The position numbers and the translations under genes are program-made. DNA of 64,000 nucleotides from Tridacna crocea (lineage: Eukaryota; Mollusca; Bivalvia; Cardiida; Cardiidae): assembly GCA_943736015.1 (NCBI GenBank), contig OX031066.1, positions 5,704,245 through 5,768,244 of the forward strand, given 5' to 3'. Below, in pieces: positions 1 through 64,000 of the stretch (positions are counted from its first letter, which is position 1; every line of letters begins with the position of its first letter). Under the pieces are notes generated by a model. That model had not been told where the DNA came from and did not search any database. It worked only from the letters and a program-made list of their open reading frames with translations.

Positions 1-170
1 ATTTGCAGACAACAAAATAAAAGTGACTGAAAATTTGAAATTTATTTTGTGAAGAGTAGAAAACATTATGGGAAAAGGAGTTACCAGCATTTTCTCTTTT
101 TCCTACAATGTTTTCAAAAGGTTTCTTCCACAGGCTTGTCAAAAGTAGGGATTGTGTGGTAATGGGTTAA
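1..170 (+). mobile_element. TTAA hairpin MITE, A1, cut by window edge
   Basis: Begins inside the long arm and runs through a shortened hairpin (GGAGTTACCAGC, so part of one stem arm is lost) to GGTAATGGGTTAA. Confidence 0.85.
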
Positions 171-509
171 TAGATACCATCAGAGATTTTATAATTTCCA
201 GGCTGTTTTGATTAGAATGTTTCTCCACGTATTAGACAATGTTGATGAAAGGTCAGACTGCAGCCTGATCTTTGATCTTTACTGTGCATGGAATTGCATG
301 GTGGCTTGAATTGGTGTCTGGACCGCACTGTGGGTTAACATCTGTAAAGTCCTGTTCCGGCACTTCTCTTGTTATTGTGGTTGGCCATATTAAAATAATA
401 TGGCAAAGGGAAAAATTCTTGGCTTTAATAGCTCAGTGTATGGCATCGTGACAGGCAGAGCTCCAGATAAGGGGCAGTGATGGCATTCTAAATCTTTTAT
501 TTCTCTTCC

Positions 510-584
510 AAACCCTATGTTGTGGGTACTCATTAGAATTGTCTCAATGAGATGATTCTGATGAGTACCCATAACATAGGATTT
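510..584. repeat. Foldback hairpin, about 30-bp arms
   Basis: AAACCCTATGTTGTGGGTAC and a near-complementary copy (GTACCCATAACATAGGATTT) face each other around a short AT-rich loop. It is not related to the MITE hairpin. Sequence just after it (596-645) recurs at 4632-4682. Confidence 0.8.
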
Positions 585-595
585 AGTGGAGAACA

Positions 596-645
596 ATAAT
601 ATTTTCAATTATGAAATCAAAATCACTCTCCATCTGGAGCTCTGA
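596..645 (+). repeat. Short direct repeat, copy 1 (second at 4632-4682)
   Basis: AATAATATTTTCAATTATGA followed by AATCAAAATCACTC and ATCTGGAGCTCTG is repeated almost unchanged at 4632-4682, just after a MITE end. The two are remnants of one unclassified interspersed repeat. Confidence 0.7.
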
Positions 646-747
646 GTCACAGGGCACGTGAAAAACTATTAGTAAATATAGGTGTTTAGTTGACCATGCA
701 GCTATGGGAATCAAACCAACACCCTCAAGTTTCTAGAAAATTGTTGC

Positions 748-976
748 TTAACTCTTTACAACACAATCCCAGCTTTAAATGACCCTGAGAAAAAAGCCTT
801 CTGAAAACATTGAGGGAAAAGGAGAAAATGCTGGTAACCAGCATTTTCTCCTTTCCCCATAATGTTTTCATCCCTTCCGAAAACAAATTTCAAATTTTTA
901 GTCACTTTTCTTTTGTTGTCTGCAAGTGCTTTGAATTTGGACCAGTCCAAAATTTTCTCGTTTGGTAAAGAGTTAA
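748..976 (-). mobile_element. TTAA hairpin MITE, A1, intact
   Basis: Flanked by TTAA on both sides and directly abutting the next copy, with which it shares the TTAA at 973-976. The stem differs from consensus (CATTGAGGG against CCCATAATG). Confidence 0.92.
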
Positions 977-1111
977 CCCTTTACCACACAATCCCTGGTT
1001 TTTACGACCATGCTGGAAAGAATTTAATTTTTGAGTTACGTTTATTTTGTCGTCTGCAAGTGCTTTTAATTTGGACCAGTCTAAAATATTGTCATTTGGC
1101 AAATGGGTTAA
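973..1111 (-). mobile_element. TTAA hairpin MITE, A4, hairpin deleted
   Basis: Both termini and both outer arms are present, but the whole palindrome is missing: the short arm (GACCATGCTGG) runs straight into the long arm (TTTGAGTTACG). Length 139 bp instead of about 228. Confidence 0.85.
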
Positions 1112-1270
1112 AAGTCTCATGCACTTCCACCACAGCTTTTCCAGCAGACAGTTTCAGGAAGTGCACATAGGTAAATCTATAAATTAACAATTTCGATAGA
1201 CAGCTGTACAGATCTGATAACAGTGTAGCTGTCAGATGTGTTTAATTAATTTTGCTGAGGAAGTGTGTAA

Positions 1271-1458
1271 AACATCTTGTATGTAAACCGTCAGATTGTG
1301 AACCCATTCAGAAACATGCAATTTTTTACCCGAAACATCTTGTATATAAAATGTCAGATTGCGAACCCATTTAGAACATGAAATTTTTTACTCGAAACAT
1401 CTTGTATATAAACGGTCAGATTGCGAACCCATTCAGAAACATGAAATTTTTTACCTGA
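1271..1458 (+). repeat. Tandem repeat, three units of 62-63 bp
   Basis: Each unit opens with AACATCTTGTATRTAAA, continues GTCAGATTGYGAACCCATT and ends ATTTTTTAC(C/T)CGA. Units begin at about 1271, 1334 and 1396. It runs into a decayed MITE at 1459. Confidence 0.85.
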
Positions 1459-1595
1459 AACATCTGCAGATGACAAAGTTGAAACTGTTTCAAATAAGCT
1501 CAAGTTCTGCGGTATGGTAGAAAACACTGTGGGAAAGCAGAAAATGTTGGTTACCAGCATTTTCTCCTTTTCCTACAGTGATTTCAAAATCTTTA
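1459..1595 (+). mobile_element. TTAA hairpin MITE, degraded fragment
   Basis: Long-arm remnant (CTGCAGATGACAAAG) and a mutated stem around GTTGGTTACCAGC. Ends are lost. Confidence 0.7.
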
Positions 1596-1831
1596 ATATA
1601 TGTCTCTCAAAGCCATTTATCTTCTTGATTGTTTTTAACACAATGGAATAGAGACTTAATTCCAAAATAGGTAACCCTGTCAAAAATATTATTGTCAGTT
1701 AAGTTACCTCCCTTTCATGAATGCAAATGAGATAGGCAAGGCAAAGTGTTTTGGAGCTTGTGCAAGTACTTAAAGAGGGAATAAAGCCCCAGTGCTGAAA
1801 TGATTGAATTCTCAGTCTGTTAGTCTACTTT

Positions 1832-2030
1832 AATTCTTTCCCCTTCAACTCGAGTTTTTATGACCCTAACAAAGAAATCTTTTGAAATTGTAGCCAAAAA
1901 GAAAAGAAAATATTGAAAACTAGCATTAATTTTGCTTCTTTTCTATTCCATTAAAAACAGAGTCTAGCATTTAAGCCACATTCAAATTCTAGTTTGCAGA
2001 TGCTTTGAACTTTGGTACATTTAGGGTTCC
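1832..2030 (-). mobile_element. TTAA hairpin MITE, heavily degraded
   Basis: Recognisable by GACCCTAACAAAGAAATCTT, a wrecked hairpin and GTTTGCAGATGCTTTGAACTT in the expected order. Termini not intact. Confidence 0.6.
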
Positions 2031-2199
2031 TAGCTAGGTGCAATTGCTGTATTTGTCTACTATGTTTTGATTGCTCTTAATTTGGATTTTCTGGTAATAT
2101 TATGAATGCCTTTTATCAAACAGTCCAAAGTTTTAATTGAAATTGAATTCTGGACATGACCAAATTGAAATGGTTTGTAGGAAATAAAAGAAATGTAGT

Positions 2200-2428
2200 T
2201 TAACCCATTACCACACAATCCCTGCTTTAGCTGACCCTGAGAAATAAGTATTTAGAAAACATTGTTGGAAAATGAGAAAATGCTGCTAAACAGCATTTTC
2301 TCCTTTTCCCACAATGTTTTCCACCCTACTTAAAACAAATTTCCTATTTTCAGTCACTTTTATTTTGCTGTCGGCAAATGGTTTCGATTTGGACAAACCA
2401 AAGATTTGGTTGTTTTGTAGTGAGTTAA
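2200..2428 (-). mobile_element. TTAA hairpin MITE, A1, intact
   Basis: TTAACCCATTACC to GTAGTGAGTTAA. The centre is altered to GCTGCTAAACAGC but most of the stem pairs. Confidence 0.88.
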
Positions 2429-2475
2429 GGAAAAAGCACCCCTATTAGATAAGTGTAATTAAAATGAATAGATAC

Positions 2476-2730
2476 TTAACCCCTTATCACACAACCCTGT
2501 GTTTTAACAGTGCTGAAAAAAGGGCTTTTCAAAAGAATACTGGAAAATAATAAAATGCTGGTAACCAGCAATTACGCTGTTGGTAACCAACATTTTCTCC
2601 TTTTCCAACAATGTTTCTACCCTTTCAAACACAAAATTTATAGCATAATTCAAGCCTCATTTTAGGTTGTTGTCAGCAAAAACTTTCATTTTGTACAAGT
2701 CTGAATTTTTGTCATTGAGTAAAGAGCAAG
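2476..2730 (-). mobile_element. TTAA hairpin MITE with duplicated hairpin centre
   Basis: The tip GCTGGTAACCAGC occurs once, then GTTGGTAACCAAC follows 20 bp later, so the hairpin tip has been duplicated. The long-arm end is decayed. Confidence 0.75.
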
Positions 2731-2767
2731 CCTTTAGGAAATAGTGTTAACTCAAGAGGAGAATGGA

Positions 2768-2995
2768 TGACTTAGCAGACATGTCCAAAATGAAAGTATT
2801 TGCATGCACAAAGTTGAATCAGGCTGATATAACAAGTTTTTTTTCTGTAAAAGGAGCAGAAAGAAATTTGGGAGAAGAAGAAAAATGTTGATTACTTGGA
2901 AAAATGGTCAAGTTTGCGTTTTCCCACATTGAATCAGTCTGAAAGCTGTTTTTGTCAGAGTGGTGGAAACAAGTGGTTGTTTGGTCTAGGGTTAA
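2768..2995 (+). mobile_element. TTAA hairpin MITE, degraded
   Basis: GCAGACATGTCCAAAATGAA and the closing GGTTGTTTGGTCTAGGGTTAA keep the layout; the stem no longer pairs well. Confidence 0.65.
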
Positions 2996-3387
2996 ATTGA
3001 CATGCATGTGTTGTTTTAACCTATAGTTTTGAATGACTTATTTAAATTTTTCTTTTTCTAATTTCTCTTTTTTTGTCATTTTTGTGAAATCTTTAAAGGG
3101 GGAGGAGGTGAGTAAAACTTGTATAATTATGGTATATCTGTGGGATATGGCTACAGTGAATTATTATGTAACAAAGGTGTTTTTTTTGCTTCTTTGTTGT
3201 CAGTGGCGGGCTGCATTTCGAACCTAAATTTTGTATACAAAGGGCAGCTAACTATTCAGTAAACTGTGTTGTTCAAAATTGGTCATTTAATCAATTGTGA
3301 AAGTTTGCTATGATTAACATAATTTGGTAATATTATGCAATATTACGAGTATTCTAATGGGTATAAAGACGTTAAAATTATCTCCTG

Positions 3388-3570
3388 AAGACAAAATTAG
3401 AGTTGTCCATAATCAAAGTAACTGAAGTCGAGAAATTAATATTACTCATATGTTCAGATTTACATAATAAAATGGTAGAAAACATTGTGGAAAATAATAC
3501 TGTTTACCAGCTTTTTCTCCATTTTGTACAATGATTTGAAAAGCCCTTTTGCCAAGGGTCCTTTACTTAG
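3388..3570 (+). mobile_element. TTAA hairpin MITE, degraded
   Basis: GACAAAATTAGAGTTGTCC, GTAGAAAACATTGTGG and GTTTACCAGC in family order; ends lost. Confidence 0.6.
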
Positions 3571-3660
3571 TAAGGTTTCTTGGTAGAAGATTCACTCATC
3601 TATGGACGGAATTAATTATTACTGAAAGTTTGCCTTTAAAAAGAAATAACTAAAATTATA

Positions 3661-3888
3661 TTAAAGCTTTTCCACATAATCCCAAGTTTGAACAATCCTG
3701 GAGGAAGGTTTTTGGCAACATTTGGGAAAAGGACAAAATGCTGGTAACCTGAGCATTTTCTTCTTTTTCCACAATGGTTTCTGTGCTACCAAAGACAGAC
3801 ATGATAATTTTAGGTATTGTTAATTAGTTAACTAGAAATGCTTTCAGTATGGCTGAATACAAAATTTTGTTGTTTGGTAGAGACTTAT
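3661..3888 (-). mobile_element. TTAA hairpin MITE, degraded full length
   Basis: Starts TTAAAGCTTTTCCAC and ends GTTTGGTAGAGACTTA. The stem keeps GGACAAAATGCTGGTAACC. Confidence 0.7.
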
Positions 3889-4257
3889 GGTGAAACAGGG
3901 TTTTCCCTGGGCTTTTTTATTTTACCCGCTTCAAGTGACTAAAAAGCAAACATTTTAATTTTTGGGGACATACACACAACTTGTATGTTCAGATTTAAAG
4001 TAATATGGGGTCAGGGAAAATTGTGGGTGAATGATTACTTATGTTAATTTTCTCTCTTTGCTTTTTGTCATCGTTTTGCTGATTATTACCCTATAAGTTT
4101 CATTTTCTTTATTTTTGGTAGTTCAATTATTGAACTTTGAGATTTTTAAATTGGAGCGAACGTGTTATTTGTTGAGATTTTACAAGTATTGGTGAATGTT
4201 TGCTTTTATTGTACGTGTGTAATTAATTATATGAGCCATATTCTACACAAAAGAGGT

Positions 4258-4397
4258 TTAACTCTACCAGACGACAAAATTTAGACTGTTCCACATTGAA
4301 ATCATTAGCAGATGTCAAAATTAGAGTGACTCAAAAATCGAAATTTGTCTAAGGAAGGAGAGAAAACATTGTGGGAAAAGGAGAAAATGCTGAATGT
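4258..4397 (+). mobile_element. TTAA hairpin MITE, truncated at the hairpin tip
   Basis: Left terminus and complete long arm, breaking off at GAGAAAATGCTGA, just short of the palindrome centre. The next copy starts 6 bp later. Confidence 0.8.
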
Positions 4398-4403
4398 GGA
4401 GAA

Positions 4404-4632
4404 TTAACTCTTTACCATACGAGAAAATTTTAGACTTGTCCAAAATGAAAGCATTTGCAGACGACAAAATAAAAGTGACTGAAAAATTGGAATTTGTTCT
4501 GGGAAGGGTAGAAAACACTGTGGGAAAAGGAGAAAATGCTGGTTACCAGCATTTTCTCCTTTTCCCACAGTGTTTTCAAAAGGTTTCATTCTCAGGGGCG
4601 TCAAAAGTAGGGATTATGTGGTAATGGGTTAA
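4404..4632 (+). mobile_element. TTAA hairpin MITE, A1, intact, C/G stem allele
   Basis: The stem carries CACTGTGGG on one arm and the matching CCCACAGTG on the other, replacing CATTGTGGG/CCCACAATG of most copies. Both arms differ together. Confidence 0.93.
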
Positions 4633-4682
4633 TAATATTTTGAATTTTGAAATCAAAATCACTCCCTCTATCTGGAGCTCTG
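4632..4682 (+). repeat. Short direct repeat, copy 2 (first at 596-645)
   Basis: Near-identical to 596-645; begins immediately at the end of the MITE at 4404-4632. Confidence 0.7.
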
Positions 4683-4687
4683 TTATC

Positions 4688-4768
4688 CTTTCATTTGAGC
4701 CAGTTTTAATTTGTTGTCTGCAAATGCTTTCAATTCTGATAAGGCTGAAGTTTTGTCTTCTGGTATTT
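4688..4768 (-). mobile_element. TTAA hairpin MITE, long-arm fragment
   Basis: GAGCCAGTTTTAATTTG, GTCTGCAAATGCTTTCAATT and GTCTTCTGGTA correspond to the outer half of the long arm. Confidence 0.7.
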
Positions 4769-4904
4769 GAATGATGGCTATCAGATATTGCTCAGTGACA
4801 GCATGAAATATAACATTGTACATAAGGTCTTACCTAGCCTCTAAGGTGTTTTAAAGTCATGCCTAGCAAATCCTGCATAGCCCTGGTTGGAGTCTCGCAG
4901 ATAG

Positions 4905-5032
4905 TTTTTCTGTTGGAAAATCCTTTGGCAAGGTACTTCAAAGCTTTAGCCATATTCTAGTGAAACAATTTTTCTGTTGGAAAGTCCTTTGGCAAGGTAC
5001 TTCAAAGCTTTAGCCATATTCTAGTGAAACAA
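4905..5032 (+). repeat. Tandem duplication, two 64-bp units
   Basis: TTTTTCTGTTGGAAAATCCT...CTAGTGAAACAA occurs twice head to tail (4905-4968 and 4969-5032) with one visible difference, so the duplication is recent. Confidence 0.92.
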
Positions 5033-5067
5033 AGGACACACAATGTGATCTGTCCCAGTGATATGAC

Positions 5068-5296
5068 TTAACCCTTTCCCAAACAATCTCTGGCTTTTAC
5101 AGGTCTGAAATAGCAGCCTTATGAAAACATTGTGGGAAAAGGAGAAAATGCTGGTAACCAGCATTTTCTCCTTTTACCACAAGTTTTTCTACCCTATCAT
5201 AGACAGAAATCATCTTTTCAGCAAGGGGTTGAATTGTTGTCTACAAATACTTCAATTTGGTCTAGTCCAAAAGTTTGTCGTTTGGGAAAGGGTTAA
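5068..5296 (-). mobile_element. TTAA hairpin MITE, A2, intact
   Basis: A2 mark: CTATCATAGACAGAAATCAT and CTTTTCAGCAAG in the long arm. Termini TTAACCCTTTCCC and GGGAAAGGGTTAA. Confidence 0.92.
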
Positions 5297-5650
5297 GTAA
5301 TGTTGAAACCAGTGTAAAACATCATTCAGTCATGGCTATGCTGACTGTTATAATGAAATTTTAGTTCTACCTAGAGGTGACTGTGGCTCATGCTCATGAA
5401 TTATTACCATGAACCCTTATTATGCTAAATAACTGAAATGAAATTTTCAATCGTATAGTGAAAACCCATACATTGCTATTTCAAAGTTATGTTTTGGGGA
5501 ATAATATCTTCTTATAGGACAGTGAAGATAAAAGATCTGGGTCTGTATTCACCAACCGTTCTTAGAATATGTATGTTTTCACCTCGCATTATTGTTTACT
5601 AAGTAAGTGCGCCCAATATGACTGAAGTTGTCAACATGCCTTAAAACGCT

Positions 5651-5719
5651 ATTCATTCATTCATTCATTCATTCGTTCGTTCGTTTGTTCCTTCATTCCT
5701 TCGTTCATTCATTCATTCC
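5651..5719 (+). repeat. ATTC/GTTC microsatellite
   Basis: Runs of ATTC, then GTTC, then CTTC and ATTC again, within an unclassified repeat marked by CACCAACCGTTCTTAG (5548) and CCAACCATTCTTAAG (5717). The same end motif recurs near 8286 and 23126-23322. Confidence 0.9.
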
Positions 5720-5773
5720 AACCATTCTTAAGAACTATCTTAGGTGAGTGAGCTGTGCTTAGCAGCCTAAGGA

Positions 5774-6001
5774 TTAACTCTTTACCAAATGACAAATTCA
5801 TAGACTTGTCCAAATTGAAAGCACTTGCAGACAACAAAATATATGTAACTGAAATATTGAAATTTGTTTCCAGTAGGTTAGAAAACATTGTGGGAAAAGG
5901 AGAAAATGCTGGTTACCAGCATTTTCTCCTTTTCCACAATGTTTTCCAAAGGCTTCTTTCTCAGGGTCGTTAAAAGTCGGGATTGTGTGGTAAAGAGTTA
6001 A
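5774..6001 (+). mobile_element. TTAA hairpin MITE, A4, intact
   Basis: A4 mark: GTAACTGAAATATTG and TTTGTTTCCAGTAGG. The stem is complete apart from one missing C in the right arm. Confidence 0.92.
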
Positions 6002-6121
6002 TAGCTATTTTGATTATCGAGTGAAATTTTAGCACTGCATAGAGGTGACTATGTGGCTTAGATTGTGCTGTGTTGCTATGCTGTCATGCATGCTTGCAAT
6101 CCAGTGTGAATGTCCAAACCT

Positions 6122-6668
6122 TTAAAGGTGGGTACTTAGAAATTTCACATCACACCAGATCAAAAAATATATATATCACTGAAATTTATATGAAAAAGCA
6201 ATACAAATCATCAATAAATAAAAGTCATAAAGTTACAAAAAATTTTTTTTTGATGGTATTCCCTTAAAAGGCTACGTAGCCTCTTAAGCTATTTTTAGAT
6301 TTCGAGCCGAAAACAAAAAAAATGCATCATGGTAATGTTAAGTGACTGGCACGTGACTAATGACGTTTAAATTCCATTACATAACAAACATGTAATTATT
6401 TTTCATAATATCTTCTTCGGACGCTATGTTTGAAGCTTCGTCTGTGTTTTTCCAGTATGTAAATGAGTGAGGTGGTCATGTGAAAATAGAACGTGTTTTC
6501 CGTCGATGTCGACCTTGGCCGTAGTAAATCTCAAATTTGTCGTCTTGTAGGATTGTTTTCGACTACTGGGGTTTTATGAATGACGATTATAAGGCTTTGG
6601 GAGTACTATAATAATATTTTCTTATTTTTGTAAAATTTTCGTCCCAAATTCTGAAGGGCCACCTTTAA
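6122..6668 (+). mobile_element. Repeat family E, copy 1, about 547 bp, TTAA-bounded
   Basis: TTAAAGGTGGGTA at the left, GGGCCACCTTTAA at the right: a second TTAA-bounded non-coding family with ends AGGTGG/CCACCT. It contains the uninterrupted sequence GGTATTCCCTTAAAAGGC, the empty form of the site filled by a MITE in copy 2. Compare copies at 7470-8285 and 22427-22972. Confidence 0.88.
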
Positions 6669-6714
6669 CAACCATTGGCCTAAGGTATGAAGACCTATAG
6701 GAAGAATGCTTCAA

Positions 6715-6790
6715 AAAGCATTCCAGAAAAAGGAGAAAATGATATTTTCTACCCTTTCTAAAACAAAGTTCATGATAAAAGATGCATTAA
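6715..6790 (-). mobile_element. TTAA hairpin MITE fragment
   Basis: CCAGAAAAAGGAGAAAATG then TTTTCTACCCTTTCTAAAAC: stem base and start of the long arm only. Confidence 0.55.
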
Positions 6791-6794
6791 CGCT

Positions 6795-7014
6795 TTAACC
6801 CAGCAAAATTTTAGACCTATTCAAATTGAAAGTATTTGTAATTTCACAATTTCAAAGTGGCTCAAATGGTGCAATTTTGCTATGATAGGGTAGAAAACTT
6901 TGCGGGAAATGCAGAAAATGCTGGTTACCAGCATTTCCTCCTTTTCCCACAATGTTTTTAAAAGGCATCTTCCTATCTGGCATGAAAAGTCGTCACTATA
7001 TGGTAAAGGGTTAA
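6795..7014 (+). mobile_element. TTAA hairpin MITE, A3
   Basis: A3 mark: GTGGCTCAAATGGTGCAATT and TGATAGGG. TTAACCCAGC to GGTAAAGGGTTAA. Followed by a short ATACTAGCAA tandem at 7023-7055. Confidence 0.88.
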
Positions 7015-7469
7015 ATGTGTCATCTGCAAATACTAGCAAATACTAGCAAATACTAGCAATGTGAATGTGTCTCCAATTCTGTTTTCTTGTAGAGGTCACA
7101 TGGTCTATTTTTATATGGGCAACTGCAATCTCCGAGCAGAGTTGTTGTTCGTTACCTCACATACATCTCTGCGATGGGCTAAATGACAAGAATTTTGTCA
7201 AACCGAGGAAAAGATGTTTTGTTACTGTTTAACTGTTTCATATGTAAAATTGTAAGTTAGACAAAGGAAATATGATTCTGGATACATTATAGGTGCGTTC
7301 AAACTGATGAATTTTCCTGTATAAAATGGAACTATTTTTTTCGAGCCTCTTCACTTTTCAGAATCTTACGCCGATTTTAACAAAAATGGCTGTGCCCATG
7401 AATGATGACAACTGATTTGACACACCGCTGCATCTAAGTTTGTACGATTAAAAATCAAGTTATTGTCCT

Positions 7470-8285
7470 TTAAAGATATTTAGACTTTTCAAAAAATCCC
7501 TCTTTTGTTCATTTCCTATCAGTAAGTCTCATTAGTCCCATGCTGTTTGAACAGCACACGAAACAATCGATATTGGTCTTTCTTTCACTGGCGTTTGTGT
7601 AGCCATTTTGAGTGATGGTCATGTGACAAAAATATGACGTAATGACGGACTACTTTCTGAGCCCACTACAGAGGTGAATGTAATGATCCGGAGTGCAAGA
7701 GAGTGGGGCAACTGGCTAATTTACACACCTGAAATATACAGACAAAGCTTCAATCATAGCTTACAAAGAACACATTTAATGTAAAATAATTACATATTTG
7801 TTACGTTATGGAATTTATGTGTCATTAGTCATGCGCCAGTCACTTAATATTCTCACAATGCTTTTTTTATTTTTGGCTCGAAACCTAAAAATAGCTTAAG
7901 AAGCTACGTAGCCTTTTAACTCTTTACCAAACAACAAAATCTTAGACTGGTCCAAATAATGAAAGTATTTGCAGACGTCATAATAAAAGTGACCAAAAAT
8001 TTGAAATTTGGTTTGTGAAGGGTAGAAAACCTTGTGGGAAAAGGAGAAAATGCTGGTTACCAGCATTTTCTCCTTTTCCCACATTGTTTTCAAAAGGCTT
8101 CTTTCTTAGGGGTGTTAAAAGTCGAGATTGTGTGGTAGAGGGTTAAGGGAATACCATAAAAAAGAATTTCTTTTGTAATTTTATTATTCTTAATTATTGA
8201 TGATTTGTATTGTTTTTTCATATGAATTTCAGTGATATATTTTTTAATTTGGTATGATGTGAAAATTCTAAATACCCACCTTTAA
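7470..8285 (-). mobile_element. Repeat family E, copy 2, interrupted by a MITE
   Basis: Opposite orientation to copy 1. Its right end, ACCCACCTTTAA, is clear; the left end (TTAAAGATATTTAG) is assigned from expected length and is less sure. The MITE at 7916-8146 lies at a TTAA that is intact in copy 1. Confidence 0.8.
7916..8146 (+). mobile_element. TTAA hairpin MITE, A1, inside E copy 2
   Basis: Left junction CTACGTAGCCTTTTAA then CTCTTTACC; right junction GGTAGAGGG then TTAAGGGAATACC. E copy 1 (reverse strand) reads CGTAGCCTTTTAAGGGAATA with one TTAA. This demonstrates the TTAA target duplication and the exact element ends. Confidence 0.97.
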
Positions 8286-8367
8286 GAATGGTTGGTGAAT
8301 TAGATGACATACAGTCATCAAGTTTGGAGCAGTCTGGTATTGATCTATACAACCCACATAAGCAGCT

Positions 8368-8478
8368 TTAACCCTATACCAGTCTGGTTACCACCATGTT
8401 TCTTCTTTTTCTACCATTTTCAAAAGCCTTCTTTCTAAGGATCGATAAAATTTGGAACTATTTAGTGAAAGATTTTAA
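8368..8478 (+). mobile_element. TTAA hairpin MITE, internally deleted
   Basis: TTAACCCTATACCAG jumps directly to GGTTACCACC, so the long arm and one stem arm are gone. The rest reads through CAAAAGCCTTCTTTCTAAGG. Confidence 0.65.
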
Positions 8479-8667
8479 AGGCTTTACATAAATTTTACAT
8501 ATACATGCACTTAGAATTTTTTTAAAGGTGGGATATCATACTCAGATATATATACCTCTATACAGCCACTAGTTAGCGCAAACTATTTTGCTTTGACAGA
8601 CTAATCAAGATGACAATGATAAGAGTTATGCATATAGTATGATCTGGGAAAAACTGCTGTATTTCTT

Positions 8668-8902
8668 TAGCCCTTTTGCAAACAACTTTTGCTTTAATAA
8701 TCCCGACCTTTTGAAAACATGCTGGATAAAAGAGAAAATGCTTATTGCCAGCATTTTCACAATTTCCCTCACTGTTAACTTCCCTCGGAGTGACAAATCA
8801 CACCATTGTTTTGAGGAGACATATTTTCGTTTTTGTCTGCAAAATTAATGCTGTCAACTCAGAAAGCTCTTAATTATTTGTCTTTTGTTTGGTAAAGAAT
8901 TG
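8668..8902 (-). mobile_element. TTAA hairpin MITE, degraded
   Basis: TTTTGAAAACATGCTGG, GAGAAAATGCTTATTGCCAG and TTGTTTGGTAAAGAATTG in order. Confidence 0.6.
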
Positions 8903-8939
8903 CTCCTTTACTCTAAAGGCAAATTTTGGCTGTATGAAT

Positions 8940-9167
8940 TTAACCCTTTACCAAACAATCCCTGGTTTTTTCTGCCCTGAGATAGAAGCCTTTTGAAAAC
9001 ATTGAGGGAAAAGGAGAAAATGCTGGTAACCAGCATTTTCTCCTTTTCCCACAATGTTTACTACCCTGCTGGAAACAGTTTTCAAGATATGAGCAACGTT
9101 TATTTTGTTGTCTGCAAGTGCTTTCAATTTAGACCAATCTGAAATTTTGTCGTTTGGTAAAGGGTAA
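8940..9167 (-). mobile_element. TTAA hairpin MITE, A4, intact
   Basis: TTAACCCTTTACCAAACAAT to GGTAAAGGGTAAA; right TTAA is mutated. The stem tip pairs fully. Confidence 0.92.
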
Positions 9168-9435
9168 AATAAAATGAGTAACCCTAAGGACAACTTTATA
9201 CCAGTCAGGAAGAGGTTGCTCTGAATGGAGGAAATTGTTTAGTACTAGCAATCAACCCTTACTCTTCAGTAGCCTAAAAAAGTGTTCACAGTGAGCCAGG
9301 TTGATATGAGAAAGGGGGACAATTGGGAATGCCCTCTCCCCCTTTATTTTTCAGAGTGAATCCTTTCACAGACAAAACTCACTATGTGAGCTGTATTCAA
9401 TTTGCTATCAGTGCAAGCACTTTCAATTTCATTTC

Positions 9436-9995
9436 CGTGAGCCAAGGTTATGATCACTACAATGGATCTTACCTTGGCGGATTAAGCCCAATTTTTAGAC
9501 TCCAGCGATACACCCCCATTGTTTGCTAGTTATTATTCCCCTTTACCTCATATTTCTGGTAGCCAATGAAATATTGTTTAACAAACCGCTTATGAGTACA
9601 ATAATTCAACATGAATCAATAACCACAAACATACTTCGACATTCCGTCATAAGGTGTTGGAATATAACCTAAAATCTCTGATAATTGATTGGTCACACTG
9701 AAACTTCCTGTAAATATTGTTCATCTATGTTTATTTAGTAATAAATCATTACAGATACTCAGTGCAAATTCACAGGGTTATCCATGTTTACCGGCTATTT
9801 CTATGCGAAAGGTTGCGACCTTGTTCTATTTTTATCAAAAATGAAATGCTATGAGCGATTTGATACGGTGCAGTTAGAGCTGGCTGCAACCAATGAAAAT
9901 GTGTATCGCGTGAATGTAAAATTCAAGTTCGATCCGCCAAGGGTAGAGTAGTGTAGTGGATCGTCACCCTTGGCTTGGGAAGATGCTTCAGTTTC
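9436..9995. mobile_element. Inverted-repeat element, about 0.55 kb, unclassified
   Basis: GAGCCAAGGTTATGATC ... CCTTGGCGGATT (9440-9485) is answered in reverse near 9925-9975 by GATCCGCCAAGGGTAGAG ... CCCTTGGCTTGGG. Complementarity continues inward (GCGATACAC...CATTG at both ends), so the degenerate terminal inverted repeats are about 80-100 bp. No coding frame inside. TSD not resolved. Confidence 0.72.
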
Positions 9996-10658
9996 AACAA
10001 GTTTTAAGCTTTGTAGTTGGAGTTGTAAGTGTATAAGGTGTCACACTTCTAAACAGACCTTAAATTAATATGATGCCTGTCATCATCCCTGACAGTTTCT
10101 ATATTGAAGTCTACATGAGCACCTGATACTGAATACATATCAATCAGTCATACAAATGGGCTGATTTTATTTAAGGCATAGGTGGTTCCGCCGACCCTCC
10201 CCCAACTCCCATCCCCCTCCCAGCATCACAGGGCTTAGAAGAGGACAATTAGAAGGTTACTGATAGATTGATTAATTTCATTTTTACTTCAATCTCTCGT
10301 AACCTGTTACTTGCACTCTGGTCAGGCTGAGGGACAGAAGAAATGAGGAATAAAGATACCATTTATAAGTCTATGAAGGAAATGCATTTTATGTTTTATG
10401 CATATGAAGCAATTATGTAATATTTATAACTCTAACCTTATAACTAAGATGTTTAATCTGTGTTGTTGTGATGATTACCCTTAGAGTCAGGCACGCAGCC
10501 AATGAACATTTACTGTCTGATAACAAGACCCAAATAATGACAATTCCCAAGTTGCTCTTGTCAAGAATGTCTTACCTAAGTGGAAAGAGTAGATCATTCA
10601 GTCACACTGCTCATTTTGTTCAGGCTGGTCCTAATCAACACTGCTTGCAAAGCCAACT
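9996..10658. other. No recognisable feature
   Basis: AT-rich sequence with a C-rich patch (CCCCCAACTCCCATCCCCC) near 10199. A 64-codon open frame at 10468-10662 has no domain and runs into a MITE. Confidence 0.5.
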
Positions 10659-10887
10659 TTAACCCATTACCACACAATCCCTACTTTTGACGCCCCTGAG
10701 AAAAAAGCCTTTTGAAAGCACTGTGGGAAAAGGAGAAAATGCTGGTAACCAGCATTTTCTCCTTTTCCCACAGTGTTTTTTACCCTTCCCAGAACAAATT
10801 TCTATTTTTTAGTCACCTTTATTTTGTCGTCTGTAAATGCTTTCAATTTGGACCAGTCTAAAATTTTCTCGTGTGGTAAAGAGTTAA
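10659..10887 (-). mobile_element. TTAA hairpin MITE, A1, intact, C/G stem allele
   Basis: CACTGTGGG and CCCACAGTG on the two arms, as in the copy at 4404. Confidence 0.93.
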
Positions 10888-10905
10888 TTGTTACAAAAGG
10901 TGCTT

Positions 10906-11127
10906 TTTCTCATTACCAAACGACAAAACTTTGTCCAAATCAAAAGCATTTTCAGACAACAAAATAAAAGTGACTAAAATTGTGTAATTTGTTTTGTGAA
11001 GGATAGGAAACGTTTTGGGAAAAGGAGAAAATGCTGGTTACCAGCATTTTATCCTTTTCCCACAATGGTTTCTAAAGGCTTCTTTCTGAGGGTTGTCAGA
11101 AGTAGGGATTGTGTGATAATGGGTTAA
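10906..11127 (+). mobile_element. TTAA hairpin MITE, A1
   Basis: Left TTAA lost (CTCATTACCAAACG); right end GATAATGGGTTAA intact. Confidence 0.9.
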
Positions 11128-11399
11128 GGGTTAACTGATGATTTGGCCAAATTACGATTCAAAATTAATACAACTTGCATAATACTGTATGTACTTACAT
11201 GTATAAATAACTATGTCTAACAAGCATACATATAAAACTAATCAAGAAAGAAAATCATTTTAAAGCAGATTATGATATCATGAAAATTGTACTTTGTGTA
11301 TTATACTGTAAACCTGTTTTGTCTTTTGCCATTATGAGAATGGTGTCACATTGCTTGAAAGCTACTGTAAGGTGGTAACACTCATGGAATGTGAATTTT

Positions 11400-11602
11400 T
11401 CAACTCGGCCACAAAGTTTTAGACTTGGGCAAATTGACAGCATTTTACAGACAACAAATTCTTTTGTTGCTCTGTTGGATCGGTCTTTTGAAACCTGACT
11501 GTGAGAAAAGGAGAAAATAGTGATTAGCTGAAGCCAGTTTATCCTTTTCCTGCAATGTTTTCAAAAGGTTTCTTTCCCAGAGTTGTTGTGGTAAAGGGTT
11601 AA
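11400..11602 (+). mobile_element. TTAA hairpin MITE, degraded
   Basis: ACAAAGTTTTAGACTTGGGC to GTGGTAAAGGGTTAA; the stem is only partly complementary. Confidence 0.75.
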
Positions 11603-13414
11603 TTTTGTGAATTGTTACTGACTATTGAAGTAAAGCCATTGTAAGCTGAAGCGAGTATCATGCCTACAGACTGACTTATAGGTTGTTTGAAGTTCACAGG
11701 GATCCCTTGAATTTCAAAATTTCTCGAAAAATCTGTTATCAATTCTTATGAAACCTGGCATAGTCTTTTAAGATGATGTTAACAACTCTCACAGGGAAAA
11801 TTAAAATTTTTGTTCCACAAGAAAGAGAATTTTTCCCATTCCAGTAGTATTAAAGTTTTGTTCAAAAGCTTAAATTTCTCAGATGGTTAGGCACAGTTCC
11901 CAGAACGAACATAACTAGAGAAGTGTATGAATTCAAAACCTCACTTAAGTTACTAGTAAAAATGAGGCCCGAAATGGTTTCTTTTTTCAAATTAGTTTTA
12001 TACCTTACTGTAGAAATCACTTTTGTCACTTTCATTCAAGTCTTCGAAATCTAAAATGATTTGTTCAATGTACATTTTGATATATGCTTTATTTTTAGCA
12101 TGGCTTCAACTTATGTACCGCTTCTTTTGAGATATACGATTATGCAAGAAACCACCCAAAACATAAGGTATCCTGTGGCTTCTTTTTGAATTGTTGATAT
12201 GATTTTTTCATGGCTTGTTTTTTTTTTATTGTTTTTTGCTATGATTTTTTGATTTTGCCCAAAATTAGCTCACTCTGTATTTTGGTCACCCTCATAGGGT
12301 GGTATTCTTAAAGTCACTGTGTCCCTTTTACCATAAAAATTAATCTACAACACCACTTGGGAGCTCGTAGGAACTAAAACAGTTTTTAAAACTGACACCA
12401 TTCTTCATATCATAATACTGTTGTATGCTATACCACATGATGTAAGCCAAATTTTGGCTAATTTCCAGAGAGCATCTATTGTGGGATGTGCAAAACAAAA
12501 CAAAGTGTAAATAAGTTAGTGCATTTATTCTCAGACATCAAATCATTAGAATAAGACACAAATAAAAATGGAGATAAGGGCCTCAAAAGTTGAAGAATTT
12601 GCTGCTCAAATAATACATGACAACCGTTACTGTACTTGCGGCAGAATTGTTATCATCGACCAGCTATCTCTATCATACTTGGAATAGCCTTCAAACCGCC
12701 ACTGTTTTTAAGCTATTTTATTCACATATTTCAACATTGCAATGAATGCAAAATAGTTAAAACAAGTCATCAAAAATCTGAAAATTTCGCCCAAAGTCCG
12801 TAAAGGTCATATTGCTTAGTATGCAAATTTTCAGCACAATATAGAGAAAGCATTGTTTTAGAAATATCAAAATTCATGGGGTCCCATTATGTACCTGGAA
12901 CTACATATATACAGTGCTATGGATCAAGAGATTCATAAATTATCTAATGTTGTTTAAATCAAGGCCTAATTTGCACATTATCTGCTGGTATCTCATTTGA
13001 CCATCGTGGCTTAGTTTCAGGACAACTGTAGTACAATTATTTGAATATTTATGTCATATTAAAAGTAATGGGCAGCACTCTCTTGTAAAGACTGTTTGAT
13101 TATCAAACCATTGCACTCTTACCTACTGGGATAGTTATATACCAGTGTCTGAATACTTAAGATTAAGTTTCAATGCTACTTATCCTAATCAGTTGGACCC
13201 TTTTGCTGAAAGCCCCTCAGATTCATCATTTTTTTGCCTAAGATAGATATTTAAGTACTCAAACCATATTATTAAATTATTATTAAATCACAAATCCGCT
13301 ATACAGCTTTATGTTACATTCAACAAGTCATTTGCAAACACATTCAATTATAAAGAATGAATCTAAAATTTTGTTATCTGATATGGAGTGAAGTACCTGT
13401 ACATGTAATTATGT
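11603..13414. other. MITE-free 1.8 kb without recognisable features
   Basis: AT-rich, no long open frame on either strand, no obvious internal repeat. It lies upstream of the first visible START exon and may be intronic. A splice-like segment at 12099-12167 was considered and set aside. Confidence 0.5.
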
Positions 13415-13643
13415 TTAACTCATTTCCAAGCGACAAAATTTTAGACTAGTCCAAATTGAAAGCATTTGCAGACGACAAAATTAGTGTGACTAAAAAATTG
13501 AAATTTATTCAGGGAAGGGAAGAAAAGATTGTGGGAAAAGGAGAAAATGCTGGTTACCAGCATTTTCTCCTTTTCCCACAATCTTTTCAGAAGGCTTCAT
13601 TCTCAGGGTCTTAAAAACCAGGGCTTGTTTGGGAAAGGGTTAA
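13415..13643 (+). mobile_element. TTAA hairpin MITE, A1, private change in both stem arms
   Basis: The stem reads GAAAAGATTGTGGG and, on the other side, CCCACAATCTTTTC where other copies have ACATTGTGGG/CCCACAATGT. Shares its right TTAA (13640-13643) with the next copy. Confidence 0.93.
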
Positions 13644-13869
13644 CTCTTTACCACACAGTTCCGAGTTTTAACGACCCCTGAGGAAGAAGCCCTTTGAAAA
13701 CATTAAGGGAAAAGGAGAAAATGCTGGTAACCAGCATTTTCTCCTTTTCCCATAATGTTTTCTTACCTATTAAAGACAAATAACGTTAATTGAGGCACAT
13801 TTGAATTGTCGTCTGCAAATGCTTTCAATTTGGACAAGTCTACATTTTTATTGTGCGGTAAAGAGTTAA
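13640..13869 (-). mobile_element. TTAA hairpin MITE, A3-like, intact
   Basis: Back to back with the previous copy in opposite orientation, one TTAA between them. Stem variant CATTAAGGG against CCCATAATG. Confidence 0.92.
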
Positions 13870-14579
13870 ATACAATTTCTTCTGCTTTACCGTTTGAGGG
13901 AAAAACCATCCATATGATGGGTGTGTTGCACTTAGATAAACAGTTAATAAGGAAGGATTACCATGTAAGAAGGCATAATAATTATTACATTTACCTAAAA
14001 GAAAGACGAAGATACAAGTCATAAGTATCGGTATTATTTCTTGCTACCTCAAAGTTTTTAACCCTAAAGCCCCGGTCACATATTCACGGAAGGCCACCAC
14101 GGAAGAGCTACGGTCTAATCGCTCACGGATGATTACGGAAATGACAGATTTCGTAGTCCGCTACGATTCCAATACGGATACACAACGGTGTGAGTACGAA
14201 GTTCGACGGATCTAAAGCCAAAATGTAGGTCAGAGTTCCAGGAGTGATACGGACTGTTACGGTTGGACACGGTTTAATACGGAGCGACACGAATCAGGAC
14301 GATTGTAGTACGGATACACTACGATTTGCTACGGTACATGTACGGATTAGTACGAATAAGAACGATCCGATACGTAGTAGTACGAATCGTCACGGATCGA
14401 TACGGACCTACCACGATTTAGCATTCCGTCCAAATGCTCTAGCCTGCTCACTTTCAAAATGCAACAAGTTCGGCCATGAGAGCCTCATACTGGCCATGGA
14501 CAGGTCTTCGTAAAAGCCAATCTCAAGTCCACATATTCTCTGTCTTTTACTTCTTGATTATTATAATCAATAACCCATC

Positions 14580-14805
14580 ACAAGTTGACAAAATTTGGCC
14601 TCTACGAAATTGAAAGTATCTGCAGACAACAACTGTAAATTTGGTACAAATGAGCTTCAGTTCTACAATAAGGTAGAAAGCATTGTGGGAAATGGAAAAA
14701 TTGCCCATTTTGAGCATTTTTTTTTCGATTTCCTAGAATCAAAACGTTTTCTTGACTTGACTGTTGCAGACCCATAAAAAGAAGGGACTGAATGACAAAG
14801 GGCTC
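14580..14805 (+). mobile_element. TTAA hairpin MITE, degraded, inside the TACGG element
   Basis: GACAAAATTTGGCCTC, GTATCTGCAGACAACAACTG and GGTAGAAAGCATTGTGGG keep family order; the hairpin tip is lost. Confidence 0.65.
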
Positions 14806-14934
14806 AATGAAAATATTGATCAATAACGTTTCTCTTATGTTCATAAAATCTGCTGTTTATTTCACAATTACACTGATTATCGTGAATGTTTATGTTTTAA
14901 AAGTAAAGTGCTTGTCTTTATAGTTAGTATCATT

Positions 14935-15090
14935 TCGAAAGGACCAGCCTGGCACCAGGCAGGCAACCAATAACCATACATTTAACTACCTGGCGGCCAC
15001 CAACCAGCGATATCAGAACAAGCTCCTGGCAGGGCTCGAACCTTTGACCTCCCGTTTCGTTGGCGGTTGCCTGAACCACCAGAAACGGTG
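14935..15090 (-). mobile_element. tRNA-derived SINE-like sequence
   Basis: On the minus strand GTGGTTCAGGCAACCGCC resembles a pol III A box and AAGGTTCGAGCCCTGCC is a good B box, about 35 bp apart, followed by a short body rich in CCTGGC. It lies within the TACGG element. A degenerate tRNA pseudogene is the alternative. Confidence 0.6.
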
Positions 15091-16184
15091 ACAGTTTTAT
15101 GTACTCGTACTATTTGATCGTTTTACTTGCATGTTTAGCATCGTTGTTTGGATAGAATGTCACATTATAATACTGATGTTTATTCATTTTCGTACAATGT
15201 TTTGTAAAGTATGTAACCTTAAATTAACGGTATTAGTAGCGGTACGATGAAAATATAATTATTACATAAATGTATGTCATCAAGCTGCTGGACCAGTGCC
15301 TTGACATTTTGTGCCATACCAATATCCAATTGCAGCCAATTTATTGCAAACATCATTTGTTGACGGTTCATGATTGTGAACCCAGCAACAAAGCGCAAGT
15401 GCGTTGTATTCTACAAAGACAGAGTAAAATACCCTTGTTGAAGTACATGATTCTGAATTTATCCTACCAAAAAATAGTGGTTCTTACAATTCCGTACTGT
15501 GTCGTGTTGTAACGTAGTAAACCGTAAAAGACCGTGCGAATCCCTCCCTCTCCGTAGTACAACGTATTAAGGTCGTGACTTTCCGTGAGAAATCCGTATC
15601 ATAACGTAACTAAAACGTAGTGTAACCGTGCTAATACGTAGTTCTCCGTATCAAATCTTGAAAAAAATTTGGGCCTACGGATAAGTACGGACTGATACGG
15701 TTTTAATACGGACCAGAACGTATCAGTACGATCTAATACGGACTAGTAAGGATACACTACGGTCGTTTGATCCGTAGCGAATTTTTGTGCATGTTCAAAA
15801 ATTGTCAAGGACCGCTACGGATATACAAGGACTACTACGAATGACTACGGTTACAATACGGAGAGCTACAGACTAGTACGAGTTGTCACGGACAATGCCG
15901 GAACGAATCCGTAGCTCTTCCGTGGCGGCCTTCCGTGAATGTGTGACCGGGGTATAACAATCCCAACAATCCCTGGTTTTAACGACTCTGGGAGGGAAGG
16001 CTCTTGAAAACATTGTGGGAAAAGGAGAAAATGCTGGTAACCAGCATTTTCTCCTTTTCCCGCAATGTTTTCTGCCTATCAAAAAAGAGAAATTATCAAA
16101 GGGTTAAAGCTGCAGGATGCAAGACGGTGTAAGTTACCTCAAGACAACTGCTAAAACTGGATGCATAACAAAATTTATGTTTTT

Positions 16185-16300
16185 ATAATAAAAATCACTC
16201 TTTTAGATATCACCAAATTGAAAGCATTTTGCAGATCATAGCTCAAGAAGACGATTTTTGTCAATGAAATAGTAAAAAAGAATTTGGGAAAGGATGTTAG
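16185..16300 (+). mobile_element. TTAA hairpin MITE fragment, long arm
   Basis: CACCAAATTGAAAGCATTTT and GATTTTTGTCAATGAAATAG resemble an A2-type long arm. Confidence 0.5.
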
Positions 16301-16329
16301 GTGTTTTTTCCCTGTACTGAACATTGCCA

Positions 16330-16503
16330 TTTTGTATATTCTTGAAAATGGTTTGTGAGATAATGGTAGCAACCATCATTTTCTCCTTTTTTCCACAGCA
16401 CTTTATTCCCTTCTAAAAAGATATGAGTTGAGACCCATTTTATTTGTTGTCTGTATCTGCTCTGGAATGGTCTAAAGTTTGGTTCTCTACTCTGGTGATG
16501 AGT
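16330..16503 (-). mobile_element. TTAA hairpin MITE, degraded
   Basis: CTTGAAAATGGTTTGTGAG, CATTTTCTCCTTTTTTCCAC and GTTGTCTGTATCTGCTCTGG in family order. Confidence 0.55.
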
Positions 16504-16531
16504 AAGAAACATTCAAATAGTTTAGCCATAT

Positions 16532-17150
16532 TTAAAGATGCCCGTCTACAGCCGGTGAGCAAAAACACTGTTAAATTTCAAACAGAAATTAATCCTTTGT
16601 GTAAACATAGATAAATTACTGATATTATGTGGTATGATTGACAAAAAAAGATAACAGAGATTTGTGTCAGAAATTGAACATTAGTCAGAAGAAAACTGGC
16701 TGATGATTGAAACTAAACAATAGCGGTGTGTCACGGAAATTTATCGTTGGTTTCCGACGAGAGTCAGATACGCTGTAATTTGCATGTAGGCCGAGACCTC
16801 CATCTGAAAATCGAGCTTGCTACAGAGAAGCATCCATTTTCCTCTATTTACCACATCAGACGCAGGGCAAAGGTCAAATTATACTCATGTGACAGAATGC
16901 ATGGTCATCATACAATCAATCCGAGTGTGTAACGGTTATCGAAAATCTTCGATTAAAAAACCGGAAACGATGAGTCTGTTTAGATTGAAGGCCGCAACTC
17001 AGCGAAATGTATTTTCTATCGACAGTAATCTAAGCAATCTTGCAACTGTCAAGCGTAATATTTAGCATGAAGATATAAGAATGACTATATTTTGATTAAC
17101 TAAAGACAAAATGAGTTAAAACTGGCTGAAAATAAGTATTAGGGCCTCTT
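16532..17150 (+). mobile_element. Repeat family R, copy 1, about 620 bp
   Basis: Starts TTAAAGATGCCCGTCTACAG and ends GTATTAGGGCCTCTT. Non-coding. Two further copies at 48181 and 55892 run collinearly (shared CATCCATTTTCCTYTATTTA and GAGTTAAAACTGGCTGAAAA). The right TTAA is lost here. Confidence 0.9.
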
Positions 17151-17283
17151 CTTCAAATACCTAAAATTTGGATAAGTCTTTATTGTTTGTGTGATTAGGG
17201 GTTAAGAAAGTAAGATTTTTTGGCAAATTTCTTGTCTATCTCTGATGCTTCAGTATTAGATGTACTTATGGTTTGCTTGTTAC

Positions 17284-17735
17284 TGTAACGTGCAACGACT
17301 TGGTCAACCATCCAGGCACTAACCTAATGCACGTTGCTTAACTATCATGGAGAGAAATACACCAAACTGCATTGCTGTAAAAGCTAGCTCAACAGCAAGG
17401 CAGGTTTCAAGTGCTTATATATCTAACCTTTCTCCGTGATATTTACTCCCCCCCCTTTGAGAAGTCTCGACCCCAAGACCTATATACAAGCGTGTATATA
17501 CCGAAACACTAGGGGAATATTCGTGGGTAAGGCAACTCCTGTGTGGAAGTTGTCATTATCCCACCTCTGCCACCAAATGTAATGTGCAACTACCTGGTCA
17601 CCCATCCAGGCACTAACCTAATGCACGTTGGCTAACTATCGCGCAGAGAAATACACCAAACCACATCACTGTAAAAGCTAGCTCAACAGCAAGGCAGGTT
17701 TCAAGTGCTTCTATATCTAACCTCTCTCCGTGACA
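17284..17735 (-). mobile_element. TRIM-like LTR miniature, 452 bp (fossil)
   Basis: Two direct terminal repeats of 158 bp (17284-17441 and 17578-17735) flank only 136 bp. Read on the minus strand the LTR starts TGTCACGG and ends in CA; next comes TTTGGTGGCAGAGGTGGG, placed like a primer-binding site, and before the downstream LTR a purine tract AAAGGGGGGGGAG. A 4-bp duplication, TTAC, flanks the whole. There is no coding region, so it is a non-autonomous gypsy/copia-type miniature. The two LTRs are clearly diverged, so it is not recent. Confidence 0.85.
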
Positions 17736-17744
17736 TTACTAACT

Positions 17745-17860
17745 TTTTAATCCATAAAGTGCCATTTACAACAATAGTTACCTTTGCAGATCAAAATCAA
17801 ACTGCACAAATCATGCAGTCTTTTGAGTTTATTCAGTATTCTAACCCTTAAAGTGCTGAA
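17745..17860 (+). repeat. GATCAGACTGCA hairpin repeat, decayed copy
   Basis: GTTACCTTTGCAGATCAAAA then CAAACTGCACAAATCATGCA gives the arrangement seen more clearly at 20995 and 41278. Confidence 0.55.
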
Positions 17861-18900
17861 TTAAAGCAAGAGACATTTTTAATTAGGAAAGACATCTGAA
17901 ATACTGCTGTAGCAAGGTTTTTTTTGGCTAGAATATGGAACAAAATAGTTAAAGGGCTTAAAGGGCTAAGGGTTGAGTCACAATGTGGTTTCGTTCCCAG
18001 TAGAAGTGTTCCCAGTAGAAGCGACAGCTACCTTTTTTGTGATCAAGTTAATTTCAGCCTGTCTAGACATTTATTTACCTAGGGCTTTTAACTCATTGAT
18101 TATCATTTGTTATGTTTTCAATGCCTTTCCTACTCTATAATCCTTTTACACTATACTTTATCGGATAACAAGATGCTGTTAAAACTGTTGAAAAAATTAC
18201 AAATTAGATCAGGCTAAAATAAGGGGATCTGTTTTTGAAAAGGAAGAAGAAATTGCAGGAAAAGGAAAAAAACCTGGTTGCAGCAACATTTTCAGAAAAA
18301 GTATTTTGCCAAATTGTCATAAGAATTCAAAGTAAAAGGTAAAAGTTTGCAGGCTCAGGAATTTCAATGGCTATAGGATTATCTATGGATCCCCAGCTCA
18401 TTTTCTGCAAACTTGCTGCAGTTTGAGTAAATATTTGCAACCTGTTTCTATTCAAATTCCAATGTGTCCTTTGTTTTCCCACTTTCCCCACTTCCTTCTT
18501 AGTTGATAGCTGTTGAAAGCAATTATTGGAAGAGGTGCAACATTGTTTGTGGAGGTCAACAATAAGACTTGAAATTATCTTCATTCAAGACAGCTTTTGA
18601 TGGCATTGGGAGATTAAAAAAGGCATCAAGCGACCTTTTCTGTTTGTGTATATACATGTACATGTGTATGTATTTTCTTTATATTTCAGGAAAAATATGC
18701 ATCAAATATTTATCCTCTTTGTCAATAGCGCTATTTTTAAGAGGGCTAAAGTTTGCTTGCCCTGTAATATTGTCAAATAATATATTGAATAGTAAGTATA
18801 CATACTTATGGAACATTCTAACATGACACATGAATTCGGCTCTACTGTATAAACACAGTGCAAGGAAAGCGTGGTAAAATCTGAGATATTTCATGTAGAG
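17861..18900. other. No gene recognised
   Basis: AT-rich; contains a vague MITE-like remnant near 18140-18290 (GGAAAAGGAAAAAAACCTGG) too decayed to delimit, and small open frames on both strands that match no family. Confidence 0.4.
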
Positions 18901-18928
18901 TGACGTCATTCTATATCGAGTGACGTCA
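18901..18928. promoter_or_regulatory. Two CRE-like TGACGTCA palindromes, 20 bp apart
   Basis: GAGTGACGTCATT occurs twice with exact 20-bp spacing (TGACGTCA at 18901 and 18921). The full CRE octamer twice is notable, but the spacing may only reflect a 20-bp tandem duplication. No transcription start is visible beside it. Confidence 0.35.
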
Positions 18929-19025
18929 TTCAATGAGTGGGCTATTCAATGGAACATAATCTTCATCTGCATTTCTACTCTAAGTTTGATTTTGTTTTTC
19001 TTTCATTAAGAATTGGCCATGTTAG

Positions 19026-19200
19026 AATCAAAATAATCTCCTTTCTATCGTGGTTTATCGTCCAAAAAACAACGTGAATTATGAGGCACAATAAATAGAC
19101 CACTCATGCTATCGCACTCATGGATTATTTATTGTGCCTCATAACTCACAACTCTGGTTTATTGAACGATAAACCACGATAGGAAGAAGATTATTTCTGA
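19026..19200. repeat. Foldback element, about 80-bp arms
   Basis: TCTATCGTGGTTTATCG and ATGAGGCACAATAAATA on the left are answered by TATTTATTGTGCCTCAT and CGATAAACCACGATAGG on the right, with the middle at about 19113. Unrelated to the MITEs. Confidence 0.88.
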
Positions 19201-19463
19201 ATTTAAATGTGAGCTATGCTCTGTGTACAAGGGGCTTAGACATCTGCTCAAGGATAGACCCATGGCAGCCACTAGTGCAGTTGCCTTGGTACAGACTGAC
19301 ACAGGTTGATTCCTTTTGTTATTGGTGACTTTTCTTGGGCTGTTTAGAGGGATGTGGAGATGTAAAGTGGATTTTTTTTTAATTGATTGTTGAAATACTT
19401 TAAAACATGGCCAGCAGTTTCTTGTTTGTTCTTGGTGATTTCAAAAACAATATTCAGTGTCAT

Positions 19464-19692
19464 TTAACCCATTACCACACAATCCCTACTTGTGACGCCT
19501 CTGAGAAAGAAGCCTGTAGAAAACGCTGTGGAAAAAGGAGAAAATGCTGGTAACCAGCATTTTCTCCTTTTTCCACAATGTTTTCTACCCTTTCCAAATC
19601 AAATTTTGATTCTTCAGTCACATTTATTTTGTCGTCTGCAAATACTTTCAATTTGAACCAGTCTAAAATTTTGTCGTTTGGTAAAGAGTTAC
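19464..19692 (-). mobile_element. TTAA hairpin MITE, A1, intact
   Basis: Ends 66 bp before the START exon at 19759. Right end GTAAAGAGTTACG, so the TTAA there is mutated. Confidence 0.92.
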
Positions 19693-19758
19693 GTACATGT
19701 ATGGGATTGTATGGAAAGGTTAACAAAAGAGTTGACAGCATTTTCTTTTATTTTCCAG

Positions 19759-19811
19759 AAAGATGCATATACCATCTCCTACAAGAGGTCAGATGACTTT
19801 GATGGTTTTTT
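19759..19811 (+). CDS. START-domain protein (STARD4/5/6-like), internal exon
   Basis: A 53-nt exon between a polypyrimidine tract ending in CAG and a GTAAGT donor. In phase 0 it reads KDAYTISYKRSDDFDGF plus two bases of a Leu codon. These two bases (TT) join exactly to the first base (A) of the exon at 36263, giving ...DGF-L-YKGE. This corresponds to the early beta-strands of the START lipid-binding domain, where from memory human STARD5 reads GVSVSW...GNLYRGEG. START proteins carry sterols or other lipids in a hydrophobic pocket between membranes. The upstream exon (alpha1 helix and start codon) was not found and probably lies before the window. A MITE ends 66 bp upstream and another begins 22 bp after the donor. 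Identity as a START exon is firm because of phase and sequence continuity; which STARD paralogue is uncertain. Confidence 0.85.
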
Positions 19812-19833
19812 GTAAGTATTCTTTTTTTTCCTT

Positions 19834-20062
19834 TTAACTCTTTACCCCTTAACACATTTCTATGGTATCTCTAATTGACCCTAAATAACAGCAAGGATGA
19901 AGCTGTTTCTTATGTGTATATGTCACCTTTTGATAGCATAGAAAACATTGTGGCAAAAGGTGAAATTGCTCGTCACGAGCAATTTCACCTTTTGGCACAA
20001 TATTTTCCAAAGACTCTTACAAGCGATGCGTAGAAATGAGTACCTATAGAGTAAAGGGTTAA
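19834..20062 (+). mobile_element. TTAA hairpin MITE, subfamily B, intact
   Basis: Subfamily B reference: TTAACTCTTTACCCCTTAAC, then CTCTAATTGACCCTAAATAA and GATGAAGCTGTTTC, hairpin GTGGCAAAAGGTGAAATTGC with centre GCTCGTCACGAGC, end AGTAAAGGGTTAA. It begins 22 bp after the START exon donor. Confidence 0.93.
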
Positions 20063-20304
20063 AGCTAGCTGTTGAGAGTGACTCAGATTCAAATTTTAAC
20101 AAAGTTGCAGCAACAGTTGCCAAAAACTGCCTCACAAAAAATAATTTTCATTAATAAACACTGTGATTCTGTTAAAGTTCCACCCTTACAGCATGAGTAA
20201 ACGAGCGATGTTCAAACTTTACAATGTGTAGTGTCAAGATAGCGGTGTGAATGTAGATAAAAATCGATATAAGGTGTATGGAATAGAGACCCCTGGGATT
20301 TGTC

Positions 20305-20448
20305 TTAAGCCAGCATTTTCTCCTTTTTGCACAATGTTTTCTTCCCTTCACAAAACAAATTTAAAATTTTCAGTCACTTTTATTTTGTAGTCGGCAAATG
20401 TTTTTGATTTGGACAAACCTAAAATATTGTCGTTTGGTAATGAGTTAA
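20305..20448 (-). mobile_element. TTAA hairpin MITE, A1, half copy
   Basis: Starts at the hairpin tip (CCAGCATTTTCTCC) and runs to GGTAATGAGTTAA; the short arm and one stem arm are missing. Confidence 0.82.
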
Positions 20449-20829
20449 ACTAGGACATGACCTATACATATTTGGTTGATCTTTACGTAACCCAGTGCAA
20501 CCTTTTTCATCCACATGTTTGTTGCAGATGTTATACATCTAATCTAGGTTTGAGTTTGACCAACCCAAAAGAAAGTAAAAAAAAGTATGGAAAGACTTTA
20601 TCTAAAAGTGAACTCCGGACAATATCTGATGCAAAAAAGCATAATTTTGATATGTTCTTTATTCATATTGCTTTTTTTTTCAATCAATTGTCCCTGGAGC
20701 AAACTGGAATGAACTTCCTTACATAAATTGACCAGATTGATCAGAGATAATAGCCCAATTGAATTGTATCAATAATGATCAGCAATGAGAGAGGAACCTG
20801 TAACTCCTGCAGAATCTGCTACATGTATG

Positions 20830-20935
20830 TGTATCATCAATCCCCAGAAAGAAATTTGCTGAGATAGGAATTTGAACCAGTGATCTTCTTAATGCAAGTC
20901 TATTATGCTACCAACTCTGCCACTGGGTCTTGCAT
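20830..20935 (-). mobile_element. tRNA-derived SINE-like sequence
   Basis: Minus strand: AGTGGCAGAGTTGGTAGCAT (A box), then CACTGGTTCAAATTCCTATC (B box) 40 bp later, then a short tail. Spacing is right for a tRNA head, but pairing of the acceptor stem is poor, so a functional tRNA gene is unlikely. Confidence 0.7.
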
Positions 20936-20944
20936 ACCTTTAAT

Positions 20945-21060
20945 CCTTACAGGGCCTTTCACAGCTATAGTTGCCTTTGTGGCCAGTAAAGACCAAGATC
21001 AGGCAGCACAAAACATGCAGCCTGATCCTTGATCTATACCCTCTGCTCTAATGAAATACT
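20945..21060 (+). repeat. GATCAGACTGCA hairpin repeat
   Basis: AAGATCAGGCAGCACAAAAC and ATGCAGCCTGATCCTTGATC form an imperfect hairpin, preceded by AGTTGCCTTTGTGGCC as in other copies. Confidence 0.7.
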
Positions 21061-21339
21061 CGAGACATTTAGCAACCTTGCAATTGTGATTGTTAGGTTT
21101 GTATTTCTAGATTGAATATTTATGGAAACTATACCTGCTAAACAAAAACTGAAGCAGTAAGATTTTCAAAGCATTAATTTATGTCCTCTTTGAAATTTCC
21201 TTTTCAGATTTTCTTGCTTCAAATCACATTTTTGTCAAACACTGCTAACACCACTGACAAAAATTTTTTCTTAAATTTGTCTTTCTTCTTTGCCGATTGT
21301 TTGCAAAGCTATCCCCTTACTAAATTGGTCATACATTGT

Positions 21340-21498
21340 TTAACCCATTATCACACAGAAAATTTTCAGACCTACCCAAATTGAAAGCATTTGCAGGCAA
21401 CAATCTTTTAAAGTGACTCACATGGTGCAATTTTGCTTTTCCCACAATGTTTTCAAAAGGCCCGTGTTAAAAGTCATCATTGTATGGTAAAGGGTTAA
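21340..21498 (+). mobile_element. TTAA hairpin MITE, most of hairpin deleted
   Basis: TTAACCCATTATC through GTGACTCACATGGTGCAATT jumps to CTTTTCCCACAATG and ends GGTAAAGGGTTAA. The left stem arm and the tip are missing. Confidence 0.82.
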
Positions 21499-21832
21499 AT
21501 TTGGTGACATTATAAAAATCCGAATAGCTCCCTATAAATGAAGGGCACTGATTATGTGCGGAGTCCCAAAGGTGTTTTTATCAGGTATTAGGTTATATCA
21601 ATAAATTCACACAGGGTAAATTGCCTCTTCAACAGAAAATATGTACCCTAATTGGATCTGATATGGTATATCGTTAGAAAATGACCTAGTTTTTACAGGT
21701 GTCACTGTTGCTTGTTCAAAATATCTCACAAAATGTTGTAGTAGACCAGACTGCACATATAATGCAGTCTCATCATAATCTTTCCTTTTCCTTGAATGTA
21801 CCGTATTGCTATTGTCATAGAAGGTAATAATT

Positions 21833-22028
21833 TTAACTTCTTATCAGACGACAACATTTTACATTTTGTCTACCGGTATAGTGAGATTACTTGCAGATGA
21901 TACATGTATATGAAATGGGTGTATGTGACGGGGATAAAAAGTGTGAGGAAAGGAGAAAATGCAATTTGCCAGCATTTTTTCCTTTGTCCACATTTTTTTC
22001 AAAGTCTCTCTACATAAAAGTTGTTTAA
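21833..22028 (+). mobile_element. TTAA hairpin MITE, degraded
   Basis: TTAACTTCTTATCAGACGAC to a right end joined at the TTAA of the next copy (22025). Confidence 0.72.
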
Positions 22029-22252
22029 CTCATTACCAAACGACAAAATTTTAGACTGGTCCGAATTGAAAGCATTTGCAGATGACAAAATAAACATAAC
22101 TCAAAAATTTAAGTTTGTTTCCAGCAGGGTAGAAAACGTTGTGGAGAAAGGAGAAAATACTGGTTACTAACATTTTCTCCTTTTCCTAAACTGTTTTCAA
22201 AGGCTTCTATCTCAGGGCCGTAAAAACCAGGGACTGTTTGGTAAAGAGTCAA
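22025..22252 (+). mobile_element. TTAA hairpin MITE, A4, intact
   Basis: A4 mark GTTTCCAGCAGGGTAG. Tip changed to CTGGTTACTAAC; right TTAA mutated (GAGTCAAA). Confidence 0.9.
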
Positions 22253-22426
22253 ATAAGGTATCATTTACTGTAAGGTTAAGGTATTAAGTAGATGACTCAA
22301 TTATTCAAACATGAACAAGCCACAAGTCCCCTCGGTTTACAGAATGATGGAAGACTTTCTAAACCATTCCTAACTTGGTCAACAGTGTGCATCTCATTCA
22401 AAACACATGATAGTATTACATCTCTT

Positions 22427-22972
22427 TTGAAGATAGCCCTTCAGATTTTTGGATGAAAATTTAACAAAAATGCAAAAAAATTCATCCTTATACTCCCAAA
22501 GCCTTTTATTTTCATTCATATATCCCCAGTAGTCAAAAACCTTCGGACAACAAAAGAAATTAGAGATGTACTACGACCTTGGTCAAAACATGGTCTATTT
22601 TTACATGAGCAACTTGCTCATTTTCATACAGGAAATACGCAGAGGAAGTTTCAAGTATAGCGTACAAAGAAGACATTGTGGAAAATAATTACATGTTTGT
22701 TATGTAATGGAATTTAAGCATCTTTAGTCATGTGCCAGTCACTCAACATTCCTGCAATGCTTTTTAATTTCTCACAGGGTGCAAAATCTAAAAATACCCT
22801 AAGAAGCTACAAAGCCTAAATTTAAGGGAACACCATCAACAATTTTTTTTTTATAATTTTATGATTCTTAATTATTGATGATTTGTATTAATTTTTCATA
22901 TAAATTTCAGTGATACATAATTATATACTTTTAATTTGGTGAGATGTGAAAAATCTAACTACCCACCTTTAA
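22427..22972 (-). mobile_element. Repeat family E, copy 3, about 546 bp
   Basis: Collinear with copy 1 reversed: ATAGCCCTTCAG at the left, TACCCACCTTTAA at the right. Length matches copy 1 within a base or so. Left TTAA mutated to TTGA. Confidence 0.88.
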
Positions 22973-23125
22973 AGTCAGATTTTTAATCCATTCAAGGAAT
23001 GGTGCAAAAGGGAACTGCCATCAAATGGCTTTTTTCCCAGAACTGAGAAATATTGGCTGGTTCCAGTATTTTAGCAGCCGAAATCAAGCAGTGGTAACTG
23101 AAAATTTGTATCTAGACTGGACCTG

Positions 23126-23322
23126 TATTCACCTGTTCCATTCTTAAGAACACATTTGGTCTTATTCTTCAGAATGTCATCATTGTGAAAGTAACAGAAC
23201 TTCTGATTGGCTAAACCATATGGTTTAGCCAATCAGAAGTTCTGTTACTTTCACTGTCAGAAAATCTTGAAAAGTAAGACAGAGAACGTTAATTCTTAGG
23301 AATGGTTGGTAAATATGAATTC
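23126..23322. repeat. Foldback element with perfect 70-bp core palindrome
   Basis: Core 23185-23254 is perfectly self-complementary with no loop: GTGAAAGTAACAGAACTTCT ... centre ACCATATGGT. The outer ends, CCATTCTTAAGAAC and TTCTTAGGAATGG, are inverted too. Long perfect palindromes are unstable, so this is probably young. Confidence 0.93.
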
Positions 23323-23580
23323 TGATCCATGAAAGGTTTAGGGACTGCTGAAAGCTAACAACAACTGCTTTAGTTTTTCCTCCAGTCACTTACACCCATT
23401 CCACGATTTTGGGAACCATTTACAGTTGGAAATGTTGAAAAAATGATGTCATCGGAATGCAAAATATCTATCATTTCCAGAAATTATAACATGTCAGTAG
23501 ACTAATTCTAATTTATTCCCTGCCAACTATGAACCGTCAAAGAAATATATGATATTGAATTTGCGCGGTAGATTTCCTAG
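23323..23580. other. No recognisable feature
   Basis: AT-rich stretch between the foldback and the motif-rich region; it may belong to the latter, whose left limit is not known. Confidence 0.4.
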
Positions 23581-25757
23581 TAACGGAGGTTAAATATGTA
23601 AGAATACTGCGTTGGTTAGCCTCCTATCACTCCAAGGACAATTTATGGACATTCCGCAAAAAGCACTGAAATATACAATCATTTTGCCATATTTTGAAAC
23701 ACAAAAGCCACTGAAAATATCAAAATTCAGTCAGGGCAGACAGAAATGAAAATATCCGTTTTTGCCAACCAAATGGTTTAAAAAAACGTGCAAGACTGCG
23801 TTTCTCACAAAAGACATAATAACATAATAAATTGTCTACCATTACTTTTTCCAGCAAGATATCAGTATAAACTTTCAGGAGTAATACAAAAACAGGTGCC
23901 AGTTATAGATGTATTTGCATCATATTATGATAAGAGAAGATTACAAAAAGTAACGGAAGTTAACATATGTGTTAACTAGTACACTTTACGTCTAAGAGAA
24001 AGATAATAACTCATTGTTCCAAGTCAGAAATGACACTGAAACAATGTATTATTACATTTGCAACGAAAATAATTGCTTTAGCTATTTATGTTACTACCGT
24101 CATTGGTGTTTGAATAGTAAAAACTAAAAACATTCTTAGAGAGCCTGGATCTATCACGATTCTTACACAGTGCGATGCATATTATGCAATGCAACATACT
24201 GTATCAATGAATGCAGGGATTTGGAATTGCTGAAGCATTGGTTTACTGTCTAAAACCAAACTACAATCAAATATATAGAGATTTTCGGAAATTCTAGTCA
24301 GGTAACGGTAGTTAATTAAATAACGCAAATGTTTACTACTGCGTTTTCAACAACAAAGTTAATGATTATGTCTTATGAAAGATCTTCATTTGTGGTCATA
24401 TCTAGACCGCAAAACTAGTGTGTGAAATCCATTTCCACCATCCTTTTTTCTACTGTATAACACTCTTGAAAACACCAAATACAACTGCAAAAAGGTCCAG
24501 ATCCTACAAAAATCTCATGAAATTCCGACATTCTTTTTTCTTCTTTTCGCGATATCTTTTCAGTATTTTCTGTATTTCAGCCCTTGATAACGGCATTCTG
24601 TAATGGAATAAACATATATATATATTGTATTTCGTTATAAAATCTAGCAAATAAGAACCTGAAGCCGAAGTTAAATTCTAATTAATCTAATTAACTTCCG
24701 TTACAGGATAAAGATGTAATAGTTCACCCAAACTGTATGTACATATTAGTACTCAGTCGTATGTTGTGTCAGCAAAACAACTGCTAGCATGTTTCTGTAG
24801 TGTTTGTATTGAAGTGGTGCCTCTGGGCGTAAATATAATACTTTTGGTGATTTCATTTAACTTCCTTTACCTACTCTATGAAAAAGCCAATTTACAATAC
24901 TTTATTTCACGATTTGGCTCTTAATCATTGGCTATAGACTTGCATCTATCACAAACTATTTCAACATCCTTTATAATGTGAAATACGATGGACTACACTA
25001 TACTTTTTTGTTTTCATTCGATATACGTTTAACTTCCGTTACATTTTATTTCTTATATCAGAACCAACAATATTCAGATGACTGTGTACCTGCACACACT
25101 TTAAAAGGCTGCACATGAACCAAGAAACTACGCATCAATAAATGACGATTCAACTTTGTTCAATAACATAATTATCAGATGCAATATAGGGTAAATCTGG
25201 AAGAAAAACACTCACCTTTGTTTCGATCATGCGGTCACTTCTAAAAACAGCAAAAAAAGAAATATTCTGACTCGTAATCTATGACGCAGACTACCGGTAT
25301 ACATTGTTGATGTCAATGGTGTACATTATGATAACTCAAATCGTAAAAACAATGCGGGGTGTAGCAAAGCATTGATTTTGTAACGGAGGTTAACAATCAC
25401 GGAAGTTAAAGATTTTGTTTATTCTGGACACTTTTAGTCAGATTTATGATAATCCTACCAAAGGAAGCGCTTGTGCTGTCTACATGGGACCTTGGCCTGT
25501 ATGAAAATTCAATCAGGATACGAATAAACAGTCAGAAATTCTGTTTAAAGTAATCACGGAAGTTAAATAAGATTTTACAAATTTAGCACCCAAGCCATAC
25601 CTGATGCACTCAATGTTTTTTCTTTAACTATAACAGGCAAACGTGTTTTCTAAACTTCAGATAACATGTAGAGGTTATTTATGAATTACTCAAGTTTTAC
25701 AGAAACACATCATTTACTCCATATTTCACCTCAAACACAGCAGTCACGGAGGTTATA
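23581..25757. repeat. Region with 11 scattered GTAACGGAAGTTAA-like motifs
   Basis: Motif positions: 23581, 23951, 24302, 24665 (partial), 25380, 25397, 25553, 25743 forward; 24691, 24857, 25029 reversed. Best form TAACGGAAGTTAA; variants have GGAGG, GGTAG or TCACGG. Between motifs the sequence is AT-rich, non-coding and unlike other repeats here. No MITE lies between 22252 and 26657. It looks like one inserted element or a cluster of protein-binding sites; limits and class unknown. Confidence 0.6.
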
Positions 25758-26656
25758 GCAATTTGAGCGACAATCGATAATTGTGCCAGAATTATTCAAA
25801 ATGTAAGATTTCACAATAAATGACCATTAAAATGAAATTTAAAACATATGATCAACGTATGGCATCGATACTCTCTTCCTAGTTTCACAACTGCTTACTG
25901 TAATTTACCATTGCTGATAACACCTGTTTCAGCGACATAGGGAAAAAGCGGTTTTTCGTACATCTAAGGCCATATAATTTCACTGTCAGGGAATCTAAGT
26001 ATTGTAAATTAGTTTAAATAAATAGTAGATCATATGCCTTATATAAAACATTGAAAGTGACCGTCTTTAACGAAGCCTGTTATTCGAAATATGACTAAGA
26101 CAACTGAAAATGCAACTGGTACCCAAAAAGTTGGAATGACTGTTAATGCAAGAACATGTTTGCCAGGCACTTTTCATTTGCTATAGATCTGTCACCTGAC
26201 AACCACGACCAGATGGCTATATGGTATTCTCCTCTACAAAATTGTTTTGGTCTCATCAATTTTGTGAGGTTATCTTCCTGGTTTCAGTTGGTATCCAGAA
26301 TGGCTCAGCATGATGCACAGATACCAGTCAGCAGCTGTTTTTACATAGGTCTTCTCACATTATTTTATCAAAGATATCAAGATGTCTACAGGGTTTGTGA
26401 ATCATGTTAAAATTTGCATGCCATAATTTCAATTTTGCATCAGTCTAAACACAATATACGACTTGACACTTTGTATTTATGCGAGCAACCAGGAAATTAT
26501 ATAATTTCAAAAGAGCTTGGTTTGTGTTGGACAAACAATGCAATCATTGTTAATCAAATTAATTTATTGCTTTAGTAGGATACATATTTGAAAAACCAAA
26601 AAAAAGTTTAGGGGGCATGAAAATACAAATTATAAGGTGATACCAAGTGCTATGAA
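25758..26656. other. No recognisable feature; one orphan open frame
   Basis: An 84-codon frame at 26156-26410 (+), with Trp and Cys residues unlike the surrounding repeats, matches no family I recognise and has no clear splice signals. Confidence 0.35.
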
Positions 26657-26848
26657 GTCTTTACCAAATGACCCGACTTTGGATGCAACGAAATTGACAG
26701 TATTTGCCCAAGACATCTTAGATGTACCTCAAGTGATGATTTCTGTGTGAGATAGGTTACAAAACTGAGGGAAACCAGTAGTTTCTTTTTTTCCCACAAT
26801 GTTTTTGAAAGCTTTGATTTTCAGGGTGATAAAACTCAGGATTGGCTG
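26657..26848 (+). mobile_element. TTAA hairpin MITE, degraded
   Basis: CTTTACCAAATGACCCGAC, GACAGTATTTGCCC and GATTTTCAGGGTGATAAAAC in order; stem broken. Confidence 0.65.
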
Positions 26849-26849
26849 G

Positions 26850-26994
26850 CTCGTAACGAGCATTTTCTCCTTTTCCCACCAAGTTTTCTACTCTATCAAA
26901 AAGTGAATGTGTCATTTGAGCCACTATGAAGTTATCATCTGCAATGCTTTCAATTTGGATAGGTAAAAAATTCTGACATTTGGTTAAGGGTTAA
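26850..26994 (-). mobile_element. TTAA hairpin MITE, A3/C-like half copy
   Basis: Starts at CGTAACGAGCATTTTCTCC (half of a C-type tip) and runs to GGTTAAGGGTTAA with the A3 mark CATTTGAGCCAC. Confidence 0.75.
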
Positions 26995-26998
26995 CCCT

Positions 26999-27227
26999 TT
27001 AACCCATTACCACACAATCCCTACTTTTGACGCCCCTGAGAGAGAAGCCTTTAGAAAACATTGTGGGAAAAGAAGAAAATGCTGGTAACCAGCATTTTTT
27101 CCTTTTCCCACAATGTTTTCTACCCTTCACAAAACACATTTCAAATTTTCAGTTACTTTTATTTTGTCGTCTGCAAATGCTTTCAATCTGGACCAGTCTA
27201 AAATATTGTCGTTTGGAAATGGGTTAA
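26999..27227 (-). mobile_element. TTAA hairpin MITE, A1, intact
   Basis: TTAACCCATTACC to GGAAATGGGTTAA; shares the right TTAA (27224-27227) with the next copy. Confidence 0.93.
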
Positions 27228-27448
27228 CAGACAATAACATTTTATACTAGTCCAAATTGAAAGCATTTGCAGATAACAAAATAAATGTGAATTATTTAAA
27301 AACTAGAATTTGATTAGGAAAGATTAGAAAACATTGTGGGAAAAGGAGAAAATGCTGGTAACCAGCATTTTTTCCTTTTCCCCACAATGTTTTCAAAGGC
27401 TTTCTTTTTCAGGGTCGTTAAAAGTCGGGATTGTGTTGTAAAGAGTCA
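27224..27448 (+). mobile_element. TTAA hairpin MITE, A
   Basis: TTAACAGACAATAAC has lost part of the terminal repeat; the hairpin is nearly perfect. Right end GTAAAGAGTCAAA. Confidence 0.87.
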
Positions 27449-27529
27449 AACAGATAAGTGCTATCTTTCCTGTTCAAAAATCCATCACCAAACAGTTCAG
27501 GGTTTATTTATCCTGAAGAAGAAATCTTT

Positions 27530-27744
27530 TTAACTCTTTTTCGAACAACCCCGGGCTTTCACGAACCAAGGAAAGAAGACTTTTGAAAACATTGTGGGAA
27601 AAGAAGAAAATACTGGTAACCAGCATTTTCTCCTTTTCCCACAAGGTTTTCTATCCTTTCACCATTTGAGCCATGCTGAAATTGTCGTCTGCAAATGTTT
27701 TCAATTGGACAAGACTAAAATTTTGTCATCTGGTAAAGCGTTAA
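27530..27744 (-). mobile_element. TTAA hairpin MITE, A3
   Basis: TTAACTCTTTTTCG to GGTAAAGCGTTAA with CACCATTTGAGCCATGCTG. Confidence 0.9.
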
Positions 27745-27756
27745 AGGAACTGGGAT

Positions 27757-27982
27757 TGAGCTCTTTACCAAAAAACAATAATGAAGATGGGTCCCATTTA
27801 AAAGCAGTTGCAGACAACGAAATTGAAATGGCACAAATGATGGGACTTGTATCAGATAGTCTAGAAAATATTGTGGAGTAAGGAGAAAATGAAGGTTTCC
27901 AGAATTTATCCTTTTTCCACATTGTTTTCAAAAGGCCTAGTTCTCAGGGTTGTTGGAATTCGGTATGTGTGGCAAAGGTTTG
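27757..27982 (+). mobile_element. TTAA hairpin MITE, A3-like, diverged
   Basis: CTCTTTACCAAAAAAC, GGCACAAATGATGGGACTTG and GTGGAGTAAGGAG; stem imperfect. Confidence 0.75.
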
Positions 27983-28704
27983 ATATAATACAATGGACAT
28001 TCTGGGCAGCAAAAAGCTGCAGCTGTAATGATTGACTGCTCTTGACACATGTATATTCCACATTATAACTGACAAAGCTGAAACTGATTCATACTTTGAA
28101 TCATTGGAATAATGTCCATTTGGAAAGAATACAAATTTTAGTTTACATGCAAGTTTGCCCAAGGTACGTTTATAAATGTTCTACCTCAATAAGATATTCT
28201 TCATTATCTCCGGCTAGATGGCATTCTACAAATACACATCTATCTAATTTGGGCATTCTGGGTACAGAGCTGGATCATTTTTCTACGCAATTAACAACCA
28301 TTACTTTGAATTTAAAACTGAAATAAATGTACACTTACTCAATAAAACCCTACCTAGTGTGACTCATTCAGCTATGGTCAGCTTATAGTTTACAGAAATC
28401 TGGAGCTAAAACAAGCCTGAAATCTCCTCAAATGTATTGAAAATAGCCATTTTCTTCACTGCTACTTGAATAGCACCTATTATTTCAATCCCACCAACAG
28501 ACAGGTGGGATCTTTGAAGAATGTAACATCCACAGACATCATATTCTTCCCACTACTAGGAGGTTGAGTTTATAAATTTGGCACTGAAAGAGGTAACACC
28601 AGGGTATCAGCAGAACTTGACCATTATCAGTTTAGCACAGAGCTGTCACAGATTGTTCACAGGATGGTACTGTGACCCATTTCTACTTGACTGATAATCA
28701 ATGA
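27983..28704. other. No gene recognised
   Basis: AT-rich single-copy-like sequence within the START intron. A 76-codon frame at 28096-28326 has no recognisable domain. Confidence 0.4.
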
Positions 28705-28932
28705 TTAACCCATTACCACACAATCCCTACTTTTGACGCCCCTGAGAAAGAAGCCTTTTGAAAACACTGTAGGAAAAGGAGAAAATGCTGGTAACCAGCA
28801 TTTTCTCCTTTTCCCACAGTGTTTTCTAACCTTTCCAGAACAAATTTCCATTTTACAGTCACCTTTATTTTGTCGTCTGCAAATGCTTTCAATTTGGACC
28901 AGTTAAATTTTTCTCGCGTGGTAATGGGTTAA
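28705..28932 (-). mobile_element. TTAA hairpin MITE, A1, C/G stem allele
   Basis: CACTGTAGG and CCCACAGTG on the two arms; both ends carry TTAA. Confidence 0.92.
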
Positions 28933-28988
28933 ATCAATGTTAGGTTTTGAACTTTCCTAATTATTAACAGACAATCAAGCAATAATTA

Positions 28989-30410
28989 TTATACGCCCGA
29001 AGGGTCGTATTATGTTATAGCCCCGGTCGTCCGTCCGTCCGTCAGTCCGTCCGTTAGCAATTTCTTGTGTGCGCAACTCCTCTTACAGTTTTCATCGGAA
29101 TTATTTGAAACTTGCCACAATGAATCTCCATGATGTCTAGTTGTGCACCTGGGTCTTAGAATTTTGATCGCAGTTTCCGTTCCAAAATTATCTGCCCTTG
29201 ATTTCTGAAATAACCAACTTTTCACTTTGAATTTTTGTTCAGGCCATAACTTCCAATTACCATAAAAGGTATTAAATTGAAACTACATACACTGATAGAA
29301 CACATTATGGAGAAGTGCAGTGCACATGAAACATAACTCTGCCACTTTTATTTTTTGAGTTATTGCCCTTTGTTAATTTTCAGTTTGAATTTTTGTCCAA
29401 GCCATAACTTCATAACTATAAAAGCTAATAACTTTGAACTTCATACACTGATAGAACACATTATGCAGAAGTGCAGTGCACATATACCATAACTCTGCCA
29501 CTTTTATTTTTTGAGTTACAGCCCTTTGTTAATTTTTAGTTTGAATTTTTGTCCAGGCCACAACTTCGAAACTATAAAACCTATTAACTTTCAACTTCAT
29601 ACACTGATAGATAACATTGTGGAGAAGTGCATCGCACAATTGAACCATAACTCTGCCACTTTTATTTTTTGAGTTACTGCCCTTTGTTAATTTTCAGTTT
29701 GAATTTTTTTCCAGGCCATAACTTCCAAACTATAAAAGCTAATAACTTGCAACCTCATATAGTGATAGAACACTTTATGGAGAAGCGCATTGCACATGAA
29801 CCATAACTCTGCGACCTTTATTTTTTTTAGTTTTTGCCCTTTGTTAATTTTCAGTTTGAATTTTTGTCCAGGCCATAACTTCCAAACTAAAAAAGCTAAT
29901 AACTTGCAACTTCATACACTGATAGAACACATTATGGAGAAGTGCAGTGCACATGAACCATAACTCTGTGACTTTTATTTTTTTATTTATTGCCCTTTGT
30001 TAATTTTCAGTTTGAATTTTTGTCCAGGCCATAACTCCCAAACTTTAAAACCTATCATCTTGAAACTTCAAAGACTTATAGAACACATTATAAAGAAGTG
30101 CACTGCACAAGAACCATAACTCTGCCATCCTTCTTTTTTAGTTATTGCCCTTTGTTAGTTTTCTCTTTGAATTTTCGTCTGGGCCATAATTTCTAAAATA
30201 TAAAAGCTATGATCTTGAATCTTTCAAAACTGATAGAACACCTTGTGGAGAACAGCAATTTACAAAATTTGTAACTGTGCCACCCTTTGTTTTTTTTAGC
30301 TTTTGCCCTTTAATATTTTTCACATATCATGGAGATTAACTACTCTTCATTCATGGCCCTTCCGTCATTTCAACTCATTTCACTGACAAGCCCCTTCGGG
30401 CGTATATGCG
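28989..30410. mobile_element. Element with TATACGCCCGAAGGG ends enclosing a tandem array
   Basis: Left end TTATACGCCCGAAGGGTCG and right end CCCCTTCGGGCGTATATG are inverse copies (core CGCCCGAAGGG). Next to the left end is a GTCC run (CCGTCCGTCCGTCCGTCAG). The interior is mostly the 157-bp array. No transposase frame. Non-autonomous; class not assigned. Confidence 0.82.
29229..30330 (+). repeat. Tandem array, seven units of 155-158 bp
   Basis: Units start with GAATTTTTGTCCAGGCCATA at about 29229, 29387, 29543, 29701, 29858, 30013 and 30169. Each holds CTGATAGAACACATTATGG, GTGCACATGAACCATAACTC and TTATTGCCCTTTGTTAATTT. Outer units are more diverged than inner ones. The unit is close to nucleosome length. 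Confidence 0.95.
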
Positions 30411-30714
30411 CCGCTTTGCGAAGCTCTTGTTTTTCTTCTGCTGCAGAGTTTTTTGAGAGCTTTTGTAATAGGATCAAATTACTGTTACAAGCCAGGGATA
30501 TTATAGCCAGGAACATAGCAAAGACCAGCCCCATGACCAAGCCATGCAAATTGGGCGATTTCATTTGAATTGTAAATTTCTTCCATTTTCATGATAAAAA
30601 CACACTTGTTGAAGTGACTCTCAGCTTGAAGCTGCCAGCATTTACTTAGTCCTTTTCCCAAAATGTCTTTCGCATCATTTTGAAACAAACGTCCGCCTTA
30701 CATTTAACTTTGAA

Positions 30715-30941
30715 TTAACCCTTTACCAAACAATCCCTGGTTTTAACTCCCTAAGATAGAGGCATTTTGAAAACATGGTGGGAAAAGGAGACAATACTGG
30801 TAACCAGCATTGTCTCCTTTTCCCACAATGTTTTCTACCTCATTAGAAACATTTTCAATTTTTGAGTTACATTTATTTTGTCGTCTGCAAGTGCTTTGAA
30901 TTTGGACCAGTCTAAAATTTCGTCTTTTGGGAAAGGGTTAA
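30715..30941 (-). mobile_element. TTAA hairpin MITE, A4, private change in both stem arms
   Basis: Left arm GGAGACAATACTGG and right arm CAGCATTGTCTCC share the unusual AGAC/GTCT pair where other copies have AGAA/TTCT. Confidence 0.93.
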
Positions 30942-31125
30942 ACAATTCTCTGAATTAGAGCTTGAAGGAAAGGACTTTTGAAAACAAGCACATGGTAACT
31001 AGCATTTTCTCGTTTTTCAAAGTGTTTTCAACCTGTTTAGAGACATGTTCCATAAATTGAACCATTTTTCATTCATCAACTGTAAGTATTTTTAACATGT
31101 ACAAGTCCTTGAGTTTATTGCTTAC
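30938..31125 (-). mobile_element. TTAA hairpin MITE, degraded
   Basis: GGACTTTTGAAAACAAG, GGTAACTAGCATTTTCTC and TTTAACATGTACAAG in order. Confidence 0.6.
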
Positions 31126-31132
31126 TACGATG

Positions 31133-31338
31133 ACTTTATCACCCGACAAAAATGAAAAATTGTCCAAATTGAAAGCATTTGCAGGCTACAAATGATGTAA
31201 TTATAACTTGATACTGGGTAGAAGTCATTGTGAGAAAAGGAGATGATGCTGGTTCCCTGCATTTTCTCCTTTGCCAGCCATGTTTTCAAAAGGCATCTTT
31301 CTCAGAGATATTAAAGAAATTCACGAACTGTGTGGTAA
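31133..31338 (+). mobile_element. TTAA hairpin MITE, diverged
   Basis: TTTATCACCCGACAAAAATG to GAACTGTGTGGTAATTTT; tip changed to GCTGGTTCCCTGC. Confidence 0.75.
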
Positions 31339-31715
31339 TTTTGAGCTACCGGTATACAATTCATTGTTGTGTCATTCATTCTAGTTTGTGGTTTGATAAC
31401 GTCCAAATCATTTCTGTCATGCCGGTGAAAGGCAAGTTGAATGCATCTACAAAAATTATCAACTAAGGTCAGCCAGTGCAAACCACACACGCTGATACAG
31501 TTCAAAACTTTTCGAAGCTTGTAATTTTTTATTTATCTATGCACCATTCTACATCGCGATTTAGAAGTTTTTTTTAGAAAAAATTGATACCTGCTAAAAG
31601 ATAGCTTGCATAGTATAGTTAATAATTTGAAGATGCTTATATTCTGCTATTCCCAGAGTGCATTTCATATAATTTGTCAGTCTAATCCTCCAGTTGGGAA
31701 AGTATTCATGCATGT
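31339..31715. other. No recognisable feature
   Basis: AT-rich intronic sequence, nothing repeated within the window that I can see. Confidence 0.4.
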
Positions 31716-31945
31716 TCAACTCTGTACCATACAATCCCAACTTTTAACAACCCTAAGAAAGAAAGCTTTTGAAAACATTGTGGGAAAAGAAGAAAATGCT
31801 GGTAACCAGCATTTTCTTCTTTTCCCACCATGTTTTCTACCCTTTTGAAAACAATGTTCAACTTTCAAGTCACATATTTTTTTGTCGCCTGCAAATGCTT
31901 TTGATTTAGGCCTTGCTAAAGTTTTGTTATTTGGCAAAGAGTTAA
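31716..31945 (-). mobile_element. TTAA hairpin MITE, A, private change in both stem arms
   Basis: GGGAAAAGAAGAAAATGC and GCATTTTCTTCTTTTCCC: the usual GGAG/CTCC is GAAG/CTTC on both arms. Left TTAA is TTCA; right end GTTAA. Confidence 0.92.
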
Positions 31946-32221
31946 TTCAAAAGTGTCATGAGTTTGCAGTGGGTATTTTATATTGTAGAAATCAAATCAG
32001 CCTGCATGACGAACTCTTTGGTGTTTTTTAAATGCTGTAATATTATAAAGGCTGCACCTGACTGAGTACATGTACTTTATCCATTTCCTTTTCAGACTTG
32101 AGTCACTAAATCATCCCATGAAATAAACAATTTCCTGATAAATCTTTTAGATGCTAGATATAAGTATCTAGATCTACAAACTTGGCACCTTTCAATGGAT
32201 AAAAGTACTATGAATCAAAAC

Positions 32222-32449
32222 TTAACCCTTTCCCAACGACAAACTTTTGGGCTAGACCAAATTGAAAGCATTTGCAGACGACTATTCAACTCTTGCTGAA
32301 AAGATGATTTCTGTCTATGATCGGCTAGAAAACATTGTGGGAAAAGGAGAAAATGCTGGTTACCAGCATTTTCTCCTTTTCCCACAATGTTTTCAAAAGG
32401 CTACTATTCCAGAACCGTAAAATCCAGGTATTGTTTGGGAAAGGGTTAA
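32222..32449 (+). mobile_element. TTAA hairpin MITE, A2, intact
   Basis: Long arm CTTGCTGAAAAGATGATTTC and TGTCTATGATCGG; perfect hairpin; ends TTAACCCTTTCCC and GGGAAAGGGTTAA. Confidence 0.94.
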
Positions 32450-32462
32450 ATAAATTTTTATC

Positions 32463-32683
32463 TTAACCCTTTTCCAAAAAATCCCTGGTTTATACGACCC
32501 TCCAAAAGAAGCCGTCTGAAAACATTTTCGTAAAAGGAGAAAATGCTGGTAACCAGCATTTTCGTATTGTTTCATGATGTTTTCCTTCCCTTCCCTAAAC
32601 AAATATCAGGTTTTGAGTCACATTTATTTTGTCCTCTGCAAATGCTTTCAATTTTGACTTGTCCATAATTATGTGGTTTGGTT
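32463..32683 (-). mobile_element. TTAA hairpin MITE, A4-like; part of a duplicated block
   Basis: The right half (from CATGATGTTTTCC) plus the following GGTTGGTGCCAACACTAGCA is repeated at 35578-35790. The right stem arm is altered (CATTTTCGTATTG). Confidence 0.85.
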
Positions 32684-32770
32684 GGTGCCAACACTAGCAG
32701 ATGTTACAGATTAAAGATCAGACTGTACCTTCTGTGCAATACTAGCTTGATCTTTGTGCTGCCTTTTGCA
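32684..32770 (+). repeat. GATCAGACTGCA hairpin repeat, duplicated block copy 1
   Basis: GTGCCAACACTAGCAGATGT, AAAGATCAGACTGTACC and CTGTGCAATACTAGC; near-identical text at 35710-35790. Confidence 0.8.
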
Positions 32771-33047
32771 AAACTCCCTGTTTTCACCTACCATTGTAAG
32801 AAGCTGAAAGGGTTGGGCATGTGTAACATAATGATTACTAAAGACCAGTTGAAGACTTTTTTATGTCAAAAATGGGAGGTACAATGTTGAGATTTTGTTT
32901 GCCAAAATTTAAAAGTGCAAACCTCAGTAGACTGGTATTCTTATTGACTTTGATGAAAAAAGGGTAACCGATGATGTTTACAAGGGTACAAGTCGAGTCA
33001 GAGTCAGTCGCTTCCATGTCATCCCAGTGTCTAGGTAAAAATGTACC

Positions 33048-33279
33048 TTAACGCTTTCCCAAACGACAAATTTCAGACTCTTCCAAACTCAAAAGAGTTT
33101 GCAGACAGCAATTTCAGATTTGAAAAAAAAAATGGCAGAAAGTTCTTCAAATGGGTAGAAAACACAGTGGGAAAAGAAGAAATTCCTCGTTACGAGCAAT
33201 TTCTCCTTTTCCCACATTGTTTTCAAAAGACTTGTGCTGCAGACAAGTAAAAACCAGGGCTTGTTTGTGAAAGGGTTAA
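33048..33279 (+). mobile_element. TTAA hairpin MITE, subfamily C, intact
   Basis: Subfamily C: TTAACGCTTTCCCAAACGAC, long arm CTCAAAAGAGTTTGCAGACA and AAAATGGCAGAAAG, hairpin centre CTCGTTACGAG, short arm CTGCAGACAAGTAAAAACCA. Confidence 0.92.
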
Positions 33280-33435
33280 TGCAGAATTATTTTACGCTGC
33301 CAGATATTTTCATCAGTAAGCGAAAATTGTGAAGATTTCCATGACACTGAGTATTTCCGGTTTCACAGATTTACATATTTTACAATGCTGATTTCAAAGT
33401 AATCTGTTTGCTAATTGCTTTCAGGAGGTAATAAA

Positions 33436-33647
33436 TTAACTCTTTACTACTTGACAAAAATGTAGACTAATCAAAATCAAATGCAATTAAAAACAAGAAC
33501 TGAAATGTTGCTCATTGAATTATGATGGAACTACAAGTTTATGTGTGAGAAAAGGAGAAAATGTTGCTTACCTGTATTCACTCTCTTTCCTTCAATGTTT
33601 TCAGAGGCCTCATTTTCGTTAAAACTCTGGATTGTCAAAGGGGTAAA
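33436..33647 (+). mobile_element. TTAA hairpin MITE, degraded
   Basis: TTAACTCTTTACTACTTGAC to GATTGTCAAAGGGGTAAAA; A3-like long arm. Confidence 0.72.
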
Positions 33648-33703
33648 AAGGAAATTGATTTTAGATTGATCTGTTCATAATTCTGTTCATAATAAATCCA
33701 GGT

Positions 33704-33915
33704 GCTGAACTCTTTGCCAAACAGCCAATGATTTTTGTAACTGGTAGTGATGAATACTTTATAAAGAAGAAACATTGTAGGAAGAGGAGAAATTGCTGGT
33801 AATCACCATGTTTTCCTTTTCACAAAAAAGTTTTTTTTTTCCATTTTCACAGACAAGTTCAATTTGATATATTATTTGCAAAACCTGTCGCTATCATGAC
33901 TATTTTTTGAAGGAG
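33704..33915 (-). mobile_element. TTAA hairpin MITE, degraded
   Basis: GAACTCTTTGCCAAACAG, GGAGAAATTGCTGGTAATC and a poly-T expansion in the right arm. Confidence 0.68.
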
Positions 33916-33916
33916 T

Positions 33917-34146
33917 TTAACTCTATACCAAACAAGAAAATTTCAGACTGGTCCAAATTGGAAGCAATTTGAAGATGGCAGAATTAATGTGAATCATATA
34001 TTGAAATTTGTTCTCGAAAGGTTGGAAAACATTCTGGGAAAAGGAGAAAATGCTGGTTACCGGCATTTTCTCCTTTTCTCACAATGTTTTCCAAAGGCTT
34101 CTTTCTTTGGGTTGTGAAAACCCGGGATTTTTTGGAAAGAGTTTAA
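33917..34146 (+). mobile_element. TTAA hairpin MITE, A
   Basis: Both TTAA present; the stem tip is GCTGGTTACCGGC. Confidence 0.9.
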
Positions 34147-34231
34147 GGATGCATGGAGGATGATGCATTTAGCAAATAAATCTTCAGTTGATAGATCACT
34201 TGTAAATGTAAAAGCACCTTTTACTACCTAT

Positions 34232-34458
34232 TTAACTTACCACACAATCCCGACTTTTAAACACCCTTGTGAAAGAAGCCTTTTGAAACCATTTTGGGAA
34301 AAGGAGAAAATGCTGGTAACAAGCATTTTCTCCTTTTCACACATTGTTTTCTTCCCTTCCAAAAACAAATTTTAATTCTTTAGTCACATTGATTTTGTCC
34401 TCTGCAGATGCTTTCAATTTGGACCTGTCTAGAATTTTGTTGTTTGATAAAGAGTTAA
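34232..34458 (-). mobile_element. TTAA hairpin MITE, A1
   Basis: TTAACTTACCACACAATCCC to GATAAAGAGTTAA. Confidence 0.9.
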
Positions 34459-34580
34459 GTACTTTTGCTGCCAGTGTTGATCAGTGAAGATCAGGCTGCA
34501 GTAATTGTGCATTCCAATCTTTGATTTGTCTCGTAGTATCAGCTTTGCTGAGGGATTCTTAACATTGGGAACTTTCAATC
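34459..34580 (+). repeat. GATCAGACTGCA hairpin repeat, decayed copy
   Basis: GTGAAGATCAGGCTGCAG and GTGCATTCCAATCTTTGATT. Confidence 0.55.
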
Positions 34581-34875
34581 TTGTGTTATTTAGGGTCTTG
34601 TATCTAGATTGAAATGTCCACTGTGTTAATCACGCACCCGAAGGAAAAAGATCTTTATAACAATGCAGATTGGTATTGTTCAACACACACCTCACTCCTG
34701 CAGATGAAAATTCTCTTTGGAATGCAACAATCTTGTATTCTGTGAAGCACTTGCTTCTTTTACCACGGTATTTTCCAACATGTATCTCCTCCCTCCCAGC
34801 AAAAAAAAAAGTCATCTTGTTTCCCTGAAATGCTTTACAAGTTTGTCACAGTTTGCACGTAGTTTATATCTAAAG

Positions 34876-35066
34876 CCTTTTAAAACCAAACAATCTTGAT
34901 TTTTACAAACCATGGGAGAAAAACAGCATGAAAAACATTGCAAGAAAATGCAGGTTATCAGCTTTTTTGTCTTTTCCTACAATGTTTTCCTGGACCATTT
35001 ACAGTGTCGTCAGCAAGACCTTTCAGTTTCTAAAACTTGAGGATTTTGTCATCTGGTGAAGAGTGA
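34876..35066 (-). mobile_element. TTAA hairpin MITE, degraded
   Basis: AAACCAAACAATCTTGATTT, GCAGGTTATCAGC and GTCATCTGGTGAAGAGTGAA. Confidence 0.68.
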
Positions 35067-35271
35067 ACTCTTTACCAAAAGGCAGAATTTTAGATTGGCC
35101 TGAATTGAAAAAAATGCGAATAAAAAATTTTTTTTTTTTTCAACAGGGTAGAAAACACTGTGGGAAAAAGAGAAAATACTGGTTACTAGCATTTTCTCCT
35201 TTTCCTGCAGTGTTTTCAAAAGGCTTCTATCTCAGGATCTTAGAACCAGGGTTTGTTTGGTAAGGGGTTAA
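35064..35271 (+). mobile_element. TTAA hairpin MITE, A4-like, shortened long arm
   Basis: TGAACTCTTTACCAAAAGGC to GGTAAGGGGTTAA; stem CACTGTGGG against CCTGCAGTG. Confidence 0.85.
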
Positions 35272-35577
35272 AAATGGTGTTATGGTGGTAGTTCACAGTT
35301 GAAAGCTGTGGCTTTCGTGTGTGACTGAACTGCACTTGAACACCTTCAATGAAATGCATGTACAGTTGTTTTTTTCATTTTTTTTGCTGCGCATCTTCAA
35401 TGGATGATTCTTGTAACCATTTTCCGTGACCTCGTTTGGTAAAATTGAACTTTTAAGCCAGTAGTAAATAACCAAATTTTGCTAATTGAATGGTATATTT
35501 TGCCAGAAGAAGAAAGATATCTCTGTATCAGAGAAGGTACATCCAAGATCATTGTAGATGAAGATCAGAGAATATGT

Positions 35578-35790
35578 AACCAGCATTTTCTCATTGTTTC
35601 ATGATGTTTTTCTTCCCTTCCCAAAACAAATTTCAGGTTTTGAGTCACATTTATTTTGCCCTCTGGAAATGCTTTCAATTTTTACTCGTCCAAAATTATG
35701 TGGTTTGGTTGGTGCCAACACTAGCAGATGTTGCAGATTCAAGATCAGACTGTACTTCCTGTGCAATACTAGCTTTGATGTAGTGGCTGG
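35578..35790 (-). repeat. Duplicated block, copy 2 (of 32560-32770)
   Basis: MITE right half (CATGATGTTTTTCTTCCCTT, TTTTGAGTCACATTTATTTT) followed by GTGCCAACACTAGCAGATGT and AAGATCAGACTGTAC. The shared junction of MITE and non-MITE sequence shows that a segment, not only a MITE, was copied. Confidence 0.85.
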
Positions 35791-35984
35791 AGATAAAATA
35801 CAATATGTTCTGGATGATGTAGGCCTCCGGCCAATTACGTACAAGCATTGCAGCATAATATACAATAAAAGGTAAAAAAGTACAGGAAAGCAAGGACAGG
35901 TACACTGGTTGATGCAAGGTACCTAGGTAATGTTGAAAACAGCATTAACCACCGTGATATAACTGGATAGTGTTGAAAACAGCT

Positions 35985-36213
35985 TTAACTCTTTACCAAA
36001 TGATAAAAGTTTGGACTGGTCCAAATTGAAAGTACTAGCAGGCGACAAATTAAAGGAAGCTCAAGAATTGAAATTTGTTTCTGGAAGGTTAGAAAACATT
36101 GTGGGAAAAGGAGAAAATGCTGGTTACCAGCATTTTCTCCTTTTCCTGTAATGTTTTCAAAAGGCTTTTATTTCAGGGTCGTTAAAAGTCGGGATTGTGT
36201 GGTAAAGAGTTAA
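35985..36213 (+). mobile_element. TTAA hairpin MITE, A4
   Basis: Ends 49 bp before the START exon at 36263, so the branch point and pyrimidine tract must lie in the remaining gap. Both TTAA present. Confidence 0.92.
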
Positions 36214-36262
36214 GCACCATACTATTTATCAAACAGTGGTATTGATTTATTTCTTTCTTCAG

Positions 36263-36395
36263 ATATAAAGGGGAGGCCATCATAAATGCTCCTCCTGCCA
36301 CAGTCTTCCAGTATGTGGACCCATTGCCAGAGGGAAAGCGTGGACAGTGGGATTCAAACATGAAGAAGATAGATATTATTGAAAAGATAGATGAG
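36263..36395 (+). CDS. START-domain protein (STARD4/5/6-like), second visible exon
   Basis: A 133-nt exon (1 + 44 codons) preceded by TTTCTTTCTTCAG and followed by GTAAGT; it enters in phase 2 and leaves in phase 0. It reads YKGEAIINAPPATVF, then QYVDPLPE, then GKRGQWDSNMKK, then IDIIEKIDE. The pattern GE.II..PP..VF..V.P......WD.N...I.II..I is typical of START domains; the invariant Trp of the W(D/N) pair is present. Compare human STARD5 LYRGEG...VW..VKP...G.R.KWDENV (recalled family knowledge). It joins in frame to the exon at 19759-19811 across a 16.45-kb intron filled with repeats. The C-terminal two thirds of the domain (RDFV.., H/NHP motifs and last helix) are not visible before 64000, so the next intron exceeds 27 kb or exons are hidden. 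The MITE at 35985 ends 50 bp before the exon; a MITE tip lies 15 bp after it. Confidence 0.92.
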
Positions 36396-36410
36396 GTAAG
36401 TCTTTGGTTT

Positions 36411-36466
36411 TACCCTTTACCACAAAATCGCAAATGTTCAAAATCAACCTTGCAGGAAGTATATTT
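36411..36466 (-). mobile_element. TTAA hairpin MITE, terminal tip
   Basis: TTACCCTTTACCACAAAATC begins 15 bp after the START exon donor. Its remainder may be 36926-37136, the two copies between having inserted into it. Confidence 0.65.
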
Positions 36467-36694
36467 TTAACCCTTTTCCAAACAACAAACTTAGTCTCTT
36501 CTAAAGCGAAAGAGTATGCAGATGACAAATTCACATTTGATAAAAATGACAGGAGTTTCTCCATTAGGCCAGAAAACACTGTGGGGAAGGGAGAAATTGC
36601 TCTTAAGGAGCAATTTCTCTTTTTCCCTCAAGTGTTTTCAAAAGACTTTCCCTGCAGACATGTAAAAACACAGGATTGTTTGGGAAAGGGTTAA
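36467..36694 (+). mobile_element. TTAA hairpin MITE, subfamily C
   Basis: TTAACCCTTTTCCAAAC; centre GCTCTTAAGGAGC; short arm CCTGCAGACATGTAAAAAC. Shares its right TTAA with the next copy. Confidence 0.9.
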
Positions 36695-36920
36695 CTCTTT
36701 ATCAAACGACCAAATTTTAGACTTGGTACAAATTGAAAGCATTTGCAGATGGCATATCAGAGAACTGGCCCAAACGACAAATTTGTCCCATATATGGTAG
36801 AAACCATTTTGGGGAAAGGGGAAAATGGCGGTTACCAGCATTTTGTCCTTTTCAAACAATGTTTTCATAGCCTTTTGCCCCAGGGTCGTTGAAAGCTGAG
36901 ACAGTGTGGTAAAGAGTTAA
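36691..36920 (+). mobile_element. TTAA hairpin MITE, A, diverged
   Basis: TTAACTCTTTATCAAACGAC to GGTAAAGAGTTAA; stem GGGGAAAATGGCGGTTACC partly mismatched. Confidence 0.88.
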
Positions 36921-36925
36921 ATCAA

Positions 36926-37136
36926 TTTTTTTGAAAAGCAGAAAATACTTGTTACCAGCATTTTTTACGTTTCCAACAAAGTTAATTTCAATCCTATCAA
37001 AGACAGAAATCAGCATTTGACCTACATTTGATTTGTTGTTTGCCAATTCACTGTAAATTAAGAGAAAGTTGCCAACTTTTGGGCTAGTTTTATAGTGCAT
37101 GTTTCTGCCAATAATTGGGACTTTAACAGATTCCAC
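36926..37136 (-). mobile_element. TTAA hairpin MITE, A2-like partial
   Basis: Begins in the stem (GAAAAGCAGAAAATACTTG), has the A2 mark CTATCAAAGACAGAAATCAG, and decays. Confidence 0.7.
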
Positions 37137-37173
37137 TGTAACACATTATGCAACTCGTGATAATATCAAAACA

Positions 37174-37345
37174 TTTAATGACACAATCCCTACTTTTGAC
37201 GACCCTGAGAAAGAAGCCTATAGTAAAAATTTTGGGAAAAGGAGAAAATGCTGGTAACCAGCATTTTCTCCTGTTCCCATAATCTTTTCTAGCCATCACA
37301 AAATAAATTTCAAATTTTCAGTGATTTTTACTACATTTTTCTCAG
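37174..37345 (-). mobile_element. TTAA hairpin MITE, A1, long arm truncated
   Basis: TTAATGACACAATCCCTACT then a good hairpin; breaks off within CAAATTTTCAGTGATTTTTA. Confidence 0.82.
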
Positions 37346-37854
37346 GATTGTCAAAAGTACAGATTAACTAAACAATCAGAGGGTATAGTCACTCTAAGAT
37401 CCAACATCTGACTTCATATTCTTCACAGTCTAAATTGTCTGTGCTGTTTTGCACAAAAGGCATCACTTTGGCATGTGGTTTTGAAGAATTTAAAAAGTTA
37501 TTTTGCATTAACTGTTTGACTTGAAAGAATGTTGGTTATGACTGATCTTACATTACATCAAAGAACACCGTAATAATGCCTCTCTGTTATTTACTTTACT
37601 GAAGCTTGACTTTTGAAATCGGTAATTACAAGTCTTTGTTGTTATGGCTGACATTTTATTGCGTAATTGGCATTGTGTGGTGTGTGCTTGAATCAGAATA
37701 TACTTAATAGAATTTTAAAGTTCACATTTTTTTTTCTTGAGTTTTCATTGTGTAATTTTCAGCATTTTTTTTCATTGAAGTAGATGTCAGTACACCTTCC
37801 TATACTTTAATGAAGTTTCTTTTACCTGTACTTGGCACAACATTTAATCTATTT
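37346..37854. other. No recognisable feature
   Basis: AT-rich, probably START-gene intron; no exon of the START domain found. Confidence 0.4.
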
Positions 37855-38081
37855 TTAACCCATTACCACACAATCCCTACTTTTGACGACCCTGTGAAGG
37901 AATCCTTTGGAAAACACTGTGGGAAAAGGAGAAAATGCTGGTAACCAGCATTTTCTCCTTTTCCCATAATGTTTTCTAACCTTCACAAAACAAATTTCAA
38001 ATTTTCAATCATTTTTTTTTTCATTTGCAAATGCTTTCAATTTGGATAAACCTAAAATTTTGTCATGTAGTAATGAGTTAA
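37855..38081 (-). mobile_element. TTAA hairpin MITE, A1, intact
   Basis: Stem CACTGTGGG against CCCATAATG; ends TTAACCCATTACC and GTAATGAGTTAA. Confidence 0.92.
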
Positions 38082-38213
38082 AACAGTATTCGGCTTCACA
38101 GACACGGGCTAGGTTGCTTCTGTAATAGTCGCAAACACATGCCTTCATATTCAGTTTATTCATATTATTTTACACTTCCTTCAGCTATAACATTATTAGT
38201 TGTACGGTTAAGT

Positions 38214-38326
38214 AGCAGGGGACTTGGAAACTTATTCATGGCTGTGGTGAATCATGTCGCCCAAAGCCAAAGGCGAGGTTGCGACATGATTCGACAAAGC
38301 CGTGAACAAGTTTCCAAGCCCCCTGC
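38214..38326. repeat. Foldback, about 46-bp arms, 20-bp loop
   Basis: AGCAGGGGACTTGGAAACTT ... GAATCATGTCGC faces GCGACATGATTC ... AAGTTTCCAAGCCCCCTGCC. GC-rich for this window. Confidence 0.88.
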
Positions 38327-38347
38327 CACCTGACAGCACAGCGAATT

Positions 38348-38600
38348 TATTATACTGCAAAGTTTTACCCTTTCAAAGTGCGCTTAGTGAAATTTTCCTG
38401 TATCATAATGTCATGTGCATAAAATGTGCAGTCTGGTAATGGATCAACGCCATCAGTTTGGTTGTTGTGTTGCACATGATGTTTACAGGGCACTCTAAAG
38501 GGAAAATGGCTTTACGACTGGTTTTTGCCAGGGAACATGATATATGTGTTCCTGGCATGTTAACGAATCAGATCACAAGAAATTTCTTTGCAGTATAATA
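38348..38600. mobile_element. Small element with perfect 15-bp terminal inverted repeats
   Basis: TATTATACTGCAAAG at the left and CTTTGCAGTATAATA at the right, 253 bp in all, with an inner CAGGGAACATGATATATG/GTTCCTGGC stem. Non-coding, unclassified. Confidence 0.75.
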
Positions 38601-38933
38601 ATATGATAGTTAAATGTATCAAATTATTATTGAAACTATGAAGCCAATTCTGTTTTGAAAGGAAAGTACAGAAAGCATCACAAACATTGACGTAAAATTT
38701 TAATAAATATACATTATACACTACCCCCACCCACCCACGCTTACATCCACCTCACCAACCCATCTATCCCTTGATGAACCATTATTCCTCGAGCTTTTCC
38801 AAACCATTTCATTGATCAAATTGAAAAAAACAGCATGGAAATTATCCTAATTACATCATGAATCAATGTCTATTACAGCTGTCTTTGTATTTGACGCCTC
38901 TCCTTTTGGAGAACAGAACTCTACCAGGGATAT

Positions 38934-39161
38934 TTATTCTATACCAGAAGGTAAAGTTTTAGCCCTGTCCAAATTGAAAGCATTTGCAGACCACAATTTC
39001 AATGCGGCTCAAATGGTACATTTGTTTATTGACAGGGTAGAAAATATTGTGGGAAAAGGAGAAAATGCTAGTTACCAGCATTTTCTCCTTTTTCCACAAT
39101 ATTTTCAAAAGGCTTCTTTCTCAGGGTTGTCATAAGTCGTTATCGTGTGGTAAAGAGTTAA
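38934..39161 (+). mobile_element. TTAA hairpin MITE, A3
   Basis: GCGGCTCAAATGGTACATTT marks A3; right end GGTAAAGAGTTAA is 8 bp from the next copy. Confidence 0.88.
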
Positions 39162-39168
39162 ATGGAGA

Positions 39169-39398
39169 TTAACTCTTTACCAAACAACAAAATTTTAGAC
39201 TTGTCCAAATTGAAAGCATTTGCAGATGACAAAATAAAAGTGACTGAAAATTTGATATTTGTTTTGTGAAGGTTAGAAAATCATTGTGGGAAAAGGAGAA
39301 AATGCTGGTTACCAGCATTTTCTCCTTTTCCCACAATGTTTTTTAAAAGCTTCTTTCTCTAGGTCTTCAAAAGTATGGCTTATGTGGTAAAGGGTTAA
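39169..39398 (+). mobile_element. TTAA hairpin MITE, A1, intact; reference copy
   Basis: Reference description for the family. It starts TTAACTCTTTACCAAAC and ends TGTGGTAAAGGGTTAA, so it has about 10-bp imperfect terminal inverted repeats just inside flanking TTAA. Order: terminal repeat; long arm (about 105 bp, with GACTTGTCCAAATTGAAAGC and GTGACTGAAAATTTG); palindrome with arms GTGGGAAAAGGAGAAAATGC and its complement around GGTTACC; short arm (about 45 bp); terminal repeat. Only the termini and the central palindrome are inverted; the long and short arms are unrelated, so this is not a simple foldback. No coding capacity. TTAA duplication and CCCT-like ends fit a piggyBac-derived MITE; a Kolobok-type origin is the main alternative. 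Confidence 0.93.
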
Positions 39399-39663
39399 AT
39401 GGTATTTGATTCCAGGCCACAAAATACATCTGTTTAGGGTAATTGGGTCATAGTCTAATTTTGGACTAAAATAGAGTTTCCAAGCTTTTAGATCCTTTTT
39501 TTGTCAGAAGAAGTATGTCGGCAGATAATTACTGCAGTCAGCCTCACCAGTGGAATACTGACTACAACTATAATTGCCTTTTGCCCTCAATGTAGATTAT
39601 GATCAAAAGAAACAATCTGTGCCATCTTGGCTTGGTATTGCTTAATTGTACATATTTTTTTTT

Positions 39664-39892
39664 TTCACCCTTTACCACACAATGCTGACGTTTGATGCTC
39701 CTGGAAAAAAAAGCCTTTCGAAAACATTGTGTAAAATGAAGAAAATGCTGGTAACCAGCATTTTCTCCTTGTCCCAAAATGCTTTTTACCCTATCAAAGA
39801 AAAATTACACCATTTGAGCCATGCTGAAATTGTCGTCTGCAAATGCTTTCAATTTGGACAAAGCTAAAATTTTGTCGTCTGGTAAAGGGATA
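39664..39892 (-). mobile_element. TTAA hairpin MITE, A3
   Basis: CACCATTTGAGCCATGCTG; ends TTCACCCTTTACC and GGTAAAGGGATAA, both TTAA mutated. Confidence 0.9.
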
Positions 39893-39911
39893 ATCTTTTC
39901 GTTGCCATGGG

Positions 39912-40140
39912 TTAACTCTTTCCCAAACAATCCCTAGTTTTTATGGATTTGGAATTGTAGGCTTTTGAAAACATTGTGGGAAAAGGAGAAAATGCTGGTT
40001 ACCAGCATTTTCTCCTTTTCCCACAATGTTTTCTACCCTATCATAGACAGAAATCATCTTTTCAGCAAGAGTTGAATTGTCGTCTGCAAATGCTTTCAAT
40101 TTGGTCTAGTCCAAAAGTTTGTTGTTTGGGGAAGGGTTAA
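39912..40140 (-). mobile_element. TTAA hairpin MITE, A2, intact
   Basis: Perfect 33-bp stem arms; CTATCATAGACAGAAATCAT in the long arm. Confidence 0.94.
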
Positions 40141-40212
40141 TTAAGGCAGGGGCTTTTGCAGACAGCATACATGCGGATCAAGATGATGGCAATGGTCATC
40201 TACAGCTTTCTC

Positions 40213-40345
40213 TTCTTTAGTTAATAAATGTCTGATAAAAGTTGTTTCAGTGGATGGCATTTTCAATTCTCCAATTAAAAAGTCACGTTCATACACTTGT
40301 TACAAGCTACATTTCATTTTATCATCTGCAAATGCTTTCAATATA
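40213..40345 (+). repeat. Local duplication, copy 1 (second at 40571-40700)
   Basis: GTTAATAAATGTCTGATAAA, CAATTAAAAAGTCACGTTCA and TACACTTGTTACAAGC recur 360 bp downstream; the hairpin-less MITE at 40431-40567 lies between. Confidence 0.8.
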
Positions 40346-40430
40346 TGGATCCGTGGTGATAAGATAAACCGACTTCCTTGGTTACTGTTGCCAAGGGCTC
40401 CCAAACAATACAGCAGATAGGCTTAGTAAC

Positions 40431-40567
40431 TTAACCCTTTGCCACGACTTTTAACTACCCTATCACAGCAAAACTACACCATTTGAGCCACTTTGAAATT
40501 GTTGTCTGTAAAATTAATGTTTTCAATTTGGATAGGTCTAAAATTTTGCTGTGTGGTAACGGGTTAA
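40431..40567 (-). mobile_element. TTAA hairpin MITE, A3, hairpin deleted
   Basis: TTAACCCTTTGCCACGACTT joins directly to AACTACCCTATCACAGC; the palindrome and most of the short arm are gone, both TTAA ends kept. Confidence 0.85.
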
Positions 40568-40570
40568 CTA

Positions 40571-40700
40571 AACTTTTGTTTAGTTAATAAATGTCTTGTT
40601 GTTTTGAATTTCAATGGATAGCATTGTTCAATTTTTCAATTAAAAAGTCAAGTTCATACACTTGTAAGCGACATTTCATTTTGTTACTGCAAAAACTTAC
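40571..40700 (+). repeat. Local duplication, copy 2
   Basis: GTTAATAAATGTCTTGTTG, CAATTAAAAAGTCAAGTTCA and ACACTTGTAAGCGAC match 40213-40345. Confidence 0.8.
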
Positions 40701-40753
40701 AGTTTTGACCGGTTTAATCTTTTGTTGTGTGATAAAGAATTGTATACAGCCTA

Positions 40754-41146
40754 TTAAACTATTACCACACAATTCCTACTTTGGACGACCATGAAGCATT
40801 TAGAAGCATTTAGAAAACAATGTGGGAAAAGGAGACAATGCTGGTAACCAGCATTTTCTCCTTTTCCCACAATGTTTTCTACCCTTCTACCCTTTTCTAC
40901 CCTTCTCAAAGCAAATTTAAAATTTTCAGTCACTTTTATTTTAGAAGCATTTAGAAAACAATGTGGGAAAAGGAGACAATGCTGGTAACCAGCATTTTCT
41001 CCTTTTCCCACAATGTTTTCTACCCTTCTACCCTTTTCTACCCTTCTCAAAGCAAATTTAAAATTTTCAGTCACATTTATTTTGTCGTCTGCAAATGCTT
41101 TGGATTTGGACAAGCCTAAAATATTGTCATTTTGGTAACGAGTTAA
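40754..41146 (-). mobile_element. TTAA hairpin MITE, A1, with duplicated hairpin
   Basis: A 141-bp block containing the whole hairpin and the adjoining CTTCTACCCTTTTCTACCC is present twice head to tail (40802-40942 and 40943-41083), nearly identical. Total 393 bp; ends TTAAACTATTACC and GGTAACGAGTTAA. Confidence 0.93.
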
Positions 41147-41277
41147 TTCTTTCTCTTTGAAATGAAAATCTTGCTTTCCAAAAACTACACATGTTCAATG
41201 GGAGCAGACAGTATAGGTCTACAATAAGACAAACAGACAGTTTGGTCACAGTCTAGTATAGAAGACTGGAAAGTGTA

Positions 41278-41330
41278 GATCAGAGATCAGACTGCATGTT
41301 CTGTGCAGTCTGATCTTGATTTACATTGTC
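41278..41330. repeat. GATCAGACTGCA hairpin repeat, clear copy
   Basis: AGATCAGACTGCATGTT faces TGTGCAGTCTGATCTTG with a tiny loop; followed by ATTTACATTGTCC as at 62365. Confidence 0.82.
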
Positions 41331-41397
41331 CACAAAAAGGATCCTGTTTCAACTATAGTTAGGAAAGATTTAACTGGCATAAATCTATCACAAATTT

Positions 41398-42169
41398 TTA
41401 ACCCTTCACTCCATAGATACTCATTACAATGCATTGCTTGTAGGAGCCCTTTGAAAACATTGTGGCAAAAGGTGAAATTGCTCATGAGGAGCAATTTCAC
41501 CTTTTGCCACAATGTTTTCTATGCTATCAAAAGGTGTCACATACACATAAGAAACAGCTTCATCCATGCTGTCATTTGGGGTCAATTAGAGCGACGTTGG
41601 ACATTTGAGCGAACCCGCAGGACAAAAGAGCGAAAAAAATAGTACGTTTGAGTGACAAAATAGTGGACATTTGAGCGACAAATTTTTAACCTACTTGAGC
41701 GACATTTCAAATTCGTGGTGGACATTTTAGCAACAGGTTTTTTACCCCATTTGAGCTATTTCTTTAAGAGATTCTTGGATAAATTTATTGGATTTGTACC
41801 TCTTCCGTCAGCCAAAGTCTGAGCAGGATAATTTTTTTTACGTTTGGCGCTAACTCGGAGTACATGCCTCTCGATTTGTCAATCGTCTGTTTCATGACCA
41901 TGTGAATTTTTTTTTTTGTTGTAAGATCATACTTGCGGAAGAATCCGTGCATATTCTTGTTTTACATCCCTTTGAAGTACATATTTTAACCAGTGAAAAT
42001 CGTTCGCTCAAATGTCCACCTGGAAATACAGGTGGATGTTAAAATCCGTAGCTCAAATGACTACCAAAGCTGTCCTTCAAATGTCTACTACAAAAATTTT
42101 CAATTTCACTCAAATGTCCTGCGCCCAATTAGAGATACCATAGAAATGCCTGATGGGGTAAAGGGTTAA
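41398..42169 (-). mobile_element. TTAA hairpin MITE, subfamily B, interrupted
   Basis: Perfect B hairpin at about 41454-41520 (centre GCTCATGAGGAGC), terminal GGGTAAAGGGTTAA. The long arm is split at CAATTAGAG by the 534-bp element at 41592-42125. Confidence 0.92.
41592..42125. mobile_element. Mutator-like (MULE-type) MITE with subterminal motif arrays
   Basis: Flanked by a 9-bp duplication, CAATTAGAG (41583-41591 and 42126-42134); uninterrupted B copies have it once (CTCTAATTG at 19874 and 62071). Imperfect ends CGACGTTGGACATTTGAG and CAAATGTCCTGCGCC. The motif ACATTTGAGCGAC or close forms recurs about six times on the left, and its complement about four times on the right. 9-bp TSD is typical of Mutator-like elements. 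No transposase. Confidence 0.9.
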
Positions 42170-42214
42170 ACTGTTATCACAAGAATGCCTTGCAAAATAT
42201 TTTATGTTATGACT

Positions 42215-42280
42215 TCCAAGATTAGACTGCATGTTCTGTATGATCTGATTTTGATTTATCTTTTAGACAAAAGCACTATG
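42215..42280. repeat. GATCAGACTGCA hairpin repeat, decayed copy
   Basis: AAGATTAGACTGCATGTTC and TGTATGATCTGATTTTGATT. Confidence 0.6.
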
Positions 42281-42448
42281 ATAGCCTTTCTAGACACAGA
42301 GTTCTGTAATGCTATATGCAGCATGTTTCTATACAAGAAAAACACCCATGACATTTAATACTTGATTTGGATCAAGATAGTGTCAGCAATGTTTTAGTTA
42401 TTTAGTTATGTTTGTATCAGCTCTTTCCTTCATACAAATATGCAGGGC

Positions 42449-42677
42449 TTATCTCATTTCCAGAAGACAAAATTTTAGGTTTGTCCAAATCGAAAGCATT
42501 AGCAGATGACAAAATAAAAGGGACTGAAAATTCGAGATTTGTTCTGTAGAAGGTAGAAAACATTGTGGAAAAAGGAGAAAATGCTGGTTACCAGCATTTT
42601 CTCCTTTTTTCACAATGTTTTCTAAAGGCTCCTTTCTCAGGGTCGTCAAAAGTAGGGATTGTGTGGTAATTGGTTAA
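42449..42677 (+). mobile_element. TTAA hairpin MITE, A1
   Basis: TTATCTCATTTCCAGAAGAC to GGTAATTGGTTAA; shares the right TTAA with the next copy. Confidence 0.9.
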
Positions 42678-42890
42678 CACTTTGTCAAATACTCCTCAGT
42701 TTTAACAACCTTTAGGAAGATTTTTGAAAGATATTGTGAGGGAAGGAGAAAACGCTGGTTTCCAATATTTTTTTCCTGTTCCCACAATATTTTTTGTACC
42801 CTTCCAAACACATATCCCATCATTTCAGCTGGTTTGATATCGTCACATGAAAGTGTGGGATTAGTCTGAATTTTCGTTATCTCATATCTC
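42674..42890 (-). mobile_element. TTAA hairpin MITE, degraded
   Basis: TTAACACTTTGTCAAATACT; stem around GCTGGTTTCCAAT only partly pairs. Confidence 0.72.
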
Positions 42891-42894
42891 AAGA

Positions 42895-43105
42895 TTAACT
42901 CTTTACCCTGAGAAAGAAAGATTTTGAAAACATTGTAAGAAAAGGAGAAAATGCTGGTAACCAGCATGTTCTCTTTTTCCAACAATATTTTCTACCCTTC
43001 CCAAATCAGATTTAAATTTTTGAGTCACATGTACATTTATTTTGTCGTCTGCAAATGCTTTCAATTTGGACTGGATCAAAATTTTGTTGTTTGATAAAGA
43101 GTTAA
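42895..43105 (-). mobile_element. TTAA hairpin MITE, A, short arm shortened
   Basis: TTAACTCTTTACCCTGAGAA skips about 20 bp of the short arm; right end GATAAAGAGTTAA. Confidence 0.88.
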
Positions 43106-43406
43106 GGGCTGCATATTTTTTGCATCCCCCACACACAGAAATAGGGAACAAGGATCTGTGTCCATTGGATAAAACTTCAATTTCAAATCCTGTTAGAAAC
43201 GAAGCGTAATTGAAAAAAAAAAGCCGTTGATGGTGGAGCTATGTTGTTTACGACATCTATTTGGACAAAAATTAAAGAATTAATCATGAGATATCCAACA
43301 TGCTACTGTTATTTCACCTGCCAATCAATATGCATGCATTTACCTCTTTCCTGTTAACAAGTGTTTATTACAAAAAAATTAAGCATTTATATCCATTTTG
43401 CTTTAT

Positions 43407-43635
43407 TTAACTCTTTACCACATGAAAAAATTGTAGACTGATACAAATTGAAAGTGTTTGCAGACGACAAAATAAAGGTGACTAAAAAACTGAAATTTGA
43501 TTTGGGAAGGGTAGAAAACACTGTGGGAAAAGGAGAAAATGCTGGTTACCAGCATTTTCTTCTTTTTGCACAGTGTTTTCTAAAGGCTTCTTTCTCAGGG
43601 GCGTCAAAAGTAGGGATTGAGTGGTAATGGTTTAA
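43407..43635 (+). mobile_element. TTAA hairpin MITE, A1, C/G stem allele
   Basis: CACTGTGGG and GCACAGTG arms; shares TTAA (43632-43635) with the next copy in the same orientation. Confidence 0.92.
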
Positions 43636-43861
43636 CTCTTTTATTCATGAGAAAATTGTAGACTGGTCCAAATTGAAAGCATTTGCAATGTGACAAAATA
43701 TTTAAAGGTGACTGAAAAATTGAAATTTTGTTTGGGAAGGGTAGAAAACACTATTGGAAAAGGAGAAAATGCAACCAGCACTTTCTCCTTTTCCCACAAT
43801 GTTTTCAAAAGGCGTCTTCTTCAGGGTCATTAGAAGTCGGGATTGTATGGTAAAGAGTTAA
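43632..43861 (+). mobile_element. TTAA hairpin MITE, A1, hairpin tip deleted
   Basis: The tip reads GAAAATGCAACCAGCACTTT, having lost the central bases of the palindrome. Confidence 0.87.
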
Positions 43862-44332
43862 AAAAGAAAGAACTAAGTCTTTGTTGACTGGTTGGCCTGA
43901 CATGCCTGGTTTGAAAGTCTTTGTCACAAAGGGTATTAGAATAGTGTAGGCATGAAATATAAATGCAAAGAATTCCCCAGGATTAAAGAAATCAGGTCTT
44001 AGGTTCTGAAGAAGGTTTTTAATTCCTCTCTTAACCACTTAAAATCATTTTGACATTGTTTGCATGGGTAAGTTACCATGGCAAGGAAAGCATCTTATTG
44101 AAAGTACTGGTATAGTAGAAACAGGTTTACATAGATAATGTCATGCACCACCCCAGCAAAACTGAAACAACAATGAAAATGACATTTAAACCACAAGCAA
44201 TTGGACATTTTGTAGTAACTAACATGGTAATAAGGGAGGTTTAGGTAATGAAGGAATAAACAGGAGTCAGCAACAATGTTACAGGTAATTTTACAGATCA
44301 CTGTACAATCTAAGATAAATATCTTGTACTCT
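43862..44332. other. No recognisable feature
   Basis: AT-rich; short open frames on the minus strand show no domain. Confidence 0.4.
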
Positions 44333-44563
44333 TTAACCATTTACAACACAGTCCCTACTTTTGACGACCCTGAGAAAGAAGGCTTTGAAAAATATTGTGG
44401 GAGAAGGAGAAAATGCTGGTTAAACCAGCATTTTCTCCTTTTCCCACAATGCTTTCTACCCTTCACTAAACAATTTTCAAATTTGCAGTCACTTTTATTT
44501 TGTCATCTGCAGATGCTTTCTATTTCGACAAACATAAAATTTTGTCTGTTGGTAATAGATTAA
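44333..44563 (-). mobile_element. TTAA hairpin MITE, A1
   Basis: Centre changed to GCTGGTTAAACCAGC, an even-length palindrome two bases longer; shares the right TTAA. Confidence 0.92.
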
Positions 44564-44771
44564 CCATTTACAACACAATCCCAGAGGGTTTTACCAGACC
44601 TTTAACATAATGAGAATAGGAGAAAATTGTGGTAACCAGCATTTTCTTCTTTTCTCATATTTTTATTTCACAGACATACATGTATCTATCGACTTTAGCC
44701 ACATTTAGTTTGTTGTCTGCAAAATGCATTCAGGATCATGGCAAGCCCCAGAAAGTTGTTCTCAGGTAAAA
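44560..44771 (-). mobile_element. TTAA hairpin MITE, degraded
   Basis: TTAACCATTTACAACACAAT, GGTAACCAGCATTTTC and TTGTCTGCAAAATGCATTC. Confidence 0.75.
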
Positions 44772-45393
44772 TATAATTTGTACCAGGTTTAATGTTTAGT
44801 TTTCAAATAATGGTACTATAAGATAAGACCACACATAAGTGCATTCTAATCTTAGATCTGTTATGGCATCTACTTTGTGAGATGTCTGACAAAAAGCTCT
44901 CTGATTGCAGTATTTTTACCCATACTGAAAACTTCATTTTTCATTATTTGCAACTGTAAGGGTTTACCCATTCTTATACAAATGTACAAAATAGAACACT
45001 TGAAAGGGTTTGCCAAGCATTGTCTAAAAAGCAGCTAATGCTAATATAACAAAAAACTGCTTCTTTCTCAATATTTATCTCTGACATGGGTTAAAGATTA
45101 ATTTTTTTTTGTTTTCTTTGTCCTTTAGTAGATTGTACTTTATCAGTACCATTCGGTAGGTTTTGTTAAAAAAAAACCTTTCATGGTAATGGGTTTAGAT
45201 ACATATCTAAACACTGTTACTTCTTTCACTGAATGCCTCATTGTGGTAAAACATCGGTTTAAAAGCCATAAAAATATCATTAAAACGGTTGTACTTTGAG
45301 CTTATCCTTTCTATTCAAAGAAACTTCACAATGATTGACTTATAAATTTGCAATTGTAAATTGTGTACATTATTGGAAGATCAAACTTGTGAA
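44772..45393. other. No recognisable feature
   Basis: AT-rich; includes GTTTAATGTTTAG-type low-complexity sequence only. Confidence 0.4.
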
Positions 45394-45626
45394 TTAACCT
45401 ATTAGCACTCAATCTCAAATTTGGATGACCCTTTAAAGAAGCCTAGTAAGATAAAACATTGTAGGAAAAGGAGAAAATGCTGGTAACCAGCATTTTCCTC
45501 CATTTCCCACAATGTTTTCTACCCTTACCAACACAAGTTTCAAATTTTCAGTCACTTTTTGGAAGTCGTCGGCAAATGCTTTCATTTTCAACAAACCTAA
45601 AATATTGTCGTTTGGTAATGAGGTAA
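45394..45626 (-). mobile_element. TTAA hairpin MITE, A1
   Basis: TTAACCTATTAGCACTCAAT to GGTAATGAGGTAA; one extra base in the right stem arm. Confidence 0.88.
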
Positions 45627-45649
45627 TGTAACCAGCCTTAAACCCTTTC

Positions 45650-45873
45650 TTAACCCTTTCCCAAACAATCCCAGATTTTTACAGGTCAGGAATAGAAACC
45701 TTTTGAAAACATTGTGGGAAAAGGAGAAAATGCTGGTTACCAGCATTTTCTCCTTTTCCCACAGTGTTTTCTACCCTATCGTATAGAAAAATAATCTTTT
45801 TAGCAACTGTTAATTTGTCATCTGCAAAGTGCTTTCAATTTGGTCTGGTCCAGAATTTGCCATAAAGGGTTAA
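45650..45873 (-). mobile_element. TTAA hairpin MITE, A2
   Basis: CTATCGTATAGAAAAATAAT and AGCAACTGTTAATTTG; right end CATAAAGGGTTAA shared with the next copy. Confidence 0.92.
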
Positions 45874-46086
45874 ATAATCCCTGGTTTTCACGACCCTGAC
45901 TAAGAAGCCTTTTGAAAACCTTGTGGGCAAAGGAGAAAATGCTGGTGTCCAGCATTTTCTCTTTTTCCCACAGTTTTCTACTCATTCCGAAAACAAATTT
46001 TAAGCTTCGAATCACATTACTATTGTCCCCTGCAAATGCTTCCAATTTGGACCAGTCTAAAATTTCCTTGTTTGGCAAAGAGTTAA
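45870..46086 (-). mobile_element. TTAA hairpin MITE, A1
   Basis: TTAAATAATCCCTGG lacks the CCCTTTACC terminus; tip is GCTGGTGTCCAGC. Confidence 0.87.
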
Positions 46087-46131
46087 CCTGCTTTCATATG
46101 TATTTGAGACAACAGTCTCTTTGTATGGTGT

Positions 46132-46360
46132 TTAACCCATTACCAAACGACGATATTTTAGACTGGTCCAAATTGAAAGCATTTGCAGACGACAAAATAA
46201 AAGTGACTCCAAATTTGAAATTTGTTTTGTGAAGGGTAGAAAATACTGTGGGAAAAGGAGAAAATGCTGGTTACCAGTATTTTCTCCTTTTCCTACAGTG
46301 TTTTCAAAAGGCTTCTTTCTCAGGGGCATCAAAAGTAGGGATTGTGTGGTAATGGGTTAA
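46132..46360 (+). mobile_element. TTAA hairpin MITE, A1, intact
   Basis: TTAACCCATTACCAAACGAC to GGTAATGGGTTAA; stem TACTGTGGG against CCTACAGTG. Confidence 0.93.
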
Positions 46361-46382
46361 CACCGTTTTCAACAGTGTATCC

Positions 46383-46500
46383 CTAAACATTTTGACAAAC
46401 AGGTCTGTGTTTGTGCATCCTTTGAGAAGAAGGCTTTCAGAAAAGTTGTGGGAAAAAAATAAGTGCTAGTAACTAGTGTTTTCCTCCTTTTCCCGAAAGA
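46383..46500 (-). mobile_element. TTAA hairpin MITE, half copy
   Basis: Short arm and hairpin (GTGCTAGTAACTAGTG) without the long arm. Confidence 0.65.
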
Positions 46501-47760
46501 AGACAGCTTTTTAAGGTAGTGGACCTGTAATACTTCAGGTGCAGCATGGCATAAAAATTTCTTGACAGTTGATAAAGACAGATTTATATAAATATAATGT
46601 TTTTGCACATTTTTAACTGACCAGAAATTCCTTTGATGTCTATCTTGAAATTATTTTTCCATATTTTTGCTAGTTTCCAGAAAAGGGAGGCAATTATCAT
46701 ATCTCTTTGTAATGAGAATATAGTGATTTTAGATTTATAAACGATAATTCTAGGAAAGACAAAAAGGAAAAAATGGCTTGGTGAAAGGAGTACAATAATA
46801 CTCATTTTTAATCTTAGCAGTTTTTTTAGGATAATATTACTGTGGAAATAGCTGTTTTCTATTACGGGTCCACTACTTTAAACTTTATGAGAAATTATTT
46901 GAGCTTAGGTGTAGTTTGTTTCCTAGACAGTGCACAATCTTGCGGTCCAGACAAGTTTACAGTTTTGTAAACTGCTACAGAGTCTGTTACTCTTGATGGT
47001 CTTTGCATCTGTGCATGTAATATTTGATTGTTAACAAGTTATACAGTCCTTAATTGAAGCTGCCGGCTGCTTTCCCACATGAACAGATTCAAATTATTGT
47101 TTTTGTTTCATAGGAGAGTGATTTCTGTCAATGAGACCTATAATAATCATGGGAAAAGATTTTTTCAACCTGTCACCTATCTTGCTAGTTGTATAATTTT
47201 ATGTTCTTCCCTATTTTGTTTCACTGAAATTAACTGATTCATGCTTTTTATCCGACAATATCGAAAAGCAAAATGAATTTTTTTAATGACATTTGTAAAG
47301 TCCATATGTAGAGAAAGGCTGTTGAAAATTCAGCAGCATGTGCTGCAGAAGTCTTTTTTGGTAGACGGTGGCAAAAAACAAGGCCTTATTCTGTGCACTT
47401 GTTGAACTTTGATAAGTGATGGCTTTTATTTTTATGATGACAATTTTTTGTGATGAACTTGTCATGTTGAGATTGTTTTCAAACGCCTTTTACCAATGTC
47501 ATGACAGCTTATGCTTTATTGCGGCCCCTTTGTTTGGAAGCTGCTTGTCTTGCACTGAAAACTTTTAGTTTCGTGTTATGTGCTGGTAAAGAAACGCATG
47601 GATTACATGGGTAGGTGCCTTGTCTACTGTATCATAACTCGGCTTACGCACAGGAAAACCTGCCTCAGCAGCCACTTACATAGACAAGAAGCATAATATA
47701 AAAAAAGAAATACTGAGTGTCCCTGCCATTTCTAATGATTCTTTACATTTAAGTTTGCAT
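46501..47760. other. MITE-free 1.26 kb, no gene recognised
   Basis: AT-rich sequence with no open frame over 75 codons and no START-like exon on the + strand. Confidence 0.45.
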
Positions 47761-47989
47761 TTAACCCTTTCCCAAACGACAAACTTTTAGACTAAACCAA
47801 ATTGGAAGCATTTGCAGACGACTATTCAGCTCTTGCTGAAAAGATGATTTCTGTCTATGTCAGGGTAGAAAACATTGTGGGAAAAGGGGAAAATGCTGGT
47901 TACCAGCATTTTCTCCTTTTCCCACAATGTTTTCAAAAGGCTACGATTCCAGACCCGTAAAAACCAGGGATTGTTTGGGAAAGGGTTAA
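47761..47989 (+). mobile_element. TTAA hairpin MITE, A2, intact
   Basis: CTTGCTGAAAAGATGATTTC then TGTCTATGTCAGGG; one stem mismatch (AAAAGGGG). Confidence 0.94.
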
Positions 47990-48180
47990 GCAATTTGGGA
48001 TTCTTTTCAAGCATGATGCATACACATAAGCACATTGCTACGCAGTGTTTGAGTGTCGAAACAGTTATGATATTTTCACTTTCATCTAAAAGTTTAGAAA
48101 ATTTCCAGCCTAGAGCAGGGTGATTCAAAACCACATTTTCTGGTTGACAAGCTGTTTAGATTATCCATCTACAATATACG

Positions 48181-48820
48181 TAAAGATGCCTGTCTACAGC
48201 CGGTGAGCAAAAACGCTGTTAAACTTCAAACAATTTAGAATGGTACAGAAATCAATCCTTTCTGTAAACATGGATAAATTACTGACATATGACTGTGGTG
48301 TAATTGAAAAAAAGACGCACAGAGATTTGTATTAGATACAAAACATTGGTCAGAAGAAAACTGGCTGACGATCAAAGCGGTAAACAATGGCGGTGTGTCA
48401 TGGAAATTTATCAATGTTTTCCTCTGAGAGTCAGATACGCTGTAATTTGCATATAGGCTGAGACCTCCTGAAGAAAATTGAGGCTGCAACAGAGAAGCAT
48501 CCATTTTCCTTTATTTACCACATCAGACGCAGGGCCAAGGTCAAATATAGTCACATGACAGAATGCATTATCATCATATGAATCTATCCGAGTGTATAAC
48601 GGTTATTAAAAATCTTCGATCCAAAATCCGGAAACGACGAGTCTGTTTACATTGAAGTCTGGAACTCACTGAAATGTATTTTCTATCCACCGTAATCTAA
48701 GCAATCTTGCAACCGTCAGGCGCAATATTTGGCATGAAGATATAAGATTGACTGTAGTTTGATAAAACAAAGACAAAATGAGTTAAAACTAGCTGAAAAT
48801 GAGTATTAGGGCCTCTTTAA
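48181..48820 (+). mobile_element. Repeat family R, copy 2, about 640 bp
   Basis: GTAAAGATGCCTGTCTACAG to GTATTAGGGCCTCTTTAA. Collinear with the copies at 16532 and 55892. Confidence 0.92.
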
Positions 48821-48883
48821 TCTATCTGACAGGTGTCTGCCTGAGTGTGGGTGTGTGACATCACAGAGTTTGACAGCAACTTA

Positions 48884-49115
48884 TTAACCCTTTACCTAAC
48901 AATCCCGGGTTTTCATGAAGGCTGTGCAAGAGGCCTTCTTAAAAATGTTGTGAGAAAAGGAGAAAATGCTGGTTACCAGCATTTTCTACTTTTTCCACAA
49001 TGTTTTCTACCCTATCAAAGCAACATTGCTCCATTTGAAACACTTTGAAATTGTTGCCTTTAAATGTTTTCAATTTGGAAAATATTAACACTTTTGTCAT
49101 TTGGTAAAGGGTTGA
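48884..49115 (-). mobile_element. TTAA hairpin MITE, A3
   Basis: TTAACCCTTTACCTAACAAT, A3 mark CTCCATTTGAAACACTTTG; right TTAA is TTGA. Confidence 0.9.
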
Positions 49116-49214
49116 CTTAAAACATTATGATAATAATGAAATTATTAACCCAACAGGAATTTTCTGGTACCAAGTTAGGGTGACTTCAAGGTTGCTATTG
49201 TCTAAATGTTTGAA

Positions 49215-49320
49215 CAAAGGAAAGAGTTAAGATCTAGGATGAGACTGCATCTTAATGCATCTGAACTTACCACAAAAGAAAATTAGTCTACAGTAACTGT
49301 TGTCAAAGGCACTTTAAAGG
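49215..49320 (-). repeat. GATCAGACTGCA hairpin repeat, reversed decayed copy
   Basis: GGATGAGACTGCATCTTAAT then GTAACTGTTGTCAAAGGCAC, the inverse of the usual leader. Confidence 0.55.
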
Positions 49321-49610
49321 TTGTGATACTCGTTATTTTGCCCATTTCTAACTAAAATAAAAAAAAAAAAAGCTTACAATGGGATAAAGTGAACATTTGG
49401 AGCTATTCTCAAAAAGCAGGAGAAAGAAACAGAAACACCTTTGTCCAAATGATAGGGGGCAACTGGATGGAAAAGTGGTTGTATTTTGGAATAAAGCATG
49501 TTCTTCTTGTTGCTCTATGATTCGAAAAGTTGTGGACAATGTTGCATTAAGGACTTCTGTGTTTGTGAGTGTCTCAAGCTTGAACCCTAAACTTGAAAGG
49601 GATTATAATG

Positions 49611-49820
49611 AGACCAACCCTTTACCAAACAGTCCTGTGTTTTAAGAACCCTGAGAAAGTTTGAGACATTGGAAAACTGCTGGGAAAAGGAGAAAATGCA
49701 TTTACCAGCATCTACCCTAACAAACCAAGTTCTGAAAATCTTTGCACAAATGTATATGTTGTATGCAAATGCGTTCAGTATGTACAAAGTGTAAAATTTT
49801 GTTCTCTGGCAAAAGGATAA
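49611..49820 (-). mobile_element. TTAA hairpin MITE, degraded, part of hairpin deleted
   Basis: AACCCTTTACCAAACAGTCC; the stem collapses after GAGAAAATGCATTTACCAGC. Confidence 0.72.
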
Positions 49821-49833
49821 TGCAGCATTATGA

Positions 49834-50062
49834 TTGACCCTTTCCCAAACAATCCCTGGTTTTTACGGGTCTGGAATAGTAGCCTTTTGAAAACATTGTG
49901 GGAAAAGGAGAAAATGCTGGTAACCAGCATTTTCTCCTTTTCCCACAATGTTTTCTACCCTATCATAGACAGAAATCATCTTTTCAGCAAGAGTGGAATT
50001 GTCGTCTGCAAATGCTTTCAATTTGGTCTAGTCCAAAAGTTTGTCGTTTGGGAAAGGGTTAA
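49834..50062 (-). mobile_element. TTAA hairpin MITE, A2, intact
   Basis: Perfect 67-bp palindrome; ends TTGACCCTTTCCC and GGGAAAGGGTTAA. Confidence 0.94.
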
Positions 50063-50319
50063 AAACATTGGCCTTTCTTTTGTCCTACTGCAGACCTGGT
50101 AATTTTCAGGGAAGAAATAACGGTATAGCAGTATGATAATCTGCTTCTATCAAGCAGTTTTTCCTTTTGCCATTGTGATTTCAAGTATTCATGCTATATA
50201 ACCTTTGTTCAAGATACAGTAGTTATCCTTGTTGCACAAAGTTGTTTATGAAGCTTTTTTCAGCTAATTTGTTCAGGAAGTAGAACAAGATAAAGTGAAC
50301 AAAGATTATTTTGATAAAC

Positions 50320-50505
50320 ATTTAACCCCATTATCAAACAATCCCCTGATATGACCCATTGGAGAAAAGAGCCATCAAAAAATATCATGGAAAAGGAAGA
50401 TTATGTTCATGGTTGACCAGCATTTCATGCTTTTTTTCCCATATGTCTTAGACTCCTTCCAAAAAAGCATATTAATTTTATGCTCTAGCATATTCAGAGC
50501 CACCT
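50320..50505 (-). mobile_element. TTAA hairpin MITE, degraded
   Basis: TTAACCCCATTATCAAACAA; stem wrecked (GGTTGACCAGCATTTCATGC). The following C copy may have inserted into it. Confidence 0.65.
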
Positions 50506-50507
50506 GC

Positions 50508-50733
50508 AAATTCCCAAACGACAAATTTTGGGCTCTTCCAAACTGAAAGAGGTTGCAGACGACAATTTTAGACTTTGAGAAAAATGGCAGAAAATACTCA
50601 AAAAAAAGGTAGAAAACACTGTGGGAAAAGGAGAAATTGCTTGCTACGAGCAATTTCTCCTTTTCCCACTGTGTTTTCAAAAGACTTTTACTGCAGACAT
50701 GTAAAAACCAGGGCTTGTTTGGGAAAGGGTTAA
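50508..50733 (+). mobile_element. TTAA hairpin MITE, subfamily C
   Basis: AATTCCCAAACGAC, hairpin centre GCTTGCTACGAGC, CTGCAGACATGTAAAAACCA, end GGGAAAGGGTTAA. Confidence 0.9.
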
Positions 50734-50878
50734 AGAAAAGTAAAATGAAATTGCCTTTTGGTAAAGAGTTTCATTAGAGGACAGTAGATGACAAGTATGA
50801 CTGAAACAGTGGATGATTTGTGGTGTTTTATTAGTTTTCCTGTCCTATTAAGATAAGCATAATAGTTTAATTTTTTTT

Positions 50879-51014
50879 AAGCCTTTACCAGGTGTCAATA
50901 TTGTAACCATTTACAGATAAATTCTTACTTTGAAGCCAAATTTCATATAACTGTCATCTGCAAATGCTTTCCGTATAGATGAGTACAGAATGTTGTTGTC
51001 TGGAAAAGAATTAA
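50879..51014 (-). mobile_element. TTAA hairpin MITE, hairpin deleted
   Basis: TAAGCCTTTACCAGGTGTC to GTTGTCTGGAAAAGAATTAA with no palindrome; shares the right TTAA. Confidence 0.7.
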
Positions 51015-51228
51015 CCCATTACCACACAATCCCTACTTTTGACGACCCTAAGAAAGAAGCCTTTTGAAAATATCGTGGGAAAAAGGAGAAAATGCTTTTT
51101 CTCCTTTTCCCACAATGTTTCTACCCTTCACAAAACATATTTCAAATTTTCAGTCATTTTTATTTTGTAGTCTGCAAATGCTTTCGACTAGGACAAACCT
51201 AAAATTTTGTTGAGTGGAAAAGGGTTAA
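51011..51228 (-). mobile_element. TTAA hairpin MITE, A1, hairpin tip deleted
   Basis: The tip is shortened to GAGAAAATGCTTTTTCTCC; both TTAA intact. Confidence 0.92.
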
Positions 51229-51560
51229 AGTGTAATTTCAATATAGATAGAGTCTCTATCTACCATTAAGGTAACATAGATTCTAGAGGTGTAAGCAGAG
51301 TTCAATGAGTAGATTTATTTTTTATCTAAATACAACTGCCCATTGTTTTAAGTCTGATCTAGATCTATGCACTTTGCACAAAAGTTTAACACCTTTTCTA
51401 AAGGGGTTGAACATCTCAGTGCTATTGTCATTCAGGCTGTTTGAGCTTAGTAGTCTCTGTATTACCTATTTTCATTATGCTTTTTTCAGTCATTTTATTT
51501 AAAAAAAAAAACCAATTAAGCTGAGTGTTTTGTTACAGCGAAATATTACTGTAAAATAGT
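51229..51560. other. No recognisable feature
   Basis: AT-rich with a possible decayed GATC-hairpin repeat near 51350. Confidence 0.35.
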
Positions 51561-51786
51561 TTAACCCATTACCACACAATCCCTACCTTTGACGCCCCTG
51601 CGAAAGAACCCTTTAGAAAACATTCTGGGAAAAGAGAAAATGCTGGTAACCAGCATTTTCTCCTTTTCCCACAATGTTTTCTACCCTTCACAAAACAAAT
51701 TTAAAATTTTCAGTCACTCTTATTTTAACGTCTGCAAATGCTTTCAATTGCAATTTTGTTTTTTTGAACAATATGATTGGTAGTAA
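51561..51786 (-). mobile_element. TTAA hairpin MITE, A1
   Basis: TTAACCCATTACC; long-arm end decayed after GCAAATGCTTTCAATT. Confidence 0.9.
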
Positions 51787-51921
51787 GGTTCACATGGCCA
51801 ATTTTCTTATGACATAACTACTGTATTATAACCCATCTGATAAAATCAAGATATTGTTTAATAATTGATTTTATTGCTCACCTGCAGCCAGCCATTTCAT
51901 ACACACTCAAACTATTTCTTT

Positions 51922-52154
51922 TTACTCTTTACCACACAATCCCGACTTTTAACAACCCTGGGAAGGAAGCCTTTTGAAAACACTGTAGGAAAAGGAGAAA
52001 ATGCTGGTAACCAGAATTTTCTCCTTTTCCCACAATGTTTTCTACCCTTTTCAAAACAGTTTTCAAATTTTGAGCCATATCTATTTTGTTGTCAATGTCT
52101 GCAAATGCTTTCAATTTGGACAGGTCTAAAATTTTGTCATTTGGTAAAGAGTAA
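51922..52154 (-). mobile_element. TTAA hairpin MITE, A
   Basis: TTACTCTTTACCACACAATC to GGTAAAGAGTAAA; extra TGTCAA in the long arm. Confidence 0.9.
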
Positions 52155-52203
52155 ATACAGACACTAGAATTTTGTGAAGAGTTTTCCTATCCACTGTATT
52201 ATT

Positions 52204-52420
52204 TTAACCCTTACTGCACAATACCTTGAACTTTAAAACCCTGGGAAAGAAGCTTTTTGAGAACACTGTGGGAAAAGGAGAAACTGTTACTAACATTTCC
52301 CCTCAATGTTTTCTAACCCATCAAAGACAAAATGCACCATTTGAGCCATGTTAAAAGTATTGTCTGCAAATGCTATCAGTTTGGACAAGGCTAAAATTTT
52401 GTTGTCTGGTAGAGGGTTAA
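52204..52420 (-). mobile_element. TTAA hairpin MITE, A3, hairpin eroded
   Basis: TTAACCCTTACTGCACAATA to GGTAGAGGGTTAA; the stem tip is reduced to GAAACTGTTACTAAC. Confidence 0.87.
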
Positions 52421-52539
52421 GAGAAGGTCCAAGCTCTGAACTCTCTACAAGACGTTGATTGCCTTTTATTTACATTGTCCACTTTGGTGAGACATTCTGA
52501 ATAAAAGGAACAATTAGATTACATTATTAATGTGTCATA

Positions 52540-52970
52540 CAATAACACTGTCTGCAAAAGCCAGCAGTAAGACTCCATGCAAAAGTTAGCTTTTTAGTTT
52601 TTACGCTGACAATAGGCCAGCAATATTACTGTCAGCAAAAGTCAGGTAGAGCATTACCAGCAATAAGTATGTCAGTAAAGGTGAGCTGTAACATTGTAAA
52701 CAAATGCCAGCAGTAACATTGTCTGGAAAAGCTAGCAATAACACTGTCTGCAAAGTCAGCAAAAACACTGTAAGCAAAAGCTAGAAGTACAAGTTCCATT
52801 GCTTGGAAAAGTCGGTATTAATAGTGTCAGTAAAATCCAGCTGTTACATTCTGTGCAAAAGTTAGCCCTAAAAGCCAGCATTAATGACAAAAAAAATACC
52901 AATAAAATTGTCTGCAAAGTTAAGCTGTGACACTCTTAGCAAATTGAGAATTGACACCATCCATCAGCAA
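52540..52970 (+). repeat. Degenerate border of the 25-bp minisatellite
   Basis: Loosely repeated ACACTGTCTGCAAAAGCCAG and GCAGTAACATTGTCTGG motifs, clearly kin to the array that follows but much more diverged. Confidence 0.75.
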
Positions 52971-53765
52971 AAGTCAGCAATAACAGTCGCTCCAAAAGCC
53001 AGTAATAACAGTCGCTCCAAAAGCCAGCAGCAACAGTTGCTTCAAAAGTCAGCAGTAGCAATAGCTCCAAAAGTAAGCAGCAACAGTCGCTCCAAAAGCC
53101 AGCAATAACAGTTGCTCCAAAAGCCAGCAGCAACAGTTGCTCCAAAAGTCAGCAGTAACAGTCACGCCAAAAGTCAGCAGCAACAGTTTCTCCAAAAGTC
53201 AGCTGTAACAATAGCTCCAAAAGCCAGCAACAGCAGTTGCTCCAAAAGTCAGCAGTAACAATAGCCCCAAAAGTCAGCAGCAACAGTTTCTCCAAAAGTC
53301 AGCAGTAAAAATAGCCCCAAAAGTCAGCAGCAACAGTTACTCCAAAGTCAGCAGTAACAGTAGCTCCTAAAGTCAGCAGCAACAGTCGCTCCAAAAGTCA
53401 GCAGCAACAGTCGCTCCAAAAGTCAGAAATAACAGTCGCTCCAAAAGTCAGCAGTAACAATAGCTCCAAAAGTCAGCAGTCACAGTCGCTCTGAAAGTCA
53501 GCAATAACAGTCGCTCCACTCCAAAAGTCAGCAGTAACAGTCGCTCCAAAAGTCAGCAATAACAGTCGCTCCTAAAGTCAGCAGTAACAGTCGCTCCAAA
53601 AGTCAGCAGTAATAGTTGCTCCAAAAGTCAGCAGTAACAATAGCTCCAAAAGTAAGCTGTCTCAGTCGCTCTTAAAGTCAGCAGTAACAGTCACTCCAAA
53701 AGTCAGCAGTAACAATAGCTCCAAAAGTCAGCAGTAACAGTCGCTCCAAAAGTCAGCAATTAGAC
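52971..53765 (+). repeat. 25-bp minisatellite, about 31 units
   Basis: Unit CTCCAAAAGTCAGCAGTAAC plus AGTCG, with alternates AATAG and AGTTG at the end. Spacing of 25 bp measured at 53541, 53566 and 53591. Because 25 is not a multiple of three, the reading frame rotates, so the open frames here are not evidence of a protein. Confidence 0.96.
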
Positions 53766-53885
53766 TATCAGCAAAGGCCAGCAGTAACATTGCAAGCTTA
53801 AACCAACAGGTACACTGCATACACAGTAAGCAGTAACTCTGCAAAAACTAGCAGTTAACATGCTGCAAACGCAAAAGGGAACACA
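53766..53885 (+). repeat. Degenerate right border of the minisatellite
   Basis: GGCCAGCAGTAACATTGCAAG and related pieces fading out into unique sequence. Confidence 0.65.
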
Positions 53886-53998
53886 CTGTTCAAAAAACAT
53901 GTAGCAGTGCATATCACTTGATGCAACAGTTCTGTACATATCTAAGTTTAAAGGTCTATGAGTGCCTTTTTCATTGTCTGCTGGAAAGCAGAAATTTC

Positions 53999-54226
53999 TG
54001 TATCCCTTTACCAAAGGGCAAAATTTTAAACTGTTCCATATTGAAAGCACTTGGAGACAACAAAATGAACGTAACTCAAAAATTGAAATTTGTTTCTAGC
54101 AGGGTAAAAAACATTGTGGGAAAAGGAGAAAATGCTGGTTACCAGCATTTTCTCCTTTTTCCCGTAATGTTCTCAAAAGGCTTCTATCTCAGAATCGTAA
54201 AAATCAAGGATTGTTTTTGTAGAGGT
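53999..54226 (+). mobile_element. TTAA hairpin MITE, A4
   Basis: TATCCCTTTACCAAAGGGC; A4 mark GTTTCTAGCAGGGTA; both outer TTAA lost. Confidence 0.88.
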
Positions 54227-54499
54227 ATTTTGATAATATTTCATCTACAGCTTAGAAATCACTCCAGACAAAGCCTGGCCCACCCACTATTTCTTTCGTC
54301 TCATATCTAAGGTTTTCATTAGAATTTCAAGCTTCCCATATCTATGTTCTGTCAGAGACTTGGAGCATTCCTTGGCATTAAGGCATTTCAGTTTTTGCAT
54401 GTTTCTGTCTCCCAGTTCATTTTCAACCATCATGCAGATGTTTCAAACTTTGTACACATATACAACTTTGACTTTACGATATGATTGATTTGTAATGCT

Positions 54500-54712
54500 C
54501 TTACATACCAAACAATAGAATTTTTAACTTGTTCAAATCCAAAGGATTTGCAAAAGACAAGTCAACTGTGTTTCAAATTGTTGCGTTTGTCTTTTAAAGG
54601 GTAGAAAAAATTGTTGGAAAAAGAGGAAATGACTGGTTACCGGTATTTTCTCTTTTTCAAACAATGTTTTCAAAAGCCTTCTTTCATAGGGTTTTAGGCC
54701 TGCAATTGTTTC
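54500..54712 (+). mobile_element. TTAA hairpin MITE, diverged
   Basis: ACATACCAAACAATAGAATT, GACTGGTTACCGGTATTTTC and CAAAAGCCTTCTTTCATAGG. Confidence 0.72.
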
Positions 54713-55308
54713 TGTTTTCTAATTGTTAATTGACATAACTGTGTTTATTACTCCTTCCTGATGAAACATTGTAAAAATGCTCTGCTCTTAAATAATGGGT
54801 TTTATTGCTCACCTGCAGCCAACCACTTCATAGCAATATGTCTGTCAGATCACTGACTTTATTGCATAGTTTACATTTTGTGGTTGTGCTCTGGGCCTTA
54901 CCCTCCAGGTTTTCTAAATAGCATTCATTGTCTTATTCTCCGTAAAGAAACTGATACAGTTCTTGTTCCTATTGTAAGCATATACTTAAGTCATCTACAA
55001 ATACTTTATATATGTATCTAACACTGTCTTTTGATAAAAAGTTAAAAATGTATAGGTCTAGAACTGCAGCGGTCTTGTTAAAAAGTGTTTATGTTCTAGA
55101 CCTATCAAGTTTATGGTAATTTGAAGGTCTTTTTGATCTTTTATTCTTCTGTTTGGTACCTCCCTTTTGCTCCACAATCACCTGCTAGAGCTCAACTTGA
55201 AGAAACAATTTGTCAAGAAAAGGATCAACTGAGCATTACCTTGTTTGTCAATGGCTACAATTTACAGTTCAGCTGCAAGATGCAGAGACAGTTTGGTCCT
55301 AATCTAGA
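54713..55308. other. No gene recognised; one 63-codon open frame
   Basis: AT-rich. The frame at 55121-55312 has ordinary-looking codons (SPARAQLEETICQEKDQ) but ends inside the TTAA of the next MITE and matches nothing I know. Confidence 0.35.
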
Positions 55309-55437
55309 TTAACCCTTTACCCCATAAGGCATTTCTGTGGTACCTCTTATTGAACCTAAATAACAGCAAGGATGAAGCTGTTTCTTATGTGTATATGACA
55401 CCTTTTGATAGCATAGAAAACATTGTGGCAAAAGGCT
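55309..55437 (+). mobile_element. TTAA hairpin MITE, subfamily B, truncated at the hairpin
   Basis: TTAACCCTTTACCCCATAAG, the B long arm and GTGGCAAAAGGCTAC, then unrelated sequence. Confidence 0.87.
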
Positions 55438-55682
55438 ACTGTGAAGAAACTCTACAGTTACATGTACATTCAGTAAAATATGCAATTTTTGGCATTTAAA
55501 TGATGAGATGCTTGTTTCGCAAATTGATAACTGTTCCTTTTGATAAAATATGGCTTCATTGGACTGATATAAATATGAATCCATGTGATCAAATAGATGG
55601 TTAGTGACCATGGGACATGCCCCTAAGTTCTTACCAAACTCTTGTGTGAAATCTGAAAATATGTTAGAGGCTATGTAGAACT

Positions 55683-55895
55683 TTAACCCATTCCCACACA
55701 AGAAAATTTTAGACAGGTCCAAATTAAAGATATTTGCAGAGGACAAAATAAACGCTACTCAAAAAATGAAATTTGGTTTGGGAAGAGTAGAAAACGTGGG
55801 AAAAGGAGAAAATACTGGTTACCAGCATTTTTTCCTTTTCCCACAATATTTTCAAAAGGGTTGTTAAAAGTCGAGATTGTGTAGTAAAGAGTTAA
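55683..55895 (+). mobile_element. TTAA hairpin MITE, A4, abutting R copy 3
   Basis: TTAACCCATTCCCACACAAG to GTAGTAAAGAGTTAA; its right TTAA (55892-55895) is also the left TTAA of the R element. Confidence 0.9.
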
Positions 55896-56518
55896 AGATG
55901 CCTGTCTACAGCCGGTGAGCAGAAACGCTGTTAAATTTGAAAAAGAAAAATAGAATGGTACAGAAATCTGTCCTTTGTGTACACAATGATAAATTACTGA
56001 CATATATCGTGTAAATGAAAAAAGAAACACGGGGGTTTGTGTGAAAAACCTAAAATTGGCCAGAAGAAAACTTGCTGACGATCGAAGCTGTAAACAGTGG
56101 CGGTGACTCACAGAAATTTATCATTGGTTTCCGCCTAGATACGGTGTAACTTAAAGATAGGCCTCGATCTCCGTCTAAAAATAGAGGCTGCAACAGAGAA
56201 GCATCCATTTTCATTTATTTACCGCATCAAGGCCAAGGTCAAATATAGTCACGTTACAGTATGCATGATCATCATAAGAATCTACCCGAGTGTATAATGG
56301 ATATCGAAAATCTTCGATTCAAAATTCGGAAACCACCAGTCTGTTTATATTGAAGGCCGCAAGTCCGCGAAATGCATTTTCTGTCAGGCGTAATCTAAGC
56401 AATCTTGCAACCGTCAGGCGCAATATTTGGCATAGATATATAAGAATGACTATATTTTGATAAAATAAAAACAAAATGAGTTAAAACTGACTTAAAATGA
56501 GTATTATTGCCTCTTTAA
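55892..56518 (+). mobile_element. Repeat family R, copy 3, TTAA on both sides
   Basis: TTAAAGATGCCTGTCTACAG to ATTGCCTCTTTAA. With both TTAA present, the short inverted ends read AGATGCC / GGCCTCT-like, so R is a third TTAA-bounded family. Confidence 0.9.
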
Positions 56519-56764
56519 GGGAATACCATTGAATTTTTTTTCTTTTCTTTTATCTTTCATCTTTACCTTAGTATGTCAGGTAACACCTTACTTATAATAG
56601 TGATTAATTACTTTTCAGGTCCTGTGATATTTTAAAAATCTTAATAGCCCCCAATACAAAGTTATTGTTTTAGTTCCTATAGTGAAAAATCTGAGCAAGC
56701 ACCAGTGTGTTAAAAGCATGCAGTTTTCAATTATCCCTTATCTACTGTCTTCATTTAAGGAAGA

Positions 56765-56897
56765 GAATTTTTTGTTTTCATGGAGGTATGAAAACAAAAA
56801 CCTAATCACACTTTTGTATGAAACCACTTTTGCGGTTTCATACAAAAGTGTGATTAGGTTTTTGTTTTCATATCTCCATGAAAACAAAAAAAATTTT
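56765..56897. repeat. Large cruciform repeat with hairpins inside each arm
   Basis: Arms of about 61 bp (CCTAATCACACTTTTGTATG AAACC and its complement) around 8 bp. Each arm also holds TTTTTGTTTTCAT-GGAGGT-ATGAAAACAAAAA, itself an inverted repeat. Pairing is nearly perfect. Confidence 0.93.
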
Positions 56898-57341
56898 CTT
56901 CATTCCTTATAATTCAGTATCACAGACAACAAAATATACACTTGAAAATGACTAACTGCTTTTTTCATTGAAAATCTAACATTGCATATGTATATAATGT
57001 CCATTTCATTCATAATTCATAGCGCGGTAAAACTGCTGGTTCATGACATAACAGTGTGGCGTCACTATAGAATTGAATATTTGCAGGTTCAGTAGCTTTA
57101 TTACTAGAAGTTCAATATGCTAGAATTAAGCTGAAAATAAGATTGTTAGAACCCAGCAAAGTGACAATGAATTTTCAGCTCTTTCTTTGAATTTGCTGTT
57201 GGATATTTTTATCAATATTTAGGGAAAATAAAGTCAGTAAGCAAGTTGAACTTCGGACTCAATAAAGATCAGAAAGAAGACCATTATGAAATCTCGTATA
57301 AATGTTTGTTTACATTACTTTACAAAAGTAGTCCCAGCACT

Positions 57342-57387
57342 GCTGAAAAAAAAATTTTCATGGAGCTATGAAAAAAAAATTTTCAGC
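57342..57387. repeat. Small foldback related to the 56.8-kb cruciform
   Basis: GCTGAAAA...TTTTCATGGAGCTATGAAAA...TTTTCAGC; the CATGGAGNTATG core matches that at 56780. Confidence 0.8.
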
Positions 57388-58374
57388 CAATCACAACTAA
57401 TATTGAATTATATAATTATAGTCTTACTGTAAAAAAAAAATCTGGGACAATGAAATAGGCCAATGAAATCAAAGAAATGGAGGAATGCCAATTTGATGAA
57501 CCCCTGAGCATGATTACAAGTAGTTTGTATTTTTCAGCCTTTAAACAGGGGAACCAAACACTGTAATTTCAAGGTTATTACATCACAACTTTTCACGAAT
57601 GAGAGAAAAAAATGAATAGGTGAGCTGTTTCTGTGGTATGACAAATAATATTGAAAGGGGCTTAGAGCATCATTCGATCTACAAGAGCTTCCAATTTTAA
57701 GAAGTCTAAAATCATGTTGTCGAGATAAAGATAGTATTACAATAGGTATTGACGTAGGAGAAGCTTTTAATGCCAGTATAACAAAGGCCTACCGTTTTAT
57801 TACCCCTACTAACTATAGATGTCTGGCAGGGGGAAATAGCTGTAAAGATTTTTTTGCAGAGTAAGCCAAGTGGGAGCACAGGGGAGTCTAAACATGTGCT
57901 GTTATCTAAAACATCAAAGATGTTACATAATTGTTTAATGTTAAATGCAGCTTTTTTGTAGGCATGGAAATGCTTTCCTGTAAATTTTCTTTGATATAGT
58001 CAAACGATGGCATGATAAAAGGTACCTTGAAAAAATCATGATTTATCCACAAATACATAGAGCAAGTGAGTAACTGGTTAATTACTGGTACAGTTGTCAG
58101 ATTTCCTAATGGTATTTTTATGATTACTTTTTGTGGTAGCTAAAACTTTGCAGGCATTTTGCCTTAATCTTGGTAACAATAAATCCAAATGAATACATTA
58201 TGATTAGCCATTGGTTAAAACACCGGACATGTTTATTTGTTGGGCCCCTTCCTGAACCTATTTGAGGGTACACTTATGACACACCCATATGCAGGCCTTT
58301 AGGATGCTAATCCATACTCAAGGGCAAATATTTACACTATAGCAGATAAATATATAGAAAATATTTGTTTTTTC
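57388..58374. other. No gene recognised
   Basis: AT-rich. A 69-codon stop-free stretch without ATG (57655-57864, containing ITIGIDVGEAFNAS) is unassigned. Confidence 0.35.
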
Positions 58375-58501
58375 GATGAAAGATAGAAATTTATTTCATT
58401 GAGTTAACATCATCGGTAATGATTTCACAAGTGGCTGCACCACTTGTTAACATATATTACTGATGGTGTTCAGGAGATGAAATAAAATTTCCATCTTTCA
58501 C
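58375..58501. repeat. Foldback, about 60-bp imperfect arms
   Basis: GATGAAAGATAGAAATTTAT ... ACAAGTGG faces CCACTTGTTAAC ... AATTTCCATCTTTCAC. Confidence 0.85.
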
Positions 58502-58698
58502 TAATAAAGACAGATATTCTATTTATTTCATGCTTTTAATCCTTTCTGGGAGAGGCTTAAATAAAAATCCAGTACAGTTCTTTTCAGTTATTCCCTGTGG
58601 CGTATCCACTCTGCATAGCAACGATTTACAATATTACGTCAAGTGTGAGACAGTTAAGGTAAATGACGTCATATTTCCTCTTGTGAGTCACACACATT

Positions 58699-58927
58699 TT
58701 AACCCTTTACCAAATGACAATATTTTAGACTGGTCCAGATTGAAAGCACTTGCAGACAACAAAGTTGACGTAACTCAAAAATTAAAATTTGTTTCTAGCA
58801 GGGTAGAAAACATTGTGGGAAAAGGAGAAAATGCTGGTTACCAGCATTTTCTCCTTTTCCCACAATGTTTTCAAAAGGCTTTCATCTCAGGGTCGTAAAA
58901 ACCAGGGATTGTTTGGGAAAGGGTTAA
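58699..58927 (+). mobile_element. TTAA hairpin MITE, A4, intact with perfect 67-bp palindrome
   Basis: Left stem arm 58806-58838, centre T at 58839, right arm 58840-58872, no mismatch. Ends TTAACCCTTTACC and GGGAAAGGGTTAA. Confidence 0.96.
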
Positions 58928-59373
58928 CTAGGTAACCAGAAAATAAAATTCTGTATTTTCACTGGTCATACCCATGGAATATTGAAAAATATTTTCACTG
59001 CTAAATCTCGATATCCTACTGGAAAGCATGAAATAAGATAGGGTACAATCCTTTTCTTGCACTATTTGGTAACTGAATATGTCATGAAGTATTAGCCTAC
59101 ATCTTATTGTATGGTAACATTAACTCTTCAACCGTATATGGTCAAAACATTTTAATGTTGATAGCTTGCAAAATTTATTTTTACATGTAAAACAAAATAA
59201 CATTTTAGATTACCTAAAAGAGATAGATTTTTATGATAAAATATAGACTTTCAAATTAACATTTTATTTTGCTGTTTCTAAATAATATCTTCATGTGCGC
59301 TAAATGACCACAGATGTCAGTGCACATAAAACACCAATTAATAATAATAATAATCAGAAATGAATCTCACTAT
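58928..59373. other. No recognisable feature
   Basis: AT-rich, short ATA/AAT microsatellite at about 59338-59353. Confidence 0.4.
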
Positions 59374-59602
59374 GTAACCCATTACCACACAATCCTTACT
59401 TTTGACACCCCTGAGAAAGTAGCCTTTAGAAAACATTGTGGGAAAAGGAGAAAATGCTGGTAACCAGCATTTTCTCCTTTTCCCACAACGTTTTCTACCT
59501 TTCACAAAACAGATTTAAAATTTTCAGTCACTTTTATTTTGTCGCCTGCAAATGCTTTCAATTTGGACCAGTCTAAAATATTGTCATTTGGTAAAGGGTT
59601 AA
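59374..59602 (-). mobile_element. TTAA hairpin MITE, A1, intact
   Basis: GTAACCCATTACC to GGTAAAGGGTTAA; one stem mismatch (CACAACG). Confidence 0.93.
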
Positions 59603-60000
59603 AGATGCTTATGTTTCTAATAGAATTTCAGTAATCAGATGCTCTATAAGGTTTTCTTTCCAATTGTTAGGTAAGGGGATTAATGATGATTGATAACAAA
59701 ATTTTGTAAAAATTAATTTATAAGAGAACAGCCATTATCATCATGATTCATGTGATTTAAGTTAATCTTTTTATGTGAAATAATTAAAGCAAATAGTATG
59801 AGTCATATAGCCAATGATTATTCATGTCACATAATTTAAACCAGTGTAATCGTTTTAGTTATTACCTTGGCCTAAATTGTTTTGCTTGTTGTCTCTAAAT
59901 GCAATTACTCTTGCAATAACTGGTCTGTACTCTTGGTAAAACGCAGAAACAATTTCAAGGCTGCTTGTGCTTTTTAAAAATGCCATAAGGGAGTATATAA
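59603..60000. other. No recognisable feature
   Basis: AT-rich sequence only. Confidence 0.4.
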
Positions 60001-60155
60001 ATGTTTTCGATTTGGACAAGCCTAAAATTTCCTATTTTTCCCACAATATTTTCTACCTTTTCAAAGGCAAATTTCAGTTTTTCAGTTAAAGATGATTTCC
60101 CAGTTGCAGAATGTTTTCAATTTGGGCCAGTCCAAAGTTTTTCATCTGGTACATG
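60001..60155 (-). mobile_element. TTAA hairpin MITE, two overlapping fragments
   Basis: GTTTTCGATTTGGACAAGCC (long-arm end) then a second piece from TTTCCCACAATATTTTCTAC to CATCTGGTAC. Confidence 0.65.
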
Positions 60156-60195
60156 GATCTAGAGGATTGATGTATCAAGACTTCCCTTCACTTCT

Positions 60196-60301
60196 TACCA
60201 AACCAGAAAATCTAGACTGCTCTTAACACAAAGAATTTTCAGATGACAAAGGAAATACTGAAATGGTAGGATTTGCCTTTGAAAGAGTAAAAAAATACCG
60301 G
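60196..60301 (+). mobile_element. TTAA hairpin MITE, long-arm fragment
   Basis: TACCAAACCAGAAAATCTAG and GAAATGGTAGGATTTGCCTT; a possible other half is at 60569-60650. Confidence 0.6.
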
Positions 60302-60568
60302 CAAGGGCATAGCTAATCCAAAATAAAGTATGTGCAAATATAAATACCCAAGATACCCTTAGTATTATCTTGCATGCAAAGTGCGTAGAGGGAGATGAGG
60401 ATTTCCCTAGGAGGGACTCTTCCCTGGAAATTTTTGAAACGTAGAAACTGTTTGATGGCTTCTTGTGATGATTTGTCTGCAAAAGTATTTTTCTTTTTCT
60501 TTTGCAAAAAGTACACAGCAGTAAAAGTGTCTTTTGCATACAGTCAGCTAAGCCCCTGGCTTTTTACT

Positions 60569-60650
60569 GGCAATTTCACCTTTTTCGAGAATATTTTCAA
60601 ACACTGGTTACATCAGGGTTGTCAAAATTCTAAATTGTGTGGTAAGCCTA
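60569..60650 (+). mobile_element. TTAA hairpin MITE, short-arm fragment
   Basis: CTGGCAATTTCACCTTTTTC, ATCAGGGTTGTCAAAATTC and GTGTGGTAAGCC. With 60196-60301 this may be one copy split by about 270 bp of unknown sequence. Confidence 0.6.
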
Positions 60651-60975
60651 TATTGTTAAATATCTGGAAGTGTCATAATAAATTTCTAAATAACAGTCGT
60701 TTTTTCCCTTGAAAATCTACCACAGGTCAAATTTGCTGAAAATCACTTTTTTCACATTAATTTTGTATTTAGAACTTATAATGTTAAAAGCAGAAATAGC
60801 CTGTAAAGTATGTTAGCTGTATAGATTCACCAAGACAGTCATAGTGTGTGATAATTTGTTGGGCAAAATGGCTAAACATAGCCTGAAAATATTCATTCCA
60901 TTCATTATTTAGCACTGTTAGGTGCTATAAATCATTTCAACAGAGTTCCTGCTCTTGTCTTCAGGCATATGATGA

Positions 60976-61421
60976 TTAACCCATCACCAACAGTCCTGAG
61001 CTTTTTGACTCGCCCTAGGAAAGACAGCCTTTGATAACATTGTTGGAAAAGATGAACAATGCTGGTGACCCAATTTTTTTCCTTTTTCCGCAAAGTTTTT
61101 TTTCCTATCAAAGCAAAATTGCATCATTTAACTCTTTACCACATAATCCAGACCCACAGAAACAAAGCCTTTGAAAACATTGTGGGAAAAGGAGAAAATG
61201 CTGGTTACCAGCATTTTCTCTTTTTCCCACAATGTTTTCTATCCTTTCCAAATCATATTTTAATTTTTGATACACATTTTTTTTGTCGTCTGCAAATGCT
61301 TTGAATTTAGACAAGTCCAAAATTTTGTCGTCTGTAAAGACTTAAGCCACCTTGAAATTGTCATCTGCAAATGCTTTCAATTTGAATAGGTGTAAAATTT
61401 TGCTGTATGGTAACAGGTAAC
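60976..61421 (-). mobile_element. TTAA hairpin MITE, A3, containing a nested MITE
   Basis: Outer copy: TTAACCCATCACCAACAGTC, hairpin, CAAAATTGCATCATTTAA, then (after the insert) TTAAGCCACCTTGAAATTG to GGTAACAGGTAA. Other A3 copies read CACCATTTGAGCCAC here, so the insert entered at a TTAA-like site. Confidence 0.9.
61128..61345 (-). mobile_element. TTAA hairpin MITE, A, nested inside another
   Basis: TTAACTCTTTACCACATAAT to CTGTAAAGACTTAA; TTAA on both sides; a good hairpin. Confidence 0.93.
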
Positions 61422-61554
61422 CCTTCACCATACAGTCCGGGGCTTTACTCCCTCTAAGAAAGAAATCCTTTTAAAATATAGTTGGAAAAGGAGAAAATGC
61501 TGGTAACCAGCACCTTCTCCTTTTCCAACTATGTTTTTTGCCCTTTCAGAGTTA
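61417..61554 (-). mobile_element. TTAA hairpin MITE, half copy, private change in both stem arms
   Basis: Stem base ATAGTTGGAAAAGG and CCTTTTCCAACTAT: both arms carry the same departure from ATTGTGGG/CCCACAAT. Cut off at the TTAA of the next copy. Confidence 0.88.
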
Positions 61555-61785
61555 ACCCATTACCACTCAATCCCTAAGTACTTTTGACACCCCTGAGAAA
61601 GAAGCCTTTTGAAAACACTGTGGGAAAAGGAGAAAATGCTGGTAACCAGCATTTTCTCCTTTCCCCACGGTGTTTTCTACTTTTTCCAGAACAAATTTCT
61701 ATTTTTCAGTCACCTTTTTTTTTTGTCGTCTGCAAATGCTTTCAATTTGGACCAGTCCAAAATTTCTCGTGTGGTAATGAGTTAA
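61552..61785 (-). mobile_element. TTAA hairpin MITE, A1, intact
   Basis: TTAACCCATTACCACTCAAT to GGTAATGAGTTAA; stem CACTGTGGG against CCCACGGTG. Confidence 0.92.
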
Positions 61786-61862
61786 ATCCCTCATGTGATT
61801 TATTGTCTGGAATTACATTTGATTTTGACTCATCAACTATTTCTCGTGTGGTTAAGGGTTAA
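61786..61862. mobile_element. MITE terminal fragment
   Basis: CATTTGATTTTGACTCATC and CTCGTGTGGTTAAGGGTTAA resemble the A1 end just upstream. Confidence 0.5.
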
Positions 61863-61984
61863 ACATTACTGCCAGGTATCTAAAATAGGCATGATTCAGT
61901 AGGGAAAAAAAGTCTTGCACCTTGTAGTTTCATTAGGCTGTTTTGGTTGGAATCAGAGTTTATTGTGCAGGGAGTGGAACAGTT

Positions 61985-62030
61985 TACATGTAGATTCTAA
62001 ATTAGACTGTACTGATCTTGATCTATAAAG
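61985..62030. repeat. GATCAGACTGCA hairpin repeat, decayed
   Basis: AATTAGACTGTACTGATCTT then GATCTATAAAG. Confidence 0.5.
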
Positions 62031-62035
62031 CTATC

Positions 62036-62259
62036 TTAACCCTTTACCCCATAATGCATTTCTGTGGTATCTCTAATTGACCCTAAATAACAGCAAAGAT
62101 GAGGCTGTTTCTTATGTGTATATGACACCATTTGATAGCATAGAAAACATTGTGGCAAAGGGTGAAATTGCTCGTCACGAGCAATTTCACCTTTTGCCAC
62201 AATGTTTTCCAAAGGCAATGCTTAGAAATGAGTATCTATGGAGTGGAGTAAAGAGTTAA
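62036..62259 (+). mobile_element. TTAA hairpin MITE, subfamily B, intact
   Basis: TTAACCCTTTACCCCATAAT, CTCTAATTGACCCTAAATAA (the empty form of the 41592 insertion site), centre GCTCGTCACGAGC. Confidence 0.94.
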
Positions 62260-62359
62260 TTGCTCCAAGAATCAACTGTTAAAATGTAAATTAAGTCTTT
62301 GTAAGCACATGTTTCAGGGTATTAATACATAGGCTGCTTATTATGTCTCAAGAACTTAT

Positions 62360-62430
62360 TGCAGACAGTGTAGATCAAGATGAGAGTGCACAGAATGTGC
62401 AGTCTGATCTTGGATCTACATTGTCCAATA
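62360..62430. repeat. GATCAGACTGCA hairpin repeat
   Basis: GTGTAGATCAAGATGAGAGT and TGTGCAGTCTGATCTTGG, then ATCTACATTGTCC. Confidence 0.75.
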
Positions 62431-62531
62431 AGGAGACAATTGTCTTCCCCAAGTATAACTTTGATATGGCACTATTTTGTTTTTTCGCCGTCAATATAAA
62501 GGTATCATTAGTTGTTCTGCAGGATAAGGGT

Positions 62532-62957
62532 TAACAACTCATTTGTAGTAGGGCTTCCAATAATATTGTGGGATAAGGAGAAATTTGCTGGTAACTAGCA
62601 TTTTCTCATTCTCTCTTAACTGTTTACCACATGACAAAATTTTAGGCTAGTCCAAATTGAAAGTACATGCAGATGAGACAATAAAAATGACTGAAAATTT
62701 GAAATTTGTTTTGTGAACAGAAGAAAACACTGTGGGAAAAGGAGAAAATGGTGGTTACCAGCATTTGCTCCTTTTCCCACAGTGTTTTCAAAAGGCTTCT
62801 TTCTTAGGGGCGTGAAAAGTAGGGATTGTGTGGTAATGGGTTAATGTTTTCTATGCTATCAAAGATAAATTCCATAGTTTGAGCCACATTCAAGTTGTTG
62901 TCTGCCACTCAGATGCTATCAAATTTTGACAAGTCTAAAATTTTGTGGTCTGGCAAA
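62532..62957 (-). mobile_element. TTAA hairpin MITE, A3, with a MITE nested in its hairpin arm
   Basis: TTAACAACTC, stem GTGGGATAAGGAGAAATTTG, GGTAACTAGCATTTTCTC, then TTAA[insert]TTAATGTTTTCTATGC and the A3 arm to TCTGGCAAAG. The insertion site lies in the right stem arm. Confidence 0.88.
62617..62844 (+). mobile_element. TTAA hairpin MITE, A1, nested, C/G stem allele
   Basis: TTAACTGTTTACCACATGAC to GGTAATGGGTTAA; CACTGTGGG/CCCACAGTG stem. Confidence 0.94.
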
Positions 62958-62998
62958 GTCGACACTTCATCGGAATATGAAATTTAAGACTTATCTTT

Positions 62999-64000
62999 AT
63001 AACGCTTTACTAATCTTGAGTGCAATCTTTTAACAACCTTGAGAAAGAAGACTGTAGAAACCATTGTGAGAAAATGAAATAATGCTGGTAACCATTGTAG
63101 TCCCGTGTTTTATGTAACAAAGTTGCATCCTTGTTCCCTGTTTAATGAAAAAAAGTTGCATTCTTGTCCCTTTTCCTATGTCACAAAGTAGCATTTTTTC
63201 CAATGTTTTATGTCACCAAGTTGCATTTTTTTCCCATGTTTTATGTCACAAAGTTGCGTGCTTATCCCCAATGTCACGGAACAAAGTTGCATTCTTGTCC
63301 CCCATGTCACAGAACAAAGTTGCATTCTTGTCCCCCATGTCATGGAACAAAGTTGCATTCTTGTCCCTCATGTCATGGAACAAAGTTGCATTCTTGTCCG
63401 GGCCTGCTAAATAGAACTAAGTTGCATTCTTGACCTGTTTTATGTAACAAAGTCAAATTCTTGTACCCTGTTTTATGTCCCAAAATCGAATTCTTGTCCC
63501 CTGTTTTATGGAACAAATCTAAATACTTGTACCCAGTTCTATGTCCCAGAGTTGCATTCTTGTCCGCTGTTTTATGTAACAAAGTTGAATACTTGTGCCC
63601 TGTTTTATGTCCCAAAGTTGAATACTTGTACTTTGTTTTATGTAACAAAGTTGTACCTAGTTTTATGTCCCAGAGTTGAATTCTTGTCCCCTGTTTTATG
63701 TAACAAAGTAGAATGCTTGTACCCTTTTTTATTTAACAAAGTTGAATATTTGTACTGTTTTATGTCCCAAAGTCGAATTCTTGTCCCCTGTTGTCTGTAC
63801 CGAAATTGAATTCTTGTCCGGGCTTTATGTAACAAAGTTGCATTCTTGTCCCCTGTTTTATGTTGCAAAGTTGCATTCTTGTCCCCTGTTTTCTCATAGT
63901 ATTTCCTACCCTATCAAAGTCAGAAATCATCATATTGCCAAGATTTTATTTGCTGTCTGCAGATGCTTGGAATTCGGACTTGTCTAAAACTTTGGTATTT
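62999..64000 (-). mobile_element. TTAA hairpin MITE swollen by a minisatellite, cut by window edge
   Basis: Left: AACGCTTTACTAATC, CTTGAGAAAGAAGACTG, GTGAGAAAATGAAATAATGC, GGTAACC. Right, after the array: CTCATAGTATTTCCTACCCT, ATCAAAGTCAGAAATCATC (A2 mark) and GTCTGCAGATGCTTGG. The array replaces the hairpin tip and right stem arm. Confidence 0.85.
63093..63893 (+). repeat. 33-bp minisatellite, about 24 units, inside a MITE
   Basis: Unit CAAAGTTGCATTCTTGTCCC plus CTGTTTTATGTAA or ...GTCC. Around 63260-63390 a homogeneous sub-block uses CATGTCAYGGAA instead. As 33 is a multiple of three, several frames on both strands stay open and yield an 11-residue repeat (FYVTKLHSCPL-like); I see no promoter, splice site or start context for any of them. 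Confidence 0.94.

Follow-up and report, generated by a model that had tools for sequence, protein, structure and literature searches.

The window (the whole 64-kb stretch of Tridacna crocea DNA analysed here) contains numerous copies of a very abundant, TTAA-flanked MITE of approximately 230 bp, which carries a palindrome made up of two 33-bp arms and a single centre base. The consensus has TTAA at both ends, together with short terminal inverted repeats, about TTAACYCTTTACCA. These are traits that we take to be those of piggyBac-like MITEs, to which the element is assigned as a candidate; the likeness (TTAA and terminal inverted repeats in common) was drawn from the consensus alone. No ORF of at least 150 aa was found within the 64-kb window (translation table 11). 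Stem pairs were numbered from d=1, adjoining the centre base, to d=33, and changes were scored against the family consensus. The copies in the window are listed in Table 1.

Table 1. MITE copies in the window, with stem pairs changed on both arms or a changed centre base
Copy	Position	Stem	Strand	Remarks
d28 C.G>G.C only	13416..13642	13522-13588	-	Allele in 19/29 fetched relatives
d10 A.T>C.G, plus two single-arm changes	30716..30940	30769-30835	+	Allele genome-wide: 258 copies
d14 G.C>A.T, plus one single-arm change	31718..31944	31771-31837	+	
d22 G.C>T.A and d25 T.A>A.T, plus four single-arm changes	61418..61550		+	Alignment ends short on right arm
d26 T.A>C.G	4405..4631		-	20/222 copies share allele
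d26 T.A>C.G, plus two single-arm changes	10660..10886		+	
d26 T.A>C.G, plus two single-arm changes	62617..62843		-	
Subfamily B, symmetric changes at d3, d8, d13, d20	19835..20061		-	
Subfamily B	41400..41533		+	
Subfamily B	62038..62217		-	
Centre T, not A	39913..40139		+	Closest sampled relatives (0.063-0.100) have A
Centre T	45651..45870		+	
Centre T	61129..61340		+	
Centre T (element orientation)	27224..27446		-	
Centre T	48885..49113		+	

It had been proposed, from the sequence of this window, that single MITE copies carry matched changes on the two arms of the hairpin, and every copy cited does have its hairpin and the changes quoted for both arms. The original prediction held, in addition, that four of these variants look unique. 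This is mostly not the case, as the alleles of the copies cited at 13415, 30715 and 31716 are shared with long-arm relatives. When 20 copies with the 30715 allele were fetched, 17 proved to be within 0.25 of the 30715 copy in long-arm distance. The 31716 double, which occurs 2,029 times genome-wide, was found in 11 of the 14 relatives that were readable and had the same right-arm type (from the 20 best of 39 relatives, three with a different right-arm type being left out), and the 13415 double is present in the proportion of relatives given in Table 1, as retrieved with a query that contained the stem. The d26 allele (CACTG/CAGTG) likewise groups by long arms. For these four variants, and so for most of the examples quoted, the main alternative put forward at the time holds good: each variant goes back to a shared master. 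In subfamily B, the alleles at d13 and d20 also correspond to a long-arm clade, of six copies in the sample described below.

Single-arm and double changes were counted in 222 copies, 38 of 260 stem-covering copies having been left out since they had been retrieved by the queries; L001 and L009, both inside the window, were dropped from the counts. Among 6,893 readable pair cells, there were 908 single-arm changes, as opposed to 116 compensated and 53 uncompensated doubles, and eight recurrent types hold 73 of the 116 compensated doubles. It is apparent that the arms mostly change one at a time. In an offset control on the same copies, from which the eight frequent types (including d3 C, d8 T, d20 A, d22 T and d24 A) were removed, both arms were changed at partner positions 96 times, compared with 39-68 times at 20 other offsets. 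Since the sample consists largely of old copies, this control is of moderate value only. It also understates the doubles, because eight frequent types were dropped, some of which (the five named) show no long-arm clustering. For G>A with C>T, the class found most often, no excess was seen in this sample (18 at the same pair, 16.0 expected).

No excess was observed either in three sibling sets picked regardless of stem, in which 126 single-arm changes, two compensated doubles and four uncompensated doubles were found; arm copying, if it takes place, is slow, and the expectation that single-arm changes would be rarer than under neutral decay was not borne out in these sets. A search for mirrored indels gave ten hits, none of them convincing, nearly all representing a larger deletion on one arm over the other arm's gap, or a pair of indels at the tip. 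As regards linked changes that a single event might produce together, neighbouring compensated changes at d23 and d24 were noted by eye in one copy (L192), and another (L084) has changes at d18 and d19 in addition to d10. Selection at the RNA level was considered and rejected because, on the + strand, single-arm transitions leaving G.T (236) are about as frequent as those leaving A.C (257). Of the mechanisms originally offered, hairpin-RNA selection is thus unsupported, and arm-to-arm copying is favoured.

The 35-base core of the palindrome is unchanged in 166,719 copies genome-wide. In copies with no other change in the core, 191 doubles were found at d9, where 6.8 would be expected under independent arms, as calculated from 2,129 single-arm and the 166,719 unchanged copies. 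Among the first 50 listed of these 191, 43 are compensated and seven uncompensated; the corresponding figures for the first 50 listed of 125 at d4 are 40 and 10. In binomial comparisons with one third, a null under which base spectra are taken to be equal (for single-arm changes, the spectrum was examined at d9 only), these proportions give p = 1.9e-14 for d9 and p = 1.7e-11 for d4, and the d9 value without the T.A clade (30/37) gives p = 3.3e-9.

Long arms were used to determine the relatedness of the carriers. Forty of the 43 listed compensated carriers at d9 were fetched, of which 13 make up one young clade and 27 are spread across unrelated long-arm types. The clade comprises 13 of the 16 T.A carriers; all 18 C.G carriers and all six fetched G.C carriers are scattered. 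A tree built from the long arms required at least 16 label changes for 17 carriers of d9 C.G, six for six of d9 G.C, nine for nine of d4 C.G and seven for eight of d4 A.T, as compared with 20 for 20 unchanged controls. Left out of the tree were one d14, one d10, one d9 C.G and three d4 C.G carriers with too little long arm, as well as background copies with 140 arm letters or fewer. Two doubles are private: that of L172 is carried by none of 19 readable relatives (20 were taken from the 39 listed, with C19 skipped), and among the best 20 of 39 relatives of L039, 16 are unchanged, one has only the right-arm half of the double and three are unreadable.

At d14, 2,029 compensated doubles were found genome-wide, compared with 397 in two combinations of d14 and d15 taken together, a control that uses a mismatched partner pair and is not matched for rate. 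Of single-arm G>A/C>T changes, 37 were at d14 and 23 at d15; since the single-arm rate is higher at d14, the excess is closer to six-fold than to ten-fold. Of 20 d14 carriers fetched from the 2,029 (those listed first, on contig 1), 14 have a nearer relative among the other d14 carriers than among 20 unchanged controls, and three (L049, L055 and L062) have one left-arm type in common, as judged by eye, so minor d14 clades are likely. The check suggested with the original prediction, for doubles in copies that do not group into a clade by long arms, is accordingly positive genome-wide at d9 and d4, and the evidence is weaker at d14. The d10 double is mostly one clade, 12 label changes being sufficient for 19 carriers on the long-arm tree.

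The centre base was also determined in copies with intact tips, with the result that A was found in 100, T in 15, and C and G in one each. T therefore accounts for 15 of the 17 changed copies; these 15 do not form a clade, and A is the base in the closest relative sampled for every one of them. As the spacer is one base, an inversion and an A>T substitution give the same result.

The occurrence, beyond chance, of doubles that match on both arms in unrelated copies suggests that an arm is sometimes copied onto the other. The best fit to these data, and in our judgement the probable explanation, is that arm-templated copying sometimes makes one arm match the other within the same MITE copy. One arm would occasionally act as template for its partner, possibly because DNA synthesis folds back or switches strands at the palindrome or, alternatively, through repair within an extruded hairpin. 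Such an event would convert a single-arm change to a double, and presumably would restore the original about equally often; the strand-switched form would, in addition, flip the centre base. A double arising in a source element would pass to its offspring, which is why some doubles mark clades. That the same process is the engine of family evolution, a templated event rendering a change symmetric and the copy then becoming a source, so that new stem subfamilies arise, is conceivable but doubtful.

Descent from shared masters accounts for most of the examples originally quoted, for the single young clade of 13 of the 16 d9 T.A carriers and for the 12 label changes per 19 d10 carriers. The proposal that nothing else is involved, i.e. 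that a source-element double arises by two successive mutations and is inherited, with no arm copying in dispersed copies, is nonetheless unlikely, as carriers of d9 C.G and G.C and of the d4 doubles are as scattered as unchanged controls, and the doubles of L172 and L039 are missing from their near relatives. Selection for paired stems in source elements, through transposition efficiency, would make dead ends of single-arm mutants and leave rescued doubles over-represented. Divergence from the consensus affects 9% of sites in the stem, as against 22% in the long arms (222-copy sample), so that source stems look constrained, and subfamily B is symmetric. Rescued sources should, however, give rise to sibling groups, which are not seen for the d9 C.G and G.C carriers or for L172 among its 19 readable relatives, and the change of the centre base is left unexplained. 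This selection is quite unlikely to be the explanation, but it may act together with arm copying.

Conversion between different copies, which would carry ready-made doubles to other backgrounds, is improbable. L049 looks chimeric by eye, and copies may recombine near the hairpin, but conversion should spread uncompensated doubles equally, and of the 50 listed at each pair only seven (d9) and 10 (d4) are of that kind; nor was any co-transferred flanking marker noticed, by eye, among the d9 carriers. Independent mutation in old, fast-changing copies fits the G>A/C>T class (18 vs 16.0) and the sibling sets, and is probably the source of the uncompensated doubles. As a general explanation it is very improbable, given 191 doubles at d9 where 6.8 are expected and the compensated proportions of 43/50 (d9) and 40/50 (d4) in the first 50 listed of each. 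The doubles are known from assembled sequence alone, and hairpins are a known difficulty for polymerases; an artefact of sequencing, amplification or assembly at palindromes would, however, need to outnumber correct reads at every site, and clade-wide doubles must be real because they are inherited by whole clades, so this source is hardly to be credited.

Stems with compensatory changes are commonly taken to be under selection for their structure. The MITE doubles recur in dispersed, presumably neutral repeats, in which uncompensated doubles at the same pair provide an internal control; it can therefore be counted, per pair, base change and distance from the tip, whether mutation alone keeps stems paired. 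If arm copying is indeed the engine of family evolution, the hairpin identity of the MITE would be kept by mutation bias and not by selection on pairing, and its huge copy number would constitute a natural replicated assay of template switching. The MITE also cautions against inferring a functional RNA from covariation within palindromic repeats.

Two features expected of homogenisation by template switching, a compensated excess at the same pair (d9 and d4) and recurrence in unrelated copies, are both found in the MITE. Template switching between inverted-repeat arms has been described for genes of Saccharomyces cerevisiae (Abraham and Hazkani-Covo 2021, PMC8604942), where arm homogenisation and spacer inversion occur at short perfect inverted repeats, as would be the case in the MITE, and recurrence is also reported. 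The yeast events concern protein-coding genes and were derived from a strain phylogeny, whereas the MITE is repetitive and dispersed, its spacer is a single base, and its insertions lack individual phylogenies. RNA hairpins are likewise described as made and kept by template switching (Monttinen and Loytynoja 2022, PMC8794818), with compensatory changes and loop inversion attributed, as is proposed for the MITE, to the mutation process and not to two-step selection. Those RNA genes are under selection, whereas the MITE copies are presumably neutral; the class 'one CM only' is non-significant in a table of that paper, which calls the role of template switching in the maintenance of short stems less clear. 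Mutation associated with quasi-palindromes in yeast and Escherichia coli (PMC3820800, PMC7202029) resembles that proposed for the MITE in that imperfect inverted repeats are perfected by a template switch, those accounts being of laboratory reporters and the present one of a natural repeat family.

One repeat family, a TTAA-flanked MITE, is densely represented in the 64-kb window on contig OX031066.1 of the 1.05-Gb genome, which is assembled in 31 contigs. The consensus, from a profile of 187 near-full-length copies, has 227 positions, TTAA at each end, terminal inverted repeats of about TTAACYCTTTACCA and, between its long arms, an off-centre palindrome of two 33-bp arms round one base. Stem pairs are numbered d1 (next to the centre base) to d33. 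Stem-covering copies number 91 in the window, 21 hairpins lie in ten arbitrary 3-kb stretches of the genome, and exact matches to the 35-base palindromic core number 166,719 genome-wide, an extraordinary copy number.

Palindromes, hairpins and double-arm examples of the window
Position	Feature	Arms	Spacer	Observation
13415	MITE stem			d28 C.G>G.C
23185-23254	Perfect palindrome outside the MITE family	35 bp	Absent	
30715	MITE stem			d10 A.T>C.G
31716	MITE stem			d14 G.C>A.T
40811-40881 and 40952-41022	Pair of hairpins			141 bp apart, identical single-arm changes; probably a local duplication
56768-56891	Long palindrome outside the MITE family	58 bp	8 bases	

Stem-pair states were counted in 222 copies, kept from 260 covering the stem after 38 at query-retrieved places were left out. 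The 6,893 readable pairs comprised 5,816 unchanged, 908 altered on one arm only, 116 altered on both with pairing kept (compensated) and 53 altered on both with pairing lost (uncompensated). Single-arm decay is therefore the rule. Mean departure from consensus was 9% of sites in the stem and 22% in the long arms. With eight frequent double types taken out first, both arms were changed in 96 cases at partner positions versus 39-68 at 20 other offsets; the G>A with C>T class showed no partner-position excess in this control (18 versus 16.0 expected).

The examples that had suggested joint change are mostly inherited. Four had been thought unique, and the alleles of three were found in relatives. 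The d28 double is present in 19 of 29 relatives of the copy at 13415 (retrieved with a query containing the stem) and absent from 6; the remaining 4 have the allele on one arm and a different letter or gap on the other. By eye, its carriers have long-arm letters in common. The d10 allele occurs in 258 copies genome-wide; of 20 carriers fetched, 17 are at a long-arm distance of ≤0.25 from the copy at 30715. Twenty relatives of the copy at 31716 were fetched by right arm alone; the d14 double is present in 11 of 14 readable among the 17 of its right-arm type, and the pair is unchanged in the 3 that have a different right arm type. The CACTG/CAGTG allele (d26; 20 of 222 copies) and the d13 and d20 alleles of subfamily B (6 copies) also cluster by long arms (p = 0.001 and 0.0005). 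A shared master, named originally as the alternative, fits most of these examples, the d10, d14, d26 and d28 alleles being common to long-arm relatives.

Exact patterns were counted genome-wide, with one stem pair varied and the remainder of the 35-base core intact. At d9 (A.T), single-arm changes gave 1,069 and 1,060 matches, and both arms were changed in 191 copies versus 6.8 predicted by independence. The first 50 doubles listed comprised 43 compensated (16 T.A, 18 C.G, 9 G.C) and 7 uncompensated. Scaled up from 7 of 50, uncompensated copies at d9 would number about 27, more than the 4.5 or so that independence allots them, which implies copies of unequal age or history. For each combination of letters, compensated exceed uncompensated doubles by a calculated nine-fold or so without the T.A clade described below and twelve-fold with it, if the three unfetched G.C carriers are counted as scattered. 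The d4 pair (T.A) is altered on both arms in 125 copies, and among the 50 listed first 40 are compensated (26 C.G, 14 A.T). At d9 and d4 alike, compensated doubles among those listed outnumber the same-pair uncompensated control. At d14, 2,029 compensated doubles compare with 202 and 195 mismatched-partner d14/d15 copies (two combinations summed, same change kinds); this control is not rate-matched (37 single-arm G>A/C>T changes at d14, 23 at d15, 260-copy set), so the calculated excess is nearer six-fold than ten-fold. Outside the clade, d9 compensated doubles (18 C.G, 9 G.C, 3 T.A) tilt to C.G over T.A relative to 100 listed single-arm changes (31 C, 35 G, 34 T; p = 0.001, with 3 of nine G.C carriers unfetched), a skew that is unexplained.

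Forty of the 43 listed d9 compensated carriers were fetched. Thirteen of 16 T.A carriers form one very young clade; these near-identical copies (L149, L150, L153-L159, L161-L164) include neighbours, three of them in about 150 kb on another contig (C2), which suggests recent activity or local duplication. The other 3 T.A carriers, every C.G carrier (18) and every G.C carrier fetched (6) are spread across different long-arm types. Pairs of C.G carriers have a mean long-arm distance of 0.283 and pairs of G.C carriers one of 0.347, versus 0.268 among 20 unchanged controls, and 7 of 18 C.G carriers are closer to a fellow carrier than to any control. At d4, 12 fetched C.G carriers have a smallest comparable distance of 0.18, and two of 8 fetched A.T carriers (L201, L206) have identical arms. 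In a FastTree phylogeny built from the long arms of 265 copies, the fewest label changes, judged beside the controls (20 for 20) with labels unshuffled, were 16 for 17 (C.G), 6 for 6 (G.C) and 4 for 16 (T.A) at d9, 9 for 9 (C.G) and 7 for 8 (A.T) at d4, 18 for 19 at d14 and 12 for 19 at d10. Doubles in copies forming no long-arm clade, proposed originally as a check, are thus present at d9 (C.G, G.C) and d4. By eye, the left and right long arms of one copy, L049, resemble different subfamilies, and copies may recombine near the hairpin.

Some doubles are private. The d9 C.G of L172 is absent from all 19 readable relatives picked by right arm alone (92-95% identical), among which L213 has its own compensated change (d15 G.C>T.A) and L211 has one at d6, within a stretch bearing further changes. 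L039 has G.C at d25, a pair that is unchanged in 16 of 20 relatives; one other shows the right-arm half only, and 3 are unreadable. Adjacent compensated changes occur in the single copies L192 (d23, d24) and L084 (d18, d19), as one templated event would give. Three sibling sets (of 20, 20 and 17 copies), for which the right arm was the sole criterion of choice, contain 126 changes on a single arm, with 2 compensated and 4 uncompensated doubles; within these sets doubles are not in excess, independence predicting about three in all by calculation, and any arm-copying process must therefore be slow. Its signal is in the intact-core counts, i.e. in copies otherwise unchanged.

To score the centre base, each copy was oriented from its long arms. 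Where the four tip pairs are intact it is A in 100, T in 15, C in 1 and G in 1; without this filter it is A in 171, T in 29, G in 11 and C in 2, with a gap in 9. T thus accounts for 15 of 17 changed copies in the filtered set, versus a reference of 34%, the T share of the single-arm changes listed at d9 (p = 6e-6). Centre-T carriers are unclustered (mean distance 0.352; random sets, 0.289), and all 15 have a centre-A copy as their closest relative in the sample. An A-to-T change fits the result expected from flipping the middle, and with a one-base spacer T-biased substitution looks alike.

Taken together, the inherited doubles, the scattered doubles and the centre base are probably best explained by arm-templated copying within copies, combined with amplification of source elements: one arm would template the other, turning a single-arm change into a double, and a double arising thus in a source element would be amplified in its offspring. 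Conversion between different copies could also spread doubles, but would not be expected to prefer compensated ones. Selection on pairing in source elements predicts sibling groups, and scattered doubles occur without them. RNA selection was rejected, the strand asymmetry that it predicts being absent (236 single-arm transitions leaving G.T on the + strand versus 257 leaving A.C).

A title and abstract-opening search, in which subscription literature was thinly covered, found no report of arm-templated copying in a MITE family. For RNA genes, a table in PMC8794818 marks a lone compensatory change as not significant, and its discussion calls the role of template switching in keeping short stems 'less clear'. 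PMC8604942 reports arm homogenization and spacer inversion as outcomes of template switching between the arms of inverted repeats.
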